Source: a virus. From it: DNA of 64,000 nucleotides. The DNA is taken from positions 1-64,000 of the IMG/VR virus record IMGVR_UViG_3300037042_004723, one strand, 5' to 3'. Positions 1-64,000 of the stretch are shown piece after piece. The translations under genes and the position numbers were made by a program. Each line of letters begins with the position of its first letter. The first letter of the stretch is position 1. The notes beneath the pieces were generated by a model that did no database searches, had not been told where the DNA came from, and saw nothing but the letters and a program-made list of their open reading frames with translations.

Positions 1-16
1 TGATGATGATGTTCAT
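1..16 (-). CDS. 5' end of a leftward gene cut by the window edge
   Basis: Only the first five codons (MNIII) lie in the window. An AGGA Shine-Dalgarno-like sequence sits 5 nt before the ATG, and the class I promoter at 58-87 points at it, leaving a leader of about 40 nt. Nothing can be said about function. Confidence 0.35.
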
Positions 17-57
17 TGTTCCTGTTCGACGTGCCGCAGGGGCAGGTTCTGACAGTA

Positions 58-87
58 ACTACAATCGAGACCCGAGAAACTTTCAGT
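58..87 (-). promoter_or_regulatory. Class I promoter
   Basis: TGAAAG then TGTAGT in leftward orientation. The TGA stop of the upstream 46-aa gene is the first three bases of the TGAAAG box, an overlap seen many times in this window. Here no start codon follows at 6 nt; the next ATG is about 40 nt away. Confidence 0.55.
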
Positions 88-223
88 CTTTCTTGTCTGG
101 CTTGGCGTCGGGGTTCACCTTGACGGTGACGGCAGTCCGCACGACCTCCGGATGGACATCGCAGTACCCGTCATGGTCGAGGTCGCGCTCGCAGCACTGG
201 GTCTTCTTCTCGGGCTCGGTCAT
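83..223 (-). CDS. Small acidic CC-containing protein (46 aa)
   Basis: This 46-residue frame contains a Cys-Cys pair and a D-L-D-H-D-G-Y-C-D stretch around residues 16-24 that resembles an EF-hand/dockerin-type calcium loop (DxDxDG). It is the last gene of the leftward IF-3 cluster, 35 nt downstream of IF-3. Its stop overlaps the next promoter. The resemblance to a calcium loop is by motif only; function unknown. Confidence 0.55.
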   Translation of the reverse strand: MTEPEKKTQCCERDLDHDGYCDVHPEVVRTAVTVKVNPDAKPDKKD

Positions 224-258
224 GGCCCCAGGTGACAACGCGCAGGCCGTATTGTCAA

Positions 259-801
259 CTACTTGGGCGCCATCGTCATGCTCATCGCCTTGCCCTCGTA
301 GCGGGGCATGCTGATTAGCTTGGCGATATCCATGAGTTCTTTGGCTACCCTGTCCAGGACGATCTTGCCGACCTCAGGGTGAGCGTTCTCGCGGCCCTTG
401 AATCGGACCTCGAACTGAACCTTGTGACCCTCTTCGATGAACTCGCGCGAGTTCTTAATCTTGAAGGCCATGTCGTGCTCGTCGGTCTTTGGGCGGAAGC
501 GGATTTGCTTCAGCTCGGACTGGAACGAGTTCTTCTTCTGCTCGTTCGCCTTCTTGGCGGCCTCGTACTTGAATTTACCGTAATCGCAGATTTTGCATAC
601 CGGCGGCTGCGCAGTAGGCGAAATCTCAATAAGGTCAAGTCCAAGGTCCTGCGCCTTGGCCAAAGCTTCATGGGACGACATGACTCCTAGCTGGGACCCA
701 TCATCCATGACCACTCTGATTTCCAGCACCCGGATTTGGTGATTTATCCTGGGTCCATTACTGCGTGGCCTGCTGCGATCCGTCGATTGAAACGGTGGCA
801 A
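259..801 (-). CDS. infC: Phage-encoded translation initiation factor IF-3
   Basis: A full-length, two-domain IF-3 of 180 residues. The N-domain carries EALAKAQDLGLDLIEISP and PPVCKICDYGKFKYE (about residues 45-80), a lysine-rich linker follows, and the C-domain has KQIRFRP, EEGHKVQFEVRFKGRENAH and a C-terminal MTMAPK like bacterial IF-3. In E. coli the matching RFRGRE arginines contact the 30S P-site region, and they are kept here. The best start is TTG at 801 with AAAGGAG about 9 nt upstream; rare start codons are typical of infC. Its neighbours are phage-type genes, not rpmI/rplT, so this is not the host locus. IF-3 controls start-site selection and normally disfavours leaderless mRNAs in E. 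coli, which matters because most genes here look leaderless. Confidence 0.93.
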   Translation of the reverse strand: MPPFQSTDRSRPRSNGPRINHQIRVLEIRVVMDDGSQLGVMSSHEALAKAQDLGLDLIEISPTAQPPVCKICDYGKFKYEAAKKANEQKKNSFQSELKQIRFRPKTDEHDMAFKIKNSREFIEEGHKVQFEVRFKGRENAHPEVGKIVLDRVAKELMDIAKLISMPRYEGKAMSMTMAPK

Positions 802-803
802 TT

Positions 804-986
804 CTAATTCTCCTTTGATGGGCTGTAGTCGAAGGCTCTATCCAAGCATATGTCTCTGAGGTCGTCAAAGTCTTTGGTAAATTCTTCGTCCCGGCCCTCG
901 AATGGAATCTGCCTGGCGCGGAGGCTCTCGATCAATTTCCACATGAGCCAATACTGTTTTTTATTCAGCTGTTTCTTGTTGCTCAT
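804..986 (-). CDS. Small basic/acidic hypothetical protein
   Basis: Sixty residues beginning MSNKKQLNKKQYW, charged, with no recognisable domain. It overlaps the 3' end of the helicase gene by 26 nt and ends 2 nt before the IF-3 start, so it is co-transcribed with both. Function unknown. Confidence 0.6.
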   Translation of the reverse strand: MSNKKQLNKKQYWLMWKLIESLRARQIPFEGRDEEFTKDFDDLRDICLDRAFDYSPSKEN

Positions 987-3804
987 CTGATTTCGGCCTC
1001 AGCTGGATGATGTTCGAGAGATTCGACGGCTCGGTGATTTCGAGACCGCGCTGTCTAAGAAATGACTCGGCAAGCCGTTTGACGTCGGGCGCGCTGGCCT
1101 GGGCGGTTTCGATGAGGTCTGCGTTGGGGTCGCGGATACCCTGGCTCTGGGACTTCTTGACGCCGAGAACGTCCAGCATCACGGGGTCGCTGCCGTAGTC
1201 GGATAGGAGGAAGTAGGCCATCACTGGATCTGTCTGGCCATCACGGTGGACTCGTCCAATACATTGTTCGTGAACGCCGGGAGACCAGTCCAGCTCACCG
1301 AAAACGACGGTCCTGCACTTGAATTGGAGCCCGTCGAGGCCGGCGCCGGCTCGGAGGGACATCATCAAGATCTTCGACTCGCCGCTCAGGAACTTCTCCT
1401 TAGCGAGCTGCTTCTGGTTGTCGCTCTCGCTGCCGGTGTACATGACCGGTCCCAGGTCGGCCAGCTTGGCGTTGAGGATATCGTAGACCTCGCGATGCCA
1501 GGCGTACAGCAGGACAGGCTCATCGGCCTCGGCAAGCATCCTGACAAAGTCAGCGACGTAGGGGCTGTTGTGCGTGACTGTATAGTCATGCAGAAGAAAC
1601 AACCCGTCGCCGTCCAGAGCGAATCCATGAAAAGTTCCACGACCGACAGATTTGATTTTGATCCCTGACCTGAGTGGGTCTTTAACCTGCCGCCGTGGTG
1701 ATGATTTTTTTCTCACAATACGAAGCGGAAGATTTTCAACTCCATTGCCATAGACGCTAACAAGGAAGGCGGGGAAGCTTTTGCCTGTTTGGTTTTTGGC
1801 TGTGATTTTTTTGACTTTGCTTGCGAGCCCAAGAGACATCGCGAGTTGACAGATCTGATCTGCCAGATGTTCCCATTTGCTGCTGATCGTGTAGCACCCA
1901 GGGCAGTTTAGGTGTCCATCGGTATCTAGTAACCCAGCTAGCAGCAGTTCTCTGTTCCGCCTGGAGTTAATCAGATATTTGTCCGGTATGTGCTTATTTT
2001 GAAATACTTTTAGTTCTTTCAGTAACTGAATCAGTTTATTATGACTAACGAATCCACGGCGACCGACGACTGAATTTCCGGTCCATCCTGGTGATATTCT
2101 GTATGTAGGAGCCGTCCGATCTGGCGCTTTTACTGTGACGAGAAGGCCGTACTGTTTAGCGAAATCACACATGAAATCTGCGATTTCTTCATCGGCAGAA
2201 GTAACAGCAGCAGAATCGCTGGTTCCATCACCTAGCCACAGTCCAAGGAAGTATGGATCTAGCGGTACCGATACCTCAGGGAATTCAATGCCAACCTTAA
2301 ATCCCTTTAGTAAATGATGAAAGTATGGCTTCTTACTTAGGTATTCGTCGACAGATATCTCAATATGGTCACCTTTGATGTATGGTGCGAAGGCGTTTTT
2401 GTTGTTCTTCCTAAGAACGCCAGTTATTTTGAGTGCTAATATGTGATCGCCGTTTACTCTGTATGGTGCAAACAATGGCCTGCGAGAGGTCGATGACACT
2501 TCATGCATCTCGCCACGCCCAGATGACGTAGTGAGAATCTTTCTCGGCTTGCTGTCAGGTCCCATGAGAAGATCGCCGGGCTTTAGATTTTCGACCGCTT
2601 CCGTTGTTCCGTCATACTTTATTACTCGTGTCCCTGGAGCCAAACATTTGGCGATTCCTGTAGCCTGCCTGACGATGTTGGACAGCTCCTCTGCCGCCTG
2701 CATCTTGACGCCCTTTTTGAGGGTGTTTTGAGACAGGATGATTTTCGCAAGCTCGGCAGCCGAATCCTCGATTTTACTGAGGGCTTCGGTGTCGGCTTCG
2801 ACTGCCTGGACGATCTTCGAGAGGGGTTCCAGCTCCCGGCCGACTTCGCTTCGGGTCCGGCGGATCATGAGGCCCTGTTCGCGCATGTAGGATCCGAACG
2901 ACTTGGGGTCCCGAATCTTGGGCCGGTCGGAGTTGTATGAGTCGCACCACTCGCGCGTGAACTCGTCCTTTTGTCCAAGGCAGCCAGGCTCGATCGCGTT
3001 CATGACGCTGAATATCTCGCCGCCGTAGTTGAAGATAGGCGTGGCACTGAGGCCGACTCTCAGTGAGGCGCCCTCCGAGACGTGCATGGCAGCGCTGTAT
3101 TTTTGGGACTCGGCGCGGCGTAGCTCCTGGACCTCGTCGTAGATGACGGTCTTCACAACGCCGGCAAGGGTTTCCGCCCAACCACCGAGCTTGTGGTAGT
3201 TGATGATCAGGACGTCCGGGAACAGCACTTTCTCCCCGCCCTTTCCCTTGCAGACGTCGTAGACGGTGCCTTTTTTGATGACGTGGGTCCTCAGTTTGGG
3301 GAGGAACTTGTCGATCTCTTTGGCCCACTGCTTTGGCAAGTGCGCCAACGTGACCACGAGGGCGGGCAGGTTCGACGGGTCGGTAAGCGTGCAGATGCTT
3401 GTCGCTGTTTTGCCAAGGCCGACATCATCGGCGACCAGGAGCCGGCCGGTTCGCATGGCCAGGTCGGCTGCGATTCTCTGATATTCGCGTGGCTGGAGGG
3501 CCAGCTCGAATTCAGGCGCGGTGTAATCGCCTTCTTGCACCTGATGGACGAGAAGCTCGACATTGCGATGCTCCTCGGTCTTCTCTTCCAGGCTGCGGCG
3601 GTCTGCCTTGGACATCTCCATCGGGTATCTGATCAGGAACCACCCGAGTTCGTGTGAATTCTCGGCCGACGCCGACAGGGACAGCTTGCCGTACTGGTTT
3701 TTGTTGATCTTCTGGAAGACGCGCTTGAGGCGCAGGGCTACCTGCGGCTCGGTCTCAATGATCCAGTACCTGCCATTGAGGGTGACGGTTCCATACGATC
3801 TCAC
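961..3804 (-). CDS. SNF2-family helicase interrupted by an intein
   Basis: A 947-residue precursor. Extein motifs of an SF2/SNF2 ATPase are visible: LQPREYQR (103-110, Q-motif like), Walker A DDVGLGKT (126-133), motif II IYDEVQE (221-227, DEVQ instead of DEAH), motif III GLSATP (251-256) and, after the intein, motif VI IGRVHRDGQ. The intein occupies residues 387-746, so the spliced enzyme would be about 587 aa. Start is GTG, sharing GTGA with the stop of the nuclease-like gene upstream, which implies translational coupling. Likely a dsDNA translocase or remodeler working with the adjacent nuclease-like protein; substrate unknown. Confidence 0.88.
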   Translation of the reverse strand: MRSYGTVTLNGRYWIIETEPQVALRLKRVFQKINKNQYGKLSLSASAENSHELGWFLIRYPMEMSKADRRSLEEKTEEHRNVELLVHQVQEGDYTAPEFELALQPREYQRIAADLAMRTGRLLVADDVGLGKTATSICTLTDPSNLPALVVTLAHLPKQWAKEIDKFLPKLRTHVIKKGTVYDVCKGKGGEKVLFPDVLIINYHKLGGWAETLAGVVKTVIYDEVQELRRAESQKYSAAMHVSEGASLRVGLSATPIFNYGGEIFSVMNAIEPGCLGQKDEFTREWCDSYNSDRPKIRDPKSFGSYMREQGLMIRRTRSEVGRELEPLSKIVQAVEADTEALSKIEDSAAELAKIILSQNTLKKGVKMQAAEELSNIVRQATGIAKCLAPGTRVIKYDGTTEAVENLKPGDLLMGPDSKPRKILTTSSGRGEMHEVSSTSRRPLFAPYRVNGDHILALKITGVLRKNNKNAFAPYIKGDHIEISVDEYLSKKPYFHHLLKGFKVGIEFPEVSVPLDPYFLGLWLGDGTSDSAAVTSADEEIADFMCDFAKQYGLLVTVKAPDRTAPTYRISPGWTGNSVVGRRGFVSHNKLIQLLKELKVFQNKHIPDKYLINSRRNRELLLAGLLDTDGHLNCPGCYTISSKWEHLADQICQLAMSLGLASKVKKITAKNQTGKSFPAFLVSVYGNGVENLPLRIVRKKSSPRRQVKDPLRSGIKIKSVGRGTFHGFALDGDGLFLLHDYTVTHNSPYVADFVRMLAEADEPVLLYAWHREVYDILNAKLADLGPVMYTGSESDNQKQLAKEKFLSGESKILMMSLRAGAGLDGLQFKCRTVVFGELDWSPGVHEQCIGRVHRDGQTDPVMAYFLLSDYGSDPVMLDVLGVKKSQSQGIRDPNADLIETAQASAPDVKRLAESFLRQRGLEITEPSNLSNIIQLRPKSDEQQETAE
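1567..2646 (-). mobile_element. Intein with LAGLIDADG endonuclease (helicase insertion)
   Basis: Encodes residues 387-746 of the helicase precursor (360 aa). It begins with Cys in CLAPGTRV (block A), has NGDHILAL (block B-like), two LAGLIDADG helices (LGLWLGDGT and LAGLLDTDGH) and ends VTHN followed by Ser as the +1 extein residue. All splice-junction residues are present, so splicing should work. The insertion separates the two helicase lobes. Confidence 0.9.
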
Positions 3805-4202
3805 AGCATGCTTCCGAGGAGGCTATGGCACCTGATGGGCTTGTGATTCATATCTTCTGGGAGATTGGCCAGGCGGGTCTTCGAGGTTACCAGGAGGATG
3901 CCTAGGACTTCGTCGTGTTGGACGTAGCGATGGATCTGGCGGGTAAGCTCGGATAGAGAGTGGTCGATCTTGGCTTCGACTGCGACCTTCTTCTCGGGCC
4001 AATAGAAGTCGACGATGTCATCGTTGGACAGCCGATGCTCCGCAAAGAAGACGCCGTCCAGTGTCCTGAACACCTTGCCGATGCCAGCCTGCAGCTCCTT
4101 TTCGTTGGAGAAGTTGAAGCGGTACTTGCTGAGGACGGAGCTTAGGTGTTCGATCCACTGGATCGCATCAACACGCGGACTGAGAGAAACGATGTCGCTC
4201 AT
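3801..4202 (-). CDS. PD-(D/E)XK-like nuclease
   Basis: A 133-aa protein with the pattern NDDIVDFYWPEKKVAVEAKID near residues 60-80, matching the D-x(n)-(D/E)-x-K core of the PD-(D/E)XK fold (Asp in VDF, Glu-Ala-Lys at the end of the next strand). It overlaps both neighbours by 4 nt (ATGA upstream, GTGA into the helicase), so it is probably made stoichiometrically with the SNF2 helicase. A restriction- or recombination-type partner nuclease is the natural inference; the fold assignment rests on the motif alone. Confidence 0.6.
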   Translation of the reverse strand: MSDIVSLSPRVDAIQWIEHLSSVLSKYRFNFSNEKELQAGIGKVFRTLDGVFFAEHRLSNDDIVDFYWPEKKVAVEAKIDHSLSELTRQIHRYVQHDEVLGILLVTSKTRLANLPEDMNHKPIRCHSLLGSML

Positions 4203-4471
4203 TCCTGGGCAGCGGTCAGTTCGGCAGGCGACGGCCCCGTTGGCCGTATATTAGTACCGGCCATGGCAAGCACGATGGAAGAGCAAGCCCGTGACGTCAT
4301 GAGTACAGTCGTTGAGAAGTTGCTTGATGCTTCTTCAAGTGCCTGAAGGGAAATGGAATCCCATTGGTTGCTGTGAGCGTTCGTGATGGCGAACTGCACT
4401 CTGGCGAAAGCCGCCAGGACGGCGTCCTGCTTGATCTGGAATTCATCACGTAGTATTTCAATTTTCGACAT
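4199..4471 (-). CDS. Hypothetical protein, first gene of nuclease-helicase-IF-3 operon
   Basis: Ninety residues, helical in appearance (MSKIEILRDEFQIKQ...). It overlaps the nuclease gene by 4 nt (ATGA). No strong Shine-Dalgarno sequence is seen; a GAGAAA tract lies about 6 nt upstream. Function unknown. Confidence 0.6.
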   Translation of the reverse strand: MSKIEILRDEFQIKQDAVLAAFARVQFAITNAHSNQWDSISLQALEEASSNFSTTVLMTSRACSSIVLAMAGTNIRPTGPSPAELTAAQE

Positions 4472-4568
4472 GCTGTTTCTCTTTCATCTTCTCGACATCG
4501 GTTGATAGCCGCCGCAAGTTCGCTTCTCATTAGCTGATTGTCAAGACAAGGCTTCAGGGGCTAGCCTT

Positions 4569-4937
4569 TCAGGGGAACAGCTCGGCCATGATCTGATCCC
4601 TAAGTAGGGCCAGTTTCAAGTTAACAATGTTTAGCTGTTCTTGTGTCTTGCTGCTTACATCTTCCAGTGTGGTTACGCAGTGCCAATCATCTCCGCATAG
4701 ATATAAGGCGCAGGGGCCGTAGAAACCGTCCTTGATCAGGAACTGGCGTCGACCTAGTCCGCCGAGGCTGACATCGGAAACCATGTGCTTGAAGGGCTCC
4801 CTCTGCTCATGGTTTGCCGAAGCGAATGCCACCAGGTGCTGGAAGATGCGGCCGGCGATCTCCGGTGATATGGGGATCAGCGGCGCCCTGCAATCGTCTG
4901 GAAATGAAATTAGATCAACGCCGAGGATGGAGCCCAT
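4569..4937 (-). CDS. Hypothetical protein (122 aa)
   Basis: Compact globular-looking protein with GGLGRRQFLIKDGFYGPCALYLCGDDW in the middle. It is followed after 97 nt by the nuclease operon, with a TTGACA box in the gap that may start a new transcript. No family recognised. Confidence 0.6.
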   Translation of the reverse strand: MGSILGVDLISFPDDCRAPLIPISPEIAGRIFQHLVAFASANHEQREPFKHMVSDVSLGGLGRRQFLIKDGFYGPCALYLCGDDWHCVTTLEDVSSKTQEQLNIVNLKLALLRDQIMAELFP

Positions 4938-4946
4938 GCCGACATC

Positions 4947-5120
4947 CTATCTGGTTTCGCATTTCCGGTCTGGCGCCCACGACGGTGTGGACTTCAACGG
5001 CTTCCAGGTCTGCGGATGCTTGCATTTAGCATCTGCCTTGTTCCCCATGAAGATGGCCACGGCCAGGATGAGGCCGAAGGCTGCCTGGAGCGCGAGGATG
5101 CCGAGGAGGGTCTTGATCAT
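4947..5120 (-). CDS. Small single-pass membrane protein
   Basis: A 57-aa frame beginning MIKTLLGILALQAAFGLILA: a hydrophobic N-terminal helix, then a short basic tail with two cysteines. The ATG shares ATGA with the stop of the upstream gene, a strong sign of a real coupled gene. It could be an exported or membrane-anchored peptide; a lysis accessory role is possible but unsupported. Confidence 0.6.
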   Translation of the reverse strand: MIKTLLGILALQAAFGLILAVAIFMGNKADAKCKHPQTWKPLKSTPSWAPDRKCETR

Positions 5121-5470
5121 TGTGGTTTAGGTCCAAAGCCTGAGTAGGGAACCGTGTTCGTGAAGTTCCCGGTCTGCACGGGGAGGTCTCGGTCCCAGTT
5201 CGCAGTGCGGTCTTGTGAGACCTGGTCTTCCAAGTCTTTGCTGAAGTCGTAACACTCGAACGGGTCAAAATTGTCCCCGTTGATGGCCAGGTATCGAACG
5301 AATTCCTGACGTGGACTGCGGCCATCCCCGACGAACAGCGACAGCACCTCGTTGGTCAGGGTGTTTCTCAGGCGGATCATCCACTGAGCGCCGCGCGCTC
5401 GCCCCTCTTGTAACTGCTGCCTGATCTGCGGTTGGAGCTTAGATTTCTCTTCGTTGAAATATTGGCTCAC
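5117..5470 (-). CDS. Hypothetical protein (117 aa)
   Basis: Begins with GTG (MSQYFNEEKSKLQPQ), hydrophilic, proline/glycine-rich C-terminus. Coupled by ATGA overlap to the small membrane protein that follows. No family recognised. Confidence 0.6.
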   Translation of the reverse strand: MSQYFNEEKSKLQPQIRQQLQEGRARGAQWMIRLRNTLTNEVLSLFVGDGRSPRQEFVRYLAINGDNFDPFECYDFSKDLEDQVSQDRTANWDRDLPVQTGNFTNTVPYSGFGPKPQ

Positions 5471-5482
5471 CTGTTCAATATA

Positions 5483-6190
5483 TCAGGACGCTGGGGCAGC
5501 GTCATCCTTTGGCGGAGGGCCGCCGAAGTCGAACTCGTCATTGCGGTGGACCGTCATGAGCACGTTACGCTTCATGTAGAAGATCCACTCCACGCCGTTC
5601 TCGTCGGTGACGGTGTAAAGGTCGACGCGCTGGGACCTGTGCTTGTTCTTGCCCGGCTTGGTCCGCTTGGTATAGCTGGTGCCCTGAGCCTTCTTCTGGC
5701 TGCTGTTGTATTGGGCCAGCGGGTACAGCCGTTCGATCATGTTTGCCGCATCGACGACCGAGTCGAAGCCTGCGCGGATTTTAGCCATCTTCAGAGCATG
5801 GGGCGGGATGACGATCTTGTTCCATGGTGTTTTAGGCTCAGGCGGTTGAGGAGGGGTTGCCACCGGCCTGGTTAGCGGGACTCTGCGCCTGGGGTCGTCG
5901 GCCTTGTCGTAGATCTGACCATCAACGTAGATTTTTCCGATCTTACCTTCGACATAGATCTTTCCTCCGGCGCTGTCGCGGATGCGCGCCTGGCACGGCA
6001 GGCACTCCTCGGTGATCACGTGAGTGGCCTCGCTCTCCCAGCGGCGTTCGCTCTCCAGCCGACATGGCAGACCGCACGGAGCTTCGTGGTTGCGAAACCG
6101 CATGCCCTTCTTCTGGCCGTTTTTCATGATCCAGAGACGTCGGATATTCTGCCCACAGCATGGGCATTCTGCAGGTGACAGTTTCGCCAT
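5483..6190 (-). CDS. Zinc-ribbon hypothetical protein (235 aa)
   Basis: The N-terminal CPCCGQNIRRLW (residues 9-20), later CGLPC and CLPC pairs suggest one or two zinc sites. The middle has a short tandem KIYVEGKIGKIYVDGQIYD repeat and a proline-rich linker. The C-terminal part (LYTVTDENGVEWIFYMKRN) looks like a small beta domain. It starts at a TGATG overlap with the preceding gene. Function unknown; nucleic-acid binding is plausible. Confidence 0.65.
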   Translation of the reverse strand: MAKLSPAECPCCGQNIRRLWIMKNGQKKGMRFRNHEAPCGLPCRLESERRWESEATHVITEECLPCQARIRDSAGGKIYVEGKIGKIYVDGQIYDKADDPRRRVPLTRPVATPPQPPEPKTPWNKIVIPPHALKMAKIRAGFDSVVDAANMIERLYPLAQYNSSQKKAQGTSYTKRTKPGKNKHRSQRVDLYTVTDENGVEWIFYMKRNVLMTVHRNDEFDFGGPPPKDDAAPAS

Positions 6191-6636
6191 CAGTCCACGT
6201 AGTCGCGATCCCAGCGAGCATCTTCTATAGCTTCAGCCCTTGCCTCCATGGCGTATTCGTAGCGCCCCCGGGCGTCCTCTTCGCAGGCTTCGTACATCTC
6301 GTCTTGGATGTATTCCTCTGCCTTGTCCAGAGCAGTCTTGCCGCACCATTTATCCTTGGGGTCATCCTGGAACTGGTGCTGTTCGACGATCCCCTCAAGG
6401 AAGACGGAGAACGGGACGCGCTCCCATGGAGTATTCGGGTCGTTGGTTCGACGGCGCTTGATGTCGCCACTCATCACGTCGGCGGTTCCGCCTTCTGCCG
6501 GGTAACAATCCTCGGGAGGTCCAGAAATCCTTGCTGGTACGTATGGCTCGTAGCTGTCAGCTTCGACCTCGTACTCGTACTCGACGTACTCACCGTTGAT
6601 GATGTGCTCGATGTAGAAGGCTTTAGTGACGGCCAT
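6190..6636 (-). CDS. Acidic tyrosine-rich hypothetical protein
   Basis: 148 aa, strongly acidic, with runs such as YVEYEYEVEADSYEPY near residues 18-33 and a C-terminal helical segment. Overlaps neighbours on both sides (14 nt upstream, TGATG downstream), so it sits in the same operon as the SWIM protein. No family recognised. Confidence 0.6.
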   Translation of the reverse strand: MAVTKAFYIEHIINGEYVEYEYEVEADSYEPYVPARISGPPEDCYPAEGGTADVMSGDIKRRRTNDPNTPWERVPFSVFLEGIVEQHQFQDDPKDKWCGKTALDKAEEYIQDEMYEACEEDARGRYEYAMEARAEAIEDARWDRDYVD

Positions 6637-6781
6637 GGTTCACCTTATCGTAGGCGTCTGACGCTTGCTCGTACGTCGTGACGATCTCCTCGCGCGCCTG
6701 GGCGGCGATGATGGTTTCGATCATCAGCTCCCTGCGCAGCTTGGGGTTGGCGAGGATGGCCTTGATGTTCACGCGACGCAT
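6623..6781 (-). CDS. Small helical protein (52 aa)
   Basis: MRRVNIKAILANPKLRRELM... is predominantly helical and charged. The ATG shares ATGA with the stop of the SWIM-domain gene and it overlaps the next gene by 14 nt. Function unknown. Confidence 0.6.
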   Translation of the reverse strand: MRRVNIKAILANPKLRRELMIETIIAAQAREEIVTTYEQASDAYDKVNHGRH

Positions 6782-7107
6782 CAGACGGCCACCACGACTG
6801 GCACGGCCGGTCCCTTGCACTTCGGACAGACGTGACCTCCGTCTTGCGCAAGCGCTTGCGCCGTAGGTTCCAGTTCGGCGTTCCACCCACAGCGCTGCGC
6901 CTTTACGGCCAGGATGTGCTTGCAGTATTTTCCCTTGCCGAACTGGTACGCCTGGCAAGAGCACATCCAGTCGTACTGGACTAAGTGAGACGGGAGCATT
7001 GGGCCAAAGCTGACCTTGTGCATGACCCCATTGGACCCAGGCCACTCGGTTTGCCATGCCTTGTTGGATGAGCAAATCCAGGTCGTCACGTTGTGAAAGT
7101 CAGGCAT
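6781..7107 (-). CDS. SWIM zinc-finger protein
   Basis: A 108-aa protein with CSCQAYQFGKGKYCKHILAVK (residues 49-69), the CxCx(n)CxH pattern of the SWIM zinc finger, and a second CPKC near the C-terminus. SWIM domains bind DNA or protein and accompany SNF2 enzymes and recombination factors. Class I promoter directly upstream with 6 nt between TGTAGT and the ATG, so the mRNA should be leaderless; first gene of the operon running to about 4.9 kb. Confidence 0.8.
   Translation of the reverse strand: MPDFHNVTTWICSSNKAWQTEWPGSNGVMHKVSFGPMLPSHLVQYDWMCSCQAYQFGKGKYCKHILAVKAQRCGWNAELEPTAQALAQDGGHVCPKCKGPAVPVVVAV
6846..6861. repeat. Dispersed palindrome GCGCAAGCGCTTGCGC
   Basis: Perfect 16-bp palindrome, here inside the SWIM-protein coding sequence. 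One of nine copies or close variants in the window; the core resembles LacI/GalR-family operators. Confidence 0.7.
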
Positions 7108-7163
7108 ATCCTAACTACAATTCAGGTCGCTGTTTCTTTCAGTAAATCAGCAGGCAGGTACAT

Positions 7164-7484
7164 CTACTTGCCGATCATGCTGCTGAGGGCAGCGCCAGCA
7201 TTGCGCCGCCAATCCTCGCGGTCAGAGGTCATCTTGTGAACCAGTGCAGGGCTGATGGCCAGGGCGAGATTCATGATCCGCTGCGCTGCCTTGGCGCCGA
7301 TGATGGACCCCGTATCGAGGTCGGCTACGTCCAACAAGCAGCGAATCATCAGTTCATCCGCCTTGGCGTCCCAGTGCGACATGGGCTTGCCGTTGAAGTG
7401 GCCCTTGCCGTCCACAGGGAAGCCGGGCATCGCTGGCTCGGCGGGCTTGCGCTTCTTGGACCTATCATTGATCGTCTTGCTCAT
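7164..7484 (-). CDS. Hypothetical protein (106 aa)
   Basis: Basic N-terminus (MSKTINDRSKKRKPAEP) followed by a helical domain. It is a monocistronic-looking unit with a class I promoter 6 nt before its ATG (TGTAGA then TAGGTC). No family recognised. Confidence 0.65.
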   Translation of the reverse strand: MSKTINDRSKKRKPAEPAMPGFPVDGKGHFNGKPMSHWDAKADELMIRCLLDVADLDTGSIIGAKAAQRIMNLALAISPALVHKMTSDREDWRRNAGAALSSMIGK

Positions 7485-7545
7485 GACCTATCTACAATCG
7501 AGCCATGAGAAAATTTCGTCTCAAATACGCCCATTGTCTAGACGG

Positions 7546-7863
7546 CTACGGGTACCGGACTTTGCTATCGGCTTTTCGCTTCTTGCGGTAGTCCGCCTGA
7601 TAGTCCCTGCATGCTTCGCAGATTTTTAGGTCTTCGAACGGCGGTTTCTTGCGGCACTGCGTGCATAGCTGGGCTGGCCTCGATTCGGTCCTTGCCGAAT
7701 AGAAGATGACGGCGGTGGCCTCGCCGCCGATCAGCTCATTGATCGGCGGCATCAACGTCACCGACTCGATGCGGGTCGGCCCTGCATCTTCGAGGAAGTT
7801 GTTTAGGCTTGCCTCGAAGGCGTCGGGCTCGCGTGGATTAAAACGCAGGACCCTTGCTCGCAT
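7546..7863 (-). CDS. C-terminal zinc-ribbon protein (105 aa)
   Basis: The C-terminal LCTQCRKKPPFEDLKICEACRDYQ gives two CxxC pairs 16 residues apart, a classic zinc ribbon, followed by a basic tail. The first 60 residues have no recognised fold. Overlaps the DUF6166-like gene upstream by 26 nt. Confidence 0.65.
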   Translation of the reverse strand: MRARVLRFNPREPDAFEASLNNFLEDAGPTRIESVTLMPPINELIGGEATAVIFYSARTESRPAQLCTQCRKKPPFEDLKICEACRDYQADYRKKRKADSKVRYP

Positions 7864-8179
7864 CTTTTTGCTCCCGCATCTTGCGGCGCGTCCACTCGAT
7901 CATCGAGTCCGACTTGATGGTCCATGCGGTGCCGCCGATCGGCGCCAGCATGTCCACCTTGAAGTCCTCGTAGTACTGGAGTGCCTTCTGGTCATCGCGG
8001 TAGAAATCACACAGCATAGCCAGCGCTAACTGCGCTGCGCCGCTGTTGACAACGCCCCAGTCAAACCCATCCGAAGAGTGATTGCGCAGCTCTTTGCGCG
8101 TCATCAGCTCAACGCCATCGCAGGTGACCAGGCACCCGTTAGCGCCTCGAACTCCTTTGTAGACAACTCCGTGTTTCAT
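7838..8179 (-). CDS. DUF6166-like protein
   Basis: The segment LRNHSSDGFDWGVVNSGAAQLALAMLCDF (about residues 31-59) matches the signature SPDGFEWGYGGSGPAQLALALL of the DUF6166 family, found in phages and mobile elements with no known role. AGGA lies 8 nt before the ATG. Confidence 0.7.
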   Translation of the reverse strand: MKHGVVYKGVRGANGCLVTCDGVELMTRKELRNHSSDGFDWGVVNSGAAQLALAMLCDFYRDDQKALQYYEDFKVDMLAPIGGTAWTIKSDSMIEWTRRKMREQKDASKGPAF

Positions 8180-8252
8180 TTTCTGTTCCTATCATGTTCG
8201 ACGATGCTATGTGGCGTGGACGCCGCCAGAATTATCAGAAGTCCAACGAACG

Positions 8253-8810
8253 TTACTCGTAATACTTTCGCAGCCGGCAGGAGATTGTGGAGATATTGAC
8301 GCCGAATTCCTTGGCCATGTCTGTGTACGTCTTAGTCTTGGCCATCAATAACAATTCGTCGTCCGTTGCGAACAGCTTGCGACAACGCTTATTGCCCCAT
8401 GTTTCGGTTTGCTGGTGACAGTTGGGGCAAAGGAAGCGCAGGTTGTCACAGCTGTTGTTTGAGTCGTTGCCATCGACATGATCGAGATGTAGCGTGAGTG
8501 GCTTGTTTTGCCATATCGGTTGGCTGCCGCATTCGGCACACTCATATTTAATGATGTTATTCTCGATGATTCTTCTTCGAATAGCCTTCGGTGACAAATC
8601 CGCCAGGTCTTTCTTTTCCCTGGGAGCCTTGCGGATATGCCTTCCTGTCCAATGGGTAATATCTATATTTTCTGCAGATATTCTTTCAAGCAGAGCGGCT
8701 CGCCTATGCTGCCTGGAAGATCCAAATAGTTGACGTTCTAAGTGTGTCTTGTTTTTAACTGCAGCCACTATCCTGCGCAGTTCATCGGATGGTACGTCCG
8801 AAATTTTCAT
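8253..8810 (-). CDS. Free-standing HNH homing endonuclease
   Basis: 185 aa. The HNH core is CAECGSQPIWQNKPLTLHLDHVDGNDSNNSCDNLRFLCPNCH (residues 105-146): CxxC, His-Leu-Asp-His, Asn and CxxC. The C-terminal YTDMAKEFGVNISTISCRLRKY is a helix-turn-helix, the usual target-recognition domain of phage HNH enzymes. Expressed from its own regulated promoter (8811-8853). Confidence 0.88.
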   Translation of the reverse strand: MKISDVPSDELRRIVAAVKNKTHLERQLFGSSRQHRRAALLERISAENIDITHWTGRHIRKAPREKKDLADLSPKAIRRRIIENNIIKYECAECGSQPIWQNKPLTLHLDHVDGNDSNNSCDNLRFLCPNCHQQTETWGNKRCRKLFATDDELLLMAKTKTYTDMAKEFGVNISTISCRLRKYYE

Positions 8811-8853
8811 GAATCCGATGGTACACTAATAATGTCGTATTGAGATACGACGA
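8811..8853 (-). promoter_or_regulatory. HNH promoter with palindromic operator
   Basis: A -10-like TACCAT ends 7 nt before the HNH ATG. Upstream is a perfect inverted repeat GTCGTAT-TGAG-ATACGAC at 8834-8851, placed where a repressor would block the promoter. The -35 (TCTCAA) is weak. Confidence 0.5.
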
Positions 8854-8871
8854 TCTCGTCATCCTTTCAGG

Positions 8872-8994
8872 TCAGCCGGCTTTAGCCAGCTTCGGTTTCT
8901 CTGCGCAACGTACAACCTCGTCGTCACGGAATTCTACCTCGTGGAGGTTGTAAATCACAGCCATTCCGTTGACGTGGCCTTCCACGAATCCCAT
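8872..8994 (-). CDS. Possible 40-aa protein
   Basis: MGFVEGHVNGMAVIYNLHEVE... then a basic C-terminus. It follows the cysteine-cluster gene by 24 nt in the same direction with codon use like its neighbours, but has no clear ribosome binding site. Confidence 0.4.
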   Translation of the reverse strand: MGFVEGHVNGMAVIYNLHEVEFRDDEVVRCAEKPKLAKAG

Positions 8995-9018
8995 GGGTTG
9001 CAAAACCAGATCTGGAGG

Positions 9019-10701
9019 TTATTCGCCATTGCCGGCCAGCTTCCTGCCCCACTGCTCGGCCTTGGCTACCTTGTCTGGAGGTCCCATGAATCTCAGCTTG
9101 CCACCACCGTAGACGTGCCCGATGACCAACATGCCCTTGTCGACAAACGTCTGCGCCATCCTGATAACGTCTGCTCGGGCGAAGGCTCCAGGGACGACCT
9201 CATAGGCCTGCACTTCTTCCTGGTCCGTGAACTCTGTCTTGCCGTTGGTTGGCCCGAAGACGACGCCTAGCTTGTCTGGTCGATCCATGGCAGTGCCCAT
9301 GCCGTACTGGTACAGGCAGTAGAACCCGCGACAGTGGCCAGGCCTGGTGTCGTAGATGGAGCATCCGCGCTCATTGAGGCTCGGGCAGGTTCCCCAGGCA
9401 GGCTTGTTGATTTCCTCGACGCCGAAGACCGTGCAGCAGACCGTACAGTTATGGACGGCGGCCCCTTCTGCGACATAGGATTCATCGTCTTCTACGGATA
9501 GGTTGAACACTTCAATCTGATCGCTTTTTTCAGCGACAGCCTGTACCGGCGTACACCAATAGCCATCCCAGAAAAAGCTTTGCGTTGACGACCAGGCTGT
9601 TTCGATTGGCCGAACTTTGACGGAGTATGAAGCCAGGACGTTGGCATAAGAGGCTGGGATAACTATGTACCATCTGGCGATTCCGAACGTGTACCCGTTG
9701 GACAAACCGGCAAACGAGATGGATGCAGGAATTCCGAGCGAATGGCATAACGCCTGAGCGTCGAGAGCCAACCCACGGTTCACGGTTGTTATCCTGATTT
9801 TGTTCTTGTCGTCACAACTACCGTCCGTGTCTATATATCCGCCTAGGAGATGGAGTCTTTCTTCTCTTGACCAGCCGAAGACGTCTTCATTAAGTTGTTT
9901 GCCGCGTGATCCTTGCCCGCCTTGGCTTACAAGCCAGGCTGCCATTTCTTGGTCGTATGTGTAAATTCTGATCGCTTCTTGATCTTCGCTCATGTTGTAT
10001 ATTTTTGGGACGTTCGCAAGATCTGCTTCGGCGAGAGTGTCTAGCAGCCGGTCGATGTGTGACTCTTCATTGGTACCAGCTGCCAATCCGAATCCTGCCA
10101 GGACATATTCACCTTGGCGCTTCAAACGTTCCTTGATGATATGTCCGTCACCGATATAATATCCGAGAATGCGTGCGCGTTGAGGCCCTGGTCCATTTTT
10201 TGACTGGTGCGTGATTGGTATTGGCGACAGCAGGTAGTCGCCTACTCTGATCTCTTCGGCCGTTGTCCATTGCGTTTGCCAGTCGATTGTTTTGTTACAC
10301 CTGGAACATGTTTTGGCATCGCTCGACGGCCTGTGACCGATACGCTTGCCATTTACCGTTCCGTGGCACGAGCGGACGCTGTTTCGGCGCAGGATCAGGA
10401 ATGGGTGTTCGTTGGTGGCTGTAATTTCCGGTAGGCCTGATGCCTTAATTGACAACGCCCCGTCATCGCTTATCAGTCTCATGGTTGCAGTTACCATTTT
10501 CAAGTTGCCGCGATGAGTTCTGACGAGGTCTCCTATGGCCAGCTCATCGATCGGCCTGTAACCATTCGCCGTTCTAACAAGCGTTCCAGCCACGAAACAG
10601 CCATCGCATGGTCTGACGGCCTGGACGACAGGCAGTGACCGGCGGGGCTTCGCCTGCACCGCCTTCTTGGCCTTGCGCCGTTCTCTATTATTCCGGCCCA
10701 T
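9019..10701 (-). CDS. YkgJ-type cysteine-cluster protein interrupted by an intein
   Basis: A 560-aa precursor; the start at 10701 (MGRNNRERRKAKK) is chosen because it gives a short overlap with the XRE gene and a basic N-terminus. Extein is a 34-aa leader ending PCDG, then CTVCCTVFGV, GTCPSL, RGCSIYDTRPGHCRGFYC: the cysteine pattern of the YkgJ/UPF0153 metal-binding cluster family. The intein splits CDG|C just before the first cluster, so activity should need splicing. Spliced product about 176 aa. Biochemical role of the family is not established. Confidence 0.82.
   Translation of the reverse strand: MGRNNRERRKAKKAVQAKPRRSLPVVQAVRPCDGCFVAGTLVRTANGYRPIDELAIGDLVRTHRGNLKMVTATMRLISDDGALSIKASGLPEITATNEHPFLILRRNSVRSCHGTVNGKRIGHRPSSDAKTCSRCNKTIDWQTQWTTAEEIRVGDYLLSPIPITHQSKNGPGPQRARILGYYIGDGHIIKERLKRQGEYVLAGFGLAAGTNEESHIDRLLDTLAEADLANVPKIYNMSEDQEAIRIYTYDQEMAAWLVSQGGQGSRGKQLNEDVFGWSREERLHLLGGYIDTDGSCDDKNKIRITTVNRGLALDAQALCHSLGIPASISFAGLSNGYTFGIARWYIVIPASYANVLASYSVKVRPIETAWSSTQSFFWDGYWCTPVQAVAEKSDQIEVFNLSVEDDESYVAEGAAVHNCTVCCTVFGVEEINKPAWGTCPSLNERGCSIYDTRPGHCRGFYCLYQYGMGTAMDRPDKLGVVFGPTNGKTEFTDQEEVQAYEVVPGAFARADVIRMAQTFVDKGMLVIGHVYGGGKLRFMGPPDKVAKAEQWGRKLAGNGE
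9448..10599 (-). mobile_element. Intein with LAGLIDADG endonuclease (cysteine-cluster protein)
   Basis: Residues 35-418 of the precursor (384 aa). Starts CFVAGTLVRTANGYRPIDEL (block A), has TATNEHPFLIL (block B with TxxH), a LAGLIDADG segment LHLLGGYIDTDGSC, and ends AEGAAVHN before Cys as the +1 residue. The C-terminal His-Asn needed for Asn cyclisation is present. Expected to be active. Confidence 0.9.
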
Positions 10702-10921
10702 ATAGTCCGATCCGGAGTTCCATCTTGAGAATGGCTGCGATTTTGGCGAGCGTCTGAATGGTGAGATTTGCCCTCCCATTCAAAATCTGAGAGACGCGAG
10801 CCTCGGTGACGTTCAGATGCGCAGCCAGGTCGCGCTGGGTCATGCCGCTCGCCTCGATCGCTGCCGCCAGCATGCTCGCAACGGCCGAGATGGATTTCTG
10901 ACTATGGCTATTCCTGCCCAT
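10688..10921 (-). CDS. XRE-family helix-turn-helix regulator
   Basis: 77 aa with a Cro/C1 type HTH: MTQRDLAAHLNVTEARVSQILNGRANLTIQTLAKIAAIL (residues 26-64). Size and C-terminus (MELRIGLYGPE) resemble HigA/antitoxin-like regulators, but no toxin gene is adjacent. Translationally coupled to the phosphoesterase gene (TAATG overlap). Confidence 0.8.
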   Translation of the reverse strand: MGRNSHSQKSISAVASMLAAAIEASGMTQRDLAAHLNVTEARVSQILNGRANLTIQTLAKIAAILKMELRIGLYGPE

Positions 10922-12687
10922 TAATATCCCGTGGTGAACCAGTTGGTGGCCGATATAGGCGCGATTGCCTCTCCTGAGGTATCGAACAGCTTCTGTACTT
11001 CGGGGCTGCGGTACCTTGCCCCCCCAGTGAAGACTTCAATCTGGTCGTTGATTTTACTGTACCCGACTCCATGCGTGTTCTGAGTGATGCACGTTTTCCC
11101 GCCGCGTCTAACCAGGAGCGTACCGTTTTCTACGGAAGCACACCAAACAGGTCCGACGTATTTATCAACTTCCACATTGCTCAATGAAAGGCGCGTTTTG
11201 TGACGGGCGTTGATGGTCAAAAGAAAGCCGGATGCGCCGCGATTTATCTTAGTACTGCGACGACCTGAAACTGCAGCCAGCTCTTGCAAGAGATCAATTT
11301 CTGCTTCCTTGGAAGAAGAAATTTTAATCCCGTTGAAAGACGATCGCCATCCGTCCGTATGCTGATACTCCTCCAGCAGGATTGACGCCTGCCTGGGACT
11401 CAGATCTCTGAACGCTATTGGTAACGTCTTGTTTTTGGCATCAAAAAGAGATGGAATGATCGAAGATTGATTTGAAATACCGATCTTGACAGTTCCGACA
11501 GCCTGCTCATGAGATGAAAACGGGATATTCATTCTTTCCAAGAGAGCGCGCAGTCGATCTATTTTTCTCTGCTTTAGCAGGTGGAATCGTACTTGTTGAT
11601 GTTCGAATCCTCCGTCGGCTGCAACCCAGATGGCCAGCCGGATTTCGTCGTCAGTGATGGTAAGATCGTCTCGCTGGACTGTCCCGGCACATTTGAACAC
11701 CTTTTCGCCTTCTGTCCATTCAGAAGCTTTGAACAGCTCTGGAGCGCCTGTGTATCGGTTAAATCCTACAAGGCCATGTTCTGGCGTGACCAGAAGATCG
11801 ATGTTTCTCGAACTAATGCGATGCATCGGTCCGTCCCATTGATGATCGGCGAACGCTTGAATTTCATTATATTCAAGCGCCCCAGATTGTAGATTCAGTG
11901 TAGCTACCTCATCGCCGACCGTTAGGTTTTTACGGCTTGTCCAGCCGCGTCGAGTGAGCAGTTCTGTTTCATAGTCAAAGCAGTGGCCGCACAGGACGGT
12001 CACCTTCTTGCCTGGATGCTTGGCGACTTCCTCGATGATGACATCGCCGACGGATTTGCAGGAGAACCAGGGCAGCCACTCGTCGTTGCTGAGAGCGCCA
12101 TCATGCCACGTGGCTTCCTTCCAGGGAGGGACGTGAGTCATTAACAGGATATTGTCAAAGCTTGGCAGGGCCTCAGCTAGTGCAGCACGGATCGTGTCGG
12201 CGGATGATCTGCCTAGCTTTCCTAGCAGATCGATTCTGGAGGATAAGCTGTACATAGCCTGAACGCGCGAGAACTCTTCGATTAAGTCCCAGTCGTTTAG
12301 CAGGACGCTGGATTTGGCAGGCAGGCCAAGCTGGCCATCGCCCCAGCCATCGACGCCAATCAGGCAGGCGCTATCTCCAAGGTCTACGACCCCGGCAGCT
12401 TCGATCCAATTCAGTCGGATCTTCCGTTCGGTTATGCTCTTGGCCCACCGTCGCATTTTGCTAATTGAGCTGCCGTAGTAATCGTGGTTGCCAAGGTTGA
12501 AATAAATCGGAATGTCGATTCTTCCCTGCAGCTCTTTGAGCAGGCGCTCGATCAGCTTTGAATTTGAGACATCGCCCGTGAGCACGAGAATGTCAGCATT
12601 CTCCTTGACGATGGTTTGCGCAAAAATAGAGCGCGCCAGGTTGTCGGCGGACTCCAAATGCGTGTCGGTGGCCCAAACGATACGCAT
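10921..12687 (-). CDS. Metallophosphoesterase interrupted by an intein
   Basis: A 588-aa precursor of a calcineurin-like phosphoesterase. Motifs in order: ATDTHLE (DxH, 7-10), LTGDV (GD), LGNHDY (GNHD), MTHVPP and LCGH|TH. The intein (residues 236-537) lies exactly inside the final GHTH metal-binding motif, between GH and TH, so the precursor must be inactive. Spliced product is about 286 aa. Likely a phage nuclease or phosphatase; substrate unknown. TGATG overlap with the upstream gene. Confidence 0.88.
   Translation of the reverse strand: MRIVWATDTHLESADNLARSIFAQTIVKENADILVLTGDVSNSKLIERLLKELQGRIDIPIYFNLGNHDYYGSSISKMRRWAKSITERKIRLNWIEAAGVVDLGDSACLIGVDGWGDGQLGLPAKSSVLLNDWDLIEEFSRVQAMYSLSSRIDLLGKLGRSSADTIRAALAEALPSFDNILLMTHVPPWKEATWHDGALSNDEWLPWFSCKSVGDVIIEEVAKHPGKKVTVLCGHCFDYETELLTRRGWTSRKNLTVGDEVATLNLQSGALEYNEIQAFADHQWDGPMHRISSRNIDLLVTPEHGLVGFNRYTGAPELFKASEWTEGEKVFKCAGTVQRDDLTITDDEIRLAIWVAADGGFEHQQVRFHLLKQRKIDRLRALLERMNIPFSSHEQAVGTVKIGISNQSSIIPSLFDAKNKTLPIAFRDLSPRQASILLEEYQHTDGWRSSFNGIKISSSKEAEIDLLQELAAVSGRRSTKINRGASGFLLTINARHKTRLSLSNVEVDKYVGPVWCASVENGTLLVRRGGKTCITQNTHGVGYSKINDQIEVFTGGARYRSPEVQKLFDTSGEAIAPISATNWFTTGY
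11077..11982 (-). mobile_element. Intein in the active site of the metallophosphoesterase
   Basis: 302 residues from CFDYETELLTRRGW to KTCITQN, with Thr as the +1 extein residue. Block A and a TPEHGL block B are clear. The endonuclease region is shorter and has only a degenerate LAGLIDADG-like helix around LLEEYQHTDGW, so homing activity may be reduced or lost. Confidence 0.85.
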
Positions 12688-12893
12688 CAGAAGGGAACCT
12701 CGAAGGTGGTTTCCTGCTGGACTACGCAGTGGACCGAGAACACGCCGTAGTGGTCCCGATTGATGGCGGGGTACGCCTGGCGAGCCACCTCCGCATCCTC
12801 GTAGGTGTAGTAGATGCGGTGTTCGCAGGTCTTGGCCATGGAAGGCAGGCCCTGCCGCTGGCGCGTCGCGATGATGTAGATCAGATCACTCAT
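12687..12893 (-). CDS. Hypothetical protein (68 aa)
   Basis: Starts MSDLIYIIATRQRQGLPSMAK; beta-alpha pattern, no family recognised. Overlaps the upstream gene by 8 nt and the phosphoesterase by TGATG. Confidence 0.6.
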   Translation of the reverse strand: MSDLIYIIATRQRQGLPSMAKTCEHRIYYTYEDAEVARQAYPAINRDHYGVFSVHCVVQQETTFEVPF

Positions 12894-13308
12894 GGAGATG
12901 CGCCATCACGTTAGCAGTCCAGTACGACTTCTTGCCGATGCGCGACTTGTCCACGCCAGGGAGTGCCGTCCAGGCCGCAGACCTGGCCTTGGAGGCGGCG
13001 ACATCGAACCCAGCGTAGTCGCTGCCAACCATCATCCACTTGTGGTGGTAAACCCATGGGTCCGGCAGCGCCTTCATCATCTTCACCGAGTTGTCTGAGC
13101 CAACCAGGATTGCGTCGCCCATGGTCGGCTCGTGGGCGGTGCCGAAGTCGGCGCACTGGATAAACGTGACGGCCCCGGTGACGCTGTTCATCTTGACCAG
13201 CACGTAGTCGAAACCGACCGGCAACAGGGCCGCCTGGCGCGCGACGTCCACCTCAACGTAATCACGGTGGACGTACACGCAGCCGCCAATGCGCTTGCCG
13301 GCACGCAT
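12886..13308 (-). CDS. Hypothetical protein (140 aa)
   Basis: Mixed alpha/beta protein with WVYHHKWMMVGSDYAGFDVAASKARSAAW near residues 90-118. It begins immediately after the stop of the upstream gene (TAAATG). Function unknown; third-from-start member of the phosphoesterase operon. Confidence 0.6.
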   Translation of the reverse strand: MRAGKRIGGCVYVHRDYVEVDVARQAALLPVGFDYVLVKMNSVTGAVTFIQCADFGTAHEPTMGDAILVGSDNSVKMMKALPDPWVYHHKWMMVGSDYAGFDVAASKARSAAWTALPGVDKSRIGKKSYWTANVMAHLHE

Positions 13309-13596
13309 TTAAGCGGTTGCCTTGTGCCAGTCGTCAGACGGACGGAGCAAGTGCCAGACGAACGGGCCGGTCATGAAGCTGGTCAGGTGACACCACTTCT
13401 TGGTGTCGAACTCCTGCCCTGTTGCGACAAGAAGGAAAGTCCATGCTTCCTCTGGCTTGCCCGGTACCACCAGCGCCCACAGGCACGGAGAGTTGTTTCC
13501 GTCGACTCCGGCGTGTACGACCTCACAGAACCCGTTGATTTTAATCTCGACGGGCTCTCCGGCCTGGGGGATGGGATACTTGTAGATAAATGCCAT
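13309..13596 (-). CDS. DUF7352-like phage protein
   Basis: 95 aa. IYKYPIP at the N-terminus, PCLWALVVPGKPEEAWTFLLVATGQEF in the middle and FVWHLL near the end match a small beta-rich protein family common in phages (IYKYPL...PCLWALVD...VWHVF). Role unknown. Headed by a class I promoter 6 nt before the ATG; first gene of the operon that continues to about 8.9 kb. Confidence 0.7.
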   Translation of the reverse strand: MAFIYKYPIPQAGEPVEIKINGFCEVVHAGVDGNNSPCLWALVVPGKPEEAWTFLLVATGQEFDTKKWCHLTSFMTGPFVWHLLRPSDDWHKATA

Positions 13597-13603
13597 GCTC
13601 TAT

Positions 13604-13870
13604 CTACAGTCGAGCGCCGCTAACCTTTCGCTTAGTCGGCTCTTTTTCGGCTCCGGATTGCCACCCATTGGAGTAGGAAACGAAGTTCTTTTCCGGGATT
13701 CCCCTCAGGGTAGATGCACGACCTGTGGCCGCATCAAGATAGCCAACCACGAAGGCGATGCTGTCTTGGCCTCCCTTGGCGGAGTTCTTGACGAAGGTTT
13801 TAACCAGCTTCGTGAAGTCCTTGGTGATCTGATTCGATAGCTTCTGGATTGTCTTGTCGGTCTTGGCCAT
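13604..13870 (-). CDS. Hypothetical basic protein (88 aa)
   Basis: Start at 13870 (MAKTDKTIQKLSNQI) is chosen because AGGAG lies 7 nt upstream. N-terminal helix, C-terminal basic tail. This is one of the minority of genes with a real Shine-Dalgarno sequence. Confidence 0.6.
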   Translation of the reverse strand: MAKTDKTIQKLSNQITKDFTKLVKTFVKNSAKGGQDSIAFVVGYLDAATGRASTLRGIPEKNFVSYSNGWQSGAEKEPTKRKVSGARL

Positions 13871-13882
13871 GTCGGGTCTCCT

Positions 13883-13898
13883 GCGCAAGCGCTTGCGT
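13883..13898. repeat. Dispersed palindrome (one mismatch)
   Basis: GCGCAAGCGCTTGCGT, between two leftward genes, 13 nt upstream of the start at 13870 and overlapping its leader. Confidence 0.65.
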
Positions 13899-13900
13899 GG

Positions 13901-14146
13901 CTACTTCGCGGTTCTGACTTGACCACTGGCGTTGACCCGGACGTCCTCTGACGACTCGGCGGGGGTATCTACGCCCTCGATGAGGCCGCAGATGGTGGGG
14001 ACGTCCGCCTTGAGCTGGACTGTCTTGATCGTCCATAGCGTGTCAGGGAACTCGCGGAGGCGGTTCTTCATGATCGTCATGGAGCCGCAGGCCAGCTTCT
14101 TGGCATCGGCATCGGCCTTCTCTACGGCCACGTAAATTTTCGGCAT
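13901..14146 (-). CDS. Hypothetical protein (81 aa)
   Basis: MPKIYVAVEKADADAKKLA... beta-alpha start, no family recognised. GAGGG lies about 8 nt before the ATG, and a sigma70-like TATAAT is 47 nt upstream, so this gene has a conventional leader. Confidence 0.6.
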   Translation of the reverse strand: MPKIYVAVEKADADAKKLACGSMTIMKNRLREFPDTLWTIKTVQLKADVPTICGLIEGVDTPAESSEDVRVNASGQVRTAK

Positions 14147-14193
14147 CGCAGTACCCTCTCATGTAAGCCATTAAAATGGCGTGGAAGGGCGCG

Positions 14194-14199
14194 ATTATA
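14194..14199 (-). promoter_or_regulatory. Consensus -10 box TATAAT
   Basis: Leftward TATAAT preceded by TGCA (extended -10 like). The leader to the start at 14146 is about 40 nt and contains a small CCATT/AATGG inverted repeat. No good -35. Confidence 0.5.
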
Positions 14200-14216
14200 T
14201 GCATCTACGGCCAATT

Positions 14217-14236
14217 GGAAAGGGGCTTTTGCCCCT
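14217..14236 (-). terminator. Intrinsic terminator
   Basis: Leftward hairpin AGGGGC-AAAA-GCCCCT followed by TTTCC, just after the stop of the gene ending at 14252. Unlike most terminators here it is GC-rich and not the GAAAACTC type. Confidence 0.7.
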
Positions 14237-14251
14237 GTTGAGATCTTAGGG

Positions 14252-14554
14252 TCAGTCTATTTCGTCGTCGAGGGTGTTCACGGTCGGGACTCGTTCTATC
14301 CCTGCCTTGGTGAGCGCGACGCCGATGGGGTCGTCCGGGCTGGTCGGGTCGACAAGGGAGTGCATGATGGCGATGGCAGCCTGGAGGAGGCGGATTTCCA
14401 CCATGGCCTCCTTGTAAAGCCCGTTCCAGTCGACGGCCGTACAGGTCCAGCCTGCCAGCTCCCAGATGACCTCTCCGTCGTCGCCGATGCCGTCGTTGTA
14501 GTGCTCTTCTTCGAACTCGACGCGCTTGTCGCAGCGTTTACAGAGAGTGCTCAC
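14252..14554 (-). CDS. Zinc-binding hypothetical protein (100 aa)
   Basis: Begins MSTLCKRCDKRVEFEEEHYND with one CxxC pair and a later WTCTAVDWNGLY. Acidic C-terminus. GAGGA lies about 10 nt upstream. No family recognised. The gap from here to 14687 holds no gene I can support. Confidence 0.55.
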   Translation of the reverse strand: MSTLCKRCDKRVEFEEEHYNDGIGDDGEVIWELAGWTCTAVDWNGLYKEAMVEIRLLQAAIAIMHSLVDPTSPDDPIGVALTKAGIERVPTVNTLDDEID

Positions 14555-14686
14555 TGGATTTCGTCCTCATGGTTCCGATCTAGATAACATCTTGCGTAGA
14601 GCACGCTGGTCGTATTGGTCCATGAACTGCGGGCTGCTGCCGTTGTATCAGAAGCTGGGGCATGGGCCGATATATGTCCACGACGA

Positions 14687-14899
14687 CTACACGTACTCCG
14701 GCCAGACGAAGATGTCCTCGGGGAATCCGCCCTTGAACTGCGGGCGGATGGGGCCGTGCATCTCCACCACCCAGGCGTACTGCCGGTCCGTCTCGGTGAC
14801 CTGCCGCATGGCGGCGGTTGCTTCGACCTGAGACTTGAAGGGGCCGCATTTTGCGATACCGCCGCCCCTGGCGAACCACTGAATTTTCTTCTTTGCCAT
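14687..14899 (-). CDS. Hypothetical protein (70 aa)
   Basis: MAKKKIQWFARGGGIAKCGPF..., a compact basic protein ending in a Trp/Tyr-rich tail. Class I box (TGTAGT, TAGGGC, ATG) directly upstream: leaderless. Function unknown. Confidence 0.65.
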   Translation of the reverse strand: MAKKKIQWFARGGGIAKCGPFKSQVEATAAMRQVTETDRQYAWVVEMHGPIRPQFKGGFPEDIFVWPEYV

Positions 14900-14924
14900 G
14901 CCCTAACTACAACGGGGCTGGCGA

Positions 14925-15251
14925 TTATTTTCGTGCTTTGTTCAGGCTTTTGAGCACAGTTTCGGCCTGGGCGATGATGTCCTTGAGGTGGTCAGCGACA
15001 GCGGCGGCCTCCTCCTTGGGGCCAATGAGCTTGGCGACATTCTTCCAGTCGGAGCCATCGCCGGACATGTCCCATTCGATGTCCTTGAGGGCCTTGGAGA
15101 CCTGGAACAGGAGCTTGGCGAATGCTACGCCCTGAGCGCCAAAGGTCGCGGGGCCTTCGTCGGGATGACCGGCGCGGCTGTAGTTGGCGGAGATCTTCAT
15201 CGCCGCTTCTTCGACGCGGCTGTAGAGGTAATCGAGAGATCCGCCGCTCAT
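14925..15251 (-). CDS. MSGGS-type conserved phage protein
   Basis: 108 aa starting MSGGSLDYLYSRVEEAA, an N-terminus shared by many phage hypothetical proteins (MSGGSxDYLYxKI). Mostly helical. It directly abuts the stop of the exported protein gene upstream. Function unknown. Confidence 0.65.
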   Translation of the reverse strand: MSGGSLDYLYSRVEEAAMKISANYSRAGHPDEGPATFGAQGVAFAKLLFQVSKALKDIEWDMSGDGSDWKNVAKLIGPKEEAAAVADHLKDIIAQAETVLKSLNKARK

Positions 15252-15548
15252 CTATGGCTCCACTTCGCGAAGGAGTGAGACGACGTCACAGGAATCATTT
15301 ACCTTGTCGTCGTAGCCAATAAACGTCAGCTGATTGCCGGCGTATTCTCCCTTGCCATTCCAGACCAGGATGGCCTTCTGGCCGGTTGCGTACTCGTAGC
15401 AGTACTTGGTTCTGATATACAGGTCGGTGCCGTCGATCTTGTACAAGTTAGAGTCCTTGCGCGTGACCGACACCTTGTAGTAATCCGCCGCGTAGCAAAC
15501 GTCTGACATGATCACAGTCAGCAAGACGGCGACGATTAAATTATTCAT
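15252..15548 (-). CDS. Small exported protein with signal peptide
   Basis: 98 aa with a typical signal sequence (MNNLIVAVLLTVIMSDVCYA-AD): hydrophobic core, then a CYA-A cleavage-like site near residue 20. The mature part has two cysteines that could form a disulfide. Overlaps the upstream gene by 4 nt. An envelope or lysis/superinfection role is possible but not shown. Confidence 0.6.
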   Translation of the reverse strand: MNNLIVAVLLTVIMSDVCYAADYYKVSVTRKDSNLYKIDGTDLYIRTKYCYEYATGQKAILVWNGKGEYAGNQLTFIGYDDKVNDSCDVVSLLREVEP

Positions 15549-15847
15549 TTGATCAGTTCCTTCGGCTTCAGAATGGTGGAGAGCTTTGCATCCGGGAACG
15601 CATCCATGACCAGCTTAAGGGCGGCTGCTTGCTTCAGGAAGTCCTCGGGGGTTAGCTCGACTCGGTCTTTGCCCGTGCAGGTAGGGACTAGCCAGAAGAA
15701 TTCGTTCTTCCTGATGAACATGCAGATCTCGACCTTGAGGTCCTTCCAGGACTGGATCATCTCAGGTGTCACGTACTCCATGTCGTCGTTGCAGATGTCG
15801 GCCTGCACGCCGTCGATTGTTACCTGCGACTTGTCATCGTCAACCAT
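15545..15847 (-). CDS. Hypothetical protein (100 aa)
   Basis: MVDDDKSQVTIDGVQADICND...; alpha/beta, no family recognised. Class I promoter upstream (TGTAGA, TAAGCC, ATG). First gene of a three-gene operon. Confidence 0.65.
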   Translation of the reverse strand: MVDDDKSQVTIDGVQADICNDDMEYVTPEMIQSWKDLKVEICMFIRKNEFFWLVPTCTGKDRVELTPEDFLKQAAALKLVMDAFPDAKLSTILKPKELIK

Positions 15848-15891
15848 GGCTTATCTACAATTGAGAGCATCGAATCTTTCACCAAAATGTT

Positions 15892-16053
15892 CTAACGGCG
15901 ACCGATGAGCATGCGGCCGGAGGACAGAGGCTCGCGATGGGAGACCAGGCCATACAAAAAGTGCCCGTCGGGCCCGGAAGGAAAGGTGATTGGGAAATCG
16001 TTCTCCTTCCGGGACCAACGAGCGAGAAGCCTGTCCTTTCTGATAATCGTCAC
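15892..16053 (-). CDS. Small protein with GTG start (53 aa)
   Basis: MTIIRKDRLLARWSRKEND..., basic N-terminus and LIGRR end. GTG at 16053 lies 11 nt after the stop of the gene ending at 16064. It reads as a plausible coupled gene, but has no family match I can recognise. Confidence 0.5.
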   Translation of the reverse strand: MTIIRKDRLLARWSRKENDFPITFPSGPDGHFLYGLVSHREPLSSGRMLIGRR

Positions 16054-16063
16054 TGTATCGAGA

Positions 16064-16531
16064 TCACTGAATGTAGATCCAGTCGCGCACCATGCTGGCG
16101 AACTTGACCTTCTTGATCTCGTTGTTGTCGGTGCGCTTAATCTTGACGAAGACGGACTTGCTGTCACCAGAGACGCAGGTATAGGAAACCTTGCCGTCGC
16201 GGCGAGCCCATTTACCTAGACGCCGCCCAAGCAGTTCGTCGAACTGCTTCGCTTTGGCTATGGGCTTGGGGCCGATGATTTTCACCTTGGGCGGGCCCAG
16301 GTCCACGCCTGGCTTGCGCAGGACCGGGATGGCGACGCTGAGCTTCTCCGGGCGGCCCTTCCACGACAATGAGCCTACGACCGTCTGCTTGGGCAGTTCA
16401 GCCCGCATGGCCTCGGCAGCCAGCTTCCAGGCGAGCGCCGTAGCCTCGACGGTGAACAGGTCCATGAGGATGGCGATGCGGGCGGAGAAGACTCGCATCA
16501 GGTCGTCAACTTCTTGAATGGCGTTGCTCAT
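16064..16531 (-). CDS. Hypothetical protein (155 aa)
   Basis: N-terminal helical half with MRAELPKQTVVGSLSW, basic middle, and a C-terminal beta segment (VFVKIKRTDNNEIKKVKFASMVRDW). No family recognised; nucleic-acid binding is possible from the charge. Confidence 0.6.
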   Translation of the reverse strand: MSNAIQEVDDLMRVFSARIAILMDLFTVEATALAWKLAAEAMRAELPKQTVVGSLSWKGRPEKLSVAIPVLRKPGVDLGPPKVKIIGPKPIAKAKQFDELLGRRLGKWARRDGKVSYTCVSGDSKSVFVKIKRTDNNEIKKVKFASMVRDWIYIQ

Positions 16532-16557
16532 AGGGTAACCTTGATAGGGGTTTCAAC

Positions 16558-16917
16558 TCAGTCATCCAGCGCCCGTGACTTGGCCTTGGCCGAGACAACC
16601 TTCGGCGGGTCATTCTCGCCACGGGCGACCCTGATGGCCCGCTCATGGCCCGCCAGCGCATCCCTCTTGGAGGCGTGCCGCTCCTGATAGCCGTCGCGAG
16701 CCCCGTTGAAGATCATCGTCTCCCACAGCACCGGAGGGCCTTCTCCGGTGAAATTATGGTCGATGCCGAGAAAGACGGTGGAGACGTAGATCTTGCTCGT
16801 GATGTCATCGACGGCGATGACCCTGTCGTAAGTCTCGAACCACGCGGCCCACTTCATGGTGTCGGTGACAGCCTTCGGCTTGCCGTGCTTGTCCAGGATG
16901 TAGAGCTTCTTGCTCAT
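16558..16917 (-). CDS. Conserved phage protein (119 aa)
   Basis: WAAWFETYDRVIAVD, STVFLGIDHNFTGEGPPVLWETMIF and KRDALAGHERAIRVA match a small family often found in phage genomes (STVFLGxDHxF...PxLWETMxF...AxxGHxxAV). No known activity. TTGACA box 35-40 nt upstream (16952-16957). Confidence 0.7.
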   Translation of the reverse strand: MSKKLYILDKHGKPKAVTDTMKWAAWFETYDRVIAVDDITSKIYVSTVFLGIDHNFTGEGPPVLWETMIFNGARDGYQERHASKRDALAGHERAIRVARGENDPPKVVSAKAKSRALDD

Positions 16918-16957
16918 GGTCGCGCATCATAAATCATACGCAGCTTAGCTATTGTCA
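16918..16957 (-). promoter_or_regulatory. Class II-like promoter
   Basis: TTGACA at 16952-16957 and a GATTTA/TGATTT -10-like box; ATGs follow at short distance. The palindrome at 16967-16982 lies just upstream of the -35 box. Confidence 0.45.
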
Positions 16958-16966
16958 AGATGTGGC

Positions 16967-16982
16967 GCGCAAGCGCTTGCGC
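16967..16982. repeat. Dispersed palindrome GCGCAAGCGCTTGCGC
   Basis: Perfect 16-bp copy located 9 nt upstream of a TTGACA box, an activator- or operator-like position. Confidence 0.7.
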
Positions 16983-16987
16983 CGGTA

Positions 16988-17221
16988 TTAATCCAGGTAC
17001 GTGACTCGGTCGGGGTGTTTATCCAATAGGTTGATCATCTGCATAATAATTCCATCCCCCGGCCCCTTGTTACCGCAGTCGTGCTTGCTGCCCCAGGAAT
17101 CGTCGTTCAACTCAACCCCGAAGATGGTGACGTTGCCGCTACAGGCCTCGCATGGTCACCTGCGCATCAGTTCATCGTCGATGGTTCGTTTGTCGTCGAT
17201 CGTACTGCGGTCTGATTCCGG
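16988..17221 (-). pseudogene. Remnant of a zinc-type protein with an in-frame TGA
   Basis: The frame reads ...TIDDELMRR, TGA (17156-17158), PCEACSGNVTIFGVELNDDSW..., ending at TAA 16988. The part after the TGA has protein-like composition and a CxxC, but no ATG/GTG start before the cysteines. Either a nonsense mutation killed the gene or the TGA is read through; a plain remnant is more likely. Confidence 0.4.
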
Positions 17222-17321
17222 TTAAGTAGTGCTCCTGTCTTCCAGGAGATGCGTGTCTTAACCGTCCAGACATGAAGCTCTAGTAGCTTAAGAATTATTG
17301 TGTGCCGCAGCCGCATCTCGC

Positions 17322-17597
17322 TCATCCCTGCCTCTCGATATCGTTGAGGGCTACGGCCACGCCATGCAGGGCCTCTGCCTTGGCAAGCAGCTCGCGGATG
17401 TCCGCAGAGGCGTCCATCACACCGTGCATGTCATTTAGCCGCAGACGAACGTCCATGTACCGCCGCATCTCCGCTATGCAGCCATGGAGTTCGTCAATCT
17501 TCCCGAGTATCTCGCTGCGCAGTGAGCTGGATGTTCGGGCCTCAAACACGAGCGTCATGGGGCATCGCTGCGGTTCGCGTTCTGTCTGGTGGTTCAC
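17322..17597 (-). CDS. Helical hypothetical protein (91 aa)
   Basis: GTG start giving MNHQTEREPQ, or ATG 39 nt downstream giving MTLVFEARTSSSLRSEI. The rest is amphipathic helix with VMDASADIRELLAKAEALHGV, similar in style to small phage helical proteins. The start is uncertain. Confidence 0.5.
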   Translation of the reverse strand: MNHQTEREPQRCPMTLVFEARTSSSLRSEILGKIDELHGCIAEMRRYMDVRLRLNDMHGVMDASADIRELLAKAEALHGVAVALNDIERQG

Positions 17598-17644
17598 CCC
17601 TGCATGTTTCCACTATTTAATAACAATTGTGAACAGCGGACTGC

Positions 17645-17821
17645 TCATGGTGCGCTGGCAGCCTTTCGTTTTTCTTGGCAGTACTGACAGAGGAACATGT
17701 TCCGCCAGCCGGCGCGCTCACCCAGGAACACCCGGAAAGGTTGTAATGGCAGATACTTCGTCTCGGGACCGTGGCAGCCTTCGCATAGGTTGCCCTCGCC
17801 TGGCTCGCTGTGCTGTCTCAT
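17645..17821 (-). CDS. Two-CxxC zinc protein (58 aa)
   Basis: MRQHSEPGEGNLCEGCHGPE...FLCQYCQEKR: two CxxC pairs about 30 residues apart, a minimal zinc ribbon. Its ATG shares ATGA with the stop of the upstream zinc protein, which strongly supports it as a real gene. Confidence 0.65.
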   Translation of the reverse strand: MRQHSEPGEGNLCEGCHGPETKYLPLQPFRVFLGERAGWRNMFLCQYCQEKRKAASAP

Positions 17822-18036
17822 GTTCTGGTGGCCTTCATTCTTGCTCGATGCGCCTTGGCCTGGCGATTCCGTTTACGTCGGTTCCGGCGTTGCCAGTCGG
17901 CCTGGCGCTTCGAGCAGGCGTCGCAGTATACTCGTGGGTGACCTGGCGGCAGCAAGTCGGAGCAGCCTACGCAACGTTTGATCCGTTTTCTTAGCTGGTA
18001 ATAGGCGCGGCGGATGTCATTGGGGATGGGCCCCAT
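17818..18036 (-). CDS. Basic zinc-ribbon protein (72 aa)
   Basis: CVGCSDLLPPGHPRVYCDACSKRQ (residues 22-45) is a two-CxxC ribbon, followed by a very basic tail (RRNRRKRNRQAKAHRARMK). Likely a nucleic-acid binder. Coupled to the next zinc protein. Confidence 0.65.
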   Translation of the reverse strand: MGPIPNDIRRAYYQLRKRIKRCVGCSDLLPPGHPRVYCDACSKRQADWQRRNRRKRNRQAKAHRARMKATRT

Positions 18037-18042
18037 AAATAT

Positions 18043-18264
18043 CTACCTCTTCAGCCTCCAGCGGCCTCGGTCATCGTAGTTGAAGTAGGTGGCGTAGGGC
18101 CCTGGCGTCCAGGCGCGGCGGACCAGCTTCCGAAGGGTGATGCTGGTTCTGGTGAACCCTTGGCGGGTGACCCTCCTGAGCGAGAGGACTTTCCGCTCGA
18201 TCCCAGAGCGAACCTCAACGATGACGTCCCCCTTCTTGAGGGCTAGCCACTCCTCAGGCGTCAT
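18043..18264 (-). CDS. Basic hypothetical protein (73 aa)
   Basis: MTPEEWLALKKGDVIVEVRSGIERKVLSLRRV looks like a small beta-barrel domain; C-terminus is Arg/Tyr-rich. Overlaps the 22-aa gene upstream by 11 nt. Confidence 0.55.
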   Translation of the reverse strand: MTPEEWLALKKGDVIVEVRSGIERKVLSLRRVTRQGFTRTSITLRKLVRRAWTPGPYATYFNYDDRGRWRLKR

Positions 18265-18322
18265 CGCCCTTCTTGACCTCGTGCGCGTAGCAAATCCATT
18301 TTCCCGTCATCGGCGCGCTCAT
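18254..18322 (-). CDS. 22-aa coupled peptide
   Basis: MSAPMTGKWICYAHEVKKGDDA. The ATG overlaps the upstream stop (ATGA) and the 3' end overlaps the next gene, which is why I keep it despite its size. Could instead be a coupling leader. Confidence 0.45.
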   Translation of the reverse strand: MSAPMTGKWICYAHEVKKGDDA

Positions 18323-18591
18323 CGCTCCCACCCCGGCGCGGGCCTGCCCATCCCGGGCCACCACTTGCCGCCGCCGTCGGGGTCGTCGATGCCGGTGTGG
18401 GCCGCCCACAGCGCCCCGGCCACGGCGAGGTTCGCGGCGAGGGTCTCGCGCCACGCGGTCGCGGCGATGAGCGTGGCCGCGTCCATCACTAGCCCGTCGA
18501 AGGCGGTGTGCGCGAGCACGGTGGCGGACCCGACGAAGGTCAGGGTGCGCTCGGCGTCGGTGATGGCCAGGTTGATCTCGCGGTCGGTCAT
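18319..18591 (-). CDS. Alanine-rich hypothetical protein (90 aa)
   Basis: MTDREINLAITDAERTLTFVGSATVLAH...: helical, with a glycine/proline-rich tail. ATG overlaps the stop of the coiled-coil gene upstream. This stretch (18.2-19.85 kb) is richer in GC than its surroundings, suggesting a separate origin. Confidence 0.55.
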   Translation of the reverse strand: MTDREINLAITDAERTLTFVGSATVLAHTAFDGLVMDAATLIAATAWRETLAANLAVAGALWAAHTGIDDPDGGGKWWPGMGRPAPGWER

Positions 18592-19100
18592 ACAAGCTCC
18601 TTGGAAACGGGTTGAGGTGCGACGCTGCGGGCCAGCCGCAGCCCGTGGACGGCCTCCAGCAGATCCTGCTCGGTGCCGTGGTAGTCCGCGCCCGCGTCGC
18701 GCAGGCGCTCGTGGTGCTGGGCCCACGCCTCGGCCGCGACGATGAGGGGCTGGCACGCCTGCGCCGCACGTGCGCAGCCGGCCGCGTCGAGCAGGGCCAC
18801 CCGATAGTGGTCCCGCTCGGCGGTCAGGCCCTCGACCTCGGCGAGCCGGTCAGACTCGGCCCGCTCCGCGCGCTGGATGGCGGCGTCACGCTCCAGGGCG
18901 GTGGTCGATGCGTCGATGGTCATGTCCACCAGCGACTCGGTCATCTCGTCGCAGAACGAGCGGTGCTCGTCGACCTGCGCGCGTAGGTCATCCCGCTCCC
19001 GCTCGCACTCGGCGAGGCGGGTGCGGAGTTCGTGCATCTCGTCCGTGTCAAACAGCGGGCGGTCGCAGGCACCACAGCACGGCTCGTTGGGATCACTCAC
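18588..19100 (-). CDS. Coiled-coil protein with N-terminal zinc motif
   Basis: GTG start at 19100 with AGGAGG 6 nt upstream. About 170 aa: CCGACDRPLF zinc-type N-terminus, then a long coiled coil (ELRTRLAECERERDDLRAQVDEH...). Overlaps the upstream coiled-coil gene by 8 nt. Role unknown; probably partners with it. Confidence 0.6.
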   Translation of the reverse strand: MSDPNEPCCGACDRPLFDTDEMHELRTRLAECERERDDLRAQVDEHRSFCDEMTESLVDMTIDASTTALERDAAIQRAERAESDRLAEVEGLTAERDHYRVALLDAAGCARAAQACQPLIVAAEAWAQHHERLRDAGADYHGTEQDLLEAVHGLRLARSVAPQPVSKELV

Positions 19101-19842
19101 CGGCGACCTCCTTGCGGATGCGCGAGATAGCACCTTCCTCGTTGGCGCTATCGCAGGCGTACGAGCACGCCTCCTCCACCAGCCCCCGCAGCCGCGCCAC
19201 CTCGGCCCGCTCGGCGTCAAGCTGGCGCTCGAAGTCGCTGTTGGCGTACGAGTCGCGGTCAGCGGTGAGCCACGCCACCTCGACCACCAGCCGCGCGTGG
19301 TCGGCGAGGAGCGCGGGGAGGGCGTTCATGACCTCCGCCGCATCGCCGACGCTCACGTCGTCGAGTGCCGCGAGGCGGGCCAGGTTGTCGAGGTCAGGCG
19401 CATCGCACGTCGCGTGGTGCGCGTCGCGCTCGGCGTCCCGCTCCTCGACGAGCAGCCGCACCGCCTCGATCAGGTCGCCGTTGCTCGCGGGCTCGCACGC
19501 CATCGCAGCAGCGACTTGTGCAAGCACGTGGCGGGCTTCGCGGGCGTGGTGCCGGGCCAAGTCGCGCTCTTTGATCGCCACGTCGTGGAAAGCCTCGGCC
19601 ATGCGCTGCATGGTCTGGGCGAGGTCGCGCGCACGCTCAGCCTGCGCCAGCACGACCTCGCCCTCGACCAGGCGCTTGATGGTCGCGAGGTGGTCGCGGG
19701 CCTCGGTTTCCGCGAGGCGCTGCCACTCGTCGGCGCGGGCGTTGGTGGGGCAGAGGACGAACTCGTCCACGTCGCAGTGAACGCGCGTGGGGTCCGGGTT
19801 GGCGACGGTCAGGCGGATGCCGGTGTCAAAAGGAGTCTTCAC
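19093..19842 (-). CDS. Long coiled-coil protein (249 aa)
   Basis: GTG start. After a 50-residue globular N-terminus nearly all of the protein is charged heptad-like helix (RHHAREARHVLAQV, LLVEERDAERDAHH, FERQLDAERAEVARLR). Could be a scaffold or structural accessory. Its start overlaps the stop of a 23-aa leader peptide (GTGA). Confidence 0.6.
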   Translation of the reverse strand: MKTPFDTGIRLTVANPDPTRVHCDVDEFVLCPTNARADEWQRLAETEARDHLATIKRLVEGEVVLAQAERARDLAQTMQRMAEAFHDVAIKERDLARHHAREARHVLAQVAAAMACEPASNGDLIEAVRLLVEERDAERDAHHATCDAPDLDNLARLAALDDVSVGDAAEVMNALPALLADHARLVVEVAWLTADRDSYANSDFERQLDAERAEVARLRGLVEEACSYACDSANEEGAISRIRKEVAGE

Positions 19843-19910
19843 GGCAGCCCTCCATTGGTGCGAGCGGGCCAGCCCTGCTCGACGGCGTCGTATGGGTCTT
19901 TATTGGCCAT
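19839..19910 (-). CDS. 23-aa leader peptide under a class I promoter
   Basis: MANKDPYDAVEQGWPARTNGGLP begins 6 nt after a class I TGTAGG box and ends in a GTGA overlap with the coiled-coil gene. A leaderless mini-ORF may recruit ribosomes to the larger gene by coupling. Confidence 0.55.
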   Translation of the reverse strand: MANKDPYDAVEQGWPARTNGGLP

Positions 19911-19948
19911 GGTCTACCTACAACTCAGGTCGTGGTTTCTTCCGCCAT

Positions 19949-20344
19949 TTACTGCTCTGTGACGGGCGGACGTACGACTTTGGCGCGGATGTCTCTCGTT
20001 ACTTCTAAAGACCTCCCTAGAGACAGAAACCCAGGCTCCTGAGAGTTGCGCGGAGAACAGAACAAGTACCCGCCTTCTACCTTCTGAACGGCGCACCGCT
20101 TGAACGACTCAGCTTCACCGTTCTCGATGGCGGCAGCTAGCTCGATCATCTCCATGGATGTGACCCCTACACAGGCATCGGAGATCTTCCCGGAGTGCAT
20201 CAGCATGCTCCCATACGCCATAGGCTTCATCCAGCGCTCGTTTGGATGATCAACCCGCTCGATGGTCCACCAATCTTTCACGTGCTCTGAGCGCACGACA
20301 ACAGCCCTCACGGCATCCCCAGGCTTGGTCACGTACTCGTTCAT
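19949..20344 (-). CDS. Hypothetical protein (131 aa)
   Basis: Start MNEYVTKPGDAVRAVVV at 20344 is chosen over upstream in-frame codons because a TTGACA-17-TGAGAT promoter ends 7 nt before it. Contains DWWTIERVDHPNERWMKPMAYGS. No family recognised. Confidence 0.6.
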   Translation of the reverse strand: MNEYVTKPGDAVRAVVVRSEHVKDWWTIERVDHPNERWMKPMAYGSMLMHSGKISDACVGVTSMEMIELAAAIENGEAESFKRCAVQKVEGGYLFCSPRNSQEPGFLSLGRSLEVTRDIRAKVVRPPVTEQ

Positions 20345-20380
20345 GCAGGGCATCTCATCACCCAACAAATCTATTGTCAA
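20345..20380 (-). promoter_or_regulatory. Class II promoter
   Basis: TTGACA (20375-20380), 17-nt spacer, TGAGAT (20352-20357), then 7 nt to the ATG: predicted leaderless transcript. A palindrome variant lies 34 nt upstream. Confidence 0.6.
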
Positions 20381-20413
20381 TTTTCTAACCAGGCGCATCT
20401 CCAACACCCTTCC

Positions 20414-20429
20414 ACGCAAGCGTTTGCGC
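20414..20429. repeat. Dispersed palindrome variant
   Basis: ACGCAAGCGTTTGCGC, upstream of the class II promoter at 20345-20380. This version is especially close to the PurR/LacI-family operator consensus. Confidence 0.6.
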
Positions 20430-20721
20430 GGGTCCACCAACAATACATAAATCGATCAGGTAAAGAGGCGCATTGTCCAATCAGGGCGATCACTTCCGGA
20501 CCATCTTACATAGATCGGTCATCCCCGAATTGTCCATCAACACTTACACAGGGCAAAATCGGCGGGGTAAATACTTTCACGTTAGTCAACCTCACAACTA
20601 CACTATTAGGAGAACCTCAGGAAAGCAGAACCCTAAGGAAGACTGAAGGGAGAACCTAAGAGATAACCCTCGCAGACTCGGGAGATTGCGGACTCGTTCT
20701 GCGAGGTTGCACAGGGGTAGA

Positions 20722-20739
20722 GAAAACTCATGAGTTTTC
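20722..20739. terminator. GAAAACTC-type hairpin
   Basis: Perfect palindrome GAAAACTCATGAGTTTTC inside the non-coding region. Confidence 0.6.
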
Positions 20740-20789
20740 CAGAGGCAAATGGGCCTAGGACGAAGAGGGGAAGACACCCTGGAAAAGGG

Positions 20790-20880
20790 GAGTTGGGCTC
20801 CAAGAATAGGGGGGAGAATAGGAGAGTCGGGCTCCAAGAATAGGGGAGGGAAGGGCTCCAAGAATAGGGGAGTTGGGCTT
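20790..20880 (+). repeat. Tandem repeat of GGGCTCCAAGAATAGGGG
   Basis: Three copies at 20795-20812, 20829-20846 and 20853-20870 with GGAGTTG/GGGAGAATAGG linkers, and a truncated fourth (TTGGGCTT). Iteron-like, but spacing is uneven. Confidence 0.7.
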
Positions 20881-20946
20881 GTCCGCGCGCCTCCCGCTGG
20901 GAGAAAAACACTTCCAAATGATCACGACGCAAGCGGCCTAGGTGAC

Positions 20947-20966
20947 GGAAAACTCATGAGTTTTCC
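20947..20966. terminator. GAAAACTC-type hairpin
   Basis: GGAAAACTCATGAGTTTTCC, perfect palindrome, same core as the terminators of gene cassettes. Confidence 0.6.
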
Positions 20967-21066
20967 GGGTCGCCGCCTGAATTCTCCCGGGAGGGGTGAT
21001 CATGCAAGCGGCCACCCGCTGTACCAGGGGGGTGAGTTTTCCCAGTTCTACAGCTCCTGTGGTGGT

Positions 21067-21096
21067 GGAAAACTCAGGCCCCTATGGGAGTTTTCC
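21067..21096. terminator. GAAAACTC-type hairpin with 10-nt insert
   Basis: GGAAAACTC and GAGTTTTCC arms around a GC-rich loop with CCCCTATGGG. Another GGAGTTTTCCACC copy follows at about 21112. Confidence 0.6.
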
Positions 21097-21277
21097 GAAG
21101 CACCCCAGGGTGGAGTTTTCCACCTGGGGGCCCTATAGTGCGTGGGTCGAGTCGCCAAGATCTACACATTGACAATGAAGATCCAAAACAATCGCAGAAT
21201 AGCAGGTGATCTCCTGGTCGGTGCAAAATCGATCGGCGTTTTTGGACTTCTTTTTGCTGTGGTAGGACTTCTTGGCG

Positions 21278-21306
21278 TTGACAATCGTCACGCCACCACG
21301 TAATCG
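21278..21306 (+). promoter_or_regulatory. Sigma70-like promoter
   Basis: TTGACA (21278-21283), 17-nt spacer, TAATCG (21301-21306). The leader to the ATG at 21329 is about 15-20 nt with a weak GAGGGA. Confidence 0.5.
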
Positions 21307-21328
21307 TTTTGAGGGAATCTAAATAGTT

Positions 21329-21793
21329 ATGGCAAGTAAGAAGACGCGAAGGAGCATCAGCATCACGGGGGGTGCGTACTGGGCGCTCAAGGAGCGTTGT
21401 GACAGGGATGGGGTGAGCATGAGCGGGGTAACGGAGAAGCTGGTGCGCGAGTTCCTGGGGCGGCCAGATCGTGATGAGGTTGCGGCTGCGGCTGCGGTGG
21501 CTCCCAAGGCTCCGCCCATGGATCCGCCCCGCCAGCATGTGAAGATGGTGCCGGTGAGGATCGTCGTCGCGCGGCCTCCGAAGTCAACGAAGCCCGCCAA
21601 GCCTGCCCACGCTCCTCCGGTCGTCGCGGCCAAGCCGGTGCTGCGTACCAAGCCGGTGCTGCGTGAGCCGGCTGACCGAGCGGAGCAGATCAGAGCCGCT
21701 GCCGCCCGCATCGCTGCCCGCAAGGCCGATGAGCCGGTCAAGAAGACCGGGGTGCCTGTGGCCGACCTGGCCTCGAAGATCTTCACGTTCTAG
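21329..21793 (+). CDS. Ribbon-helix-helix DNA-binding protein with Ala/Pro-rich tail
   Basis: 154 aa. The first 45 residues (RRSISITGGAYWALKERCDRDGVSMSGVTEKLVREFL) fit the Arc/MetJ/CopG ribbon-helix-helix pattern: a beta strand then two helices. The remainder is a low-complexity Ala/Pro/Lys linker (KPVLRTKPVLREP repeat) ending in a conserved-looking PVADLASKIFTF. It faces a large non-coding region it could regulate or partition. Confidence 0.65.
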   Translation: MASKKTRRSISITGGAYWALKERCDRDGVSMSGVTEKLVREFLGRPDRDEVAAAAAVAPKAPPMDPPRQHVKMVPVRIVVARPPKSTKPAKPAHAPPVVAAKPVLRTKPVLREPADRAEQIRAAAARIAARKADEPVKKTGVPVADLASKIFTF

Positions 21794-22389
21794 AGCAGGT
21801 CGATGGCGGCGTTGATGCGGTCCTCCTTGAAGCTGAGGTACTGCGAGGTGGAGGTGATCCACTTGTGACCCAGCGCCCCCTGAAGCTGCTTGAGGTCACC
21901 GCCCAAGAGGTCGTACATCCGCTCGGCGTAGGTCTTCCTCATGCAGTGGGTGCCAAGGGTTCCCGTCAGCCCGATGGCGGCGAAGGCCGTATCGAACATC
22001 CGCCATACCTGGATGCGGCTGATGCGCTTTCGTGCGCGGCTACAGAACAAGGGGGTGTCGTCCTGGCATCCCCATACCTGGAGCGCCGACAGCCACGCCG
22101 ACACGGCAGCCTTGGCCTTGGCGTTGAGGCGGACGATTCTACCTTCGCCCTTGCCCTTCATGGCGCAGCGGCGAACGGCTACCGAGTCGACAATGGCCCC
22201 GTGCTGGAGTACGTCGCCCACCGTGAGGGACAGGAGTTCGGACACCCGGAAGCCGGTGTTGAGGCCGAGGGTGAAGAAGGTGGCGTTGCGGAGGCCGAGG
22301 CCCTGGCAGCTACGCTGGTCTTCGTCACTGGTAAGGTGCGCGAGGACTCGTTCTGTTTCAGACTTCGTGAGCGGCCGGCATCCCTTCAT
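21790..22389 (-). CDS. Tyrosine recombinase, catalytic domain only
   Basis: 199 aa. Catalytic residues are visible: Arg in LNTGFRVSELLSL, Lys region MKGKGEG, HxxR in GTHCMRKTYA, the second His in ALGHKWITS and nucleophile Tyr in STSQYLSF. Usual integrases are 300-400 aa; the arm-binding and most of the core-binding domain are missing, like small resolvase-type XerC/D relatives. A class I promoter lies 6 nt before the ATG. No att-like tRNA is adjacent, so genome resolution or cassette recombination are as likely as lysogeny. Confidence 0.85.
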   Translation of the reverse strand: MKGCRPLTKSETERVLAHLTSDEDQRSCQGLGLRNATFFTLGLNTGFRVSELLSLTVGDVLQHGAIVDSVAVRRCAMKGKGEGRIVRLNAKAKAAVSAWLSALQVWGCQDDTPLFCSRARKRISRIQVWRMFDTAFAAIGLTGTLGTHCMRKTYAERMYDLLGGDLKQLQGALGHKWITSTSQYLSFKEDRINAAIDLL

Positions 22390-22448
22390 GCTCTACCTAC
22401 AACTGAGCGGCCGAGATTTTTCAGGGCATTTTGGGGTATGTATTCGGA

Positions 22449-22772
22449 ATGATCTTCGCCGCCATCATTGAGGAGTGCCGGTCCATCGTTGAGTCTGGCG
22501 ATTATGGTTCGCTGGCTAAAGCGGCCAGCCGTGCATCGCAAGATGCGTACGACACGTCCCATGAGGCCAAGCGGAAGTCTAAGGACGTCCGCTCCCAGGC
22601 GGTGGCTCAGAGGGCGCATGAGTTTGCGAGCAGGGCGCACCGGACTGCCAGGGAGGCGCTGCCCACGAGGGACCCAGGCCATGATCATCATAGGTCCCTT
22701 GAGAAGGACCATGACAATCACTACACGTACCACCGCGATGCGTATCACGCGATCATGCGGGACTTACCCTAG
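22449..22772 (+). CDS. His/Ala-rich helical protein (107 aa)
   Basis: Start ATG 22449 (MIFAAIIEECRSIVESGDYGSLAKAASRAS). The N-terminal half is helical with tandem AHEFASRAHRTAREAL; the C-terminus is His/Asp-rich (DHHRSLEKDHDNHYTYHRDAYH), suggesting metal binding. Divergent from the integrase gene. No family recognised. Confidence 0.5.
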   Translation: MIFAAIIEECRSIVESGDYGSLAKAASRASQDAYDTSHEAKRKSKDVRSQAVAQRAHEFASRAHRTAREALPTRDPGHDHHRSLEKDHDNHYTYHRDAYHAIMRDLP

Positions 22773-22814
22773 GTAACGTTCTGCCCTATTGTTGACTATG
22801 CAGCCCAACGTCTA

Positions 22815-23336
22815 TTAACGGCGTTTCCTCATTGCGACGTGTGGGCATTGACCGCAGATGCTTTTGCCTCGGTTGCAGTTCCAGCAGAGAAGCTGGAAGC
22901 GGTCCTTTGGGAAGTTGTTTTTCTTGAGCCATTCATACAGCCGGCCCGTTCCGCCGATGGCTTTGCGGTGCTCACTGCCGTCTTCATGGATGTGATCAAC
23001 GGCGAGGAATTCCGGGATGGTTTCCCCGCAGCACGCGCAAGCTCCGCCGTATGCGGCTAGCACTTCTGCCCTGCGACTGGCCCCCTTCACCTTTTGCCTG
23101 GCGAGGTAGTTCACATACCAATCGGCACGGTTGTCGATTGCTCTCTTTACGCGCACCCTGGTTGATTCCCGAAGCGCTTCCGGTGGTCGCTTCGCCTGGC
23201 TGGCCATGGTCGCTTTTTTGTCGCATCCCTTGCAGTAGGAGTGCGGTCCCCCGCTCGGTCTACTCTTGGATGGCTTGTAGACGTAAAAGTCGGATAATGG
23301 CAATTCCTGCTTGCACTTGGCGCACGCCTTGGTCAT
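22815..23336 (-). CDS. Phage HNH endonuclease with zinc fingers
   Basis: 173 aa. Opening CAKCKQELPLSDFYVYKPSK...CKGCDKK is the CxxC...CxxC module common in phage HNH enzymes, and the core CACCGETIPEFLAVDHIHEDGSEHRK...LLCWNCNRGK supplies the HNH (DH, H, N) and zinc ligands. Likely a mobile homing endonuclease. Driven by a class II promoter with an operator palindrome. Confidence 0.88.
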   Translation of the reverse strand: MTKACAKCKQELPLSDFYVYKPSKSRPSGGPHSYCKGCDKKATMASQAKRPPEALRESTRVRVKRAIDNRADWYVNYLARQKVKGASRRAEVLAAYGGACACCGETIPEFLAVDHIHEDGSEHRKAIGGTGRLYEWLKKNNFPKDRFQLLCWNCNRGKSICGQCPHVAMRKRR

Positions 23337-23371
23337 GCGTCTACTGTACGGTAAAGATCTTTACTGATCAA
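23337..23371 (-). promoter_or_regulatory. Class II promoter with palindromic operator in the spacer
   Basis: TTGATC (23366-23371), 17-nt spacer, TACAGT (23343-23348), 6 nt, ATG. The spacer holds the perfect palindrome GTAAAGATCTTTAC (23351-23364), an ideal repressor site. Confidence 0.6.
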
Positions 23372-23446
23372 TAGACAGATCTCTGTACCCCGGTAGACGC
23401 CGACTACCATCCGCGTGACGAGGTATGTCATGGCGTGGAGGGAAAC

Positions 23447-23466
23447 GGAAAACTCATGAGTTTTCC
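23447..23466. terminator. GAAAACTC-type hairpin
   Basis: GGAAAACTCATGAGTTTTCC between the HNH gene and the first rightward cassette. Confidence 0.6.
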
Positions 23467-23633
23467 GTTTCTGAATCTGAATTCAAACCGAACCGCCTCA
23501 AGGTGTGATGCGGTTAGGCTCGGCCGTCTGGTGAGCGGCTGACGTGGTGGGGGCCGGTAGTGCCCCGCCCGTACCGTGCCGGGTACCCAGAGTTTTCCCT
23601 CGGAGCCCCTGCCCCGCCTGACGCAACGCGCCG

Positions 23634-23667
23634 TGAAAATCCGGGCGGGCTCAGTTGTAGTAAGGGC
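23634..23667 (+). promoter_or_regulatory. Class I promoter (reference example)
   Basis: TGAAAA (23634-23639), 16 nt, TGTAGT (23656-23661), 6 nt, ATG at 23668. The block around the second box is CTCAGTTGTAGTA in most copies. With a TSS about 7 nt after the -10 hexamer the RNA would begin at the AUG. Confidence 0.75.
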
Positions 23668-23901
23668 ATGGCAAGCAAATACGAGTGGGACCGAAACATC
23701 TGGACCGGCAATAGCATTGCCAGGGTGACGGAAAGCATCCGGCTGATCCGCGTGGGCGACGCCGAGGGGTTTCTCTACAGCGCGGAGGATTGGGGCGACC
23801 ATTCCACGGGGTATCCGGTCAAGGGGCCGTGGGAGAGCACCCCGACGAAAGCCATCCGCGAACTGAAAAAGGAAGCCCTCTCAGTTGTAGTGGTGCCATG
23901 A
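23668..23901 (+). CDS. Hypothetical protein ending in promoter-encoded SVVVVP
   Basis: 77 aa, MASKYEWDRNIWTGNSIARV... The last 35 nt of the gene are also the complete class I promoter of the next gene, which forces the C-terminal LSVVVVP; stop and next start overlap (ATGA). Function unknown. Confidence 0.65.
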   Translation: MASKYEWDRNIWTGNSIARVTESIRLIRVGDAEGFLYSAEDWGDHSTGYPVKGPWESTPTKAIRELKKEALSVVVVP

Positions 23902-24146
23902 GCAAAGTCACTCCCCGTAAGGCCAACCTCCGCACCCTGCACGCCGCTGGCACCTACTCCAACACCGAGGATTCTTGCGCCCGCCGGCTGGCCCGCGCAA
24001 TCCACGCTGCTGAGTCCACCTGCTGTTCCACGTCGTGGTCCGCGCAGGAGCGCGCCGAGACGTTTTTTAATGCCAACGGGCTGGCCCGTTCCCTCGATGC
24101 GTGCGCCCGGCTGGAAGCATTGCGGTTGCCCGATGCGGATAACTGA
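23898..24146 (+). CDS. Hypothetical protein (82 aa)
   Basis: MSKVTPRKANLRTLHAAGTYSN...; helical with a Cys-Cys pair. Leaderless from a promoter embedded in the previous gene. Its own TGA stop is the start of the TGAAAA box of the next promoter. Confidence 0.6.
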   Translation: MSKVTPRKANLRTLHAAGTYSNTEDSCARRLARAIHAAESTCCSTSWSAQERAETFFNANGLARSLDACARLEALRLPDADN

Positions 24147-24177
24147 AAATCCCGGCAACCCCAGTTGTAGTAAGTCC

Positions 24178-25446
24178 ATGAAGCTTCCCCTGACCATCGG
24201 CACCGCCCCGGACGGCGCGCTCGTCCAGCTTCCCATCGCGGCCATGCGCCGTCACATGCTGGCGCTTGGTGCGTCGGGCTCGGGTAAGACCGTGCTCTGC
24301 AAGGTCATCGTCGAGGAGTGCATCCGCAAGGGTCTTCCCGTCATCGCCATTGACCCGCAGGGCGACCTTGCCTCCCTGGCTATCGAGGAGGATTCGGCCA
24401 CGCTCGTTCGCATGGGCGTTGACCCTGGCATCGCGCGTGAGTTCCGCGCCAGGGTTGACGTGAAAATCTGGACGCCCGGTGCTACGCTCGGAATTCCCCT
24501 CTCGTTCACGCCCGCGATGAACGTGCCTACGGGCATCCGCGCCGAGGACCGTATCCGCGCGTTCGGTAGCGTGGCGACCTCGCTTGCCGCCATGGTCGGG
24601 GCCACCGACGAAACCACGTCCGTTGCATTTTCGATGATTCTTGAGTACGCCGACGCCAACAACCTGGCGTGCGAAAACATCAATGATTTCATCAACTTCC
24701 TTGCCGACCCGCCGGACCCGCTGGCGCGCAAGCTTGAGTCCGTCTACGACGCGAAGGCCCGCGCGAAGTCGCACAAGTCGTTTCTTCTCAAGACCTTGGG
24801 AGCTAACCGGCTGCTGTTCGATCTCGGCTGTCCCATCGATGTCAACGAGCTTTTCGGCCTGTACGTCGGCGGGCCGACGGACAACGGCAAGGCTCGGCTT
24901 TCCGTCATCTATCTTAACACCCTGACTTCGCAGGAGGATAAGGAGATTTTCATCGCGCTGCTCTGTTCGGCCATGTACCAGTGGATGCTGACGCTGGATT
25001 CTCAACTCTGGGGCTGTCTGCTGATCGATGAAATAGCTCAATACCTTCCGCCAGTTAGGAACCCTGCCAGCAAGAAAGGGCTCATGCTCTTACTTCGCCA
25101 GGCCCGCAAGTACGGGCTTTGCTGTCTGCTCGGAACCCAAAGCCCTGGTGATATCGACTACAAAGCATTGGGCCAGATCGGTACGGTTGCCATTGGCCGC
25201 ATTCTTGGCGAGCGCGCCTTGGGTAAGGTTGAGTCGCTGATCCGCGCCGCGCCCGGTACCAATGCTGATGAGATCATGGCTAGACTGCCTGCCCTGAAGC
25301 GTGGTGAGTTCGTGCTGATCAATCCCGACGAGTACGATGGGCCGATGGACACGCAGGTCCGTTGGCTCAGTACCAAGCATCGGGTCGTTTCCGCCGACGA
25401 ATTGCCTGGGATGGTTTCCAGGGAAGATCGTGAAAAGTTCGGCTAG
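24178..25446 (+). CDS. HerA/FtsK-type ATPase
   Basis: 422 aa. Walker A LGASGSGKTVLCK (30-42), IDPQGDLASL (conserved IDPxGE/D after the first helix), Walker B CLLIDEIAQYLPP, a GTQSPGDIDYKALGQIGT sensor segment and GEFVLINPDEYDGP near the end, all typical of HerA/VirB4/DUF87 helicase-like ATPases. Such rings translocate DNA, usually with a nuclease such as NurA; none is adjacent. Class I promoter, leaderless. The largest enzyme in the right-hand block. Confidence 0.85.
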   Translation: MKLPLTIGTAPDGALVQLPIAAMRRHMLALGASGSGKTVLCKVIVEECIRKGLPVIAIDPQGDLASLAIEEDSATLVRMGVDPGIAREFRARVDVKIWTPGATLGIPLSFTPAMNVPTGIRAEDRIRAFGSVATSLAAMVGATDETTSVAFSMILEYADANNLACENINDFINFLADPPDPLARKLESVYDAKARAKSHKSFLLKTLGANRLLFDLGCPIDVNELFGLYVGGPTDNGKARLSVIYLNTLTSQEDKEIFIALLCSAMYQWMLTLDSQLWGCLLIDEIAQYLPPVRNPASKKGLMLLLRQARKYGLCCLLGTQSPGDIDYKALGQIGTVAIGRILGERALGKVESLIRAAPGTNADEIMARLPALKRGEFVLINPDEYDGPMDTQVRWLSTKHRVVSADELPGMVSREDREKFG

Positions 25447-25500
25447 GCCAAAGGTCTTATCAAGGTTGAAAATCTTTGTTAGCTCAGTTGTAGTAAGCCC

Positions 25501-25695
25501 ATGAGCATCACAACGGTTGACGGAAAGAAGTGGGCCGAGGAGGAAACGGATGCGGCGACCCTGGCGTTTCTGATCTGGAAGCGGTGGGGCTGCGACATGG
25601 CCGGGGCGGCGGTGGCCTGGCGGCGGCTGCATCAGAATTCCTGCCCTGATGCGGAGTTCGAGAAGCTGGTGCAGCGGGCGGTGGCCCGGCGCTAG
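25501..25695 (+). CDS. Hypothetical protein (64 aa)
   Basis: Helical, Trp-rich (WKRWGCDMAGAAVAWRRLHQ). Class I promoter 6 nt before ATG. Function unknown. Confidence 0.6.
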   Translation: MSITTVDGKKWAEEETDAATLAFLIWKRWGCDMAGAAVAWRRLHQNSCPDAEFEKLVQRAVARR

Positions 25696-25760
25696 CCGTG
25701 GCCGGAGAGTTTTCCTGTGCGGTCGGTGAAAATTCAGGTCAGCTCAGTTGTAGTAGGGAC

Positions 25761-25982
25761 ATGAACAAGAACTACAAAGTCGACTACAAAGTCGGGTCGG
25801 TCATCGAGTACAGCCCGTTCGGCGGCGGTTGCCGGCGGGTGGTCGTCGAGGAGAAGGAGGACGATATCAAGAACGGTCGGCCTGGCTTCTCGGGGCATCA
25901 GGTCGGCGCTGGTCCTGGTGGCGGGCTGGGCGGCGGGGTGTGGGGCTACGATGATCAGATCATCCGGGTCGTCAGCAAGTAG
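25761..25982 (+). CDS. Gly-rich small protein (73 aa)
   Basis: MNKNYKVDYKVGSVIEYSPFGGG...; N-terminal beta strands resembling small DNA/RNA-binding barrels, then a GAGPGGGLGGGVWG loop. Class I, leaderless start. Confidence 0.6.
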   Translation: MNKNYKVDYKVGSVIEYSPFGGGCRRVVVEEKEDDIKNGRPGFSGHQVGAGPGGGLGGGVWGYDDQIIRVVSK

Positions 25983-25986
25983 ACCC

Positions 25987-26002
25987 GCGCAAGCCCTTGC
26001 GC
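25987..26002. repeat. Dispersed palindrome variant
   Basis: GCGCAAGCCCTTGCGC (central mismatch), directly after a stop codon and before the next class I promoter. Confidence 0.6.
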
Positions 26003-26044
26003 CGGTTCCCTGAAAATCCCGGCGTCCACAGTTGTAGTAGGACC

Positions 26045-26266
26045 ATGGACAATCCCAAGAATCGGCTCACGTTCTACCGCAAGTCGATCATCGAGTTGAT
26101 CAACTGCTCCCTCGAAGAAGCCCGGCTCGTCGAAGACCTCATGCGGTCCGAGAACGGCGGGGTACTAAGCCACCTGACCCGCGCCAAGTTCAAGCGGGAG
26201 GCGCTCAAGGCGCTGCGCCAGGTGCCGGCGATGCGCGCCGAGTTCCCTGCCTGGGATCCGTGGTGA
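26045..26266 (+). CDS. Helical hypothetical protein (73 aa)
   Basis: MDNPKNRLTFYRKSIIELINCSLEEARLVEDLM...; amphipathic helices. Class I promoter upstream. Function unknown. Confidence 0.6.
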   Translation: MDNPKNRLTFYRKSIIELINCSLEEARLVEDLMRSENGGVLSHLTRAKFKREALKALRQVPAMRAEFPAWDPW

Positions 26267-26347
26267 CACCCGGGCCGTCCCGGCCGTCAGGAGAGTTTTC
26301 TGCCACGGTCACCTGAAAATCCAGCCACCCTCAGTTGTAGTACCACC

Positions 26348-26539
26348 ATGAAAGCAACCTGTCCCGCGAACAAGAAGCACAATCAGTTCACGACCGTAGC
26401 TCACGTCATGGAGGAGTGGCTGGTCGACGACGCTGGCAACTTCATCAAAGTCAGTGCGTCGCTTCAGACGACCCACGGCCCTGATGCTGAAAATATCTGG
26501 ACCTGCGCCGTGTGCGGCGCAGAAGCGGAGGTCAAGTAG
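26348..26539 (+). CDS. Zinc-ribbon protein, copy A
   Basis: 63 aa. CPANKKHNQFTTVAHVMEEW and a C-terminal CAVCGAE make a Cys/His zinc site. Nearly identical to the protein at 28539-28730, with over 100 nt of almost exact DNA identity. Class I promoter; followed 2 nt later by the paired MSKA gene. Confidence 0.65.
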   Translation: MKATCPANKKHNQFTTVAHVMEEWLVDDAGNFIKVSASLQTTHGPDAENIWTCAVCGAEAEVK

Positions 26540-26541
26540 TC

Positions 26542-26784
26542 ATGAGCAAAGCAAGCGTCGTCGATATCGAAGCGTGCATGGCGAAGGTCAAGGCCCTCAC
26601 CCCCGAGCAGACCGACGAGGGCCTGCTCGATGAGGCCGTTCACCATGTCGCTTCGCAAGAGGCGAGAGAGGCCAACAACGGCGGGTTTCAGGCCCAGGTC
26701 ATCTTTCTTCTGGAGAAGGGGCTGACCGTCGAGGACGTGTTATTTCTGTTCGATGATTCCCCCACTCCTGAAAATACTCACTAG
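26542..26784 (+). CDS. Helical partner protein, copy A
   Basis: 80 aa, MSKASVVDIEACMAKVKALTPEQTDEGLLDEAVHHVASQEA...; paralogue of 28733-28981. Coupled to the zinc-ribbon gene (2-nt gap). Its final codons overlap the next class I promoter. Confidence 0.65.
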   Translation: MSKASVVDIEACMAKVKALTPEQTDEGLLDEAVHHVASQEAREANNGGFQAQVIFLLEKGLTVEDVLFLFDDSPTPENTH

Positions 26785-26828
26785 TCCAGTTGTAGTCACA
26801 TCAGAACCCAAACGAAAGAAGACGCACC

Positions 26829-27233
26829 GTGGCCAACAATTACCTTCAGTTCTCGTTCCTCGTTCCGCTCAAGACCAAGAAGGAGCGGACGTGGTTGACC
26901 AAGTTCCTGACGGATCGCCCGGAGGGTTTCTGGACCGCCAATCAGATCGACGACTGTGAAGATGTCGAGGACCGAGAGGTCGGGTTCCAGCATGAGTTCA
27001 GTGACGAGGGGGTGCTCATCTACGGGGAGGAGAATGGCGACACCGAGCAGGTGATCCAGATTCTCAAGCAGTTCCTCAAGGCGTCCGGCACCAAGCTGAC
27101 CAAGCTCGGGTTCTGCTACGCGCTGCCCTCGCTGCGCCCTGACGAGTTCGGTGGCGGGGCCATCCTGGTCAAGAAGACCGGCAAGGTCGAGTACATCGAC
27201 GCCAACGAGTGGCTCGCCGGCAAGCTGGCCTGA
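26829..27233 (+). CDS. Hypothetical protein (134 aa)
   Basis: GTG start. YLQFSFLVPLKTKKERTWLTKFL... reads as an alpha/beta protein with an acidic centre. The upstream class I box is about 45 nt away with no ATG at 6 nt, so this gene has a real leader (GAAAGAAG is the only SD-like tract). TGA stop opens the next TGAAAA box. Confidence 0.65.
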   Translation: MANNYLQFSFLVPLKTKKERTWLTKFLTDRPEGFWTANQIDDCEDVEDREVGFQHEFSDEGVLIYGEENGDTEQVIQILKQFLKASGTKLTKLGFCYALPSLRPDEFGGGAILVKKTGKVEYIDANEWLAGKLA

Positions 27234-27264
27234 AAATAACCCCTAGCTCAGGTGTAGTGAACAT

Positions 27265-27756
27265 ATGAGAATCACCGACGTGAAGAAGCTGGGCAAGGGC
27301 GATCAAGTCTACTGGAACGACCCCGCCGGCCCCGAGGGGTGCTCGCGCATCTACAACATCAACACCATCACGGTCTACCCAGGCGGCGTCGTCCACATCT
27401 GCGATGACCTGGGCGAGGTCGAGTGCTACGCCCGTGAGCTTCTGCCAGGGCTGCCCGACAAGCGCCCGACGCTCTGGGACAACAACGAAATCCAGTTCGC
27501 GCGGCTCCTCTGTGAGCTGGTCGCCAACTGCGACGACCTGAAGCTCCTTGAAGTCGCAGAGTCTATGGACCTCGACATGATCGACATTCGTCAGTTGTTC
27601 GACCGCGCCCACGATGTTTGGGAGGCGTCGAAGGCCAAGCACTGTCCGCCGCCAGAGCAGGCTGAGAACACCCGAAAGACGAAGCTTGCGAAGCGCATCG
27701 AGGCTGAAGCGAAGGCGGGTAATCCCCTGTTCGTCAGCTCGAATGGTCGCCGATGA
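27265..27756 (+). CDS. Hypothetical protein (163 aa)
   Basis: MRITDVKKLGKGDQVYWNDPAGPEGCSRIYNINTITVYPGGVVHI suggests a small N-terminal beta domain, followed by a helical C-terminal half. Class I promoter. Overlaps the next gene by ATGA. Confidence 0.6.
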   Translation: MRITDVKKLGKGDQVYWNDPAGPEGCSRIYNINTITVYPGGVVHICDDLGEVECYARELLPGLPDKRPTLWDNNEIQFARLLCELVANCDDLKLLEVAESMDLDMIDIRQLFDRAHDVWEASKAKHCPPPEQAENTRKTKLAKRIEAEAKAGNPLFVSSNGRR

Positions 27757-27953
27757 CCTTCAAAATCAACCGCGACGACAAGGAGAAGTGCCTCGGGTTC
27801 TTCTACCTCCGCCCAACCTACTGGGAATGGGGCGAGGTGAAGTGCAACGTGTGGTGGGGCCCCCGCCTTGGTATCATCGTCTGGAACGGCGTGGACTGGC
27901 ACCCCTACGAAGACTTCCAGCCCCACACTCTTATCGAGGTGCCGGGCAAGTAG
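27753..27953 (+). CDS. Trp-rich hypothetical protein (66 aa)
   Basis: MTFKINRDDKEKCLGFFYLRPTYWEWGEVKCNVWWGP...; eight Trp/Tyr in the central stretch, beta-rich. Translationally coupled to the upstream gene. Confidence 0.6.
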   Translation: MTFKINRDDKEKCLGFFYLRPTYWEWGEVKCNVWWGPRLGIIVWNGVDWHPYEDFQPHTLIEVPGK

Positions 27954-28024
27954 TCCTCGTGGCAGGAGTTTTCCGCCCGGGTAGAAAATTCGAAAGATTC
28001 CAAGGCCTCAGTTGTAGTTAGGTC

Positions 28025-28246
28025 GTGAACACCAACCAAGGAATTCCGATGACAGATGCCGAGAAGATCAAGACCCTAGAGTCCCGCGTCAAAAACACAG
28101 AGAACAGTCTCCGAGCTGTGGGAGGACGTCTAGAGCGCCTAGAGGAGGAGATGGCGCTCTGCCTCAAGTTCATGCGCGTCCAGGCCGAGAAGATGGCCAA
28201 GGAGAAGGATCCGGACTTCAAGGTCCACCCCAGCTACGAAGCCTAG
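28025..28246 (+). CDS. Coiled-coil protein (73 aa), leaderless GTG
   Basis: GTG start 6 nt after TGTAGT; TDAEKIKTLESRVKNTENSLRAVGGRLERLEEEM is a clear heptad coiled coil, SlyX-like in appearance. Shows that non-ATG starts are accepted at the leaderless position. Confidence 0.6.
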   Translation: MNTNQGIPMTDAEKIKTLESRVKNTENSLRAVGGRLERLEEEMALCLKFMRVQAEKMAKEKDPDFKVHPSYEA

Positions 28247-28278
28247 AAAAAACCAGCTAGCCCAGTTGTAGTAGAACC

Positions 28279-28542
28279 ATGGACAAAACAAAGAACCTCT
28301 GGCTGTACCGAGTTCTGGAAACCGATGACGATGGCGATCCGCTCGATCATGGCGCTGCTCGTGCCGACACGCACGATGAGCTAATCGGGTACCTGTCGAA
28401 GCACCTCACCGAGATCGTCGGCGAAGGTGTGGAGCTGACCGTTCGCGTCTACCCCACCTATGACGTGAAGTCCGGCGTCATGCGGTCGGTCAATATGTAC
28501 GATACAAAAATCGGGACCAGCTCAGTTGTAGTGAACCCATGA
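28279..28542 (+). CDS. Hypothetical protein, copy A of a duplicated cassette
   Basis: 87 aa, MDKTKNLWLYRVLETDDDGDPLDHGAARADTHDEL... Nearly identical to 29032-29277. Here the frame runs on through the next promoter and gains the tail SVVVNP, then ATGA overlaps the next start. Confidence 0.65.
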   Translation: MDKTKNLWLYRVLETDDDGDPLDHGAARADTHDELIGYLSKHLTEIVGEGVELTVRVYPTYDVKSGVMRSVNMYDTKIGTSSVVVNP

Positions 28543-28730
28543 AGTCAATCTGTCCCACGAGCAAGTCTCACAAGCGGTTCACGACGGTGGCTCACGTCAT
28601 GGAGGAATGGCTGGTCGACGAGACTGGCAACTTCATCAAAGTCAGTGCGTCGCTTCAGACGACCCACGGCCCTGATGCTGAAAATATCTGGACCTGCGCC
28701 GTGTGCGGCGCAGAAGCGGAGGTCAAGTAG
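28539..28730 (+). CDS. Zinc-ribbon protein, copy B
   Basis: 63 aa, paralogue of 26348-26539 (CPTSKSHKRFTTVAHVMEEW...CAVCGAE). Leaderless from a class I promoter lying inside the previous coding sequence. Confidence 0.65.
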   Translation: MKSICPTSKSHKRFTTVAHVMEEWLVDETGNFIKVSASLQTTHGPDAENIWTCAVCGAEAEVK

Positions 28731-28732
28731 TC

Positions 28733-28981
28733 ATGAGCAAAGCAAACGTTGTCGATATCGAGAAGTGCATGGACAAGATCAAAACCTTCACCCCTGAGCA
28801 AACCGCCGATGGCTTGCTCGATGAGGCCGTCCATCACGTCGCTTCGCAAGATGCGACCGAGGCCAACAATGGCGGGTTCCAGGCGCAGGTCACCTACCTC
28901 CTGGAGCGCGGCTGCACCGTCGAGGACGTGCTGATGCTCCTCGATAGTTCCATCGATCTGGAGATGGTTCTCGGCGACTGA
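28733..28981 (+). CDS. Helical partner protein, copy B
   Basis: 82 aa, MSKANVVDIEKCMDKIKTFTPEQTADGLLDEAVHHVASQDA...; paralogue of 26542-26784 with the same 2-nt spacing to the zinc-ribbon gene. The two-gene pair has been duplicated as a unit. Confidence 0.65.
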   Translation: MSKANVVDIEKCMDKIKTFTPEQTADGLLDEAVHHVASQDATEANNGGFQAQVTYLLERGCTVEDVLMLLDSSIDLEMVLGD

Positions 28982-29031
28982 AACAATCCACTAGCTCAGG
29001 TGTAGTGAAACCATAGCGTTGTAGTAGAACC
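28982..29031 (+). promoter_or_regulatory. Doubled class I promoter (recombination scar)
   Basis: A first box reads CTCAGGTGTAGTGAAACCAT then AG instead of a start codon; immediately after comes a second, truncated box CGTTGTAGTAGAACCATG that serves the gene at 29032. The second copy lacks its TGAAAA element. This is what unequal crossing-over within promoter repeats would leave. Confidence 0.6.
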
Positions 29032-29277
29032 ATGGACAAAACAAAACCACTCTGGCTGTACCGAGTTCTGGAAACCGATGACGATGGCGACCCGCTCGAT
29101 CATGGCGCTGCTCGTGCCGACACGCACGATGAGCTAATCGGGTACCTGTCGAAGCACCTCACCGATCTCGTCGGCGAGGGGATCGAGCTGACCGTTCGCG
29201 TCTACCCAACGTACGACGCGGAGTCCGGTGTCATGCGGTCGATCAATATGTATGAGACGAAAATCGGGACCCGCTGA
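29032..29277 (+). CDS. Hypothetical protein, copy B of a duplicated cassette
   Basis: 81 aa, paralogue of 28279-28542 but ending with an ordinary stop (KIGTR). DNA identity to copy A extends through most of the gene, so the duplication is recent. Confidence 0.65.
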   Translation: MDKTKPLWLYRVLETDDDGDPLDHGAARADTHDELIGYLSKHLTDLVGEGIELTVRVYPTYDAESGVMRSINMYETKIGTR

Positions 29278-29291
29278 GTTGTAGTAGAACC

Positions 29292-29810
29292 ATGCAGACC
29301 ATTACTTCCGCCGCGACGAGCGTCAACACCCTGGGCAAGGTCTTCAAGGCCCATAACTTCGAGCACGGCGGCATCAACCTGGACATGGGCGGCGGTCGGT
29401 TCGGGACGGCTACCGAGTACCTGCGGGGACTGGGCGTTCGGAACCTCGTGTGGGATCCGTACAACCGCACCCCCGAGCACAACATCCGGGTCCTGGCTGA
29501 GTGGGGTGAGTGCGTCAAGCAGGCTGACATCCCGCGCACCATCACCATCAGCAACGTGCTGAACGTGATCAAGGAGAAGGCTGCCCGCCGCCACCTCCTG
29601 GAGATGGCGGCGGCTGGTGTCGTCGACCGTTGGACCCCGGTCTACATCGGCGTGTACGAGGGGGACAAGAGCGGCGTGGGGCGTGAGACGTCCAAGGGCT
29701 ATCAGCTCAACCGGAAGATGGCGGCGTACCTGCCGGAGATCAAGAAGTTCTTCGGCTACGCGGAGGTGCGCTGCGGCATCATCGTGGCGAGCGACAGCCT
29801 GTGCTGCTAG
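29292..29810 (+). CDS. Methyltransferase-like protein
   Basis: 172 aa. INLDMGGGRFGTATEYLRGLG (residues 35-55) resembles SAM-binding motif I (DxGxGxG), VRNLVWDPYNRTP follows as the acidic motif II region and TITISNVLNVIKE fits motif IV/V of Rossmann-type methyltransferases. No target domain is visible. Class I-like TTGTAGTA box overlaps the preceding stop. Could modify DNA or a small molecule. Confidence 0.65.
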   Translation: MQTITSAATSVNTLGKVFKAHNFEHGGINLDMGGGRFGTATEYLRGLGVRNLVWDPYNRTPEHNIRVLAEWGECVKQADIPRTITISNVLNVIKEKAARRHLLEMAAAGVVDRWTPVYIGVYEGDKSGVGRETSKGYQLNRKMAAYLPEIKKFFGYAEVRCGIIVASDSLCC

Positions 29811-29962
29811 CAGTGGAGGAGGGCGAAGACGGTCGCCGTTGAGGCGGCGAAGATGATCAGCAACGCCAAGTCACTGAGCCTGCGAGGGCTCAGTTTCTTT
29901 TTGTTTGGCAGCTTGTAGGCCACGTTGCCCATCAGCTCTTTCTTCAGACGAGGATCATCCAC
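29807..29962 (-). CDS. Small membrane protein (51 aa)
   Basis: GTG start; MDDPRLKKELMGNVAYKLPNKKKL then a hydrophobic C-terminal helix (LALLIIFAASTATVFALLHC). A tail-anchored topology is likely. A TGGACA-17-GATGAT promoter ends 8 nt before the start. It converges on the methyltransferase-like gene and overlaps its stop by 3 nt. Confidence 0.55.
   Translation of the reverse strand: MDDPRLKKELMGNVAYKLPNKKKLSPRRLSDLALLIIFAASTATVFALLHC
29874..29902 (+). terminator. Intrinsic terminator inside an antisense gene
   Basis: CTGAGCC-6 nt-GGCTCAG then TTTCTTTTT on the + strand, 64 nt after the methyltransferase-like stop. The same bases encode KKKLSPRRLS of the convergent membrane protein. Confidence 0.75.
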
Positions 29963-30038
29963 GGAGATCTATCATCTCAATTTGCGCGGTGATTGTCCAG
30001 TGCGTGAAAATCCTAACCCTCTCAGTTGTAGTGAATCC

Positions 30039-30221
30039 ATGTGGAAGCCAACCGATGAGATGAGCGTCGACGAGTGCGAGAACGAGATGCATCACCTGGA
30101 GGATTACTTCCAGATGTGCGTCGAGGGCCAGCACGGGATCTCCACCAAGGAGGTCGTCAGGTATCGTAGGTGCGTCGAGCGCGTGCGCGCTGCCGGTCGG
30201 CACACCTGCCCGGTCATGTGA
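30039..30221 (+). CDS. Acidic helical protein (60 aa)
   Basis: MWKPTDEMSVDECENEMHHLEDYFQMCVEG... with four cysteines. Class I, leaderless. The TGA stop forms the next TGAAAA box. Confidence 0.6.
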   Translation: MWKPTDEMSVDECENEMHHLEDYFQMCVEGQHGISTKEVVRYRRCVERVRAAGRHTCPVM

Positions 30222-30255
30222 AAATCCAACCACCCTCAGCTGTAGTAAGGACACC

Positions 30256-30573
30256 ATGATTCTTTTTCTTTGCTACTTCTGTCCGCCGCTCGCCGTGCTC
30301 TGCATGGGCAGGCCTTTCAGCGCAGTCATGAACTGCTTCTTTACGATGCTCCTCTGGGCTCCAGGCGTCGGCCATGCCTTGGTCCACTACGCAGACTACC
30401 GGGGCGGCAAGCACGTCAAGACCCTCACGCGCGCCATCAACAACCCCGCACACACCCGTCAGCCCCGAGCGTCGTCTCCACGTATCAAGAAGGAGGTCGT
30501 CGCGGTGGCCCCGGTTTACGATAGCCCGCACGTGGGCAAGAACGGCACGCGGTTTCGCGCCAAGAGTAACTAG
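30256..30573 (+). CDS. Pmp3/YqaE-family membrane protein with basic tail
   Basis: 105 aa. The first 52 residues (FLCYFCPPLAVLCMGRPFSAVMNCFFTMLLWAPGVGHALVHY) match the UPF0057/Pmp3 family: two short hydrophobic helices with PPLAV and PGxxHAL. The family affects membrane potential and ion stress tolerance. The extra basic 50-residue C-terminus is unusual. Class I box 9 nt before the ATG. Possible role in host membrane modification or superinfection control. Confidence 0.75.
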   Translation: MILFLCYFCPPLAVLCMGRPFSAVMNCFFTMLLWAPGVGHALVHYADYRGGKHVKTLTRAINNPAHTRQPRASSPRIKKEVVAVAPVYDSPHVGKNGTRFRAKSN

Positions 30574-30670
30574 TTCCGGGAGGCCGTGCCCAAGAACGGC
30601 CGGTAAGTGGTGGCAAGACATTAGACGTAGCTGGGAACGTCAAGCCATCCGCCTTCCTCTTTTCGGAAAC

Positions 30671-30690
30671 GGAAAACTCAGGAGTTTTCC
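30671..30690. terminator. GAAAACTC-type hairpin
   Basis: GGAAAACTCAGGAGTTTTCC between convergent units. Confidence 0.6.
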
Positions 30691-30696
30691 TGATTC

Positions 30697-30712
30697 ACGC
30701 AAGCGCTTGCGC
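30697..30712. repeat. Dispersed palindrome (one mismatch)
   Basis: ACGCAAGCGCTTGCGC, 7 nt after a terminator hairpin. Confidence 0.65.
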
Positions 30713-30731
30713 CGGTCGAGCTGGTCCATGC

Positions 30732-30827
30732 TCACGCCCCTGGCCCTGGACGCACCACCGCCCGTGCTGCTACCGCCGCATTGTGTACAGCGGTGTGGCG
30801 CAGTGCGTTAGACCGTTTTCGGTCCAA
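30732..30827 (-). CDS. Possible 31-aa leaderless gene with TTG start
   Basis: A class I promoter (TGTAGT, 6 nt) points at TTG rather than ATG; the frame gives MDRKRSNALRHTAVHNAAV...PGPGA. Either a weak leaderless start or a cassette silenced by an ATG-to-TTG change. Confidence 0.4.
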   Translation of the reverse strand: MDRKRSNALRHTAVHNAAVAARAVVRPGPGA

Positions 30828-30904
30828 GACCTTACTACAACTGAGCCGGCCGATTTTTTCACCCCATAGGAGTTTTCCGCCACGCAGGATGCAGCGGTCC
30901 CGGG

Positions 30905-30990
30905 CGACTGTCACCCCCCCCCACCCACCTACTGCAACTGAGCCTCCGCAGACTTTCAGGACGGGCTTACGAAAAATCGACAAGCCTTTC
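30905..30990 (-). pseudogene. Decayed leftward cassette with a G homopolymer
   Basis: A degenerate class I box (GTTGCAGTAGG) is followed at once by G-runs (C9 on the + strand at about 30916-30924) and only a ~21-codon frame. It looks like a promoter whose gene has been lost or frameshifted. Confidence 0.35.
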
Positions 30991-31023
30991 GAAAATCGGA
31001 GCTAGCTGGATTGTAGTTAGGTC

Positions 31024-32463
31024 ATGAACGCGAACAACTCGAACAACAAGGTGAACACCATGGATGACTCCGCCGCCCGCTTCTCGCTCCTCGAACTTGA
31101 CAACGGTACGGTCGCCCCGGCGGCTACCCTGGCCCCGGTCCTGACCGTGGTCCCCGCCCCCCGCGTGGAGGGTGGCGTGTGTGCCGAGGGCAAGGCCCGC
31201 GCTCAGGCTGATCAGGCCGACGCCGAGGCGGCTGGCTGGTCCCTCAAGCCCCCGGTCTATGCCATCGGCAGTCGGGTCAACTCCACGGGCGTGGCGAACT
31301 TCCGCGCCAGTCGCCAGGACCACGATGACAAGGCCAGCGTCGGCCAGGCGTGCGAGAGGCTCATCGACATCGTGAAGGCCGAGGACCGCCGGGATATCGT
31401 CATCCAGGTCCCCACGCTCTCGATGTTCCCCGACGGGCGCATCACCCGTGGCGGTGGCCCCCTCGCTGTCTCGGAGCGCGCCTTCAACGGCGTGGGCACG
31501 CACATCACCCCGGGCGGGGCTGGCTACCTCCGCTCGTGTCCGCCGGAGCTTCGCGCCGTGAATTTCAACCATTGGGCGAAGGAGGGTTTCCGCGAGGACG
31601 GCCGGGCCACGTCCAAGGCAATCGAGGCGTGGGAGGAGGGTGGCGAGGTCGGCTCCCAGCCCGGCCCCGTCATGAAGGCGAAGGAGGTCACCCTCCGGAC
31701 CCGCCTGAACCACGCCAGCGGCAAGCGTGAGGCGTGGAGCTTCGTCGGCCCGAAGTACGGGGCGCACGATGTCGATGCCATCGCCGAGCAGGTGATGCGC
31801 TCCGAGGCCATCCCGGCGGACGCCAAGTGCGACATCGTGTACGACGGCTACCGTGCGCGTATCGACGTGCTGTTCCACACGAACATCCAGCCGGAGAAGG
31901 CTGTCGCTGGCGAGATTTTCAAGGCTGGCATCATGCTCAAGACTTCCGACGACGGCTCGGGGAGCATCCAGGTCAGCGCGCAGGTGTTCCGCAACCTCTG
32001 CCTGAACCTCATCATCATCGACCATGCCAAGGATATGGTCACCCGCCGCAAGCACATCGGCACGGGCATCGAGGCGGCTGTCGCCGACGGTATCGCCACG
32101 GCCATGGGCAAGGTCAAGGTGTTCGCGGACAAGTGGTCCGAGGCGTCCCTGGAGAACGTGCTGGAGAAGTACGGTGCCCACGACATCGAGGCCGTGATGC
32201 GCGGTCTGGTGTTCAACAAGGTGGTTCACGTCTCGGGTGTCCGTCCCGACGACATGTTCGAGCGGTTGATGCGCGCCTACCAGGCCGAGCCTGGCTATGG
32301 CAAGACCGCCATCGTCAACGCGGTCACCCGCGCAGCCCACAGCGAGACGTGGGGCTCATGGGCGGACGTGGAGGACCTGGAGCGCAAGGGTGGGGAGCTT
32401 CTCTTCGCCAAGCAGTGGTCTGTTTCTATCCCCGACGACGAGCGCGAGGGGCTGTCGTACTAG
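31024..32463 (+). CDS. DUF932-like protein
   Basis: 479 aa. The central segment EAWSFVGPKYGAHDVDAIAEQV...YDGYRARIDVLFHT...DGSGSIQVSAQVFRNLCLNLI resembles the DUF932 (phage/plasmid-like TIGR03299) family: VGxxYxxh, then strands with rN.VCxN-like RNLCLNLI. Function of the family is unknown; often near phage replication and recombination genes. Low-complexity N-terminus (APAATLAPVLTVVPAP). Class I promoter (TGTAGT, TAGGTC, ATG). Confidence 0.7.
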   Translation: MNANNSNNKVNTMDDSAARFSLLELDNGTVAPAATLAPVLTVVPAPRVEGGVCAEGKARAQADQADAEAAGWSLKPPVYAIGSRVNSTGVANFRASRQDHDDKASVGQACERLIDIVKAEDRRDIVIQVPTLSMFPDGRITRGGGPLAVSERAFNGVGTHITPGGAGYLRSCPPELRAVNFNHWAKEGFREDGRATSKAIEAWEEGGEVGSQPGPVMKAKEVTLRTRLNHASGKREAWSFVGPKYGAHDVDAIAEQVMRSEAIPADAKCDIVYDGYRARIDVLFHTNIQPEKAVAGEIFKAGIMLKTSDDGSGSIQVSAQVFRNLCLNLIIIDHAKDMVTRRKHIGTGIEAAVADGIATAMGKVKVFADKWSEASLENVLEKYGAHDIEAVMRGLVFNKVVHVSGVRPDDMFERLMRAYQAEPGYGKTAIVNAVTRAAHSETWGSWADVEDLERKGGELLFAKQWSVSIPDDEREGLSY

Positions 32464-32520
32464 GCCCGAGGGGCGGGGCGGTTTCCTGAAAAAAGGAGCC
32501 GCCTCAGTTGTAGTGTCTTT

Positions 32521-32595
32521 GTGACCGGAGGGCGTCGATACCGAACTGGCTGGAGTGATCCCGGTGTCAGGCCGGAGGGTAGGCTGGAGTTCTAG
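32521..32595 (+). CDS. Possible 24-aa leaderless peptide
   Basis: GTG lies 6-7 nt after the class I TGTAGT box; MTGGRRYRTGWSDPGVRPEGRLEF then TAG. It may instead be the 5' end of a non-coding RNA. The 160 bp that follow hold nothing else I can support. Confidence 0.35.
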   Translation: MTGGRRYRTGWSDPGVRPEGRLEF

Positions 32596-32762
32596 ACCCA
32601 GCTGATCTCCGGGGCAGAGGGGCCACGCTGTCACCCGTGCATGGGTGCGAAGGCCAGGGCGAGGAGCCCTCCGGTTGCTTTCGTATATAGAGTTTTCTTC
32701 GGTATGGAGTTTTCTTCGCTGCGGGCGCTGAAAATTAAGGCGAGCCCAGTTGTAGTAGAGCC

Positions 32763-33047
32763 ATGAGAGACGCCAAGCCCTACTGGACCAAGCACCCCGC
32801 CTACCTGGAGCACTGGCCGTTCGCCACCATGGCGCACGACTCGGGCGACTGGGAGGCATTCGTCGTGGACTACAAGCGAACCCAGGACTACAGCGGCGGG
32901 AAGTTCATCGAGTTCTTCTGGGACGGGGATTTTCAGGAGGCGATCAGCTACACGCCGACCTCGAACCCGGCTGAGTGCCTCGCCCAGTTCGCCGTGTTCT
33001 GGCTGGAAACGGAGTACGACTGGGGCAACGCTGAAAAATCCAGCTAG
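32763..33047 (+). CDS. Hypothetical protein (94 aa)
   Basis: MRDAKPYWTKHPAYLEHWPFATMAHDSGDWEAFVVDYKRTQ..., rich in aromatic residues. Class I promoter before it; its last codons (NAEKSS-stop) cover the TGAAAA box and TAG of the next promoter. Confidence 0.6.
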   Translation: MRDAKPYWTKHPAYLEHWPFATMAHDSGDWEAFVVDYKRTQDYSGGKFIEFFWDGDFQEAISYTPTSNPAECLAQFAVFWLETEYDWGNAEKSS

Positions 33048-33065
33048 CTCAGTTGTAGTAAGAGC

Positions 33066-33185
33066 ATGGACCCAACAATTGATCGATGGCCAGACAACGA
33101 CGGTGGCTACAGGCCAGGGAACGTTCGTTGGGCTACTCGGAAACAACAGTATCAAAACAGGAGAAAACGTCGTGGATCCAAATAG
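33066..33185 (+). pseudogene. C-terminal fragment of an HNH homing endonuclease
   Basis: 39 codons: MDPTIDRWPDNDGGYRPGNVRWATRKQQYQNRR... The IDR-x-DNDGxYxPGNxRWATxxxQ signature is the well-known end of phage HNH enzymes (IDRIDNDGxYxPxNCRWAT). All upstream catalytic parts are gone, replaced by a class I promoter and an ATG, so a cassette promoter was placed onto a remnant. Confidence 0.7.
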
Positions 33186-33357
33186 TGACCTCAAGAAGAT
33201 GCTGAAGCTGGCAGCTAAGATGCTGCGCGACCACGAGGACGAGGACCTTGAAGGCATTGATCGGGACGATGCGAATCGCCTGGCCGAGATGGTCGAAGCC
33301 CTGGATGGATGGCTGAGCAAGGGCGGATTTCTGCCCGGAAAGTGGGAGCGCAAGTGA
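33172..33357 (+). CDS. Acidic helical protein (61 aa)
   Basis: GTG start with AGGAG 7 nt upstream; MDPNSDLKKMLKLAAKMLRDHEDEDLEGIDRDD... It overlaps the HNH remnant by 14 nt and ends in a GTGA overlap with the next gene, i.e. an internal operon gene using a Shine-Dalgarno. Confidence 0.6.
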   Translation: MDPNSDLKKMLKLAAKMLRDHEDEDLEGIDRDDANRLAEMVEALDGWLSKGGFLPGKWERK

Positions 33358-33623
33358 GCAAGTCAAAGAAGCAGGTCGTTCACGTTTGCCTGTACAGCCA
33401 CAGGCACTGGATCGACGTTTGCGTCTACAAGACAGCCAAGGCGATGGAGGCCGGAGTCCTCAACGTGATGCACCTCCGGGTCGACGAGTGGGACGACGGC
33501 GACGTGGCCAAGTTCCGCAAGCTGCGCAGCTTCGACAAGAAGCTGGCCCTGTTCCACGATGTCGAGATGGGCATCAGCTACGGCGAGACGCTGGAGATGT
33601 TCGAGAGGACGGTGGAGGGGTAA
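33354..33623 (+). CDS. Hypothetical protein (89 aa)
   Basis: GTG start. MSKSKKQVVHVCLYSHRHWIDVCVYKTAKAMEAG... alpha/beta. Coupled (GTGA) to the previous gene. Function unknown. Confidence 0.6.
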   Translation: MSKSKKQVVHVCLYSHRHWIDVCVYKTAKAMEAGVLNVMHLRVDEWDDGDVAKFRKLRSFDKKLALFHDVEMGISYGETLEMFERTVEG

Positions 33624-33655
33624 GGTCAGCGCGGCTGAGCCGCCATTCAGTCGGA

Positions 33656-33674
33656 GAAAACTCTAAGAGTTTTC
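33656..33674. terminator. GAAAACTC-type hairpin
   Basis: GAAAACTCTAAGAGTTTTC between convergent genes. Confidence 0.7.
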
Positions 33675-33693
33675 TATGCGTATACGACGAGAG

Positions 33694-33722
33694 GACCTAA
33701 GGTAAAAGTTTTACCTTAGGTC
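33694..33722. terminator. Second, different hairpin
   Basis: 13-bp perfect stem GACCTAAGGTAAA / TTTACCTTAGGTC with a 3-nt loop. With the adjacent GAAAACTC hairpin it makes a double bidirectional terminator. Confidence 0.7.
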
Positions 33723-33739
33723 TGAGCCCCCTCTGGTTT

Positions 33740-34150
33740 CTAGAACTCCTGCTCGGTGGCGGGTGCCGGCACGGCGGTCAGGGTGGGCTTGACCTTGGCC
33801 GGCTTGGCGGGCTCCGTGTCCTTGACCAGCCGACGGAGGCGGTCCAGGGCGTTCTTCGTCAGCCGGTACTTGCCGTCACCAACCTCGCTCTCGTGGGTGA
33901 CCCACTGGCTACGAACCAGGCGGCGGAGGGTGTTGCGGACCCGTGAGCATCCGCGCGCCCGTCCGCCCTGAATCTTGTGCCAGTTCAGGTCATCCATGAT
34001 CTCCTGAATGGTCCGCACAGGGCGACCCTCGGTTGCCAGCGAGGTGACCAGGAGCTGCTCGTTCTTGGTTAGCTCGTTGAAGGTTAGCTGAAGTGCGCCA
34101 GCGCGCTGTCCTTGCGAGGACGTGAATTCTGTCTTGGTTTGGGTGCTCAT
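33740..34150 (-). CDS. Winged-helix regulator, paralogue 1
   Basis: 136 aa. NEQLLVTSLATEGRPVRTIQEIMDDLNW...RVRNTLRRLVRSQWVTHESEVGDGKYRLT (residues 31-99) fits a winged helix: recognition helix VRNTLRRLVR then the beta wing. The same layout appears in 35289-35990. A class I promoter whose spacer contains a DnaA-box sequence lies upstream. Likely a phage transcription regulator. Confidence 0.65.
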   Translation of the reverse strand: MSTQTKTEFTSSQGQRAGALQLTFNELTKNEQLLVTSLATEGRPVRTIQEIMDDLNWHKIQGGRARGCSRVRNTLRRLVRSQWVTHESEVGDGKYRLTKNALDRLRRLVKDTEPAKPAKVKPTLTAVPAPATEQEF

Positions 34151-34168
34151 GCCATTACTACAACTGGC

Positions 34169-34177
34169 TGTGGATAA
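34169..34177 (-). other. DnaA box (TTATCCACA)
   Basis: Perfect 9-mer in the promoter spacer of the winged-helix gene; a second perfect copy is at 35131-35139. Confidence 0.45.
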
Positions 34178-34266
34178 ACTTTCGCGGAAAAAGGGCGCTC
34201 TTGCCTGGGGGCTAACTTTGATCGTCCGATCGTGAAAATCCCAACAGGCTCAGTTGTAGTAGCTAC

Positions 34267-34695
34267 ATGATGACTGCAACCACTGAGAAGCAAAGATCAA
34301 ACATGTTCTTTTCGTGCGGTCCGAACGAGGAGGACCGGCAGGTTGTGTCCTCCAAGTTCTACCGGGAGGATGAGTGCGGTCACTACTACAAGCTAACGGC
34401 CCCGCTGTTCGTGAACCTCAAGGACGGGGATGGCAAGCGGAAGCTGACGCAGGTGACCGGCCCCGTCGTGTTCACGGCGGATGGCTGTGATTTCTGGGGC
34501 GGGGAGAAGGCCAAGGGCTTTCGCTCCAAGGTGATCGAGAACCCGACCTACCGCTCGCTCATGGGCGCGGCGAAGTCATCGCAGGCGAAGACCAAGGACT
34601 ACCACCACTCGTTCATCGAGGGTGCCTACTTCAAGGGCTACGAGGAGATCGACGGCCGCCAGGTGATGATCCTCCAGATGGCGTTAGGTAGCTGA
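34267..34695 (+). CDS. Hypothetical protein (142 aa)
   Basis: MMTATTEKQRSNMFFSCGPNEEDRQVVSSKFYREDECGHYYKL... beta-rich. Class I, leaderless. TGA stop merges with the next TGAAAA box. Confidence 0.6.
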   Translation: MMTATTEKQRSNMFFSCGPNEEDRQVVSSKFYREDECGHYYKLTAPLFVNLKDGDGKRKLTQVTGPVVFTADGCDFWGGEKAKGFRSKVIENPTYRSLMGAAKSSQAKTKDYHHSFIEGAYFKGYEEIDGRQVMILQMALGS

Positions 34696-34726
34696 AAAAG
34701 CACCCTGGCCCAGTTGTAGTAGAGAC

Positions 34727-34819
34727 ATGAACCTCCAGGAAATTGTCCAAGCTCTTGCGCCGCTGGTTGATCACAAGAATCACGATGTGTGCGTCATGCC
34801 GCCCCGATCAGATCGGTGA
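34727..34819 (+). CDS. Small leaderless protein (30 aa)
   Basis: MNLQEIVQALAPLVDHKNHDVCVMPPRSDR, ATG 6 nt after a class I box. It overlaps the end of the convergent XRE gene by 26 nt. Confidence 0.45.
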   Translation: MNLQEIVQALAPLVDHKNHDVCVMPPRSDR

Positions 34820-34991
34820 CGCGACACCCGAGCGCCCTTGCGATCGACCGCAGGCTGCGGAGCGTCGGCTCGTGCGTCCCGTGGATCCACCCGTGAACTG
34901 TGCTGCGCGGACAGCCGCAGCGTCGTGCAATCTCCGCGTCTATGATGCCGGCGCGATCACGCGCTCGGACGATGCGTTGCGAGGTCGTCAT
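34794..34991 (-). CDS. XRE/Cro-type repressor
   Basis: 65 aa from MTTSQRIVRARDRAGIIDAEIARRCGCPRSTVHGWIHGTHEPTLRSLRSIARALGC: a complete Cro/C1 HTH. The start at 34991 matches usual domain boundaries and leaves a palindromic operator just upstream, suggesting autoregulation. Confidence 0.75.
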   Translation of the reverse strand: MTTSQRIVRARDRAGIIDAEIARRCGCPRSTVHGWIHGTHEPTLRSLRSIARALGCRVTDLIGAA

Positions 34992-35000
34992 GTGGTTACC

Positions 35001-35017
35001 GTTCGCACAAAACGAAC
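35001..35017. promoter_or_regulatory. Palindromic operator candidate
   Basis: GTTCG-7 nt-CGAAC inverted repeat 10 nt upstream of the XRE start; typical size and position for a Cro/C1 autoregulatory site. The 270 bp from here to 35288 hold no gene. Confidence 0.5.
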
Positions 35018-35130
35018 AGAATAACAAGAAGTAATATCGACGGGTTGGGCGGCGATTCCACCGGGGGCGTAATTGTCCTCCGGTGTTGTTGTCTTTTGAA
35101 AAGCCTAATGGATAAGGCTGCGTGCCAACG

Positions 35131-35139
35131 TTATCCACA
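35131..35139 (+). other. DnaA box (TTATCCACA)
   Basis: Perfect copy within a gene-free stretch with other CCACA-containing sequences (35.13-35.18 kb). Confidence 0.45.
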
Positions 35140-35288
35140 GGGATCTGTTAACCACACGATTCCACAGGAAATTCACAGGGTGATTTTCTTGACCACCCTG
35201 ATTATCGCGTAGTACGAGCGTTGTCCGCGAAGTAAATGAAAAAAACGAGCTGCCCTGGTTGTAGTAGGGGTGCGGAAGGAGCCTTGAT

Positions 35289-35990
35289 ATGGATGAATCT
35301 ATGATGGCAGGCAAGGATGACACGCTCTCGTTCGAGGATATGAAGCCGGAGGAGCGTGCGATCCTCCAGGCGCTGCAAGCTGCTCATGATGCTGGGCAAA
35401 ACGTCCTGCGGATCGCTGAGATCATGTCGGCGAACGGCTGGGATGACGTGGACGACCACGAGTGTCCCGATGGCAACTGCTCGGTGTGCAGTGCTGCGTT
35501 GCGTCTTGGAAACAGCAAGGTTCGCAACAACTTGCGCCGCCTCATGCGGTGCGGACTGATCCACCGCCCGCTCGATGGCTCCTACGCCCTGACGCCTGAG
35601 CCCCGCCGAACCGCTCCACAGGCTGAGGCGGTTCCCAAGCTGTTGCGAATCAAGCGGAACCCCAGAGAACTGAATGTTTCCGAGGTCCGCATCCTGCGGG
35701 GCGTGGAGTACGGATCGCTCAATGTCAAGATGGTCGAGTCGGTCAAGAAGACGGACTGCACCATCTACAACGCCTGCTTGTCCCAGGCGATCTCCGGCAA
35801 GTGGGCGGGCTTCTCCTGCGCCGATTGCACGGCCTACGATGCGCCTACCCAGTTCCAGAGGGAGTGCGATGTGCTCGCCCTGCGTGCGCTCGATACCGCC
35901 GCAGAGATGGTCGAGGAGCACGGCAAGGTCAACCGCATCCGTGGCGTGAAGCCGGGCGCGGATGCCAAGCGGACCGAGGCCGGCGAGTAG
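35289..35990 (+). CDS. Winged-helix regulator with zinc motifs, paralogue 2
   Basis: 233 aa. EERAILQALQAAHDAGQNVLRIAEIMSANGW...SKVRNNLRRLMRCGLIHRPLDGSYALTPE is the same winged-helix arrangement as 33740-34150, here with an inserted CPDGNCSVC zinc-type loop and a C-terminal region with CTIYNAC and CADC. Unlike its neighbours it has a leader with AGGAG 8 nt before the ATG; the class I box lies further upstream. Confidence 0.65.
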   Translation: MDESMMAGKDDTLSFEDMKPEERAILQALQAAHDAGQNVLRIAEIMSANGWDDVDDHECPDGNCSVCSAALRLGNSKVRNNLRRLMRCGLIHRPLDGSYALTPEPRRTAPQAEAVPKLLRIKRNPRELNVSEVRILRGVEYGSLNVKMVESVKKTDCTIYNACLSQAISGKWAGFSCADCTAYDAPTQFQRECDVLALRALDTAAEMVEEHGKVNRIRGVKPGADAKRTEAGE

Positions 35991-36000
35991 GGGACGCGGC

Positions 36001-36016
36001 GCGCAAGCGCTTGCGC
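36001..36016. repeat. Dispersed palindrome GCGCAAGCGCTTGCGC
   Basis: Perfect 16-bp copy between the winged-helix stop and the next terminator hairpin. Confidence 0.7.
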
Positions 36017-36021
36017 GGCTC

Positions 36022-36042
36022 GGAAAACTCTTAGAGTTTTCC
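36022..36042. terminator. GAAAACTC-type hairpin
   Basis: GGAAAACTCTTAGAGTTTTCC between convergent genes. Confidence 0.7.
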
Positions 36043-36053
36043 GCTTCACCTAA

Positions 36054-36125
36054 AGAAAAAAGCCCCGCCGACCAGGGTTATGCTGAACACACGACGGAAT
36101 TGCCGCTATTCACCCTGGCCGGCGG
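36054..36125 (-). terminator. Long intrinsic terminator
   Basis: Leftward hairpin with a 14-bp, one-mismatch stem (CCCGCCGGCCAGGG against its partner) and a loop of about 36 nt, followed by CTTTTTTC. Terminates the gene at 36136-36543. Confidence 0.7.
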
Positions 36126-36135
36126 GAGAAACAGT

Positions 36136-36543
36136 CTACCTGCAATCGATGGGCGTGAACATCCCTGATGCGTATCGGCCGCTCTGATACTCAACCGACC
36201 GCCTGGGGACGACGACGAGGCGCTCCTCGCCGAACTCGCCGTTCATGGTCCCGATATCGATGCAGTAGTCGTAGTCGTATGCCTTGGGTGCGCGGGTGCG
36301 CAGGAGGGAGAACCGGTCGGTCACATCCTCGATGAGATGCGGCGGGTCGCCCACGAGGGAGCGCAGGCACTGCTCGGCGATGAAGAATTGCTTGCTCGTC
36401 GTGGACATGGGCACGGACACGTAGGCCCCATCGACCTTCGCCACGTTGGCCTTCTCGTGGAACCGGAGGGTAGCGTCCGGGCGGTCCTCGATCAGCTGCT
36501 CGTACTGCTCGGCGGGAATCTTGACTTGGATGATTCTGAACAT
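36136..36543 (-). CDS. Hypothetical protein (135 aa)
   Basis: MFRIIQVKIPAEQYEQLIEDRPDATLRFHEKANVAKVDGAY... alpha/beta with YDYDYCIDIGTMNG. Class I promoter 6 nt before ATG. No family recognised. Confidence 0.6.
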   Translation of the reverse strand: MFRIIQVKIPAEQYEQLIEDRPDATLRFHEKANVAKVDGAYVSVPMSTTSKQFFIAEQCLRSLVGDPPHLIEDVTDRFSLLRTRAPKAYDYDYCIDIGTMNGEFGEERLVVVPRRSVEYQSGRYASGMFTPIDCR

Positions 36544-36611
36544 GCCCTAACTACAACTGAGCCAACCGAAACTTTCTCGAAAAAATCAGCTTGCTCAGGT
36601 GTAGTATAGGT

Positions 36612-36992
36612 ATGACAAAGACAATCAATCAGCCAGAAGAGCACGTTCCGGCGGCTCAGATGTTCCGCAGGGCGCTCGAAAAGACGCTGGAGGCGCTCCA
36701 GGCCATGAAGGACGCGCACCACGCAACGATCAAGGCGCACGGGTTCAGCGCGAGTACGGAGGGCACGCTGTTCGATAGCGTGGTGCCCGTGGTCGATGTG
36801 ATCTCCACGATGCTCGCCAGGAACGTTGCCTTCGTTGAGGAGCAAGATAAGAAGTGGTTGGCGGCCCGTCGCATCGTTTCGCAGTTGGACGAGGACGCTC
36901 CGGCCGTGCCGCCGGGGCTGATCCTTCGCGATGGGGTGGAGTATGGATGTCACAATGATGCATGTCGAGATTGCTATGAGGGGGGAAGTTAA
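36612..36992 (+). CDS. Hypothetical helical protein with C-terminal zinc motif
   Basis: 126 aa, MTKTINQPEEHVPAAQMFRRALEKTLEALQ... and a C-terminal CHNDACRDC. Divergent from the previous gene with back-to-back class I promoters. Confidence 0.6.
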   Translation: MTKTINQPEEHVPAAQMFRRALEKTLEALQAMKDAHHATIKAHGFSASTEGTLFDSVVPVVDVISTMLARNVAFVEEQDKKWLAARRIVSQLDEDAPAVPPGLILRDGVEYGCHNDACRDCYEGGS

Positions 36993-37025
36993 GTAGTCGG
37001 CGGGCTTCGGCCCAGTCCGAAGAGA

Positions 37026-37045
37026 GAAAACTCTTAGAGTTTTCC
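37026..37045. terminator. GAAAACTC-type hairpin
   Basis: GAAAACTCTTAGAGTTTTCC after the gene ending at 36992. Confidence 0.7.
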
Positions 37046-37099
37046 GGCCTGTCGGCGGGCTTCGGGCCGGCAGCGCGGGCGGGTGCTAGCGGGCGACCC

Positions 37100-37339
37100 T
37101 CACGCGGCCACCTTGCGCTCGATCAGCAGCGCCCACCTGATCGCTGTGACCTTCACCACGTCGTGCCCGTCGAGCGCGGCGCGGATGGCGGTGCGCTGGC
37201 GCGCGGCCTCCTCGGTGGTGCGCGCCGACACGATCCCCTCCGGGATCAGCAGCGTGATCGGCGCATCGGCAAGATCACCCGTCCAGGTCAGGCCGGTGTA
37301 GTCGCCGCCGACGACCGTGACCGTGACCGGCAGGCTCAC
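37100..37339 (-). CDS. Beta-rich hypothetical protein (79 aa)
   Basis: GTG start (MSLPVTVTVVGGDYTGLTWTG...). Coupled to the upstream 268-aa gene through GTGA. GC-rich codons. Confidence 0.55.
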   Translation of the reverse strand: MSLPVTVTVVGGDYTGLTWTGDLADAPITLLIPEGIVSARTTEEAARQRTAIRAALDGHDVVKVTAIRWALLIERKVAA

Positions 37340-38142
37340 GACGCCACCTCGACCAGCAGCGCGCGGCCGAGCGCGCTGGTCGCGGGGTCGTCGCCGTAGT
37401 CGTCCTCGATCCTGCCAGCCTCGACGAGGGCGTCGATCACGCCCCGGAGGTCGCCGTCCTCGTAGGCCACGACGGCGCGCTCCAGCGCCTCGACGCACCC
37501 GCGCGCGGCATCGAGGGCCGTCCTCGCGTACTCCACGGCCGACTCGTAGGCGGCGCGCTCCTCGTCCGACGCGCCGGCCGGGCACTCGGCGGCGACGATT
37601 TCCGCGTCGCGGAGGCCGTCTAGCTGCTCGATCGTACAGACGGGGTGAGTGACCTCTCCCTGGTCGCGCCCGTCCTCGCTGTACCAGCCGGCCGAGTAGC
37701 CGAGTCCGTCGTACCAGTCCTCCACGTCCTCGTGGTCCGTGGAGGCGTCCGGCCGGAGGACGACCAGCCGGTCCTGGTACTCCACGCTCACGCGGCGGAC
37801 CAGCGGTGCCGCGTACCGGATCGAGTGGGTGCCCGTGGCCGTGAGATCGATCTGGGACGACCAGTCCACCGACCAGCCCTCCGGGATCTCCGCCTCGACA
37901 GTCTCGGCGTCCTGCGCCCCGTAGACGACGCGCGGGCCGTTCGGGCCGTCGAGGGTGATCTGGATCTCGGTTGGCTCGATTGGCTCGGGTTCGTCGTTCT
38001 CGTCGTCCTCGCTGGAGTGGAGGTAGAGAACCTCGTTACGCTCGTCCGCCATCCGCTGCGCGATCCGGTGCGCGAGGTGGTCCACGAGTCCCGTGGTAAT
38101 CTGGTTGCCGTGGCCGTCGTCGATTGAGTAGGTCGTGTACAT
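37336..38142 (-). CDS. Acidic hypothetical protein (268 aa)
   Basis: Very acidic (SSEDDENDEPEPIEPTE, DHEDVEDWYDG), helical C-terminus AAYESAVEYARTALDAARGCVEALERAVV. Could be a DNA mimic by charge, but this is speculation. Class I promoter upstream; first of a two-gene unit. Confidence 0.6.
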   Translation of the reverse strand: MYTTYSIDDGHGNQITTGLVDHLAHRIAQRMADERNEVLYLHSSEDDENDEPEPIEPTEIQITLDGPNGPRVVYGAQDAETVEAEIPEGWSVDWSSQIDLTATGTHSIRYAAPLVRRVSVEYQDRLVVLRPDASTDHEDVEDWYDGLGYSAGWYSEDGRDQGEVTHPVCTIEQLDGLRDAEIVAAECPAGASDEERAAYESAVEYARTALDAARGCVEALERAVVAYEDGDLRGVIDALVEAGRIEDDYGDDPATSALGRALLVEVAS

Positions 38143-38210
38143 GTTCTCACTACAACTAGGGTTGGTGGTTTTTTCGCGAAAAAGTGAGCCCCCACAGTTG
38201 TAGTGAAACC

Positions 38211-38465
38211 ATGAGCAAGACCATCAAGGAACTGGCGCAGGAAGCCCTGGACGTTCAGAATGCCTGCAACCTGACGGCGGTTATCCAGTCTTTCGCCCGC
38301 GCGATGATTGACCTGGGCGAGCACGTCAAGGGCACCGATGCCCGCAACTCTCACCCCGTCACGGTCCTCTGGGCGGACAAGGTGGCCCACCTAACGGGCA
38401 TCCAGGATATCGGCAACGACGCCACCATGAAGGCATACAACGCGGTCTACGCCTTGGCCGCCTGA
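38211..38465 (+). CDS. Helical hypothetical protein (84 aa)
   Basis: MSKTIKELAQEALDVQNACNLTAVIQSFARAMIDLGEHV... reminiscent of a small family of phage helical proteins (ALxVQDACNLxxV). Class I, divergent from the 268-aa gene. Confidence 0.6.
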   Translation: MSKTIKELAQEALDVQNACNLTAVIQSFARAMIDLGEHVKGTDARNSHPVTVLWADKVAHLTGIQDIGNDATMKAYNAVYALAA

Positions 38466-38549
38466 CAGCTTCGACGAGCTAGCCCGAGGCGCAAGCACGC
38501 TGCCAGCACGGGGCCGAGGGATAATGCAGCTGCTCGTCACCATGGTTCA

Positions 38550-38569
38550 GAAAACTCTAAGAGTTTTCC
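38550..38569. terminator. GAAAACTC-type hairpin
   Basis: GAAAACTCTAAGAGTTTTCC between convergent genes. Confidence 0.7.
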
Positions 38570-38593
38570 GACACACGGCTTACGCCGGGCTGG

Positions 38594-39238
38594 CTAGATG
38601 CTCACACCGTCGCCGCAGGTCTTGCAGTCCGGGTTGATGCCGCCATCCATCCCGCAGTCGTCGCACCCGTGGGTCTGGTCCCATAGCTCGTTGACTTCAT
38701 CCTCGACGTACTGAACCGCGCCATCCAGGTCCTTGGCCTCGCACGGCAGGTAGACCGGAGATGCGGTTACCTCCGCGTCAGTGCCCTCGACGATGCTCCC
38801 CATGAGAAACATCCCGTTGTGCGGCTCCATGATGGGCACGTCCACCGTATCGGTCAGCTCGAAGCTGGAACGCCCCTTGGCTTCCAGGGTGAGGAACTCC
38901 TGCATCCCGTTGTCCGTGACCGGCGGGACGATGGAGTCGAACGGGGGCCAAAAGTACTCCAGCACCGCACGGGGCACCTTGCTGTCGATCACCCGGTCAC
39001 CATTGAACGAGAACATCCCACGCTCCCAGATGCCGTCCACCTTGCGGAAGTAGCAGGTCCACGTCTCCTGACGCTTGCCGACCTGACGCAGACCGGGCGT
39101 GGTAATGCTCGCCCACGCTCCGCAGTCCGTATCCTTGTAGAGCCGGCGGCTCAGGCGCGCGTTGCTGTGCTCCAGGTTGTCGGGCTCAAAGTCCGCGTCG
39201 AAGTGCGCGAACAGATCCTCAATGGTCTTGATGCTCAT
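38594..39238 (-). CDS. Hypothetical protein with C-terminal zinc motif (214 aa)
   Basis: MSIKTIEDLFAHFDADFEPDNLEHSNARLSRRLYKDTDCGAW... and a C-terminal CDDCGMDGGINPDCKTCGDG zinc knuckle. Class I promoter; -35 box overlaps the stop of the upstream 46-aa gene. Confidence 0.6.
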   Translation of the reverse strand: MSIKTIEDLFAHFDADFEPDNLEHSNARLSRRLYKDTDCGAWASITTPGLRQVGKRQETWTCYFRKVDGIWERGMFSFNGDRVIDSKVPRAVLEYFWPPFDSIVPPVTDNGMQEFLTLEAKGRSSFELTDTVDVPIMEPHNGMFLMGSIVEGTDAEVTASPVYLPCEAKDLDGAVQYVEDEVNELWDQTHGCDDCGMDGGINPDCKTCGDGVSI

Positions 39239-39269
39239 GACTTTACTACACCTGCGAGGGTTGGAATTT

Positions 39270-39410
39270 TCACGAAGTGGAAATGACCACACTCATCGCA
39301 TCGCATGAATCTTCACCGGAGTACCCGCAGAGCGACGGCACCTCGATGACGGTTCCGACCACGGCGGCGTAGTCGGCTCGGGCTTTCTCGATGGCTTCTT
39401 CCAGGGTCAT
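39270..39410 (-). CDS. Small protein (46 aa)
   Basis: MTLEEAIEKARADYAAVVGTVIEVPSLCGYSGEDSC... Class I, leaderless; the TGA stop is the beginning of the next TGAAAA box. Confidence 0.55.
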   Translation of the reverse strand: MTLEEAIEKARADYAAVVGTVIEVPSLCGYSGEDSCDAMSVVISTS

Positions 39411-39469
39411 GGTCCTACTACAACTGAGGTCGCCGGTTTTTTCTCGGACCATGGTGCAGGTACGGCCCG

Positions 39470-39488
39470 GAAAACTCTAAGAGTTTTC
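39470..39488. terminator. GAAAACTC-type hairpin
   Basis: GAAAACTCTAAGAGTTTTC between successive leftward cassettes. Confidence 0.7.
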
Positions 39489-39530
39489 TCAACCGCCTCA
39501 CAGGCTGAAGCGGTTTCCCGCCTCAGCCTC

Positions 39531-39704
39531 TCAGAAGGTTGGGGTGTGAACGATGTCGGCGCGCATGACGGTCACCTCGTAGGTCTTTTTGGCCTTGAGG
39601 ATTGCGGCGGCGAGCTGCTGCGCCTCATACGAGGTCACCGCGAAGACCTCGCAGCGCTTGCCCCGGTACAGCCCGACGAATGGATGCTTGGTGGTTTCGC
39701 TCAT
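39531..39704 (-). CDS. Conserved small phage protein (57 aa)
   Basis: MSETTKHPFVGLYRGKRCEVFAVTSYEAQQLAAAILKAKKTYEVTVMRAD fits a small family found in phages (YKGKRxEVxAxTSYxAQxxAAxxFKAKKxYEVTVxLA). Class I promoter 6 nt upstream. Role unknown. Confidence 0.7.
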   Translation of the reverse strand: MSETTKHPFVGLYRGKRCEVFAVTSYEAQQLAAAILKAKKTYEVTVMRADIVHTPTF

Positions 39705-39722
39705 GGCCTTACTACAACTGAG

Positions 39723-39845
39723 CTAGGCCAACTTTTCAGCGAAGTTCTCGGCCAGCCGCTCACGCTTGCGAGCCGCCCAGCCCTCAGCGATGGAGCACGA
39801 CTCGGCACACGCCGCAATTCCCCGAGTGGTTTCCTTTTTGCCCTG
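39723..39845 (-). pseudogene. Start-less remnant of a small gene
   Basis: Frame reads GKKETTRGIAACAESCSIAEGWAARKRERLAENFAEKLA then TAG, but no start codon exists before the GAAAACTC hairpin cuts it off. The TAG lies in the CTAGCTCAG of the next promoter. Confidence 0.35.
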
Positions 39846-39865
39846 AGAAAACTCTTAGAGTTTTC
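39846..39865. terminator. GAAAACTC-type hairpin
   Basis: GAAAACTCTTAGAGTTTTCC between leftward units. Confidence 0.7.
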
Positions 39866-39951
39866 CGAATCCGCCGTCAGTCGATGCCCTCCCAGGCGTC
39901 CGTTGCTCTGGCGGGCAAGATCGCCCGTGGTGCGCTGCGAGGTCGCGTATT

Positions 39952-40566
39952 TCAGCCGACCACGCGACCGACGACCGCGCGCGGCTCGTAGGGCTTCGCG
40001 CTCTCGATGTGGTAGGTCGCCAACGTCTTGCCCTCGTCGCCGATATGGCGCTTGGCGAGGGCGTAGGCGTCAGCCTCGGTTTCCGCCTCAATAATGAGGC
40101 GGCTCTGAGGGTTGTAGTTGGTTGGGATGCGCGAGTAGAGCACGCACCACGTCGGCAGTGCGGGCGGAGTGACGATCACCTGAGGCTCCTTCGCGTATTT
40201 CAGCTTGAGAAGGTTGTCGATAAGCTTCATCACGATGCGCGGGTTCGCCTGGTCAGAGAACTTTTCCGCCGCGTCGTCGCTTGCCTCGTCGCTTGCGGCG
40301 GCCTTCGCGCAGGCGCGCAGGTTCAACAGGTCCAACTCGGTAAGCGTGTCCCCTACCGAGCCGTAGCGGTCGTCAACGTCATCGAGGACAGCTTCCAGTG
40401 ACTCGAACTCGTTGCCGTCGATCCGGTAGACCCACCTGTTGGGGAGGTCATCGACCGTGATCGTTTGCCCCCGGTACTCAACGCTGAGGTCGCCCTCATC
40501 GACGCGGAGGGCAACGAGGTCTCGCTCGCTCGCTGTCATTTTCTTTTTCTTTTTTGCGATGCTCAT
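39952..40566 (-). CDS. Hypothetical protein (204 aa)
   Basis: MSIAKKKKKMTASERDLVALRVDEGDLSVEYRGQTITVDDLPN... N-terminal lysine run, then alternating beta/alpha; ends EPRAVVGRVVG. Class I promoter upstream. No family recognised. Confidence 0.6.
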   Translation of the reverse strand: MSIAKKKKKMTASERDLVALRVDEGDLSVEYRGQTITVDDLPNRWVYRIDGNEFESLEAVLDDVDDRYGSVGDTLTELDLLNLRACAKAAASDEASDDAAEKFSDQANPRIVMKLIDNLLKLKYAKEPQVIVTPPALPTWCVLYSRIPTNYNPQSRLIIEAETEADAYALAKRHIGDEGKTLATYHIESAKPYEPRAVVGRVVG

Positions 40567-40597
40567 GTTCTCACTACAACTGGGGTTGGATGTTTTT

Positions 40598-40870
40598 TCA
40601 GCTGAAGATGCCGGAGCGCGTATCCACCTGGCACTGCTTACCAGGGTTGGCGACGAGGAAGGCGCACGCCTCTCGGGCCGAACGGAAGTACGGCAACGGC
40701 TGGCCGTCCTCGGTGAGCCCACAGCGGGCGTCGTAGGCGTCACGGGTGTAGACCCGATCCGGACCGTTCCCGCCGTTGTAGCCCAGCGTGCGGACGTTGT
40801 TGAGGTCGCCGTCCGGACTCCAGACAATCCAGACCGATTCCGTTCTCTGCTTGAGCTGTGCGTTTGCCAT
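40598..40870 (-). CDS. Hypothetical protein (90 aa)
   Basis: MANAQLKQRTESVWIVWSPDGDLNNVRTLGYNGGNG... Class I, leaderless. Its TGA stop begins the TGAAAA box for the 204-aa gene. Confidence 0.6.
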   Translation of the reverse strand: MANAQLKQRTESVWIVWSPDGDLNNVRTLGYNGGNGPDRVYTRDAYDARCGLTEDGQPLPYFRSAREACAFLVANPGKQCQVDTRSGIFS

Positions 40871-40939
40871 GCCCTTACTACAACTGAGCTAGCTAGCATT
40901 TTCGTTGAAAATTCAGGCTGGCTCAGTTGTAGTTACGTT

Positions 40940-41152
40940 GCTTGCTTGGCGCGTACGTGGACAGCCCTCAAGCCCGAAGTAGTCGTAGGCTGGCGACGAA
41001 AGGGTGAGAGCCACGTATGGGGGTTCGATTCCCCCTGGCATTACTATTTGAAAATTGAAGTAGCGGTTCAGTCCGTCATAAAAGGCACCCTCCCCAGCCG
41101 GTACTCAGGCCATGTCATGGGAGCTACTGACCTTCAATTTTCTGTTTCAAGT
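40940..41152 (+). ncRNA. Structured RNA with tRNA-like T-arm
   Basis: A perfect class I promoter (TGAAAA 40906-40911, 16 nt, TGTAGT 40928-40933) has no ORF behind it. Downstream: a 9-bp stem CGTACGTGG (40952-40960) with CCACGTATG (41011-41019), a textbook T-arm GGGGG-TTCGATT-CCCCC (41019-41035), then a second hairpin with arms GAAAATTGAAG (41050-41060) and CTTCAATTTTC (41132-41142), then a GAAAACTC terminator. No matching acceptor stem is evident, so not a standard tRNA; a tRNA- or tmRNA-mimic is possible. Confidence 0.6.
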
Positions 41153-41172
41153 GGAAAACTCTAAGAGTTTTC
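41153..41172. terminator. GAAAACTC-type hairpin
   Basis: GGAAAACTCTAAGAGTTTTC between the structured RNA and the convergent sigma gene. Confidence 0.7.
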
Positions 41173-41205
41173 TCCCCGTCACCTGGCCCGAAGGCCGGGG
41201 CTGCA

Positions 41206-41736
41206 CTAGCCCAGCAGCTGGGCCAGTGCAGCCTTCGCCCGGCTGGCCATGGCCACGGTCACGCCCACCTCACGGGCCGCATCGGTCCACGACTGGCTAC
41301 GCATGAACGCTTCAACAACGGCACGGTGAACCGGCTTGAGCGACGCAACGGCTGCGCGAACCCCCGCAATCTCCTGGCCCCTCACCATGTCGAGGTGCGG
41401 ATCACTGTCGGCGGGCAACGCCTCAGCCACGGGGATGCTGCGCCCGTCGTCGCTCACGACCTGGGGCATCTGAGACTCGAACCTGTGATGAGCCAAGCGC
41501 AGCCAGTTGTGTGCGCGGTACTTCGCAAAGCACGTGAAGTGTGACCGGGCCGAACCCTTGCCCGCATCGAAGGTACGCACGCCGTAGTCGAGCGCCTCGA
41601 CCATGACGCGGCTCATGCACTCGTCGAGGTCGCTCTCGGTGGAGTAGCGCGACCGGCGCAGCACGTTAGCCACGGTGGCGCGCATGGCGGGAAGGACGGT
41701 TAGAATCTCGGAGTGAATCGCTTTGGTGTTCAGCAT
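41206..41736 (-). CDS. ECF-like sigma factor 1
   Basis: About 176 aa. Region 2: STESDLDECMSRVMVEALDYGVRTFDAGKGSARSHFTCFAKYRAHNWLRLAHHRF, matching the ECF pattern FDxxxGSxxxxFxxxAxxRAxxxLR. Region 4 at the C-terminus: LKPVHRAVVEAFMRSQSWTDAAREVGVTVAMASRAKAALAQLL, a sigma-type HTH. Start MLNTKAI at 41736 is fixed by a class II promoter 7 nt away. Most divergent of five paralogues in the window; expected to bind host core RNA polymerase. Confidence 0.75.
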   Translation of the reverse strand: MLNTKAIHSEILTVLPAMRATVANVLRRSRYSTESDLDECMSRVMVEALDYGVRTFDAGKGSARSHFTCFAKYRAHNWLRLAHHRFESQMPQVVSDDGRSIPVAEALPADSDPHLDMVRGQEIAGVRAAVASLKPVHRAVVEAFMRSQSWTDAAREVGVTVAMASRAKAALAQLLG

Positions 41737-41772
41737 GGTAAGAATCATATACTAAGGGATTGTCAATGTCAA
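41737..41772 (-). promoter_or_regulatory. Class II promoter of sigma gene 1
   Basis: TTGACA (41767-41772), 17 nt, TATGAT (41744-41749), 7 nt, ATG. A second TTGACA is directly repeated at 41761-41766. Near-consensus sigma70 promoter giving a leaderless mRNA. Confidence 0.75.
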
Positions 41773-41857
41773 CACCTAAGATGGCCATACTGAAGATCTT
41801 TTTGAGAAAACTCAATCAAAGCAATGCAAGAGCGGGCAACCCTTGCGTTACTTCTGA

Positions 41858-42640
41858 TCAGCCGCCCGGCGTGGCCGAAGCTTCGAGCTTCGATCCGCAG
41901 CACGGGCAGAGCCCCGAGCGATCGGACTGGACGTGCAGCTTGCCCGCCTCCCACGACTCGCCCTTGTCCTGCTCCGTGCGATCGTACGCCTCTAATTGCG
42001 TCTTAGCGCCGAAGCCAGCCGCGCCATCACGATACCAATTGTTCGCGTTGTCGGTGTCCCAGCATGCGCCGCAAGCGTCACGATCGCCCGTGCAGTAGAT
42101 GGAAGCCCGAGCATTATCGAAAATGCTCATTTCCTCGCCGCTCACCTCGAACACGCGGGGCCGCGTGTAGCCGCCCCGGACATCCGCTCCGCCGTGGATT
42201 GAGAGCACCACGTATGCCTGGAAATCCAGAACGAAATAAGTGAACTGAATAACCTGGGAAAGGAGATCTTCCCCGTTGTACGTGTTGACGGTCACGGGAT
42301 TCTCATCATTGTAGATGCCACGGGGCCGGTTCTCGCCCTTGCCGAGGTACTCAAGCCAGAGCCCGACGAGCGCGAAACACGACTCGTCCTTGTGCTCCGC
42401 CCTCGCACAGAAGCGGCGGAACTTCTGATCCATGGACTTGGACAGCGTGAGGCGGTCCGCGAGCCAGTGGTACACGTTGAGCGTGACTTCGATCCCGTAC
42501 TTGAAATCGAGGGTAGCCAGTGGTTCCGCATCGAACTTGCGACCCTGGTTACGCTGCCACGCGCGACCGTTCGTGCCGCCGCTGTCGAGGAAGTGGGTGC
42601 CCGTGTTCTCCGTCAGCATATTTGCGATGGTGTTGTTCAT
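41858..42640 (-). CDS. Conserved hypothetical protein (260 aa)
   Basis: MNNTIANMLTENTGTHFLDSGGTNGRAWQRNQ..., PVTVNTYNGEDLLSQVIQFTYFVLD, YVVLSIHGGADVRGGYTRPRVFEV belong to a conserved family seen in phages and bacteria, with a C-terminal CPCCGSKLEA zinc pair added. Activity unknown. Class I promoter, divergent from the HicA-like gene. Confidence 0.75.
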   Translation of the reverse strand: MNNTIANMLTENTGTHFLDSGGTNGRAWQRNQGRKFDAEPLATLDFKYGIEVTLNVYHWLADRLTLSKSMDQKFRRFCARAEHKDESCFALVGLWLEYLGKGENRPRGIYNDENPVTVNTYNGEDLLSQVIQFTYFVLDFQAYVVLSIHGGADVRGGYTRPRVFEVSGEEMSIFDNARASIYCTGDRDACGACWDTDNANNWYRDGAAGFGAKTQLEAYDRTEQDKGESWEAGKLHVQSDRSGLCPCCGSKLEASATPGG

Positions 42641-42708
42641 GTCTCTACTACAACTGGACTAGCTGAGATTTTCGCGAAATTGCATGGGCCCTCAGTTGTA
42701 GTCTATGC

Positions 42709-42918
42709 ATGAGGAAACAAATATCAGTCCACACGGCAACACCTGGGGATCTCGTTCGTCTCGCGCGTGAGAATGGATACGAGATTCTCCCCGGCAGGGG
42801 AAAGGGATCACACATCGTCCTAACCAAAGCAGGTTCACCAAATGTCACAATCCCAGGCGGAAAGCATGTCGGCCGCAACGTGGTCCGCCGCATGATAAAG
42901 GTAATCATGGCAGCATGA
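42709..42918 (+). CDS. HicA-like mRNA interferase (orphan)
   Basis: 69 aa. DLVRLARENGYEILPGRGKGSHIVLTKAGSPNVTIPGGKHVGRNVVRRMIKVI fits HicA/YcfA: beta-alpha-beta dsRBD fold with the catalytic His in GSH and the PGxKxxGRxVVRRMIK end. No HicB antitoxin is next to it. As a leaderless orphan toxin it may degrade host mRNAs, or be controlled by a distant antitoxin. Confidence 0.75.
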   Translation: MRKQISVHTATPGDLVRLARENGYEILPGRGKGSHIVLTKAGSPNVTIPGGKHVGRNVVRRMIKVIMAA

Positions 42919-42960
42919 AGCAAGGCAAGGGGGGCTCGGCATCCCCCGAGCCACACACTC

Positions 42961-42980
42961 GGAAAACTCTAAGAGTTTTC
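42961..42980. terminator. GAAAACTC-type hairpin
   Basis: GGAAAACTCTAAGAGTTTTC between convergent genes. Confidence 0.7.
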
Positions 42981-42989
42981 TCTCCTGCC

Positions 42990-43136
42990 TCACGGCACCT
43001 TCACCGAAGTGGCTGCCGCCTGGGCGAACGAGGTTGTTTCGCCCGGTCGGGTCATGTTCATCTGGGCCATGCGAGACTTCATCCAGCGCCAGAACTCCTT
43101 GGCGCACCATGGACACTGTGGGCTGCAATTCTTCAT
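42990..43136 (-). CDS. Small zinc-type protein (48 aa)
   Basis: MKNCSPQCPWCAKEFWRWMKSRM...: CxxxCxxC at the N-terminus then basic/aromatic helix. ATG is 6 nt after a class I box, which is why I accept it. Confidence 0.55.
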   Translation of the reverse strand: MKNCSPQCPWCAKEFWRWMKSRMAQMNMTRPGETTSFAQAAATSVKVP

Positions 43137-43206
43137 GCAAAGACTACAACTGAGCTAGCTCAGATTTTCAGGTGAAAAAACCAGCTAGCTGAATTGTAGT
43201 AAGGGC

Positions 43207-43575
43207 ATGACCAAGAATACACTGACCGTTATCGTCTGCCGCGTGGGCCAGTTGGCCGTGGTTGAGCAGATGGCCCCTGGGCTCAAGCCCATGCAGGACA
43301 TCGTGGGCGGGCACATCGAGTGCGTCGGCCTGGAAGGCACGCCCTTTGAGCACGGTATCGACCTGTGGTGCGATGAAGAGTTCCTCCTCAAGGACTACAA
43401 GCCAAACCGAACGATCGGCCCCCGGCTTGTCATCCACGGTGATTTCTTCATCGCCGCTCATGACGGGGAGGGCGAAACCCTTGGGCTCACCGATGCAGAG
43501 GTCGCCCGCCTCTTGCCCAAGGTGAAGTCGTGGCCGGTCTTCCTTGGTGCCGGGCTCACGGTTCAGGAGGTCTAA
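43207..43575 (+). CDS. DUF3846-like protein
   Basis: 122 aa. LKPMQDIVGGHIECVGL, LWCDEEFLLKDYKPNRTIG and IHGDFFIAAHDGEG reproduce the DUF3846 pattern (LxxxVGGxIExxxL...NExGxLxxxPxNR...GxxxxxxxD). A widespread phage family without known function. Class I promoter. Confidence 0.72.
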   Translation: MTKNTLTVIVCRVGQLAVVEQMAPGLKPMQDIVGGHIECVGLEGTPFEHGIDLWCDEEFLLKDYKPNRTIGPRLVIHGDFFIAAHDGEGETLGLTDAEVARLLPKVKSWPVFLGAGLTVQEV

Positions 43576-43647
43576 CCGGTCGGGCTACGGCCTTGGCCCG
43601 GTAAAACTCTAGACGCCCGGAGGGCGCAAGCGCCGACGCCAGCCGGC

Positions 43648-43941
43648 CTAGCCGAGCACCGCGAACTCGTGGCGACCGCCGCCCAGCTTGCTCCCGCAGC
43701 ACCCGCACGAGCGCCACGAGAACTCATCACAGCCCTTGCCCGCCTCGCTGTCGAAGTTCGGCACGAGATTAGGGCCGAGCGACGCCAGCCCGGCGTTCAC
43801 CTCAGCGATGCGCGCGTCACGCTTGGCCTCAGCCTCAGCGCCCCGCCCGTTCATCTGGTAGTCGAAGATGGAGTAGTCGCCGTTGACGGCGACCGTGGTG
43901 CAGTCGTCGCAGAGTAGGATTCCGTCCCTGATGATTTCCAT
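43648..43941 (-). CDS. Zinc-binding hypothetical protein (97 aa)
   Basis: MEIIRDGILLCDDCTTVAVNGDYSIFDY... and C-terminal CGCCGSKLGGGRHEF: two zinc half-sites. Small conserved phage type (ILCDDCTxxAVNGD...FSWxxCxCCGSxLxGxRHxF). Class I, leaderless. Confidence 0.65.
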   Translation of the reverse strand: MEIIRDGILLCDDCTTVAVNGDYSIFDYQMNGRGAEAEAKRDARIAEVNAGLASLGPNLVPNFDSEAGKGCDEFSWRSCGCCGSKLGGGRHEFAVLG

Positions 43942-44011
43942 GTAGCAACTACAACTGAGCTAGCTCAGGTTTTCAGGTGAAAATACCGGCGCTCTCAGTT
44001 GTAGTAGCTAC

Positions 44012-44221
44012 ATGAAGAACAACATCACCGAGTACAGCGACGAGGAACTGAGCCTCACCGTCATGAACGACTACCAGCTCTACAAGATGCGCCGCCTACC
44101 GCTGCGCCACCTGCGCGCGACGCTGGAGGAGATTTTCATCTTCACCACCGATCAGTGGGTCGATCTGGTCGAGACCATCGAGGCCGACCTGGCCGAGGGC
44201 GACGAGGCGACGAGCAACTAA
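44012..44221 (+). CDS. Hypothetical protein (69 aa)
   Basis: MKNNITEYSDEELSLTVMNDYQLYKMRRLPLRHLRATLEEIF... helical, acidic. Class I promoter. Confidence 0.6.
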   Translation: MKNNITEYSDEELSLTVMNDYQLYKMRRLPLRHLRATLEEIFIFTTDQWVDLVETIEADLAEGDEATSN

Positions 44222-44246
44222 GGCTCGGGGCTACGGCCCACTGGAA

Positions 44247-44265
44247 GAAAACTCTAAGAGTTTTC
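44247..44265. terminator. GAAAACTC-type hairpin
   Basis: GAAAACTCTAAGAGTTTTC between convergent genes. Confidence 0.7.
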
Positions 44266-44311
44266 TGAACCACCTCACAGGCTGAGGCGGTTGCCTGTCA
44301 GATTCCGACGG

Positions 44312-44512
44312 CTAGTGCGTCTTCTTCCCGTAGCTGATGCGGAACCACACCCCGCCGTGCATCGCGGCGTCACTCTTGCCCACGAAGCATTTGAAGTCGG
44401 CGTGCTTCAGGTCGGCGGGCATGTTGCGTACGCCAAGCCTCATCGCCCCTGCGCGGGTCATGGGCTTGTCGAACGTGTGTAGACCGCATTTCACGAACAG
44501 CTTTTCGTCCAT
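44312..44512 (-). CDS. Hypothetical protein (66 aa)
   Basis: MDEKLFVKCGLHTFDKPMTRAGAMRLGVRNMPADLKHADFKCF... Class I, leaderless (TGTAGT, AGGGAT, ATG). Function unknown. Confidence 0.6.
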   Translation of the reverse strand: MDEKLFVKCGLHTFDKPMTRAGAMRLGVRNMPADLKHADFKCFVGKSDAAMHGGVWFRISYGKKTH

Positions 44513-44653
44513 ATCCCTACTACAATTCAGCCCTTAGAAAGTTTCGTGCGATGGAGCGAAAATTCAGTGTCAGCCAGTTGTAGTAAGACCACGAGAGCGA
44601 AATCAACCGGCCCCGATTCCCGGACGCCCCCCGATTCGCAAAGGATGATTCAG

Positions 44654-44995
44654 ATGAGCACCGCGACCAAGACCGTCCACGCCACCCTTCCCGTGTTCGT
44701 TGCCAAGCAGGAGGGCACCGTCGAGGTGACCCTCGATGAGGCGCTCGCCAACATCAAGGCGCTGCGCGCCCAGATGGCCCCGCTGGAGAAGGCCGAGAAG
44801 CAGCTTATCGAGCTGACCAAGGCCATGATGAAGGCCAAGGGCGTGGAGACGTACACCGCCCCCAGCGGTGACCGCGCGCTCTGGTCGGAGAGCCAGCGCA
44901 GCGAGTTCGACAAGGAGCTTGCCAAGGAGTTGCTCAAGGAGGATTGGGCGCGGGTCCACTCCTTCAAGACCGTCAAGAGCTTCACGGTCAAGTAG
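44654..44995 (+). CDS. Coiled-coil protein with SD-led start (113 aa)
   Basis: The class I promoter upstream is followed by ACG instead of ATG, giving a leader of about 65 nt; AAGGA sits 8 nt before the chosen ATG (MSTATKTVHATLPVF). VTLDEALANIKALRAQMAPLEKAEKQLIELTKAMMKAKG is a coiled coil. No family recognised. Confidence 0.6.
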   Translation: MSTATKTVHATLPVFVAKQEGTVEVTLDEALANIKALRAQMAPLEKAEKQLIELTKAMMKAKGVETYTAPSGDRALWSESQRSEFDKELAKELLKEDWARVHSFKTVKSFTVK

Positions 44996-45004
44996 GGTTC
45001 GTCC

Positions 45005-45065
45005 CCCGGGAGATAAAACCGGGCTCTGTGACCGCCAGCGCAGCACAACGCTGGACTACTGGCGG
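45005..45065 (+). other. Two stable hairpins after the coiled-coil gene
   Basis: CCCGG/CCGGG (45005-45022) and a nested stem CCGCCAG/CTGGCGG (45032-45065) with inner CAGCG/CGCTG. No T-run; may protect or process the 3' end. Confidence 0.45.
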
Positions 45066-45159
45066 CGTCGGTTCAGCGACGTAAACATCTGTGGGAGGCT
45101 GCACACGCCCACGGCGCTCGCTCCCTGGCGGTCAGGGGGCACTTTTCTTTTCGGCTCAA

Positions 45160-45179
45160 GAAAACTCTAAGAGTTTTCC
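45160..45179. terminator. GAAAACTC-type hairpin
   Basis: GAAAACTCTAAGAGTTTTCC between convergent genes. Confidence 0.7.
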
Positions 45180-45202
45180 GGTTGAGGGCCGAAGCCCAGC
45201 GG

Positions 45203-45664
45203 CTAGCCCCACGAGATGTGGCGGTTGCCAGCCTTCTCGCAGATGCGGAGCATTTGCTCCGTACGCATCCGCAGGTAGCCAGGCATGCGGTCGCCCACGA
45301 TCACGCGCGGGTTCCCCGCAACGCCCATGGCAGCCGCACGGTCCTCGCCCGAGAGGGCGGGGTCGTGGTTGCGCGATTCGTCCCACAGGCGACGACGGCA
45401 ACGTGCGGCCAGTTCGGGCGCAGGAATATCCCCACCGTAATCGGCGCGGATGCTAATCCACTCCATGAATTCCAGCGCGTTGCCGTTGCCCATGTTGACT
45501 TCGGTGTCTGTGCAGTCGGAGCACGAGAACATTTCGGGCGTCTTCTGATCATTTGCCCACGCGGCATCGCACGCATCGCACCAGCGTTGCGAGCAATCGC
45601 AACGGTAGGCCCTGACCATCTGGCCAGCCGCGTTCACTTCCGTGATGTAGAACGTGATGCTCAT
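45203..45664 (-). CDS. Conserved cysteine-rich phage protein (153 aa)
   Basis: MSITFYITEVNAAGQ...YRCDCSQRWCDACDAAW, FSCSDCTDTEVNMGNGNALEFMEWI, ELAARCRRRLWDESRNHDPALSGED, YLRMRTEQMLRICEKAGNRHISWG: a recognisable phage family with CDCSQRWCDACDAA zinc cluster. Function unknown. Its promoter is inside the 3' end of the upstream gene (ATGA overlap). Confidence 0.72.
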   Translation of the reverse strand: MSITFYITEVNAAGQMVRAYRCDCSQRWCDACDAAWANDQKTPEMFSCSDCTDTEVNMGNGNALEFMEWISIRADYGGDIPAPELAARCRRRLWDESRNHDPALSGEDRAAAMGVAGNPRVIVGDRMPGYLRMRTEQMLRICEKAGNRHISWG

Positions 45665-46179
45665 GGTTCTACTACAACTGAGGCAGCCTGGATTTTCATG
45701 GATTCGACGGCAAGGTCTTCGCTCTGATACACGTCCTTCCCATCGATCATGATGATGCGCGTGCGGATGGGCACCCACACGCCGTCACGGAGAGCCCTTG
45801 CCTCGCTCCACGTGGTCCGGTCGGCGAGCACGTAGCCCCTGCCAACCTTCTGAACCCACCCGATGATCGTCCCTGGGAACCTGTCTGTGTCGTACCAGAT
45901 CGGCGCGGTGACGTTGGCGTAGACGGTATCGCCCTCGATCCCGCCCTTGTCCTTGAAGTCACCCACGATGACGTAGGGGACCGTCGCGCCCTTGCCCATC
46001 ACGTTGTGCGCGTTGCGCTCGGTGTTGGCCTCGGTCAGCTTGTAGCCGTTGTAGCCGTAATCGCCCTTCCACATCGACGAGTGGCGGTAGGCGTACGAGT
46101 AGAGGTGAGCCGAGACCTTCGCCCCGTTCACGGCCAGCTGGACCGTCCTGCTGCGTAGCGAGTAGATGTAGATTCCCAT
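45661..46179 (-). CDS. Hypothetical protein ending in promoter-encoded SVVVEP (172 aa)
   Basis: MGIYIYSLRSRTVQLAVNGAKVSAHLYSYAYRHSSMWKGDYGYNGY..., beta-rich. Terminal AASVVVEP is imposed by the downstream class I promoter embedded in the gene. Own class I promoter 6 nt before ATG. Confidence 0.65.
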   Translation of the reverse strand: MGIYIYSLRSRTVQLAVNGAKVSAHLYSYAYRHSSMWKGDYGYNGYKLTEANTERNAHNVMGKGATVPYVIVGDFKDKGGIEGDTVYANVTAPIWYDTDRFPGTIIGWVQKVGRGYVLADRTTWSEARALRDGVWVPIRTRIIMIDGKDVYQSEDLAVESMKIQAASVVVEP

Positions 46180-46211
46180 GACCTAACTACAACTGGGCTC
46201 CCTGGTATTTT

Positions 46212-46319
46212 CATGAAAAAACCAGCCCGCCTAGTTGTAGTAAGACCACAGGAACAAACAAGCCAACCGGCCAAAAAATAAACACCCCAAACCACAGGAA
46301 TCAATCAATGCTCATATAA
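46212..46319 (+). ncRNA. Class I transcript without a start codon
   Basis: TGAAAA and TGTAGT are intact but the ATG position reads ACA. The leader has an AGGA-ATG pair for a 3-codon frame (MLI). Either an RNA gene or the long 5' leader of the frame at 46320. Confidence 0.4.
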
Positions 46320-46487
46320 GTGACGGTCAATCCCCTCTTGCTCTACCGTAAGCGTGGGGGTCCGAGAATATCTAAGGTAGCCGAGGGGGCTGATCTCCCC
46401 TCGGAGGAATCGCGTCGAGAGTTTTCCGAACGACACTGCATCGATTGCCTGAAAATCCCAGGTGGCCCAGTTGTAGTAGAACCATGA
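46320..46487 (+). CDS. Possible protein ending in PVVVEP (55 aa)
   Basis: GTG directly after the TAA of the 3-codon mini-frame; MTVNPLLLYRKRGGPRISKVAEGAD...KIPGGPVVVEP, with the next gene's promoter in its 3' end and an ATGA overlap, like the other SVVVxP genes. A CCGAGGGG/CCCCTCGG hairpin (46381-46404) lies within it, so an RNA is the alternative. Confidence 0.3.
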   Translation: MTVNPLLLYRKRGGPRISKVAEGADLPSEESRREFSERHCIDCLKIPGGPVVVEP

Positions 46488-46705
46488 GCAAGTTCAGCAT
46501 CAACGACACGGTCCGGGCGCTACACGACATCATCGACGGCGACGACGTGGTGTGCGCCCGCAAGGGCGACGAGGGCATCATCATCGACATCATCGAGGAC
46601 GAGCCGGACTGCCCGGCGGGCGCGGCCTTCGATGTGCTCTGGCCGCACATGATTACCATCACGAGCGCAAGCGAGATGGAACCGCTGGGCACGCTGCTCA
46701 ACTGA
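46484..46705 (+). CDS. Hypothetical protein (73 aa)
   Basis: MSKFSINDTVRALHDIIDGDDVVCARKGDEGIIIDIIEDEPDCPAGAAFDVLWPHMI looks like a small SH3-like beta barrel (VRxLxDI...VVxxKGDEGxIxxI). Class I, leaderless. Confidence 0.62.
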   Translation: MSKFSINDTVRALHDIIDGDDVVCARKGDEGIIIDIIEDEPDCPAGAAFDVLWPHMITITSASEMEPLGTLLN

Positions 46706-46732
46706 GCGGCTGGCCTTCGGGCTCGCAGGCGT

Positions 46733-46769
46733 TGGAAAACTCCTATGGTTATTCGGCCTAGAGTTTTCC
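46733..46769. terminator. GAAAACTC-type hairpin with long loop
   Basis: GGAAAACTC and GAGTTTTCC arms around CTATGG...CCTAG. Confidence 0.65.
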
Positions 46770-46812
46770 GCCCTGGGCGGCCGGGGTCGGGCCCGGCCGC
46801 CTCCTGTGGGGG

Positions 46813-47061
46813 CTAGGCCGCCACCTCCACGAACCCGTGGGAGACGAGCAGCGCCTCGAACTGGGCCAGCAGCTTGTCGGGCTTGCCCGAGAGCCCGAAC
46901 TCCTTACGGAGGATCGTGCTGCACTTGGGGGCCTTGGCGGTGAGCCGCATCCCTGGGTACTTGATCTCGAACTTGAGCCCGCTGAGGATCATCCGGAGTC
47001 GGATGCCGCCCATGGCGTAGGTCTTGTGATGCTCGATCTGCTCGGTCGCCTTGGTGTTCAT
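46813..47061 (-). CDS. Hypothetical protein (82 aa)
   Basis: MNTKATEQIEHHKTYAMGGIRLRMILSGLKFEIKYPGMRLT..., alpha/beta. Class I, divergent from the four-gene operon at 47142. Confidence 0.6.
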   Translation of the reverse strand: MNTKATEQIEHHKTYAMGGIRLRMILSGLKFEIKYPGMRLTAKAPKCSTILRKEFGLSGKPDKLLAQFEALLVSHGFVEVAA

Positions 47062-47141
47062 GTACCTACTACAACTGAGCTAGCTGGTATTTTCACAGCA
47101 CATCAAATGAAAATCCGGGGCACCCCAGTTGTAGTAGGTAC

Positions 47142-47345
47142 ATGAAGAAGCTGACCACCAAGAAGCTGGACGCGCACATCTCCTCGGTCTACTACCGCGT
47201 GGCCGATGGCAAGGCTATCAACATCATGGACATCGGCAAGGTGTTCAAGGCCGCGCGTGATGCCTATCAGGCCATGCCGGATCTCGCCGTCGTCGAAGCG
47301 GCCATCATCGGCGCGGTCGCCAAGTACTGCAGGGCGGTGAACTAA
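47142..47345 (+). CDS. Hypothetical protein (67 aa), first of four
   Basis: MKKLTTKKLDAHISSVYYRVADGKAINIMDIGKVFKAARDAYQAM... Class I, leaderless. Last base of the stop overlaps the next ATG (TAATG). Confidence 0.6.
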   Translation: MKKLTTKKLDAHISSVYYRVADGKAINIMDIGKVFKAARDAYQAMPDLAVVEAAIIGAVAKYCRAVN

Positions 47346-47581
47346 TGGACACCACCAAGAAGCAAACCGTCACCTGCATCGTCCGCGACAATCACCGTCA
47401 TGGCTACCCGGATCCCCTGATCTATGTGGTCGACGTGTCCGATCCACAGGACGAGGTCGAGGTACTCAAGGCTGTCACCGAGTCTCGCCGTGCGGACCTC
47501 GGTGGCGACGACAAGCTCGATCTAACCATCCTGTTGGTCTTTTCCGGCACCCTCAACACAATTTCAGATTGGCGCGAGTGA
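47345..47581 (+). CDS. Hypothetical protein (78 aa)
   Basis: MDTTKKQTVTCIVRDNHRHGYPDPLIYVVDVSDPQDEVEVL... Coupled to the previous gene (TAATG). Alpha/beta; no family recognised. Confidence 0.6.
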   Translation: MDTTKKQTVTCIVRDNHRHGYPDPLIYVVDVSDPQDEVEVLKAVTESRRADLGGDDKLDLTILLVFSGTLNTISDWRE

Positions 47582-47585
47582 ACTA

Positions 47586-47783
47586 ATGCCCCATTTCACA
47601 TTCACCGTCACCCGCGAGACCACCGAGAGCGTGACCGTCACCGTCGAGGCTGACTCCATCAAGGAGGCACATCGCAAAGCGCTGGCCACCCAGTACGGGA
47701 TTCGAGGGTGGGCATATGACGAAGGGAATCACCCTCGCGAGGCATACATCCCCGACGAGGACGATTACAAGGAGGAGGTCTAG
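47586..47783 (+). CDS. Beta-rich small protein (65 aa)
   Basis: MPHFTFTVTRETTESVTVTVEADSIKEAHRKALATQYG resembles the small VxVTRxxTEsxxVxVeAdsxxeA family of phage/mobile proteins. Four-nt gap from the previous stop. Confidence 0.6.
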   Translation: MPHFTFTVTRETTESVTVTVEADSIKEAHRKALATQYGIRGWAYDEGNHPREAYIPDEDDYKEEV

Positions 47784-47785
47784 CC

Positions 47786-47995
47786 ATGCGCGAATGGCGC
47801 GGATACTGTGAACGCTGCGGCGATAAGTCGTTCAGCTACACGATGTCGCGGTTCAACACTCAGTTGATCTGCGGCCCCTGCAAAAAGAAAGAACGCGAGC
47901 ACCCTGATTACCAGCGCGCGGCGGATGCCGAGCTGGCGTCGTTGAAGCGTGGTGAGCGCAACTTTCCGGGCATCGGGAAGCCGAAGGACCTCTAA
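47786..47995 (+). CDS. Conserved small zinc protein (69 aa)
   Basis: REWRGYCERCGDKSFSYTMSRFNTQLICGPCKKKEREHPDYQRAADAEL...GERNFPGIGKP. The CxxC...TMSxFNTxxICxxCxxxExxHPxY...NFxGIGxP signature is widespread in phages and proteobacteria. Role unknown; last gene of the operon. Confidence 0.75.
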   Translation: MREWRGYCERCGDKSFSYTMSRFNTQLICGPCKKKEREHPDYQRAADAELASLKRGERNFPGIGKPKDL

Positions 47996-48014
47996 CCAAG
48001 AAGGAGGAGGGGGC

Positions 48015-48030
48015 GCGCAAGCGCTTGCGT
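48015..48030. repeat. Dispersed palindrome (one mismatch)
   Basis: GCGCAAGCGCTTGCGT, 6 nt before a terminator hairpin. Confidence 0.65.
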
Positions 48031-48035
48031 CGATA

Positions 48036-48055
48036 GAAAACTCTTAGAGTTTTCC
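48036..48055. terminator. GAAAACTC-type hairpin
   Basis: GAAAACTCTTAGAGTTTTCC between convergent genes. Confidence 0.7.
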
Positions 48056-48077
48056 GTTAAGGGCCTTAGCCCGAGGG

Positions 48078-48299
48078 CTACCAGCGCCCCTCGCCATACC
48101 CGTAATCGGGTTCGATGGGCTCGTCGACGTCGGCCTGCGAGTACCCCGTGAGGATCTCCGGGCGGTAGCGACTGAGCTTCGCCGCCCGACACTCGTCGCA
48201 CACCCGGCAGAGCGGGATGCCCTGCGCGTCGTGCTCCCACCACGAGCCGTCGGACTTAGTGTGCGGGTGCCGCTTCAGATGCTCGCTCGGTTGCTTCAT
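48078..48299 (-). CDS. Conserved small zinc protein (73 aa)
   Basis: MKQPSEHLKRHPHTKSDGSWWEHDAQGIPLCRVCDECRAAKLSRYRPEILTGY...DEPIEPDY. The GIPLCRVCDxCRxxKLxxYRPEVLT signature is a widespread bacterial/phage hypothetical family. Class I, leaderless. Confidence 0.75.
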   Translation of the reverse strand: MKQPSEHLKRHPHTKSDGSWWEHDAQGIPLCRVCDECRAAKLSRYRPEILTGYSQADVDEPIEPDYGYGEGRW

Positions 48300-48368
48300 G
48301 TAGCTACTACAATTCAGCTCGCCCCAATTTTCACTGAAAATACCAGCTAGCCCAGTTGTAGTAGGTAC

Positions 48369-48566
48369 ATGAAGACGATGACCATCAAGGTTCCCCAGTC
48401 CACCCGCCGCTCGGGCGCTGCCATCGCGGCGATGCACCGCAATCCCGTCATCATGCGCCACCGGCTACAGCCTCGGGGCGGGGCGCGCAACGTCCAGGCG
48501 TCCTACTTCGACGAGATCATCGTCGAGGATGAGTCGCACTGGTTCGACGAGGACCGGGACGGCTGA
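48369..48566 (+). CDS. Hypothetical protein (65 aa)
   Basis: MKTMTIKVPQSTRRSGAAIAAMHRNPVIMRHRLQPRGGARN... basic N-terminal half, acidic C-terminus. Class I. Confidence 0.58.
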   Translation: MKTMTIKVPQSTRRSGAAIAAMHRNPVIMRHRLQPRGGARNVQASYFDEIIVEDESHWFDEDRDG

Positions 48567-48647
48567 TCAGTCCTGGCACTGACCGGGACGGTTCCCGGCG
48601 GATGATAGCCTGAAAGGCGGTTCGACCCCGCCCAGTGCCACCGCAGC

Positions 48648-48667
48648 GGAAAACTCTAAGAGTTTTC
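48648..48667. terminator. GAAAACTC-type hairpin
   Basis: GGAAAACTCTAAGAGTTTTC between convergent genes. Confidence 0.7.
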
Positions 48668-48721
48668 TAAGCCGCGCTGGGCTTGGTAGCCCGTCACCCT
48701 TGGTAGGGCTTGCGCTGTCGC

Positions 48722-49027
48722 TCACGCCGGGCGGGAGACGTGGCCCTCCGTTCCGTCGTCGAAGGTGATCGGATCGTGCTCCCCGCAGAGCTTGGCGACC
48801 GTGAGCCCATCGGGCAGGTTGGGCACGCTGAACAGGAGCGAGCCACGGTCGAACACCCAGGGCTCGAAGGTGATCGGCGTGTCGAGCGGAATGTCGATGG
48901 CAACGCTCATCGCATCGAAGGTCAGCACGTCACCCTTGACGGTGAGTCTGCGAACCAGCCTGCCCGAGTAGAGGCAGCGAATTTCCGCACCATGGTGCCC
49001 GTTCATCAAGTCAGCGAAAGTCTTCAT
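48722..49027 (-). CDS. Beta-rich hypothetical protein (101 aa)
   Basis: MKTFADLMNGHHGAEIRCLYSGRLVRRLTVKGDVLTFDAM... Class I, leaderless. Function unknown. Confidence 0.6.
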   Translation of the reverse strand: MKTFADLMNGHHGAEIRCLYSGRLVRRLTVKGDVLTFDAMSVAIDIPLDTPITFEPWVFDRGSLLFSVPNLPDGLTVAKLCGEHDPITFDDGTEGHVSRPA

Positions 49028-49097
49028 GGTTCTACTACAACTGGGCCAACCGAAACTTTCACCTGAAAACCTGAGCTAGCTCAGTTGTAGTTAGACC

Positions 49098-49679
49098 ATG
49101 AGCATCATCGTTAAAATCATCCAGGACGACAACGCAGAGTCGCCCCGCACCTTCGACAACGTTGGCGTCATGGCGTGTTGGCACCGACGCTACAACCTTG
49201 GTGACGTGCAGCCTAAGGGCGAGGATCCGGCCGAGTGGCTCAAGGAGAATGCCCCCAAGGGCTCAGTGGCGCTTCCCCTGTATCTGTACGATCACAGCGG
49301 GATCACCATGAGCACGGGCTCCTTTGGTGACGTGTGGGATTCCGGCCAGGTCGGCTGGATTGTCGCCACGCCCGACGCAATCCGTAAGAACTTCATGGTC
49401 AAGCGCATCACGGCCAAGATGCGCGCAACCGTTGAGGAAATCCTCAAGTCCGAAGTGAAGATTTACGACCACTACCTCACGGGCAACGTGTGGGGCTACA
49501 CCATCGAATCCGTCAAGGATTGCGATTCGTGCGGCCACGAAACCAAGGGGGACGAGGACGTGGACGATTCGTGTTGGGGGTTCTTCGGCGATGATCTGGC
49601 CTTCACCGGGATCAAGGATCACGTGGACGCGAAGTATCACGAAGCTCTCGAAGCAGCGTGGGACATGCGGTTCCGGTAG
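49098..49679 (+). CDS. Conserved phage protein (193 aa)
   Basis: RYNLGDVQP, LPLYLYDHSGITMSTGSFGDVWDSGQVGWIVATPDAIRKNF, LKSEVKIYDHYLTGNVWGY match a family widespread in phages and mobile elements (YLYDHSGxTxSTxPFxxxWDSGQVG...YLxGxVYGF). Activity unknown. Class I, divergent from 48722-49027. Confidence 0.75.
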   Translation: MSIIVKIIQDDNAESPRTFDNVGVMACWHRRYNLGDVQPKGEDPAEWLKENAPKGSVALPLYLYDHSGITMSTGSFGDVWDSGQVGWIVATPDAIRKNFMVKRITAKMRATVEEILKSEVKIYDHYLTGNVWGYTIESVKDCDSCGHETKGDEDVDDSCWGFFGDDLAFTGIKDHVDAKYHEALEAAWDMRFR

Positions 49680-49712
49680 GCGGACCGGCGGGGTTCGTTG
49701 CCTCGCAGGCTT

Positions 49713-49740
49713 GGAAAACTCTGGCCCATAGGGAGTTTTC
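49713..49740. terminator. GAAAACTC-type hairpin
   Basis: GGAAAACTC, GGCCCATAGG loop, GAGTTTTC. Confidence 0.65.
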
Positions 49741-49796
49741 TTGGCCGCGCCCGCCGGGCGGCCAAGGCTACGGCTTGTCCTTTACCTCGGCCACGG

Positions 49797-50204
49797 TTAC
49801 GTTGAACGGGCCGCTTCGATTTGGTGAGCGCGCCACTCTTGGTAGCCGAGCCGCGTGTCGCCGTTGGCTACCTCGTGCTGCCAATCTTCCTCGGGGTACG
49901 CCCACGTCAGCAGCACCCAGACCTGGGATTCGCCGCCTTCGTAGTCATCCGGGATGACATCAAGCCGGTTGCCATGCTCGTCGAATGGGCGGAGGTCAAC
50001 GCCCTCCAGCGCGCCACGGACTGCGTGAGCAATTTCATCCTGATCAATGTGATCGGGCACGTTGACATCATTGAGCATGTCGTCGAAGGCGCTCTCGATG
50101 GTTCCGCCAAGGTATGCGCCGACCAGGCATTCACCGGGACGGTTGTGATGGTCCTGTAGGTAGTCCGAGAAGCACGTGTCGATGTAGCGAGCGTTGATGG
50201 TCAT
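49797..50204 (-). CDS. Hypothetical protein (135 aa)
   Basis: MTINARYIDTCFSDYLQDHHNRPGECLVGAYLGGTIESAFDDML... helical, acidic. Class I promoter upstream. Confidence 0.6.
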   Translation of the reverse strand: MTINARYIDTCFSDYLQDHHNRPGECLVGAYLGGTIESAFDDMLNDVNVPDHIDQDEIAHAVRGALEGVDLRPFDEHGNRLDVIPDDYEGGESQVWVLLTWAYPEEDWQHEVANGDTRLGYQEWRAHQIEAARST

Positions 50205-50273
50205 GGTCCTACTACAATTCAGTTCATCGGGATTTTCACTGAAAATTATAGGATACTCGGTTGTAGTAAGGTC

Positions 50274-50486
50274 ATGGAGTTCTTCAGCGAGAAGGTTCGG
50301 CGCATCGCGTATCTGCGCATGTATGGCAGAACGGTTGAGGAGATTCTCAAGCAGGTTGAGGCCACCGAGACTGAGCTGAGGCTGCTCGTGGCGTGCGCAG
50401 ATCTGTTCATCGACTACTCGCCGTTCGATCCGCCCAAGCGGACGGAGCCCATCTCGCCGGTCAGCGGGGAGTTCACGGCCCGCTAG
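50274..50486 (+). CDS. Possible HTH protein (70 aa)
   Basis: MEFFSEKVRRIAYLRMYGRTVEEILKQVEATETELRLLVACADLFI: the YGRTVEEILKQVEATETELRLL segment has helix-turn-helix spacing. Class I, leaderless. Confidence 0.55.
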   Translation: MEFFSEKVRRIAYLRMYGRTVEEILKQVEATETELRLLVACADLFIDYSPFDPPKRTEPISPVSGEFTAR

Positions 50487-50502
50487 GGCTTTGCGTGTAG
50501 AA

Positions 50503-50521
50503 GAAAACTCTTAGAGTTTTC
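50503..50521. terminator. GAAAACTC-type hairpin
   Basis: GAAAACTCTTAGAGTTTTC between convergent genes. Confidence 0.7.
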
Positions 50522-50551
50522 TTAACCGCACCCGCTTGCGCGGGCTCGGGC

Positions 50552-50719
50552 CTAGTAGCCCCGGTCATCCCCTTCCTTAGCACGATCTTTCCAGGCATCC
50601 CAGTCGAACCCGGAGTCATCACCCTGGGCCATCATGCGGGCCACGGCGGCCCACGAGCACGCCGGGGGCTCGACGGTGGACGGGGCGGGTTTCTCGGTCT
50701 GCTTCTTCGTGTTGCTCAT
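50552..50719 (-). CDS. Small hypothetical protein (55 aa)
   Basis: MSNTKKQTEKPAPSTVEPPACSWAAVARMMAQGDDSGFDWDAWKDRA... ATG 6 nt after a class I box. Function unknown. Confidence 0.58.
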   Translation of the reverse strand: MSNTKKQTEKPAPSTVEPPACSWAAVARMMAQGDDSGFDWDAWKDRAKEGDDRGY

Positions 50720-50752
50720 GTAGCTACTACAACTGAGCCCGCCCGGATTTTC

Positions 50753-51001
50753 TCAAGAGCCGAACTTTTTATCAGAGCCTGCGTCCCGCCAGGTGTACGA
50801 CTTCGTTGTCGGCTTCTCTGGCACTTGTTGCGGGTCGATTCTTCCGAGGGACGCACTCGGATCGCCGGCCTTGTATTTCTTACTGGTCATGCCGAGATCG
50901 CGCAGCCGCTTCTCAATCTCCTTTAGAGTTTTCTCGGATGGCTTGTTGAGCCATGGCGTTACGATGGCTTCGCGGATGGACTCGATCAGCGACTTGAGCA
51001 T
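50753..51001 (-). CDS. Hypothetical protein (82 aa)
   Basis: MLKSLIESIREAIVTPWLNKPSEKTLKEIEKRLRDLGM... basic helical. Second gene of a two-gene unit, 12 nt after the previous stop, with CAGGGA next to the start. Confidence 0.58.
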   Translation of the reverse strand: MLKSLIESIREAIVTPWLNKPSEKTLKEIEKRLRDLGMTSKKYKAGDPSASLGRIDPQQVPEKPTTKSYTWRDAGSDKKFGS

Positions 51002-51013
51002 TCCCTGGGTATA

Positions 51014-51460
51014 TCAGAGAGCCGCGACAAGCGCGATTGCCTTGCCGAAGTTGGCGACATCAGGCAAGGCGAAGCTGTGCGCCGCCACCGTGCGGGCGAA
51101 CTCCACGACCTGGGCAACGGTGACGTAGGGGAGCACGTCGTCACCGCTGAAGCGCGGGTCAGGGTTGAACCACTTACGCTTTGTTCCCCAGTCCTCGCCA
51201 CAGACCACCCACGGCTCATCAAACGCCTCGGGATACCACGCAGCCGCCTCGAAGGTCGGCTCGTCGCCCGGCTTCCAGTAGCCACGGCCGACGTTGCTGT
51301 ACGCGCCAGAGTGCCACTGAACGCTCAGGGTCATCCCATTCTCGAAGGTGACGAGCAGCCCCGTCTGTGGGCCACCGTCGCGCTCGAAGCACGGCTCAAC
51401 CTCCTGCACGGGGAGGTTGGCGGAACCGAGGGAGTCAGCGAGGGTCAGGTGGTTCATCAT
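51014..51460 (-). CDS. Hypothetical protein (148 aa)
   Basis: MMNHLTLADSLGSANLPVQEVEPCFERDGGPQTGLLVTFENGMTLSVQWHSGAYSN... A beta-rich conserved-looking domain with VWCGEDW-like EPWVVCGEDWG. Class I promoter 6 nt before ATG. Confidence 0.6.
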   Translation of the reverse strand: MMNHLTLADSLGSANLPVQEVEPCFERDGGPQTGLLVTFENGMTLSVQWHSGAYSNVGRGYWKPGDEPTFEAAAWYPEAFDEPWVVCGEDWGTKRKWFNPDPRFSGDDVLPYVTVAQVVEFARTVAAHSFALPDVANFGKAIALVAAL

Positions 51461-51544
51461 GGCGTAACTACAACTGAGCTTATCTGGATTTTCATGTAAT
51501 CGACAGACGCCCGCGCCGCTTGATGCGTGACGGCCCTGAACATA

Positions 51545-51564
51545 GAAAACTCTTAGAGTTTTCC
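51545..51564. terminator. GAAAACTC-type hairpin
   Basis: GAAAACTCTTAGAGTTTTCC between successive leftward units. Confidence 0.7.
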
Positions 51565-51596
51565 GATGCCATCACGGCGCGGTGCGCCTTGGGCCC

Positions 51597-51821
51597 TTAG
51601 TAGCCTCCACCTTCTGCGCGGTCAGCGCACGGGTCACACTGGTATCCCCTGGCGCGGTCAGCCGGCGTGAGCCTGTTTGGCTTGCGACACGTGGGGCAAG
51701 GCAGGTTGCGAGGGTTGCTCGCGGTTGCGGCGCGAAGGGCAGAGTTCCCGCCGGGGTCGGCGAAGTCGCAACCGTCGTGATCCGACCAGTCGTCGCCGAT
51801 TTCGTTGTAGTAGTTGGACAT
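51597..51821 (-). CDS. Zinc-ribbon protein (74 aa)
   Basis: MSNYYNEIGDDWSDHDGCDFADPGG...LPCPTCRKPNRLTPADRARGYQCDPCADRAEGG: CxxC...CxxC ribbon with the PCPTCxxPNxLTPxDxxRGYQCDxCAD pattern common in phages. Class I. Confidence 0.7.
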   Translation of the reverse strand: MSNYYNEIGDDWSDHDGCDFADPGGNSALRAATASNPRNLPCPTCRKPNRLTPADRARGYQCDPCADRAEGGGY

Positions 51822-51856
51822 GAAGCTACTACAACTCAGCCCGGCCGAATTTTCAC

Positions 51857-52120
51857 TCAATTCGCGCTGATTGCCGGCCATTGCTGGGCCTTGATCAGGC
51901 CGGACATGGACGGGTCATCCGACGGCTCCCATCCTTCCGCAAGGAGCGCATCGCACGCCTGGCGGAGCTGTTGACAGGCACCTCGCAGATGCGACGAGTC
52001 GCCACCACGCGCAGCTCGGTTAGCGCGCACCATCGCAAGCTTGGCCGACCAGAAGTCAGCGAGTAGCTCAGTCCACAGGTCGAGCTTGCCGTATCTCATC
52101 GCGATTTCCCTGGTGTTCAT
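51857..52120 (-). CDS. Helical hypothetical protein (87 aa)
   Basis: MNTREIAMRYGKLDLWTELLADFWSAKLAMVRANRAARGGDS... four-helix style. Class I, leaderless. Confidence 0.6.
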   Translation of the reverse strand: MNTREIAMRYGKLDLWTELLADFWSAKLAMVRANRAARGGDSSHLRGACQQLRQACDALLAEGWEPSDDPSMSGLIKAQQWPAISAN

Positions 52121-52193
52121 TTTGCTACTACACCTGGGCTTGCTCAGATTTTCAGGCAATCGACAGACGCCTGATCAGCGCACTTCTGACAGA

Positions 52194-52213
52194 GAAAACT
52201 CTAAGAGTTTTCC
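52194..52213. terminator. GAAAACTC-type hairpin
   Basis: GAAAACTCTAAGAGTTTTCC. A C9 homopolymer follows at about 52243-52251. Confidence 0.7.
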
Positions 52214-52289
52214 GACGCACGGCAGTAACGGGGAGCCCGCCGCCCCCCCCCTTCCCGGCCGCACTCGCCGGGTGGGCTAGCCGTTATTT

Positions 52290-52499
52290 TCACTCCGCGT
52301 AGAGCACGTGGCCTTCCTGGCGCACCTTGCCAGCCCGCACCAAGATCCCCACGATGCTCTGGAACTGACCCAGCGTGCAGCCCTGGCCCATGAGCACGGC
52401 ATACAGCGGACCCTCGGGGGCACCGTCCGGACCCATCTCCTTGATGGTATCGAACACGGCAGCGATGACAGCGATGACGGCCTTTTGTTGGTTGCTCAT
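52290..52499 (-). CDS. Winged-helix-like small protein (69 aa)
   Basis: MSNQQKAVIAVIAAVFDTIKEMGPDGAPEGPLYAVLMGQGCTLGQFQSIVGILVRAGKVRQEGHVLYAE: APEGPLYAVLM...LVRAGKVRQEGHVLY has the winged-helix layout of small phage regulators. Class I. Confidence 0.6.
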   Translation of the reverse strand: MSNQQKAVIAVIAAVFDTIKEMGPDGAPEGPLYAVLMGQGCTLGQFQSIVGILVRAGKVRQEGHVLYAE

Positions 52500-52581
52500 G
52501 TACCTACTACAACTGGGCTAGCCTGGATTTTCAGGCAATCGACCGAGCGTATTTCTGACACTCGGGACGCCCACGGCCAGA

Positions 52582-52600
52582 GAAAACTCTAAGAGTTTTC
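52582..52600. terminator. GAAAACTC-type hairpin
   Basis: GAAAACTCTAAGAGTTTTC between leftward units. Confidence 0.7.
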
Positions 52601-52637
52601 TTAACCCCGAAGGGCGGCGAGCCCGGCCCGGCCCCGT

Positions 52638-53159
52638 CTAGCGGAGCGCCTTCAGCTTGGCGGCGATTTCCCGGCGGCGGCGGGTGGCCGTGGCCGGCGA
52701 CCATCCCACCAGTGCGCCCGCCTCGGTCTGGGTCATGCCCCGGTTGATTGCCAGGATGAACGCGCGCTCGCCCTCGGGGAGCGTGGCAAGCGCCATGGCA
52801 AGCCACTGGCCTTCCTCGGTGCGCAGGGCATCCGCCCGACCGTCAGAGCCCGGAAGGCCGTCCACAATCCGGTCCATCCCTTCCGCCCGGTCTGAATCGC
52901 CGTCCGACTTCTTGGTCACCACGTCGTGGGTGCGGTAGCCCTCCGACTTGACGTGGTTGCGGGCAACGTTGCCCGCGAGCTTGGCGCAGAACGTCGCCAC
53001 CTTGCCACGGGTGGGGTCGAAAACCTCGCCCTTTTCCAGGCACTCAACAACGGAATTATTAAGGATATCCTCCTCGTCGCCGCGCTTGCCCACGGCGCGC
53101 AGGATGGCGACGGTCATAGCGGTGAGAACTTCGGTGGTCATGTCGTTGCGGTTGAGCAT
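52638..53159 (-). CDS. ECF-like sigma factor 2
   Basis: 173 aa. Region 2: DEEDILNNSVVECLEKGEVFDPTRGKVATFCAKLAGNVARNHVKSEGYR, matching ECF DxEDxxQ...FDPxRGxFxxWLxxIARNxAxDxxR. Region 4: LPEGERAFILAINRGMTQTEAGALVGWSPATATRRRREIAAKLKAL, a sigma HTH. Class II promoter TTGACT-17-TACAAC-6-ATG; starts with MLN. Closest paralogue is 53803-54306, so a recent tandem duplication. Confidence 0.82.
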   Translation of the reverse strand: MLNRNDMTTEVLTAMTVAILRAVGKRGDEEDILNNSVVECLEKGEVFDPTRGKVATFCAKLAGNVARNHVKSEGYRTHDVVTKKSDGDSDRAEGMDRIVDGLPGSDGRADALRTEEGQWLAMALATLPEGERAFILAINRGMTQTEAGALVGWSPATATRRRREIAAKLKALR

Positions 53160-53256
53160 TCATCAGTTGTAGCCTATCATGAGCCGATAGTCAAGGTATC
53201 TTTTGTCATGGTATGCAGATACTTGGCACGATCATTGACAATGCATTGGTATGACC
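53160..53256 (-). repeat. Conserved intergenic promoter repeat, copy 1
   Basis: About 95 bp shared with 58589, 59090, 59614, 60183 and 62531: TTGACT/TTGACA promoter, TACAAC or variant, then a conserved AACTATCTGCATTGC and a GGCAAAAGATACC block upstream of the -35. Confidence 0.7.
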
Positions 53257-53290
53257 GGAAAACTCTACGGCGCAAGCGTAAGAGTTTTCC
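53257..53290. terminator. GAAAACTC-type hairpin
   Basis: GGAAAACTCT and AGAGTTTTCC arms extended by TACG...CGTA around GCGCAAG. Confidence 0.7.
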
Positions 53291-53371
53291 TGGTGCGCCA
53301 AGCGGCGCGGTGCGCCAAGCGGGGCCAGAACGCGCCACGCCAACCCCCGTGGGGGCCGCGCCGGGCGTGGC

Positions 53372-53662
53372 CTAGTCGTCGATGCTCGCCACCATCTCGC
53401 GGAACTTCGCCATGATGGCGGCCATCTCCCCCTCGGTCGGGCTCAGTTCGTAGTCGACCAACCCGGCGGCATCGCGGATGTCCTCCTCGGTGTAGGGCAC
53501 GCGACGGGCGGAGCAGTCCGCGAGGACGGTGACCTCCGCTGTGGTGTACCGGCGCGCGGGTCGCCAGCCGGGCGGCAGCTTGCCGCCGGTCAGAACCCAC
53601 GTGTCCGTGATGTTCTCGTAGATGGAGATAGCGGCCTCTTCGATTGCGGTGTGATTCATCAT
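53372..53662 (-). CDS. Hypothetical protein (96 aa)
   Basis: MMNHTAIEEAAISIYENITDTWVLTGGKLPPGWRPARRYTTAEV... Starts 10 nt after a class I TGTAGT (GGATACAG linker, shared with 54467-54700), and reads M-MNHT, the variant of the MLNHT start. Confidence 0.6.
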   Translation of the reverse strand: MMNHTAIEEAAISIYENITDTWVLTGGKLPPGWRPARRYTTAEVTVLADCSARRVPYTEEDIRDAAGLVDYELSPTEGEMAAIMAKFREMVASIDD

Positions 53663-53746
53663 CTGTATCCACTACAACTGTGCTTTCCGGGATTTTCGTA
53701 CAATCGACATCGCGCCCCGGCAGCTCGAAATCTGACAGGCGACCGA

Positions 53747-53766
53747 GAAAACTCTTAGAGTTTTCC
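53747..53766. terminator. GAAAACTC-type hairpin
   Basis: GAAAACTCTTAGAGTTTTCC between leftward units. Confidence 0.7.
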
Positions 53767-53802
53767 TGGCCCGGCAAGAGCCGGGGCCCCCGGCCCCGCC
53801 TC

Positions 53803-54306
53803 CTAGCGGAGCGCCGCCAGCTTCTCGGCGATTGCCTTGCGGCGGCGGGTGGAGGTGGCCGGGGACCATCCGACCAGCGCGCCCGCCTCGGTCTGGCCCA
53901 TGCCCTGATTGATTGCCCGGATGAAGGCCCGTTCCTCGTCGGTGAGCGTGGCGAGCGCCATGGCAAGCCACTGGCCTTCCTCGGTGCGCAGGGCATCGGC
54001 CCGGCCATCGTCGCCCGGAAGGCCATCCACGATGCGCGTGGGCTCGCCTTCCTCGCCCTTGGTCACCACGTCATGCGAGCGGTATCCCTCAGCCTTGACG
54101 TGGTTACGGGCCACGTTGCCCGCGAGCTTGGCGCAGAACGTCGCCACCTTGCCCCGGGCGGCATCGAACGCCTCGCCCTTCTCCAGGCACTCCACCACGG
54201 AATCGTTGAGGATATCCTCAAGGTCGGCACGCTTGCCGACAGCGCGGACAATGGCGACGGTCATGGCGGTGAGGACTGCGGAGGTCATGTCGGTGTGGTT
54301 CAGCAT
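53803..54306 (-). CDS. ECF-like sigma factor 3
   Basis: 167 aa, close paralogue of factor 2: DLEDILNDSVVECLEKGEAFDAARGKVATFCAKLAGNVARNHVKAEGYRSHDVV (region 2) and LTDEERAFIRAINQGMGQTEAGALVGWSPATSTRRRKAIAEKLAAL (region 4). Class II promoter TTGCAT-17-TAAGGT-7-ATG, MLNHT start. Sequence around region 4 helix 3 differs only slightly, so the two may read overlapping -35 elements. Confidence 0.82.
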   Translation of the reverse strand: MLNHTDMTSAVLTAMTVAIVRAVGKRADLEDILNDSVVECLEKGEAFDAARGKVATFCAKLAGNVARNHVKAEGYRSHDVVTKGEEGEPTRIVDGLPGDDGRADALRTEEGQWLAMALATLTDEERAFIRAINQGMGQTEAGALVGWSPATSTRRRKAIAEKLAALR

Positions 54307-54397
54307 GGGATTGACCTTAAGCTATATCTTATCTCAATGCAACAACAATCGACAGGGATCTGCACTTATTTTTCCGGGCCAGCTTCCGGTGGCTTAC

Positions 54398-54435
54398 GGA
54401 AAACTCTAAACGTCTGACAGTGCATGGAGTTTTCC
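54398..54435. terminator. GAAAACTC-type hairpin with long loop
   Basis: GGAAAACTC arm, GTCTGACAG in the loop, GAGTTTTCC arm. Confidence 0.65.
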
Positions 54436-54466
54436 GGTTGCCCGGTGGCGCGGTGCGCCCGGTGGC

Positions 54467-54700
54467 TCACATCGCGGCGATCTCGGCGAGGAGAGCCGCC
54501 GTCTCGGACGCGGGGATCGGCCCGTGGTCGCAGACCCGGTCGTCAAGGTCTGCGATCAGGTCGCCGAGGTTGATCACCTCGTCCAGTAGGATTGCGGCAT
54601 CCTCGTTGCTCGCATCGATGGAGCGACGCTCCGTCTCAAGCTGATCCGCGACGAGGATGGCGCGGACCGTGGTGCAGTGGTGGCACTTGTTGTTCTTCAT
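54467..54700 (-). CDS. Zinc/helical hypothetical protein (77 aa)
   Basis: MKNNKCHHCTTVRAILVADQLETERRSIDASNEDAAILLDEVINLG... CxxC at the start, then helices. Class I TGTAGT 8 nt before the ATG with the GGATACAG linker. Confidence 0.6.
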   Translation of the reverse strand: MKNNKCHHCTTVRAILVADQLETERRSIDASNEDAAILLDEVINLGDLIADLDDRVCDHGPIPASETAALLAEIAAM

Positions 54701-54794
54701 CTGTATCCACTACAACTGTGCTCGGCGGGATTTTCAGGCAATCGACATCGCGTTCAGGCCCGTGAGCTGGTCAGGCCCGTGAGCTGGTCAGGCC

Positions 54795-54831
54795 GGAAAA
54801 CTCTAATTAGGTTAGAGCTATTAGAGTTTTC
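54795..54831. terminator. GAAAACTC-type hairpin
   Basis: GGAAAACTCTAAT and ATTAGAGTTTTC arms: the stem is 11-12 bp here. Confidence 0.7.
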
Positions 54832-54871
54832 TTGACCACAACGGTCGGCGCGGACCGTCGTGGTCTTGCGC

Positions 54872-55093
54872 CTAGGACATCGCCAGAAGGTTGCGCGCTT
54901 CCTGATCAGTCAAGATCATGTCAGTCCCGCAATCCAGATAGGCGTGCCGTCCCGTCGTCGGCTGCCAGCAATAGAGCAACCGCGCGCCGGTCCGCGTGGT
55001 GAACGGTACCTCGGTACCGTTGCAGGCTGCGACCCACATCCCTTGCTCTGCTTTCGCCTCACGCTCTGTGATGGTTTCAATAATTGTCTTCAT
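54872..55093 (-). CDS. Conserved small phage protein (73 aa)
   Basis: MKTIIETITEREAKAEQGMWVAACNGTEVPFTTRTGARLLYCWQPTTGRHAYLDCGTDMILTDQEARNLL resembles short phage proteins (GxRLLYCWxPxTGxHAYLDxxTDxxLxDxEA). Internal gene, 30 nt after the zinc-ribbon gene, with a TTCGAA-CC-TTCGAA repeat between. Confidence 0.65.
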   Translation of the reverse strand: MKTIIETITEREAKAEQGMWVAACNGTEVPFTTRTGARLLYCWQPTTGRHAYLDCGTDMILTDQEARNLLAMS

Positions 55094-55123
55094 GTCTTTT
55101 TCAGCCTTTCGAAGGTTCGAAGG

Positions 55124-55315
55124 TTAGCGGACCTGCTTCGCGAGTTGCTCAGTGCTCGCCAGGAAGATATCGCTACCGCCGCACTTGGGGCACCCGTCGC
55201 ACCCGTAGGTAGCCTTTTCGGCCTGCTTCAAGGTGAGTAGCTTGCCGCACTCCTGGCAAGCCCAGTCCTTGATCGTGCGAGTCTTAACCTTCGTCGTCGT
55301 GGTGTTGTTCAGCAT
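55124..55315 (-). CDS. MLN-type zinc-ribbon protein (63 aa)
   Basis: MLNNTTTTKVKTRTIKDWACQECGKLLTLKQAEKATYGCDGCPKCGGSDIFL: two CxxC pairs. Class II promoter TTGACA-17-TACTGT-6-ATG fixes the start at 55315. Confidence 0.7.
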   Translation of the reverse strand: MLNNTTTTKVKTRTIKDWACQECGKLLTLKQAEKATYGCDGCPKCGGSDIFLASTEQLAKQVR

Positions 55316-55395
55316 TGATAGACAGTACACCTATTGACGTGCATTGTCAAGGTATCTTTTGCCTATCAATGTCGAATGTCTCGCAATGGGCGATA

Positions 55396-55440
55396 GAAAA
55401 CTCTAATGGGCTTTAGGCTCCCAATGATTACAGAGTTTTC
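55396..55440. terminator. GAAAACTC-type hairpin with long loop
   Basis: GAAAACTCT and AGAGTTTTC arms about 27 nt apart; loop contains GGGCTTTAGGCTCCC. Confidence 0.65.
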
Positions 55441-55490
55441 TATTGGACAGTTGGCGGGCTCGGTGTCCCGCTGTCCTTTAGAACTGTCCC

Positions 55491-55844
55491 TTAGGCGACG
55501 CCGAGGGCCTGCGCCACGTCAACAACCCAGTTGACCGGCTCGGGGTAGCGATGCACGCGGCCGTTATCGACCCGGCCCTGACGCATGGTGATGTTCGAGT
55601 AGCGCACCAGGGTGAAGCGCCACGTCTTCGTGGTCGGCTCCCAGCGGAAGCCACGCGCCTTGAGAGCGTTACGGGCCTGGTAGGCATTGCCGACCACGAT
55701 CTCCGTCTCGGTGTACTTGATCGAGATCTTCGCCTCCACGGCCTCCCACAGCGCGGCGCGCTTGAAGGTCTCGGCCATCATGGCGGCCATCTCGGCCATC
55801 TCGGGTTGCGTCTCGGCGGTGTCCGTCTCGGTGTGATTCAGCAT
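55491..55844 (-). CDS. MLN-type protein with ARN/RFxW domain (117 aa)
   Basis: MLNHTETDTAETQPEMAEMAAMM..., then VVGNAYQARNALKARGFRWEPTTKTWRFTLVRYS, similar to the phage family with T-x-W-x-x-x pattern following RGFRWxxxxKxW. Class II promoter with TTGACA 35 nt before ATG. Confidence 0.62.
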   Translation of the reverse strand: MLNHTETDTAETQPEMAEMAAMMAETFKRAALWEAVEAKISIKYTETEIVVGNAYQARNALKARGFRWEPTTKTWRFTLVRYSNITMRQGRVDNGRVHRYPEPVNWVVDVAQALGVA

Positions 55845-55912
55845 TCCCCTTTATCGCACGGACCGAGGTGCATTGTCAAGCATGTAATGCCATGCAATGC
55901 AGATAGTTGTAC

Positions 55913-55949
55913 GGAAAACTCTAAGCTCTGACAGTGGGGTGGAGTTTTC
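55913..55949. terminator. GAAAACTC-type hairpin with long loop
   Basis: GGAAAACTCT arm, CTGACAG in the loop, GAGTTTTC arm. Confidence 0.65.
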
Positions 55950-55993
55950 TGATGCGCTTGCGGCGCGCGGTCTGCGGCCTGCCCGGCGGGGCC

Positions 55994-56278
55994 TTACTCG
56001 CCCGGATCTCCGTAGGAGGATTCAATCTCGGCACCGCAGTGATCGCAGGGCATCGGCGGACCCTCCCAGTAAACATCAGCACCGATCAGCCGCCACTGCT
56101 TATCGGTGTCCGGGGCCTCGGACGCCTCGCTTCCGTTGTCGCCGTTGGCGCAGGCGGGGCACAGACACCCTCCGTCGGCCACGTAGTAGACCAGCGTGTA
56201 GCAGCCGATCGAGGTGAAGGAGTACAAACGACCATTGCCCATACGCGGGAGGGCGGCGGAAGCGGTGTTGTTCAGCAT
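55994..56278 (-). CDS. MLN-type conserved zinc protein (94 aa)
   Basis: MLNNTASAALPRMGNGRLYSFTSIGCYTLVYYVADGGCLCPACANGDN...DKQWRLIGADVYWEGPPMPCDHCGAEIESSYG. Matches a conserved phage/bacterial family (DIGCYPLxYxTxDxxxLCPxCxN...VxADVNWExPxLxCDHCxxRIESAYGE). Class II promoter TTGACA-17-TAAGGT-6-ATG. Confidence 0.75.
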   Translation of the reverse strand: MLNNTASAALPRMGNGRLYSFTSIGCYTLVYYVADGGCLCPACANGDNGSEASEAPDTDKQWRLIGADVYWEGPPMPCDHCGAEIESSYGDPGE

Positions 56279-56346
56279 GTACAGACCTTAGCAGGTCTTG
56301 CGTGTATTGTCAATCGCATAATGCCATTCAATGCAGATAGTTAGGC

Positions 56347-56384
56347 GGAAAACTCTAACCTATAAGCTGTTAAAGGGAGTTTTC
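56347..56384. terminator. GAAAACTC-type hairpin with long loop
   Basis: GGAAAACTCTAAC and GGGAGTTTTC arms; loop has TATAAGCTGTTA. Confidence 0.6.
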
Positions 56385-56419
56385 TTAGCGTGCGTCGGCC
56401 GGGCGAACCCGGCGGGCTG

Positions 56420-56641
56420 CTAAGCGCCGGTCGGGATGTACTTCGACCCCTTGATGAACGGGCCCCAGACGGTGAGACCACCCGAGGTGATCTCGATGGC
56501 TTCGTCCTCGCGGAGCGTGCGGTACATGTCGATCGCCAGGTTCCTGACGTCATCGAACGCGCGGCCCTGCTGCGCAGGGTGCGAGGAGATGGTCTCGAAG
56601 CGGGCGGCGGGCTTGGCAACTGCGATGTGGTAGTTCAGCAT
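56420..56641 (-). CDS. MLN-type hypothetical protein (73 aa)
   Basis: MLNYHIAVAKPAARFETISSHPAQQGRAFDDVRNLAIDMYRTLRED... Class II TTGACA-17-TAAGGT-6-ATG. Function unknown. Confidence 0.62.
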   Translation of the reverse strand: MLNYHIAVAKPAARFETISSHPAQQGRAFDDVRNLAIDMYRTLREDEAIEITSGGLTVWGPFIKGSKYIPTGA

Positions 56642-56726
56642 TTAATGACCTTAGCAGGTGATGGTTGCATTGTCAATGCATTGAATGCGTGACAATGATG
56701 AATTGCTTCGAGTGGCGGCGTATCCT

Positions 56727-56757
56727 GCCCCTACTACAATTGTGCTCGCCTGAATTT
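56727..56757 (-). promoter_or_regulatory. Orphan class I promoter
   Basis: TGAAAA and TTGTAGTA intact, but the next bases are GGGGCAGGATACG with no start codon; the class II promoter of the MLNYH gene follows 60 nt on. Probably the promoter of a cassette whose gene was deleted. Confidence 0.55.
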
Positions 56758-56775
56758 TCATCATATCAATGCAGG

Positions 56776-56811
56776 GGAAAACTCTAAGGTCTGACAGCAG
56801 GTAGAGTTTTC
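56776..56811. terminator. GAAAACTC-type hairpin with long loop
   Basis: GGAAAACTCTA and TAGAGTTTTC arms around GGTCTGACAGCAGG. Confidence 0.65.
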
Positions 56812-56843
56812 TTAACGCCTGACCGGGCGAACCCGGCGGGGCC

Positions 56844-57149
56844 CTAGAACATCCACTGAACCGGCGGGGCGTTCTCGCTCCACGCGGCGACCAGCATGTC
56901 TCGGTCGTCGTCGAACACAACAGGCTCGAACGACACCACGCACTCGCTCTCGGCCTGCGTCAGCTTGCGGTACTGACGGAGCGCGGCCTTACGCTCTTGC
57001 TTGGCCCAGTCCAGCCACCCGCAGTCGGCGCAGCAGGGGTCCCACACCTGGCACTGCCAGTCGATGAACGCTGCCAGGGCTTCCTCGATAGCCAGGTCGT
57101 TCTCGTGGTCTGCCAGCCCTTCGGCTAGCGCGGCTTGTCTGTTCAGCAT
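56844..57149 (-). CDS. MLN-type protein with SD start (101 aa)
   Basis: MLNRQAALAEGLADHENDLAIEEALAAFIDWQCQVWDPCCADCGWLDWAKQ... Unlike other MLN genes it is internal (second in its unit) and has AGGAGG 4 nt before ATG. CCxDC may bind zinc. So the MLN start persists even without a leaderless promoter. Confidence 0.65.
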   Translation of the reverse strand: MLNRQAALAEGLADHENDLAIEEALAAFIDWQCQVWDPCCADCGWLDWAKQERKAALRQYRKLTQAESECVVSFEPVVFDDDRDMLVAAWSENAPPVQWMF

Positions 57150-57199
57150 CTGTCCTCCTAGTGGTGATGACGTGGCGGGGCGCGCGAATCTGACGGGGG

Positions 57200-57337
57200 C
57201 TAGCCCATGACTCGCTGGAACGGGTCAGCGATGGCGATGGCTTGCGCCATGGTCATCTGCCCGATGGCTCGGCTACCATTGCGACCGAGGAGGGTCAGGG
57301 CGCGGCAGGAAACGACCTTCACGATGATTTGCTTCAC
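57200..57337 (-). CDS. Small protein with leaderless GTG (45 aa)
   Basis: MKQIIVKVVSCRALTLLGRNGSRAIGQMTMAQAIAIADPFQRVMG. Class I TGTAGT then GATAGC then GTG. First gene of a two-gene unit with the MLNRQ gene. Confidence 0.55.
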   Translation of the reverse strand: MKQIIVKVVSCRALTLLGRNGSRAIGQMTMAQAIAIADPFQRVMG

Positions 57338-57410
57338 GCTATCACTACAACTGTGCTCGGTCGGATTTTCAGGTGATTTTATCGAAGACCAGGCCGGGCT
57401 AGACCAGGCC

Positions 57411-57430
57411 GGAAAACTCTTAGAGTTTTC
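57411..57430. terminator. GAAAACTC-type hairpin
   Basis: GGAAAACTCTTAGAGTTTTC between leftward units. Confidence 0.7.
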
Positions 57431-57465
57431 TTGATGCAGCATCGGCGCGGTGCGCCGGGCCCCGC

Positions 57466-57852
57466 CTAGATGAGCGACAGGAGGGCCGCTCCGTCCGGCG
57501 TGGCCGGGGCCACGTTCCAGTGGGGGCCGAACGAGATCCCGACCACATCGGGCGTCTCATCCTGGCGCGCGTCGCCCATCACCGTGCCGATGATGTAGCT
57601 GCCATCGCGGGCCACCAGGGCCACGTTGCAGCCCAGGGAAGCGGCCACGGTGGCCTGCTTCGCGAAGATTAGCCGATCGGGGCCGATGAGGGCCTCGATC
57701 TCGGCCAGTCGCTCGGCGATGAACTCGGCCTCATCGTCGCCGCCACCGCAGCACCAGTCGCAACCCACCAGGGTGTCGCTCATGACCGCGCGACGCGCGC
57801 GGAGGGTGATGCGCTCGGAGAGGAGGAGGGCGACCGTGGAGTGGTTCAGCAT
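57466..57852 (-). CDS. MLN-type hypothetical protein (128 aa)
   Basis: MLNHSTVALLLSERITLRARRAVMSDTLVGCDWCCGGGDDEAEFIAERLAEIE... CxxCC motif near residue 32. Class II TTGCAT-17-TACAAC-6-ATG. Function unknown. Confidence 0.62.
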   Translation of the reverse strand: MLNHSTVALLLSERITLRARRAVMSDTLVGCDWCCGGGDDEAEFIAERLAEIEALIGPDRLIFAKQATVAASLGCNVALVARDGSYIIGTVMGDARQDETPDVVGISFGPHWNVAPATPDGAALLSLI

Positions 57853-57933
57853 TCATCAGTTGTAGCATGGTTACCTTGACAATGCAACAACTATCTACTA
57901 ACAATCGACTGTCAAGATCTGCGGATCCTGTTA

Positions 57934-57982
57934 GGAAAACTCGGGTTGGCGCAACGCAGTGCGTGGCCATATGAGAGTTTTC
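57934..57982. terminator. GAAAACTC-type hairpin with long loop
   Basis: GGAAAACTC and GAGTTTTCC arms; loop carries GGTTGGCGCAACGC and CCATATG. Confidence 0.6.
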
Positions 57983-58030
57983 CAAACCCACGGGCGAGAT
58001 CGGGCGGGGTGCCCGGTCGCCCCGGTCGGG

Positions 58031-58588
58031 CTACTCGTCGCCGTCCTCGTCGCCGTCCTCGCCGGACACAGCGGCCTTGAGCGCGGCGAGGAGCGCGGCC
58101 CGCTTGCGCGTGGCCTTGACGGCGTTCCAGCCGAACGCCTTGCCAGCGTCCCCGATGGACTCGCCCCGGATGAGGGCCCGGACGAAGGCCCGGTCGGTCT
58201 CGTCCTGGATCTCGGAGATCGCCAGGGCCAGATCTTGAGCCTCCATCGAACGGGCCACCTCGACCCGCCCATCGGCACCGGGCAGGGACTCGACGATCAT
58301 CTCGCCGCCATTCTCGCCCTCATCGTCGCTCGCCGTCACCACGTCATGCGAGCGGTAGCCCTCGGCCTTCATGTGGTTGCGGGCCGTGTTCCCGGCGATC
58401 TTGCAGCAGAAGTTGCTGAAGTTGCCACGGGCCGCGTCGAAGCTCTCGATCTGCTCCATGACGCGCACGCACGAATCGTTCAGGATGTCGTTCAGGTCGG
58501 CATTCTTGCCAACGGCGCGGACGATCGCGCCCGTCATGGATCCGATGGTGGTGGTGGTGATGATGGTCGGGACCGTGTGATTCAGCAT
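58031..58588 (-). CDS. ECF-like sigma factor 4
   Basis: 185 aa. Region 2: DLNDILNDSCVRVMEQIESFDAARGNFSNFCCKIAGNTARNHMKAEGYRSHDVV. Region 4: IQDETDRAFVRALIRGESIGDAGKAFGWNAVKATRKRAALLAALKAA, more divergent than in factors 2 and 3. Acidic tail GEDGDEDGDE. Class II TTGACT-17-TACAAC-6-ATG, MLNHT start. Confidence 0.8.
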   Translation of the reverse strand: MLNHTVPTIITTTTIGSMTGAIVRAVGKNADLNDILNDSCVRVMEQIESFDAARGNFSNFCCKIAGNTARNHMKAEGYRSHDVVTASDDEGENGGEMIVESLPGADGRVEVARSMEAQDLALAISEIQDETDRAFVRALIRGESIGDAGKAFGWNAVKATRKRAALLAALKAAVSGEDGDEDGDE

Positions 58589-58685
58589 TCATCAGTTGTA
58601 GCCTATCAAGAGCCGATAGTCAAGGTATCTTTTGCCATGCAATGCAGATAGTTTGCACTGTCCTTAACAATGCATTAACCTGACC
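58589..58685 (-). repeat. Conserved intergenic promoter repeat, copy 2
   Basis: TTGACT-17-TACAAC promoter plus the GGCAAAAGATACC and AACTATCTGCATTGC blocks; nearly identical to copies at 53160, 59090 and 59614. Confidence 0.75.
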
Positions 58686-58732
58686 GGAAAACTCTAAACC
58701 ACCATTGAGGGCACATGGCCTTTAGAGTTTTC
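58686..58732. terminator. GAAAACTC-type hairpin with long loop
   Basis: GGAAAACTCTAAA and TTTAGAGTTTTC arms: 12-bp stem. Confidence 0.7.
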
Positions 58733-58777
58733 TCCATGGCGGAAAAATCTGACGCGGTGCGCCAGCCCGCCGGGCTG

Positions 58778-59089
58778 CTACTCGGTGTAGCAGCCGGGGC
58801 AGGTGGTCACCCCGAGCGCGTCACAGTGGCCGCCCTCGTCGAGACGGTGGCCGACCGTGAGCCCGGCCCGGGTGGCGTCTTCGAGGGTAGCGCCCACGTT
58901 GACAGCGTTCGCGGCTTCGATCTCAGCGTCGCAGACGTCGCACGTCTCGACGGCGAACATTCTGATCATGCCAGGGTAAACGCTGGCAGTCGCATTCGAG
59001 AAACCCCAGTTCTTCGCCAGCGAACGGAGTGCCATAACGGCGAGGGGGAGGTGGCGGGTGGAACCAAAGAACTTCGTGTGATTCAGCAT
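58778..59089 (-). CDS. MLN-type cysteine-rich protein (103 aa)
   Basis: MLNHTKFFGSTRHLPLAVMALRSLAKNWGFSNATASVYPGMIRMFAVETCDVCDAEIEAANAVNVG...HCDALGVTTCPGCYTE: two CxxC pairs. Class II TTGACT-17-TACAAC-6-ATG. Function unknown. Confidence 0.62.
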   Translation of the reverse strand: MLNHTKFFGSTRHLPLAVMALRSLAKNWGFSNATASVYPGMIRMFAVETCDVCDAEIEAANAVNVGATLEDATRAGLTVGHRLDEGGHCDALGVTTCPGCYTE

Positions 59090-59186
59090 TCATCAGTTGT
59101 AGCCTATCAAGAGCCGATAGTCAATGTATCTTTTGCCTTGCTATGCAGATAGTTGGCACGATCCTTGACAATGCACTGGTCAGACC
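59090..59186 (-). repeat. Conserved intergenic promoter repeat, copy 3
   Basis: Same 95-bp unit as at 58589, with only a few substitutions. Confidence 0.75.
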
Positions 59187-59232
59187 GGAAAACTCTGTTT
59201 AACCATTAAGGCACATGGCCTTTAGAGTTTTC
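59187..59232. terminator. GAAAACTC-type hairpin with long loop
   Basis: GGAAAACTCT...AGAGTTTTC; shares the GGCACATGGCCTTTAGAG half with the hairpin at 58686. Confidence 0.65.
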
Positions 59233-59268
59233 TCCCAGCACTGGCGGCCCCGGCGGCGGGCCGGGGGG

Positions 59269-59613
59269 CTAGCGGTCCAGCGGGTGGCAGGTGTTGATCA
59301 CCTGTCCCATGTAGTCCATTGCGGCCAGGAAGTCCCCAGCGGGGCGGATCAGCAAGGCGCACAGGTCGCCCGGCAGCATGGCCAGGGCATCCGCGCAGAA
59401 GGCGTCCCACACGTGACCCGGCTGGAAGATGAACGGGGCCAGGTCCGCCAGGTCGATCATCCCGTCCTCCCACTGGTCACGGCGCTCGGCGTCCGTGGTG
59501 GCCAGGAGGGTGCCGAAGGACGGCAGGGCGGCCACGGTGGCCTGGTAGGCGACCCATGCCTCCATGGTGGCAACGGTGGCGGGGGAGGTGGCGGGAGCGG
59601 TGTTCTTGAGCAT
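59269..59613 (-). CDS. MLK-type hypothetical protein (114 aa)
   Basis: MLKNTAPATSPATVATMEAWVAYQATVAALPSFGTLLATTDAERRDQWEDGMIDL... helical. Class II TTGACT-17-TACAAC-6-ATG. Function unknown. Confidence 0.62.
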   Translation of the reverse strand: MLKNTAPATSPATVATMEAWVAYQATVAALPSFGTLLATTDAERRDQWEDGMIDLADLAPFIFQPGHVWDAFCADALAMLPGDLCALLIRPAGDFLAAMDYMGQVINTCHPLDR

Positions 59614-59710
59614 CCATCAGTTGTAGCCTATCAAGAGCCGATAGTCAAGGTATCTTTTGCCATGCAATACAGATAGTTGGCACACATCTTGACAATGCAT
59701 TGGTCAGACC
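59614..59710 (-). repeat. Conserved intergenic promoter repeat, copy 4
   Basis: Same 95-bp unit: TTGACT promoter, GGCAAAAGATACC, AACTATCTG and TGACAATGCATTGG-like distal part. Confidence 0.75.
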
Positions 59711-59757
59711 GGAAAACTCTATTTAGTCATTAAGCATTAGCTTAAGTGGAGTTTTCC
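59711..59757. terminator. GAAAACTC-type hairpin with long loop
   Basis: GGAAAACTC and GAGTTTTCC arms; loop has TTAGTCATTAAGCATTAGCTTAA, nearly the same as at 62630. Confidence 0.65.
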
Positions 59758-59791
59758 TGTCTGGAGTCGGCGCGGTGCGCCGGCCCGGATC

Positions 59792-60169
59792 TCAGAGCGA
59801 AGCGCCGGCCAGATAGGCGGCGATCACGAGCCGATCTGCCTGAGCGCGGAGGATGGCATCGGCCTGATCGTCCTCCTGCGCGAGCTGGCGATACCAGTTC
59901 TCCTCGCGTCGCCAGCTCGCCAGCTCGGCGAAGTAATCGAAATAACGCTCCTCGTCGCTCGTCATGTGGTACTCGTCCCACATGTCAGCGTCCATGATTG
60001 CGCACTCGGCGCAATCACAGCCCCGGAGCGGACAGGCCGTCCAGAACGGGGCCACGTCCAGATCCAGGCCGTTGTCGGCCAGAGTCATCGCCTTGCGTCG
60101 GGCAAGGTTCGCGAGGTGGAGCTTGTGCCCCTGGTAGCGGTGCATCGTGTGGCCGGTGGTGTTCGACAT
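59792..60169 (-). CDS. Hypothetical protein with CxxCDCxxC cluster (125 aa)
   Basis: MSNTTGHTMHRYQGHKLHLANLARRKAMTLADNGLDLDVAPFWTACPLRGCDCAECAIMDADMWDEYHMTSDEERYFDYFAELASWRREE. Start at 60169 is set by TTGACA-17-CATGAT with 9 nt to the ATG. Cysteine cluster may bind zinc or iron. Confidence 0.6.
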   Translation of the reverse strand: MSNTTGHTMHRYQGHKLHLANLARRKAMTLADNGLDLDVAPFWTACPLRGCDCAECAIMDADMWDEYHMTSDEERYFDYFAELASWRREENWYRQLAQEDDQADAILRAQADRLVIAAYLAGASL

Positions 60170-60182
60170 CTGAGAACCATCA

Positions 60183-60269
60183 TGGACTATCATCGCCCGA
60201 TTGTCAAGGTATCTTTTGCCATGCAATGCAGATAGTTTGCGCGTACCTGACAATGCATTTACTTTAACC
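60183..60269 (-). repeat. Conserved intergenic promoter repeat, copy 5 (shorter)
   Basis: GGCAAAAGATACC and AACTATCTGC-like blocks are kept; the promoter-proximal part is diverged. Confidence 0.65.
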
Positions 60270-60305
60270 GGAAAACTCCATTAATGGCCTGGTAATGGAG
60301 TTTTC
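60270..60305. terminator. GAAAACTC-type hairpin
   Basis: GAAAACTCCATTA and TAATGGAGTTTTC arms: 13-bp stem around ATGGCCTGG. Confidence 0.7.
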
Positions 60306-60347
60306 TTGACAGGCCTAGTCGGCGCCGGAGGGCGCCCGGCCCTGAGG

Positions 60348-60923
60348 CTAGATCTTGTCGGCCAGAGCGGCCGTGATCGAGCGGTAGCGGCGCGTCGTGG
60401 TCGCGGGTGACCAGCCCAAGAGGGCGCCGGCCTCGCACTGGCCCATGCCCCCGGCCATCGCATCCAGGAACGTCTGCGAGTCAGCGTCAAGCGCGAGCAT
60501 GGCATCGGCCAGAGCCTTGCGCTCGAAGTAGCGCACCATGTCAGCGGCGCCATCCACGCCCACGAGCGTATCGACGAGCGCGACCTCGGAGTCATCGTCG
60601 CCGAGGTTCGTCTCGGAGTCGTGGTTACGGTTCGCGTGAGCCTTGCGCCAGTTGCGCGCAGCGTTCGCAGCGATGCGGCACGCCCACGAGACGATCGACC
60701 CCTTCGACCAGTCGAACGACTCGGCGTGCTCCATCATGCTCACGAGCGCATCCTGCACAACGTCAGACGTTGCGCTCGTCTCGCCGATGGTACGCTCGAC
60801 GGTGCGCGCCATGGTCTTGAACAGGTCGGGGTTGCCGATCTGGCTCATGACGTCCAAGCGAGTCTCGCTCGACGCGCCCGTGGAAGTGAAACCGTTGTGA
60901 CCGATGTTCGTGTGATTCACCAT
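60348..60923 (-). CDS. ECF-like sigma factor 5
   Basis: About 191 aa. Region 2: TSDVVQDALVSMMEHAESFDWSKGSIVSWACRIAANAARNWRKAHANR, the most canonical of the set (VxDALxxMxxxxxxFDxxKGSxxSWxxRIAxNxARNxxR). Region 4: LDADSQTFLDAMAGGMGQCEAGALLGWSPATTTRRYRSITAALADKI. Starts MVNHT: relative to its MLNHT relatives a 7-bp stretch between GAA repeats appears deleted, moving the start into the -10 region. Confidence 0.82.
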   Translation of the reverse strand: MVNHTNIGHNGFTSTGASSETRLDVMSQIGNPDLFKTMARTVERTIGETSATSDVVQDALVSMMEHAESFDWSKGSIVSWACRIAANAARNWRKAHANRNHDSETNLGDDDSEVALVDTLVGVDGAADMVRYFERKALADAMLALDADSQTFLDAMAGGMGQCEAGALLGWSPATTTRRYRSITAALADKI

Positions 60924-60997
60924 ACATAGCATGGCTATCTTTACAATGATACATCAATCGACTAACAAATCACTGTCAAGATCTGTGGATCCTGTTA

Positions 60998-61034
60998 GGA
61001 AAACTCTATGGTGCGAGGCCATATGGAGTTTTCC
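60998..61034. terminator. GAAAACTC-type hairpin
   Basis: GGAAAACTC-TATGG...CCATATG-GAGTTTTCC between leftward units. Confidence 0.65.
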
Positions 61035-61068
61035 GCTTAAGCCAGTTGGCCCGGCGGGGCCGGTCGGG

Positions 61069-61170
61069 CTACTTCTTGAAGGTGGCCGTAGCCAGATCGA
61101 GCGTGATGCACTCGCCGGTCGCCGGATCTACGAAGTAGACCGGGGCCGTGGGGCGCTTGGCCCGCTTCAC
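61069..61170 (-). CDS. Small coupled protein (33 aa)
   Basis: GTG start overlapping the TAG of the upstream gene (TAGTG); MKRAKRPTAPVYFVDPATGECITLDLATATFKK. The short beta-hairpin-like sequence and the coupling support it. Confidence 0.5.
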   Translation of the reverse strand: MKRAKRPTAPVYFVDPATGECITLDLATATFKK

Positions 61171-61481
61171 TAGCGGCCCCTCCGGCCGCGCACGTAGTTG
61201 AGTTCCTCCATGGCGGCATCGGCTCCGACCCCGGCCGCGAACGCCGCGCCGAAAACCTCGGCATCCTCCTCGGCGTAGGACTCGGACGAGCGGACCGTGC
61301 GGCCCGTGGTCAGGCGACCCGAGCGGGCCAGGGGGCGGCCGTCCGGGGCCACCTCGGCGAGCTTGCGCAGGGTCTTGAGGGAGACGGCGTTACCCTCGGA
61401 GGGGGCGCACGTGGTGACCTTCCCGCCCTTCGCGAGGAAGGCGGCGAGGGCGGCGGCGGCGGACTCGGTCTTGTTCAGCAT
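61170..61481 (-). CDS. MLN-type alanine-rich protein (103 aa)
   Basis: MLNKTESAAAALAAFLAKGGKVTTCAPSEGNAVSLKTLRKLAEV... The KGGKVTTCAPSEGNAVSLKTLR segment occurs in a family of small phage proteins (FLAxGGkVTxc.pg). Class II TTGCAT-17-TATGTA-6-ATG. Confidence 0.65.
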   Translation of the reverse strand: MLNKTESAAAALAAFLAKGGKVTTCAPSEGNAVSLKTLRKLAEVAPDGRPLARSGRLTTGRTVRSSESYAEEDAEVFGAAFAAGVGADAAMEELNYVRGRRGR

Positions 61482-61571
61482 TCACCATACATAGCATGGC
61501 TATCTTGACAATGCAACAACTATCTAACAACAATCGACTGTCAAGATCTGTGGATCCTGTTAGTGATAAGC

Positions 61572-61617
61572 GGAAAACTCGCTTTAGCTTTTAAGCGGGG
61601 CTTAGGCGGAGTTTTCC
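61572..61617. terminator. GAAAACTC-type hairpin with long loop
   Basis: GGAAAACTCGC...GGCGGAGTTTTCC; loop GCTTTAGCTTTTAAGC. Confidence 0.6.
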
Positions 61618-61657
61618 CGATGCCCCGGTGGCGGGATCCGCCCCCCGACCCGGTCGC

Positions 61658-61930
61658 CTACCGGAAGGCGGCGGGGTGCGGGTAGGTCTGGCGGAACCCG
61701 TACTCGACCTCCCGGAGGTCATCCTCGGCGACCTCGAAGGCCGCAAAGGCCGCGTCCATGGCATCGGACGCCTCACCCTCGCCGTCCGTCCCGTTCGCCT
61801 TGCGCATGGCCTTGCAGGCCGCTTCGAGCGCACGGGCCGCGCCGTCCCGCAGGTCCAGGAAGCGGGCAACCGTGGCCGGGTCGGCCACGAACATCTCAAC
61901 CGCGCGCTGGGCATTCCGTTTGTTCAGCAT
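61658..61930 (-). CDS. MLN-type helical protein (90 aa)
   Basis: MLNKRNAQRAVEMFVADPATVARFLDLRDGAARALEAACKAMRKANG... Class II TTGACT-17-TAAGGT-5-ATG. Function unknown. Confidence 0.62.
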   Translation of the reverse strand: MLNKRNAQRAVEMFVADPATVARFLDLRDGAARALEAACKAMRKANGTDGEGEASDAMDAAFAAFEVAEDDLREVEYGFRQTYPHPAAFR

Positions 61931-62011
61931 GCCTAACCTTAACCCAGGACTTAAGCTAAGTCAATCACCGAATGCGACGCAATGACGATTTATTTAGGTG
62001 GCCTTTAACAA

Positions 62012-62048
62012 GAAAACTCCCGCGCAAGCGCTTGCGTTGGAGTTTTCC
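62012..62048. terminator. GAAAACTC-type hairpin with palindrome in its loop
   Basis: GAAAACTCC and GGAGTTTTC arms enclose the palindrome GCGCAAGCGCTTGCGT (62022-62037), so the whole 37 bp can form one extended stem. Confidence 0.7.
62022..62037. repeat. Dispersed palindrome (one mismatch)
   Basis: Copy located inside a terminator loop. Confidence 0.65.
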
Positions 62049-62118
62049 TGATGTGCTAGCGGCCCCGGCGGGGGCGGGGCGCTTTTCCGGGCTAGCGGCC
62101 CCGGCGGGGGCGAGGGAG

Positions 62119-62532
62119 CTAGCGATCCCAGCGACCGCCGATCCGGGGGCCGTCGTCGCCGGACTGCCACGGGAGCGCGCGGGGCGGGAGCGATGCCGCT
62201 CGGACCCGCTCGGCCTCAATCTCGCGCCACTGGCGCGCCTCGCGCGCTTCGTCCGTCTCGCCCGTGTCCCACCACTCCTTCTCCGGCGGGGCAGCCGCTA
62301 GGGCTGCTGCCTTAGCAGCTTCGCGCGCGTCCCGCTCGGCGGAGAGCCGCACGTCGATCGCGTCCCGCTCGGCGCGGATCGCGGCGAGCTTGCGCTCCTT
62401 GATCGTCATGGGAGGCGCCTCCACAGTGAAGCTCGCCGGAGCCTCCGGCTCCAACGCGAGCGGGGCCACGGGCCCCACGGGGGCCGGGGAGAGGGAAGCG
62501 AGCGCTGCAAAGGACTTGAAGGTCTTGCTCAT
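62119..62532 (-). CDS. Coiled-coil protein ending GPRIGGRWDR (137 aa)
   Basis: MSKTFKSFAALASLSPAPVG... Pro-rich N-terminus, charged helix (IKERKLAAIRAERDAIDVRLSAERDAREAAK) and C-terminal GDDGPRIGGRWDR, shared with the partial gene at the right edge. Class II TTGACA-17-TACATT-7-ATG. Confidence 0.62.
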   Translation of the reverse strand: MSKTFKSFAALASLSPAPVGPVAPLALEPEAPASFTVEAPPMTIKERKLAAIRAERDAIDVRLSAERDAREAAKAAALAAAPPEKEWWDTGETDEAREARQWREIEAERVRAASLPPRALPWQSGDDGPRIGGRWDR

Positions 62533-62629
62533 GTCAATGAATGTAGCCTATCAAGAGCCCATTGTCAAGGTATCCTTTGCCATGCAATGCAGATAGTTTG
62601 CGCGTACCTGACAATGCATTAACCTGACC
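62531..62629 (-). repeat. Conserved intergenic promoter repeat, copy 6
   Basis: TTGACA-17-TACATT promoter and the conserved GGCAAAGGATACC and AACTATCTGC blocks. Confidence 0.7.
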
Positions 62630-62676
62630 GGAAAACTCTATTTAACCATTAAGCATTAGCTTAAAAGGAGTTTTCC
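62630..62676. terminator. GAAAACTC-type hairpin with long loop
   Basis: GGAAAACTC...GGAGTTTTCC; loop near-identical to that at 59711. Confidence 0.65.
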
Positions 62677-62728
62677 TGTCTGGGGTCGGCGTGGCCGACT
62701 AGCGCTAGTCGGCCACGCTGCCGGGGCG

Positions 62729-63055
62729 CTACACCCGGTAGAAGCCCCGGCACCCAACCACGGCCCCACCCTCGTCGCGCACGAGCGCGCCGGGGGTCAG
62801 CAGGTCCGCAGTGGACCGGCCCGCCTCGCGCGCGGCGCTCGCCGCGAGCGCGCTCACGACGAGCCAAACCCCGCTCTGGGGCGCGGGGAGACCGACCGGC
62901 TCCCCGCGCGTGACGCGCGACGTCGGGACGCCACAGACGTCCTCCGTGGTCTCGGTTGTCTCGGTGGCACGGGCGACCCCCTCCGAGGGGAGGGTGCGGG
63001 TGGAGCCGTCCGCGAGGACGACCGCGACGATGTGCGGGGTGAGGTTCTTGAGCAT
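62729..63055 (-). CDS. MLK-type hypothetical protein (108 aa)
   Basis: MLKNLTPHIVAVVLADGSTRTLPSEGVARATETTETTEDVCGVPTSRVTRGEPVGLPAPQSGVWLVVSALAASAAREAGRSTADLLTPGA matches a phage family resembling NLTPHxVxVxxxDGxxxxxPPSGxxARV...GVPVxxxxxGxVxGLPxPxxGTxYIVSxxVAxAxxxRxDVxxP. Class II TTGACA-17-TATGGT-6-ATG. Confidence 0.72.
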   Translation of the reverse strand: MLKNLTPHIVAVVLADGSTRTLPSEGVARATETTETTEDVCGVPTSRVTRGEPVGLPAPQSGVWLVVSALAASAAREAGRSTADLLTPGALVRDEGGAVVGCRGFYRV

Positions 63056-63152
63056 GATAAGACCATAGCAGTTCATCACTGCATTGTCAATGTATATTTT
63101 GCCATGCAATGGGGAATATTTAACCGACCTTGACAACTGCCTTAGTGCAACG

Positions 63153-63190
63153 AGAAAACTCCCTTTAACAGGCCATTAATAGAGTTTTCC
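63153..63190. terminator. GAAAACTC-type hairpin
   Basis: GAAAACTCCCTTTAA and TTAATAGAGTTTTCC arms; ACAGGCC loop. Confidence 0.65.
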
Positions 63191-63221
63191 GCTTGGCCGG
63201 TTAGCCCGGCGGGCCGGTCGG

Positions 63222-63632
63222 CTACTCGTAGCGGACGGTGAGGCTCGCCGCGTAGGGAGCGGGCGAGAATACGAGGGTGAGCGCGGTAACGTCGCACGTG
63301 GGGACGTCGCGGGGGATCTTGGCGAGCAGTAGCTCGGCAACGTGGCGTGCGAGTCTCTCGCACGAGAGCGCGGTGCCACGCTCGGCGATCCGGTCCATGT
63401 ACAGGCCCACCATGGCCTGGTCGAACAGGAAGCCCCGGTCGTCCAGGCGCGGCGCGCACGTCACGGTCAGGTCCCACCGGACCGGGATCGCCTTGCGGCC
63501 CCCGTCGACGTTCACAAGGGCCCCAGCGGGGCCACAGTGGTTCGGGCCCGAGACAACGAAATTCGAGATCCCCGCGCGCTGCAGCGTGAAGCTGGCGAGC
63601 TTGAGCGCGGGGCGGGCGGTGTGATTCAGCAT
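63222..63632 (-). CDS. MLN-type protein, weakly pterin-synthase-like (136 aa)
   Basis: MLNHTARPALKLASFTLQRAGISNFVVSGPNHCGPAGALVNVDGG..., LTVTCAPRLDDRGFLFDQAMVGLYMDRIA, LSCERLARHVAELLLAKI. The GFxxD...xxxCExLAxxV layout recalls the tunnelling fold of 6-pyruvoyl-tetrahydropterin synthases (QueD), but the HGH zinc motif is not evident, so treat as unknown. Class II-like promoter 6 nt before ATG (TATCAC). Confidence 0.6.
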   Translation of the reverse strand: MLNHTARPALKLASFTLQRAGISNFVVSGPNHCGPAGALVNVDGGRKAIPVRWDLTVTCAPRLDDRGFLFDQAMVGLYMDRIAERGTALSCERLARHVAELLLAKIPRDVPTCDVTALTLVFSPAPYAASLTVRYE

Positions 63633-63712
63633 TCATCAGTGATAGCACAGCTACCTTGACAATGATACAACAATCGAACAACAATCGACTGTCAAGGTAA
63701 GGCAATCCTGTC

Positions 63713-63752
63713 AGGAAAACTCTATGGTGCAAGGCCCTTAATGGAGTTTTCC
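63713..63752. terminator. GAAAACTC-type hairpin with long loop
   Basis: GGAAAACTC...GGAGTTTTCC around TATGGTGCAAGGCCCTTAAT. Confidence 0.65.
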
Positions 63753-63821
63753 GGTTAGGCCAGTGGCCCGGCGGGGCCGGGGGCTAGCGGTTGGCCGGTC
63801 GGGCCGCTTACCCGGCGGGGG

Positions 63822-64000
63822 CTAGCGGTCCCAGCGACCCGCGATTCTGGGGCCGTGACCCTCGTCGGGAGCGGTCGCGCGGGCCCGTGCGGCGCGTACC
63901 TTTTCCTCTTCGACGGCGAGCCGCGCCGCCGTCTCCTCCGCCGACTCGGCGGCCCTTGCCGCCTCCCAGGCAGCGCGCCCCGCGCGATACATCTCCCTGA
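63822..64000 (-). CDS. Partial paralogue of the GPRIGGRWDR protein
   Basis: 3' end only: EMYRAGRAAWEAARAAESAEETAARLAVEEEKVRAARARATAPDEGHGPRIAGRWDR. Same charged helix and GPRIxGRWDR end as 62119-62532. The 5' end lies beyond the window. Confidence 0.6.
   Translation of the reverse strand, partial: REMYRAGRAAWEAARAAESAEETAARLAVEEEKVRAARARATAPDEGHGPRIAGRWDR

Follow-up and report, generated by a model that had tools for sequence, protein, structure and literature searches.

A phage region in which five open reading frames were read as paralogous ECF-like sigma factors raises the question of whether these proteins are genuine sigma factors and, if so, which promoters they might serve. The window analyzed here is the whole stretch of 64,000 nucleotides corresponding to positions 1–64,000 of a metagenome-derived, 197-kb record of a T4-like phage, in which a gp23-type capsid protein and UvsX are present and where our own simple caller predicted 312 genes.

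The sigma paralogues and their predicted fold

All five open reading frames were real and all of them lie on the minus strand, a point absent from the sequence-only reading: A (41206–41736; 176 aa from the ATG at 41736, in a frame opening at 41748), B1 (52638–53159; 173 aa), B2 (53803–54306; 167 aa), B3 (58031–58588; 185 aa) and C (60348–60923; 191 aa, with an uncertain start in a frame opening at 60932). Their paralogy was confirmed, with pairwise identities of 21–81%. A common MLN start was rejected as the source of this relationship, since homology reaches beyond it and covers regions 2 and 4. The count of five was too low, as the record holds at least six members, the sixth and more diverged one being encoded just beyond the window end (64278–64799 of the record, minus strand; TIGR02937, 5e-6). 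A 326-aa frame at 167734 (plus strand), with a weak Sigma70_r4 match and no region 2 match, was not counted as a further sigma factor.

The region 2 motif FDxx(R/K)G was found in all five proteins (FDAGKG, FDPTRG, FDAARG, FDAARG and FDWSKG). However, the region 4 motif GWSPATxTRR, likewise attributed to all five, was only present in B1, B2 and C, with GWNAVKATRK in B3 and GVTVAMASRA in A. The recognition helices hence differ between A, B3 and the B1/B2/C group.

With regard to family assignment, four paralogues matched TIGR02937, the sigma70-ECF model, in a range from 1.3e-10 to 9.5e-6 (C, 1.3e-10; B1, 8.7e-9; B2, 1.3e-7; B3, 9.5e-6), and B1 also matched phrog_1740 (2.4e-9). Paralogue A was weak alone (NCBIfam PRK13919, 7e-6), whereas the ortholog that a second phage encodes reached 2e-10 with TIGR02937. 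Individual family scores lay mostly under curated cut-offs: compared with the TIGR02937 threshold of 42.9 bits, the second-phage ortholog of C scored 50.9, C itself 41.1, the ortholog of A 40.5 and the others lower, while PF04542 exceeded its own cut-off in three of seven proteins (the five paralogues and two orthologs). In particular, PF04542 detected sigma region 2 in C (5.3e-10), B3 (1.7e-8), B2 (4.9e-4) and both orthologs (1.8e-11 and 9e-5). It gave no match for A and B1, in which region 2 was recognized via the ortholog and via the full-length TIGR02937 match, respectively. Pfam matches to the region 4 HTH were weak (0.02 or worse); the full-length TIGR02937 alignments include region 4, and AF2 predicted the C-terminal helices of A and C at a pLDDT of about 90.

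Size and domain plan also correspond to ECF sigma factors, which have regions 2 and 4 and no region 1 or 3: the proteins span 167–191 aa, with two helical domains and a lower-confidence linker. When the family profile was compared with the PDB, the best matches were RpoE (3e-9), SigK (2e-7) and CnrH (5e-7). Similarly, ECF sigma factors (sigmaE, SigH, SigK, SigL, CnrH and RpoE) were the top PDB matches of the AF2 models of A (pLDDT 78.8) and C (pLDDT 74.8), with a Foldseek probability of 1.00, an E-value of only about 1e-3 and 14–22% identity to the bacterial proteins. Whole-chain TM-scores were low (0.3–0.4) because the models do not define how the two domains lie relative to each other; region 2 alone superposed well (TM about 0.6). 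Support for the proposed ECF-type identity thus comes from the family and PDB profile matches, from the predicted structures and from the orthologous pair in the second phage, and the fold comparison envisaged in the sequence-only reading placed ECF sigma factors on top for both models and for the family profile.

Promoters of the sigma genes and of the phage regulon

Paralogue A is preceded, 7 nt before its ATG, by a sigma70-type promoter (41744–41772, minus strand; TTGACA-N17-TATGAT) which matches 11 of 12 consensus positions, with none of 2000 shuffles being as good (p < 0.0005). B1 (53166–53194) and B3 (58595–58623), also on the minus strand, both show TTGACT-N17-TACAAC (9/12; shuffle p about 0.03). 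The claim that all five sigma genes stand behind such host-type (class II) promoters was thus clear for A, B1 and B3, but the minus-strand sites of B2 (start at 54306) and C (start at 60923) are degenerate and no better than shuffles. That of B2 (54314–54342; TTGCAT-N17-TAAGGT, 6/12 by eye) has a -10 identical to that of three clear class II genes, and that of C (60923–60951; TATCAT-N17-TATGTA), placed by comparison with the upstream regions of 61481 and 57852, overlaps the assumed ATG. Sigma genes of the second phage gave sigma70 matches of 10/12 (p = 0.003) and 8/12 (p = 0.13). No class I promoter (described below) was found upstream of any of the five sigma genes. A class II cluster of small genes extends over 55124–63632 (minus strand), most of them starting with ATG-CTG/CTC-AA(C/T/G) (MLN/MLK) and many located behind TTGACA/T-N17-TAnnnT; the MLN start is also seen on unrelated neighbors of the sigma genes.

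The pattern tGAAAA-N17-TGTAG-N7-ATG is present at 62 start codons in this phage and at 41 in the distant relative (103 in total), compared with 0 of 11,170 shuffles. Judged by sequence, this class I has an ECF-like geometry, resembling the SigW-type promoter TGAAAC-N16-CGTA, and is apparently leaderless: with the -10 placed about 6 nt ahead of the start codon, the transcripts probably lack a leader. Exact matches to GAAA-N16-TTGTAGT-N(4-7)-ATG amounted to 47 in the window (0.01 expected by chance), most of them within an island at 23635–57370, where promoters of the form tGAAAA-N16-TTGTAGT-N6-ATG occur on both strands. Accordingly, the claim that most other units use class I was valid for about 23–57 kb but not record-wide, where 62 class I or arm starts compare with 312 genes.

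Class I did not prove to be a single class either, as the phage promoters fall into two types, that of the island (TTGTAGT) and that of the arms (TGTAG-N-TA, more often with GAAAG). Candidate arm-type promoters, all on the minus strand, were located at 7485–7517 (GAAAT...TTGTAGATA), 13597–13629 (GAAAG...CTGTAGATA), 15848–15880 (GAAAG...TTGTAGATA) and 22390–22422 (GAAAA...TTGTAGGTA), and further phage promoters outside the island at 7108–7140 (GAAAG...TTGTAGTTA) and 14900–14932 (GAAAA...TTGTAGTTA), also on the minus strand. Promoters inside and outside the island differed at p = 2.6e-6 and 3.4e-6, with the arm class of this record comprising few sites (10 outside the island). Furthermore, the -35 and -10 elements covaried in the second phage (p ≤ 0.0005) and in this one (p = 0.0045), each value being the best of 36–40 tests. 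It is likely that two or more sigma specificities are involved, of which one would serve the central island and another the flanking arms.

These data bear on the alternative that the sigma factors are real but for the most part share one specificity, as redundant copies (gene dosage or recent tandem duplication). B1 and B2 are 81% identical and both lie in a repeated block, and no other promoter class comes near class I in number. Nevertheless, a dN/dS of about 0.28 between B1 and B2 suggests constraint on both copies, the recognition helices differ between the three groups, the distant phage retains both A and C, and two promoter subclasses with covarying elements were found, so that we consider redundancy rather unlikely.

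Distribution of the sigma factors and their promoters

A search of viral contigs for protein relatives yielded one related virus, present as two records 100% identical over 12 kb; in all, two independent phage lineages were available, G001 and G002 being one virus. Phage records contained no close relatives of B2 and A and only weak matches to C and its ortholog, prokaryote genomes contained no close relatives of the sigma proteins, and a mixed eight-member protein alignment was too diverse as a search query. The second phage encodes orthologs of A (L011:3574–4095; 50% identity) and of C (55% identity; TIGR02937 1.3e-13, above the cut-off); these two sigma types are shared by the two phages, each of which has both promoter types. 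B1–B3 have no separate counterpart there and look like lineage-specific duplications. Class I was retained in 13 of the 18 ortholog pairs with class I in either member, with no swaps between classes I and II.

Among the matches listed from 2.9 million viral contigs and 85,000 prokaryote genomes, more than one promoter match per contig was only observed in phages encoding these sigma factors, and 257 Gb of genomes gave 17 single matches. At this stringency, therefore, no sampled species has such a regulon. This is relevant to the possibility that the proteins are ordinary HTH DNA-binding regulators of sigma descent which have lost core binding, class I being read by a host sigma factor. Region 4, with its HTH, is indeed the most divergent part among the paralogues, some Pfam matches are to generic HTH domains, and an alternative host sigma factor with class I specificity could exist. 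However, the best conserved part is region 2, responsible for core binding and -10 melting (PF04542 5e-10, 1.7e-8 and 1.8e-11), and none of the contigs listed from the 85,000 genomes had more than one class I match; we regard this possibility as improbable. Even less credence is given to sigma factors which target host promoters, reprogramming or blocking host transcription, with the phage promoters having another reader. Phage sporulation-type sigma factors are able to act on host genes (PMC9429907), but dozens of ECF-like phage promoters need a reader and, among the matches listed, such promoter sets recur solely in the second phage, which also encodes these sigma factors.

A proposed sigma cascade and its relation to known systems

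We consider it probable that the phage-encoded group 4 (ECF-like) sigma factors direct host core polymerase, after a host-read stage, to class I and arm promoters. On infection, host RNA polymerase carrying the housekeeping sigma factor would read TTGACA-N17-TAnnnT promoters, several sigma genes among them; the phage sigma factors would next bind host core polymerase, and the loaded core would move to tGAAAA-N17-TGTAG-N7-ATG promoters. In this way, about sixty phage promoters would probably be served in successive waves. The model builds on the observed homology and promoter motifs and on their conservation and co-occurrence; to these it adds a predicted core binding, a putative assignment of sigma factors to promoter classes, a presumed temporal order and a probable leaderless start. 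A cascade of this kind, already put forward in the sequence-only reading, is favored circumstantially by the lack of a detected multisubunit RNA polymerase in the phage record, host-type promoters at several sigma genes, the ECF-like class I consensus, promoter class conservation between orthologs and class I clusters found only with these proteins, although its premises of class II promoters at all five genes and a single class I were not borne out. A search for a single-subunit polymerase gave no match and was uninformative because the controls likewise gave none. The T4-type late promoter motif TATAAATA (gp55/gp33 system) did not emerge from upstream k-mers at 110–197 kb.

More tentatively, and as a possibility we would not yet favor, the ECF paralogues with diverged helices may act as a switchboard under which the roughly sixty promoters, all leaderless, form two or more sub-regulons (island and arms), the sigma family and the promoter sets having expanded together in one lineage. 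If the overall reading is right, the phage offers a natural and compact collection of sigma/promoter pairs in which the distance between -10 and start codon is fixed. Specificity splitting among paralogous ECF sigma factors would become directly testable, as would the way in which many small genes are timed, promoter by promoter, by a phage that has no multisubunit polymerase of its own. The promoter set is also an annotation aid for a region where most of the small genes are unknown.

Phage sigma cascades are already known (SPO1, phiEco32), and in that of SPO1/SP10 early genes read by the host come first; new here are the number, the ECF type and the paired promoter classes. A non-exhaustive literature search found no description of a phage with four or more sigma factors, nor of a sigma family of such size with its own promoter sets, single phage sigma factors being common. 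Bacterial ECF sigma factors (RpoE, SigK, CnrH, SigW) are the best profile and fold matches, but the phage family differs in its low identity to them (14–22%), in having no recognized adjacent anti-sigma gene and in a promoter that does not form a regulon in genomes. The statement that phages carry none or one sigma factor was too strict, as SPO1 and SP10 have three, which, in the accessible part of that source, are not described as ECF type (PMC9429907); those phages are unrelated, and here a single paralogous family is involved. The group 2 T4-like jumbo phages share the gp23-type capsid and sigma factors with this phage (minimal and RpoD-like ones, along with gp33 and no RNA polymerase of their own), but no ECF expansion or leaderless ECF-like promoter set is described for them in the part of the report available (PMC7824862).

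The closest parallel in mechanism is gp36 of phiEco32 and its relatives (Kuravirus, phage 7-11, Privateer), an ECF-like phage sigma factor using host core polymerase, as is predicted here; its SU10 version stands behind a host-consensus promoter of its own (PMC4281155, PMC7881722, PMC4331800). In contrast to the five to six paralogues of this phage, that type has one sigma factor per phage, and its few promoters have an extended -10 and no recognizable -35 (PMC5333181), whereas the 62 found here show clear -35 and -10 elements with fixed spacing and adjoin the start codon.

Sigma paralogues and their family

Five open reading frames proposed by the sequence-only reading as ECF-like sigma factors were all present on the minus strand, at 41206-41736 (A), 52638-53159 (B1), 53803-54306 (B2), 58031-58588 (B3) and 60348-60923 (C), with lengths of 167-191 aa counted from the ATG starts adopted here. 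Their products could be aligned end to end, with FD and G invariant in region 2 and the HTH at the C-terminus. Four of the five matched TIGR02937 (sigma70-ECF; 1.3e-10, 8.7e-9, 1.3e-7 and 9.5e-6), and the sole match of A at this step was PRK13919 (7e-6). In a distantly related second phage, the orthologs of A (50% identity) and C (55% identity) matched TIGR02937 at 2e-10 and at 1.3e-13, the latter over the curated cut-off. Compared with solved structures, the family profile ranked ECF sigmas first (RpoE 3e-9, SigK 2e-7, CnrH 5e-7). The AlphaFold check suggested earlier agreed with the sigma fold: models of C (mean pLDDT 75, pTM only 0.43) and A (mean pLDDT 79, pTM only 0.47) retrieved ECF sigmas on top of the PDB in Foldseek (probability 1.00, E ~1e-3), their region 2 alone gave a TM of ~0.6 to PDB ECF sigmas, and phage RpoE-like sigmas were the top matches among viral models. 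From these profiles and predicted structures, assignment of the paralogues as ECF-type sigma factors is well supported.

When the whole record was searched with TIGR02937 and the family profile, these five were recovered together with a sixth, more diverged member at 64278-64799(-) (TIGR02937 5e-6); the count of five holds for the window and becomes at least six in the record. The recognition helix GWSPATxTRR, expected in all five, was found in three, but is GWNAVKATRK in the 58031 protein and GVTVAMASRA in the 41206 protein. Records G001 and G002, identical over 12 kb and therefore counted as one second phage, hold two family members, the type A and type C orthologs, and the three remaining members here have the type C ortholog as best match. 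B1 and B2 share 81% identity (dN/dS ~0.28) and sit in repeated blocks.

Class I and arm promoters

The class I promoter described previously proved to be real: the window holds 47 perfect occurrences of GAAA-N16-TTGTAGT-N(4-7)-ATG, where 0.01 would be expected. With a start-anchored matrix, 62 promoters were detected here, the second phage gave 41, and 11,170 shuffled upstream regions gave none. The spacing between the -10 box and the start codon does not vary; judging from this geometry, transcription probably begins at or adjoining the ATG.

The -10 box is TTGTAGT within an island that spans 23-58 kb here and 37-55 kb in the second phage. Beyond the island, at minus-strand genes of the left arm and mostly plus-strand genes of the right arm, it is TGTAG-N-TA, and GAAAG is more frequent. 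GTAGNTA was present/absent in 6/45 island and 9/1 outside promoters of the present record, whose arm set is small (p=2.6e-6), and in 0/26 and 9/4 in the second phage (p=3.4e-6). Letters of the -35 and -10 boxes covaried (p<=0.0005 in the second phage and 0.0045 here, each the best of 36-40 tests), and a -35 box was common, or nearly so, to divergent pairs 11 and 9 times. Palindromes of the form GAAAACTC-NN-GAGTTTTC occur in 24 copies at 20722-57412 of the record and 14 at 34489-55523 of the second phage, every copy being intergenic and restricted to the class I region, with 11 and 5 between convergent genes; they are perhaps terminators for both strands or sites for a DNA-binding protein.

The class I pattern matched 88 stretches of the viral collection, and among the matches listed, more than one occurred only in contigs of the related phage; a stricter pattern gave 17 matches, each single, in 257 Gb of prokaryote genomes. 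Among reciprocal best-hit pairs between the two phages, class I was kept in 13 of the 18 in which either member has it, and no switch between classes I and II was found. Because of this multi-match restriction and this retention, the sigma family appears linked to the promoter class, over two lineages only.

Promoters of the sigma genes and a putative cascade

With the start-anchored matrix, no class I or arm promoter was found at any of the five sigma genes. The claim that all lie behind class II, the host sigma70 type, was only partly borne out: A (start 41736, (-)) has TTGACA-N17-TATGAT (11/12; shuffles 0/2000), and B1 and B3 (starts 53159 and 58588, (-)) have TTGACT-N17-TACAAC (9/12, p ~0.03), but at 54306 (B2) and 60923 (C) shuffles score equally well, although both upstream regions look, by eye, like degenerate neighbours in the same cluster. 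In the second phage, the sigma70 match was 10/12 at 56122 (p 0.003) and 8/12 at 50346 (p 0.13).

In the proposed cascade, the host polymerase would early on transcribe the class II genes clustered at 53-64 kb and 41.7 kb, sigma genes among them, and the sigmas would then steer the host core polymerase onto island and arm promoters, a temporal order and pairing that we infer from sequence. Since two sigma types and two promoter types are both conserved, a one-to-one pairing between them is suggested.

Many class II genes, apparently mutually unrelated, at 53-65 kb and in both phages begin with MLN/MLK (ATG-CTG/CTC-AA(C/T/G)), as do some class I genes of the second phage; these opening codons may themselves contribute to a leaderless-initiation signal. 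Class II upstream repeats of up to 147 nt, exceeding the promoter (53121-53267, 58550-58696, 59051-59197, 59575-59721 and 60134-60280), are candidates for duplicated units or shared operator sites.

The phage record and known phage sigmas

The window takes up the opening 64 kb of a virus record of 197,279 bases. By gene content, the record is a T4-like tailed phage: beyond the window, large genes have matches to a major head protein of the T4 type, a head maturation protease, a tail sheath protein, the UvsX recombinase and a helicase of the DnaB type, and the head protein shares ~27-37% identity with gp23 from many T4-like phages. No multisubunit RNA polymerase was found in it by a search whose controls rang in 14/14 genomes; a search for single-subunit polymerases matched neither the record nor any control.

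The phage phiEco32 and its relatives are known to carry a single ECF-like sigma (PMC4281155, PMC7881722, PMC4331800), with promoters reported to lack a -35 (PMC5333181). SPO1 and SP10 have three sigmas (PMC9429907), and the jumbo phages of group 2, whose capsids are of the gp23 type, have sigmas but no polymerase (PMC7824862). A limited search of the open literature gave no paper on at least five sigma factors in one phage.

Other features of the record include genes with intein/homing-endonuclease domains at 961-3804(-) (SNF2 helicase and Hom_end) and 9019-10779(-) (Hint and LAGLIDADG), and duplicated small-gene blocks at 26316-26615/28507-28806 and 28265-28549/29018-29302 (87 and 90% identity). 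ARAGORN placed ~8 tRNA-like genes at 91-98 kb, compared with ~47 in one stretch of G002, at about 108-129 kb.
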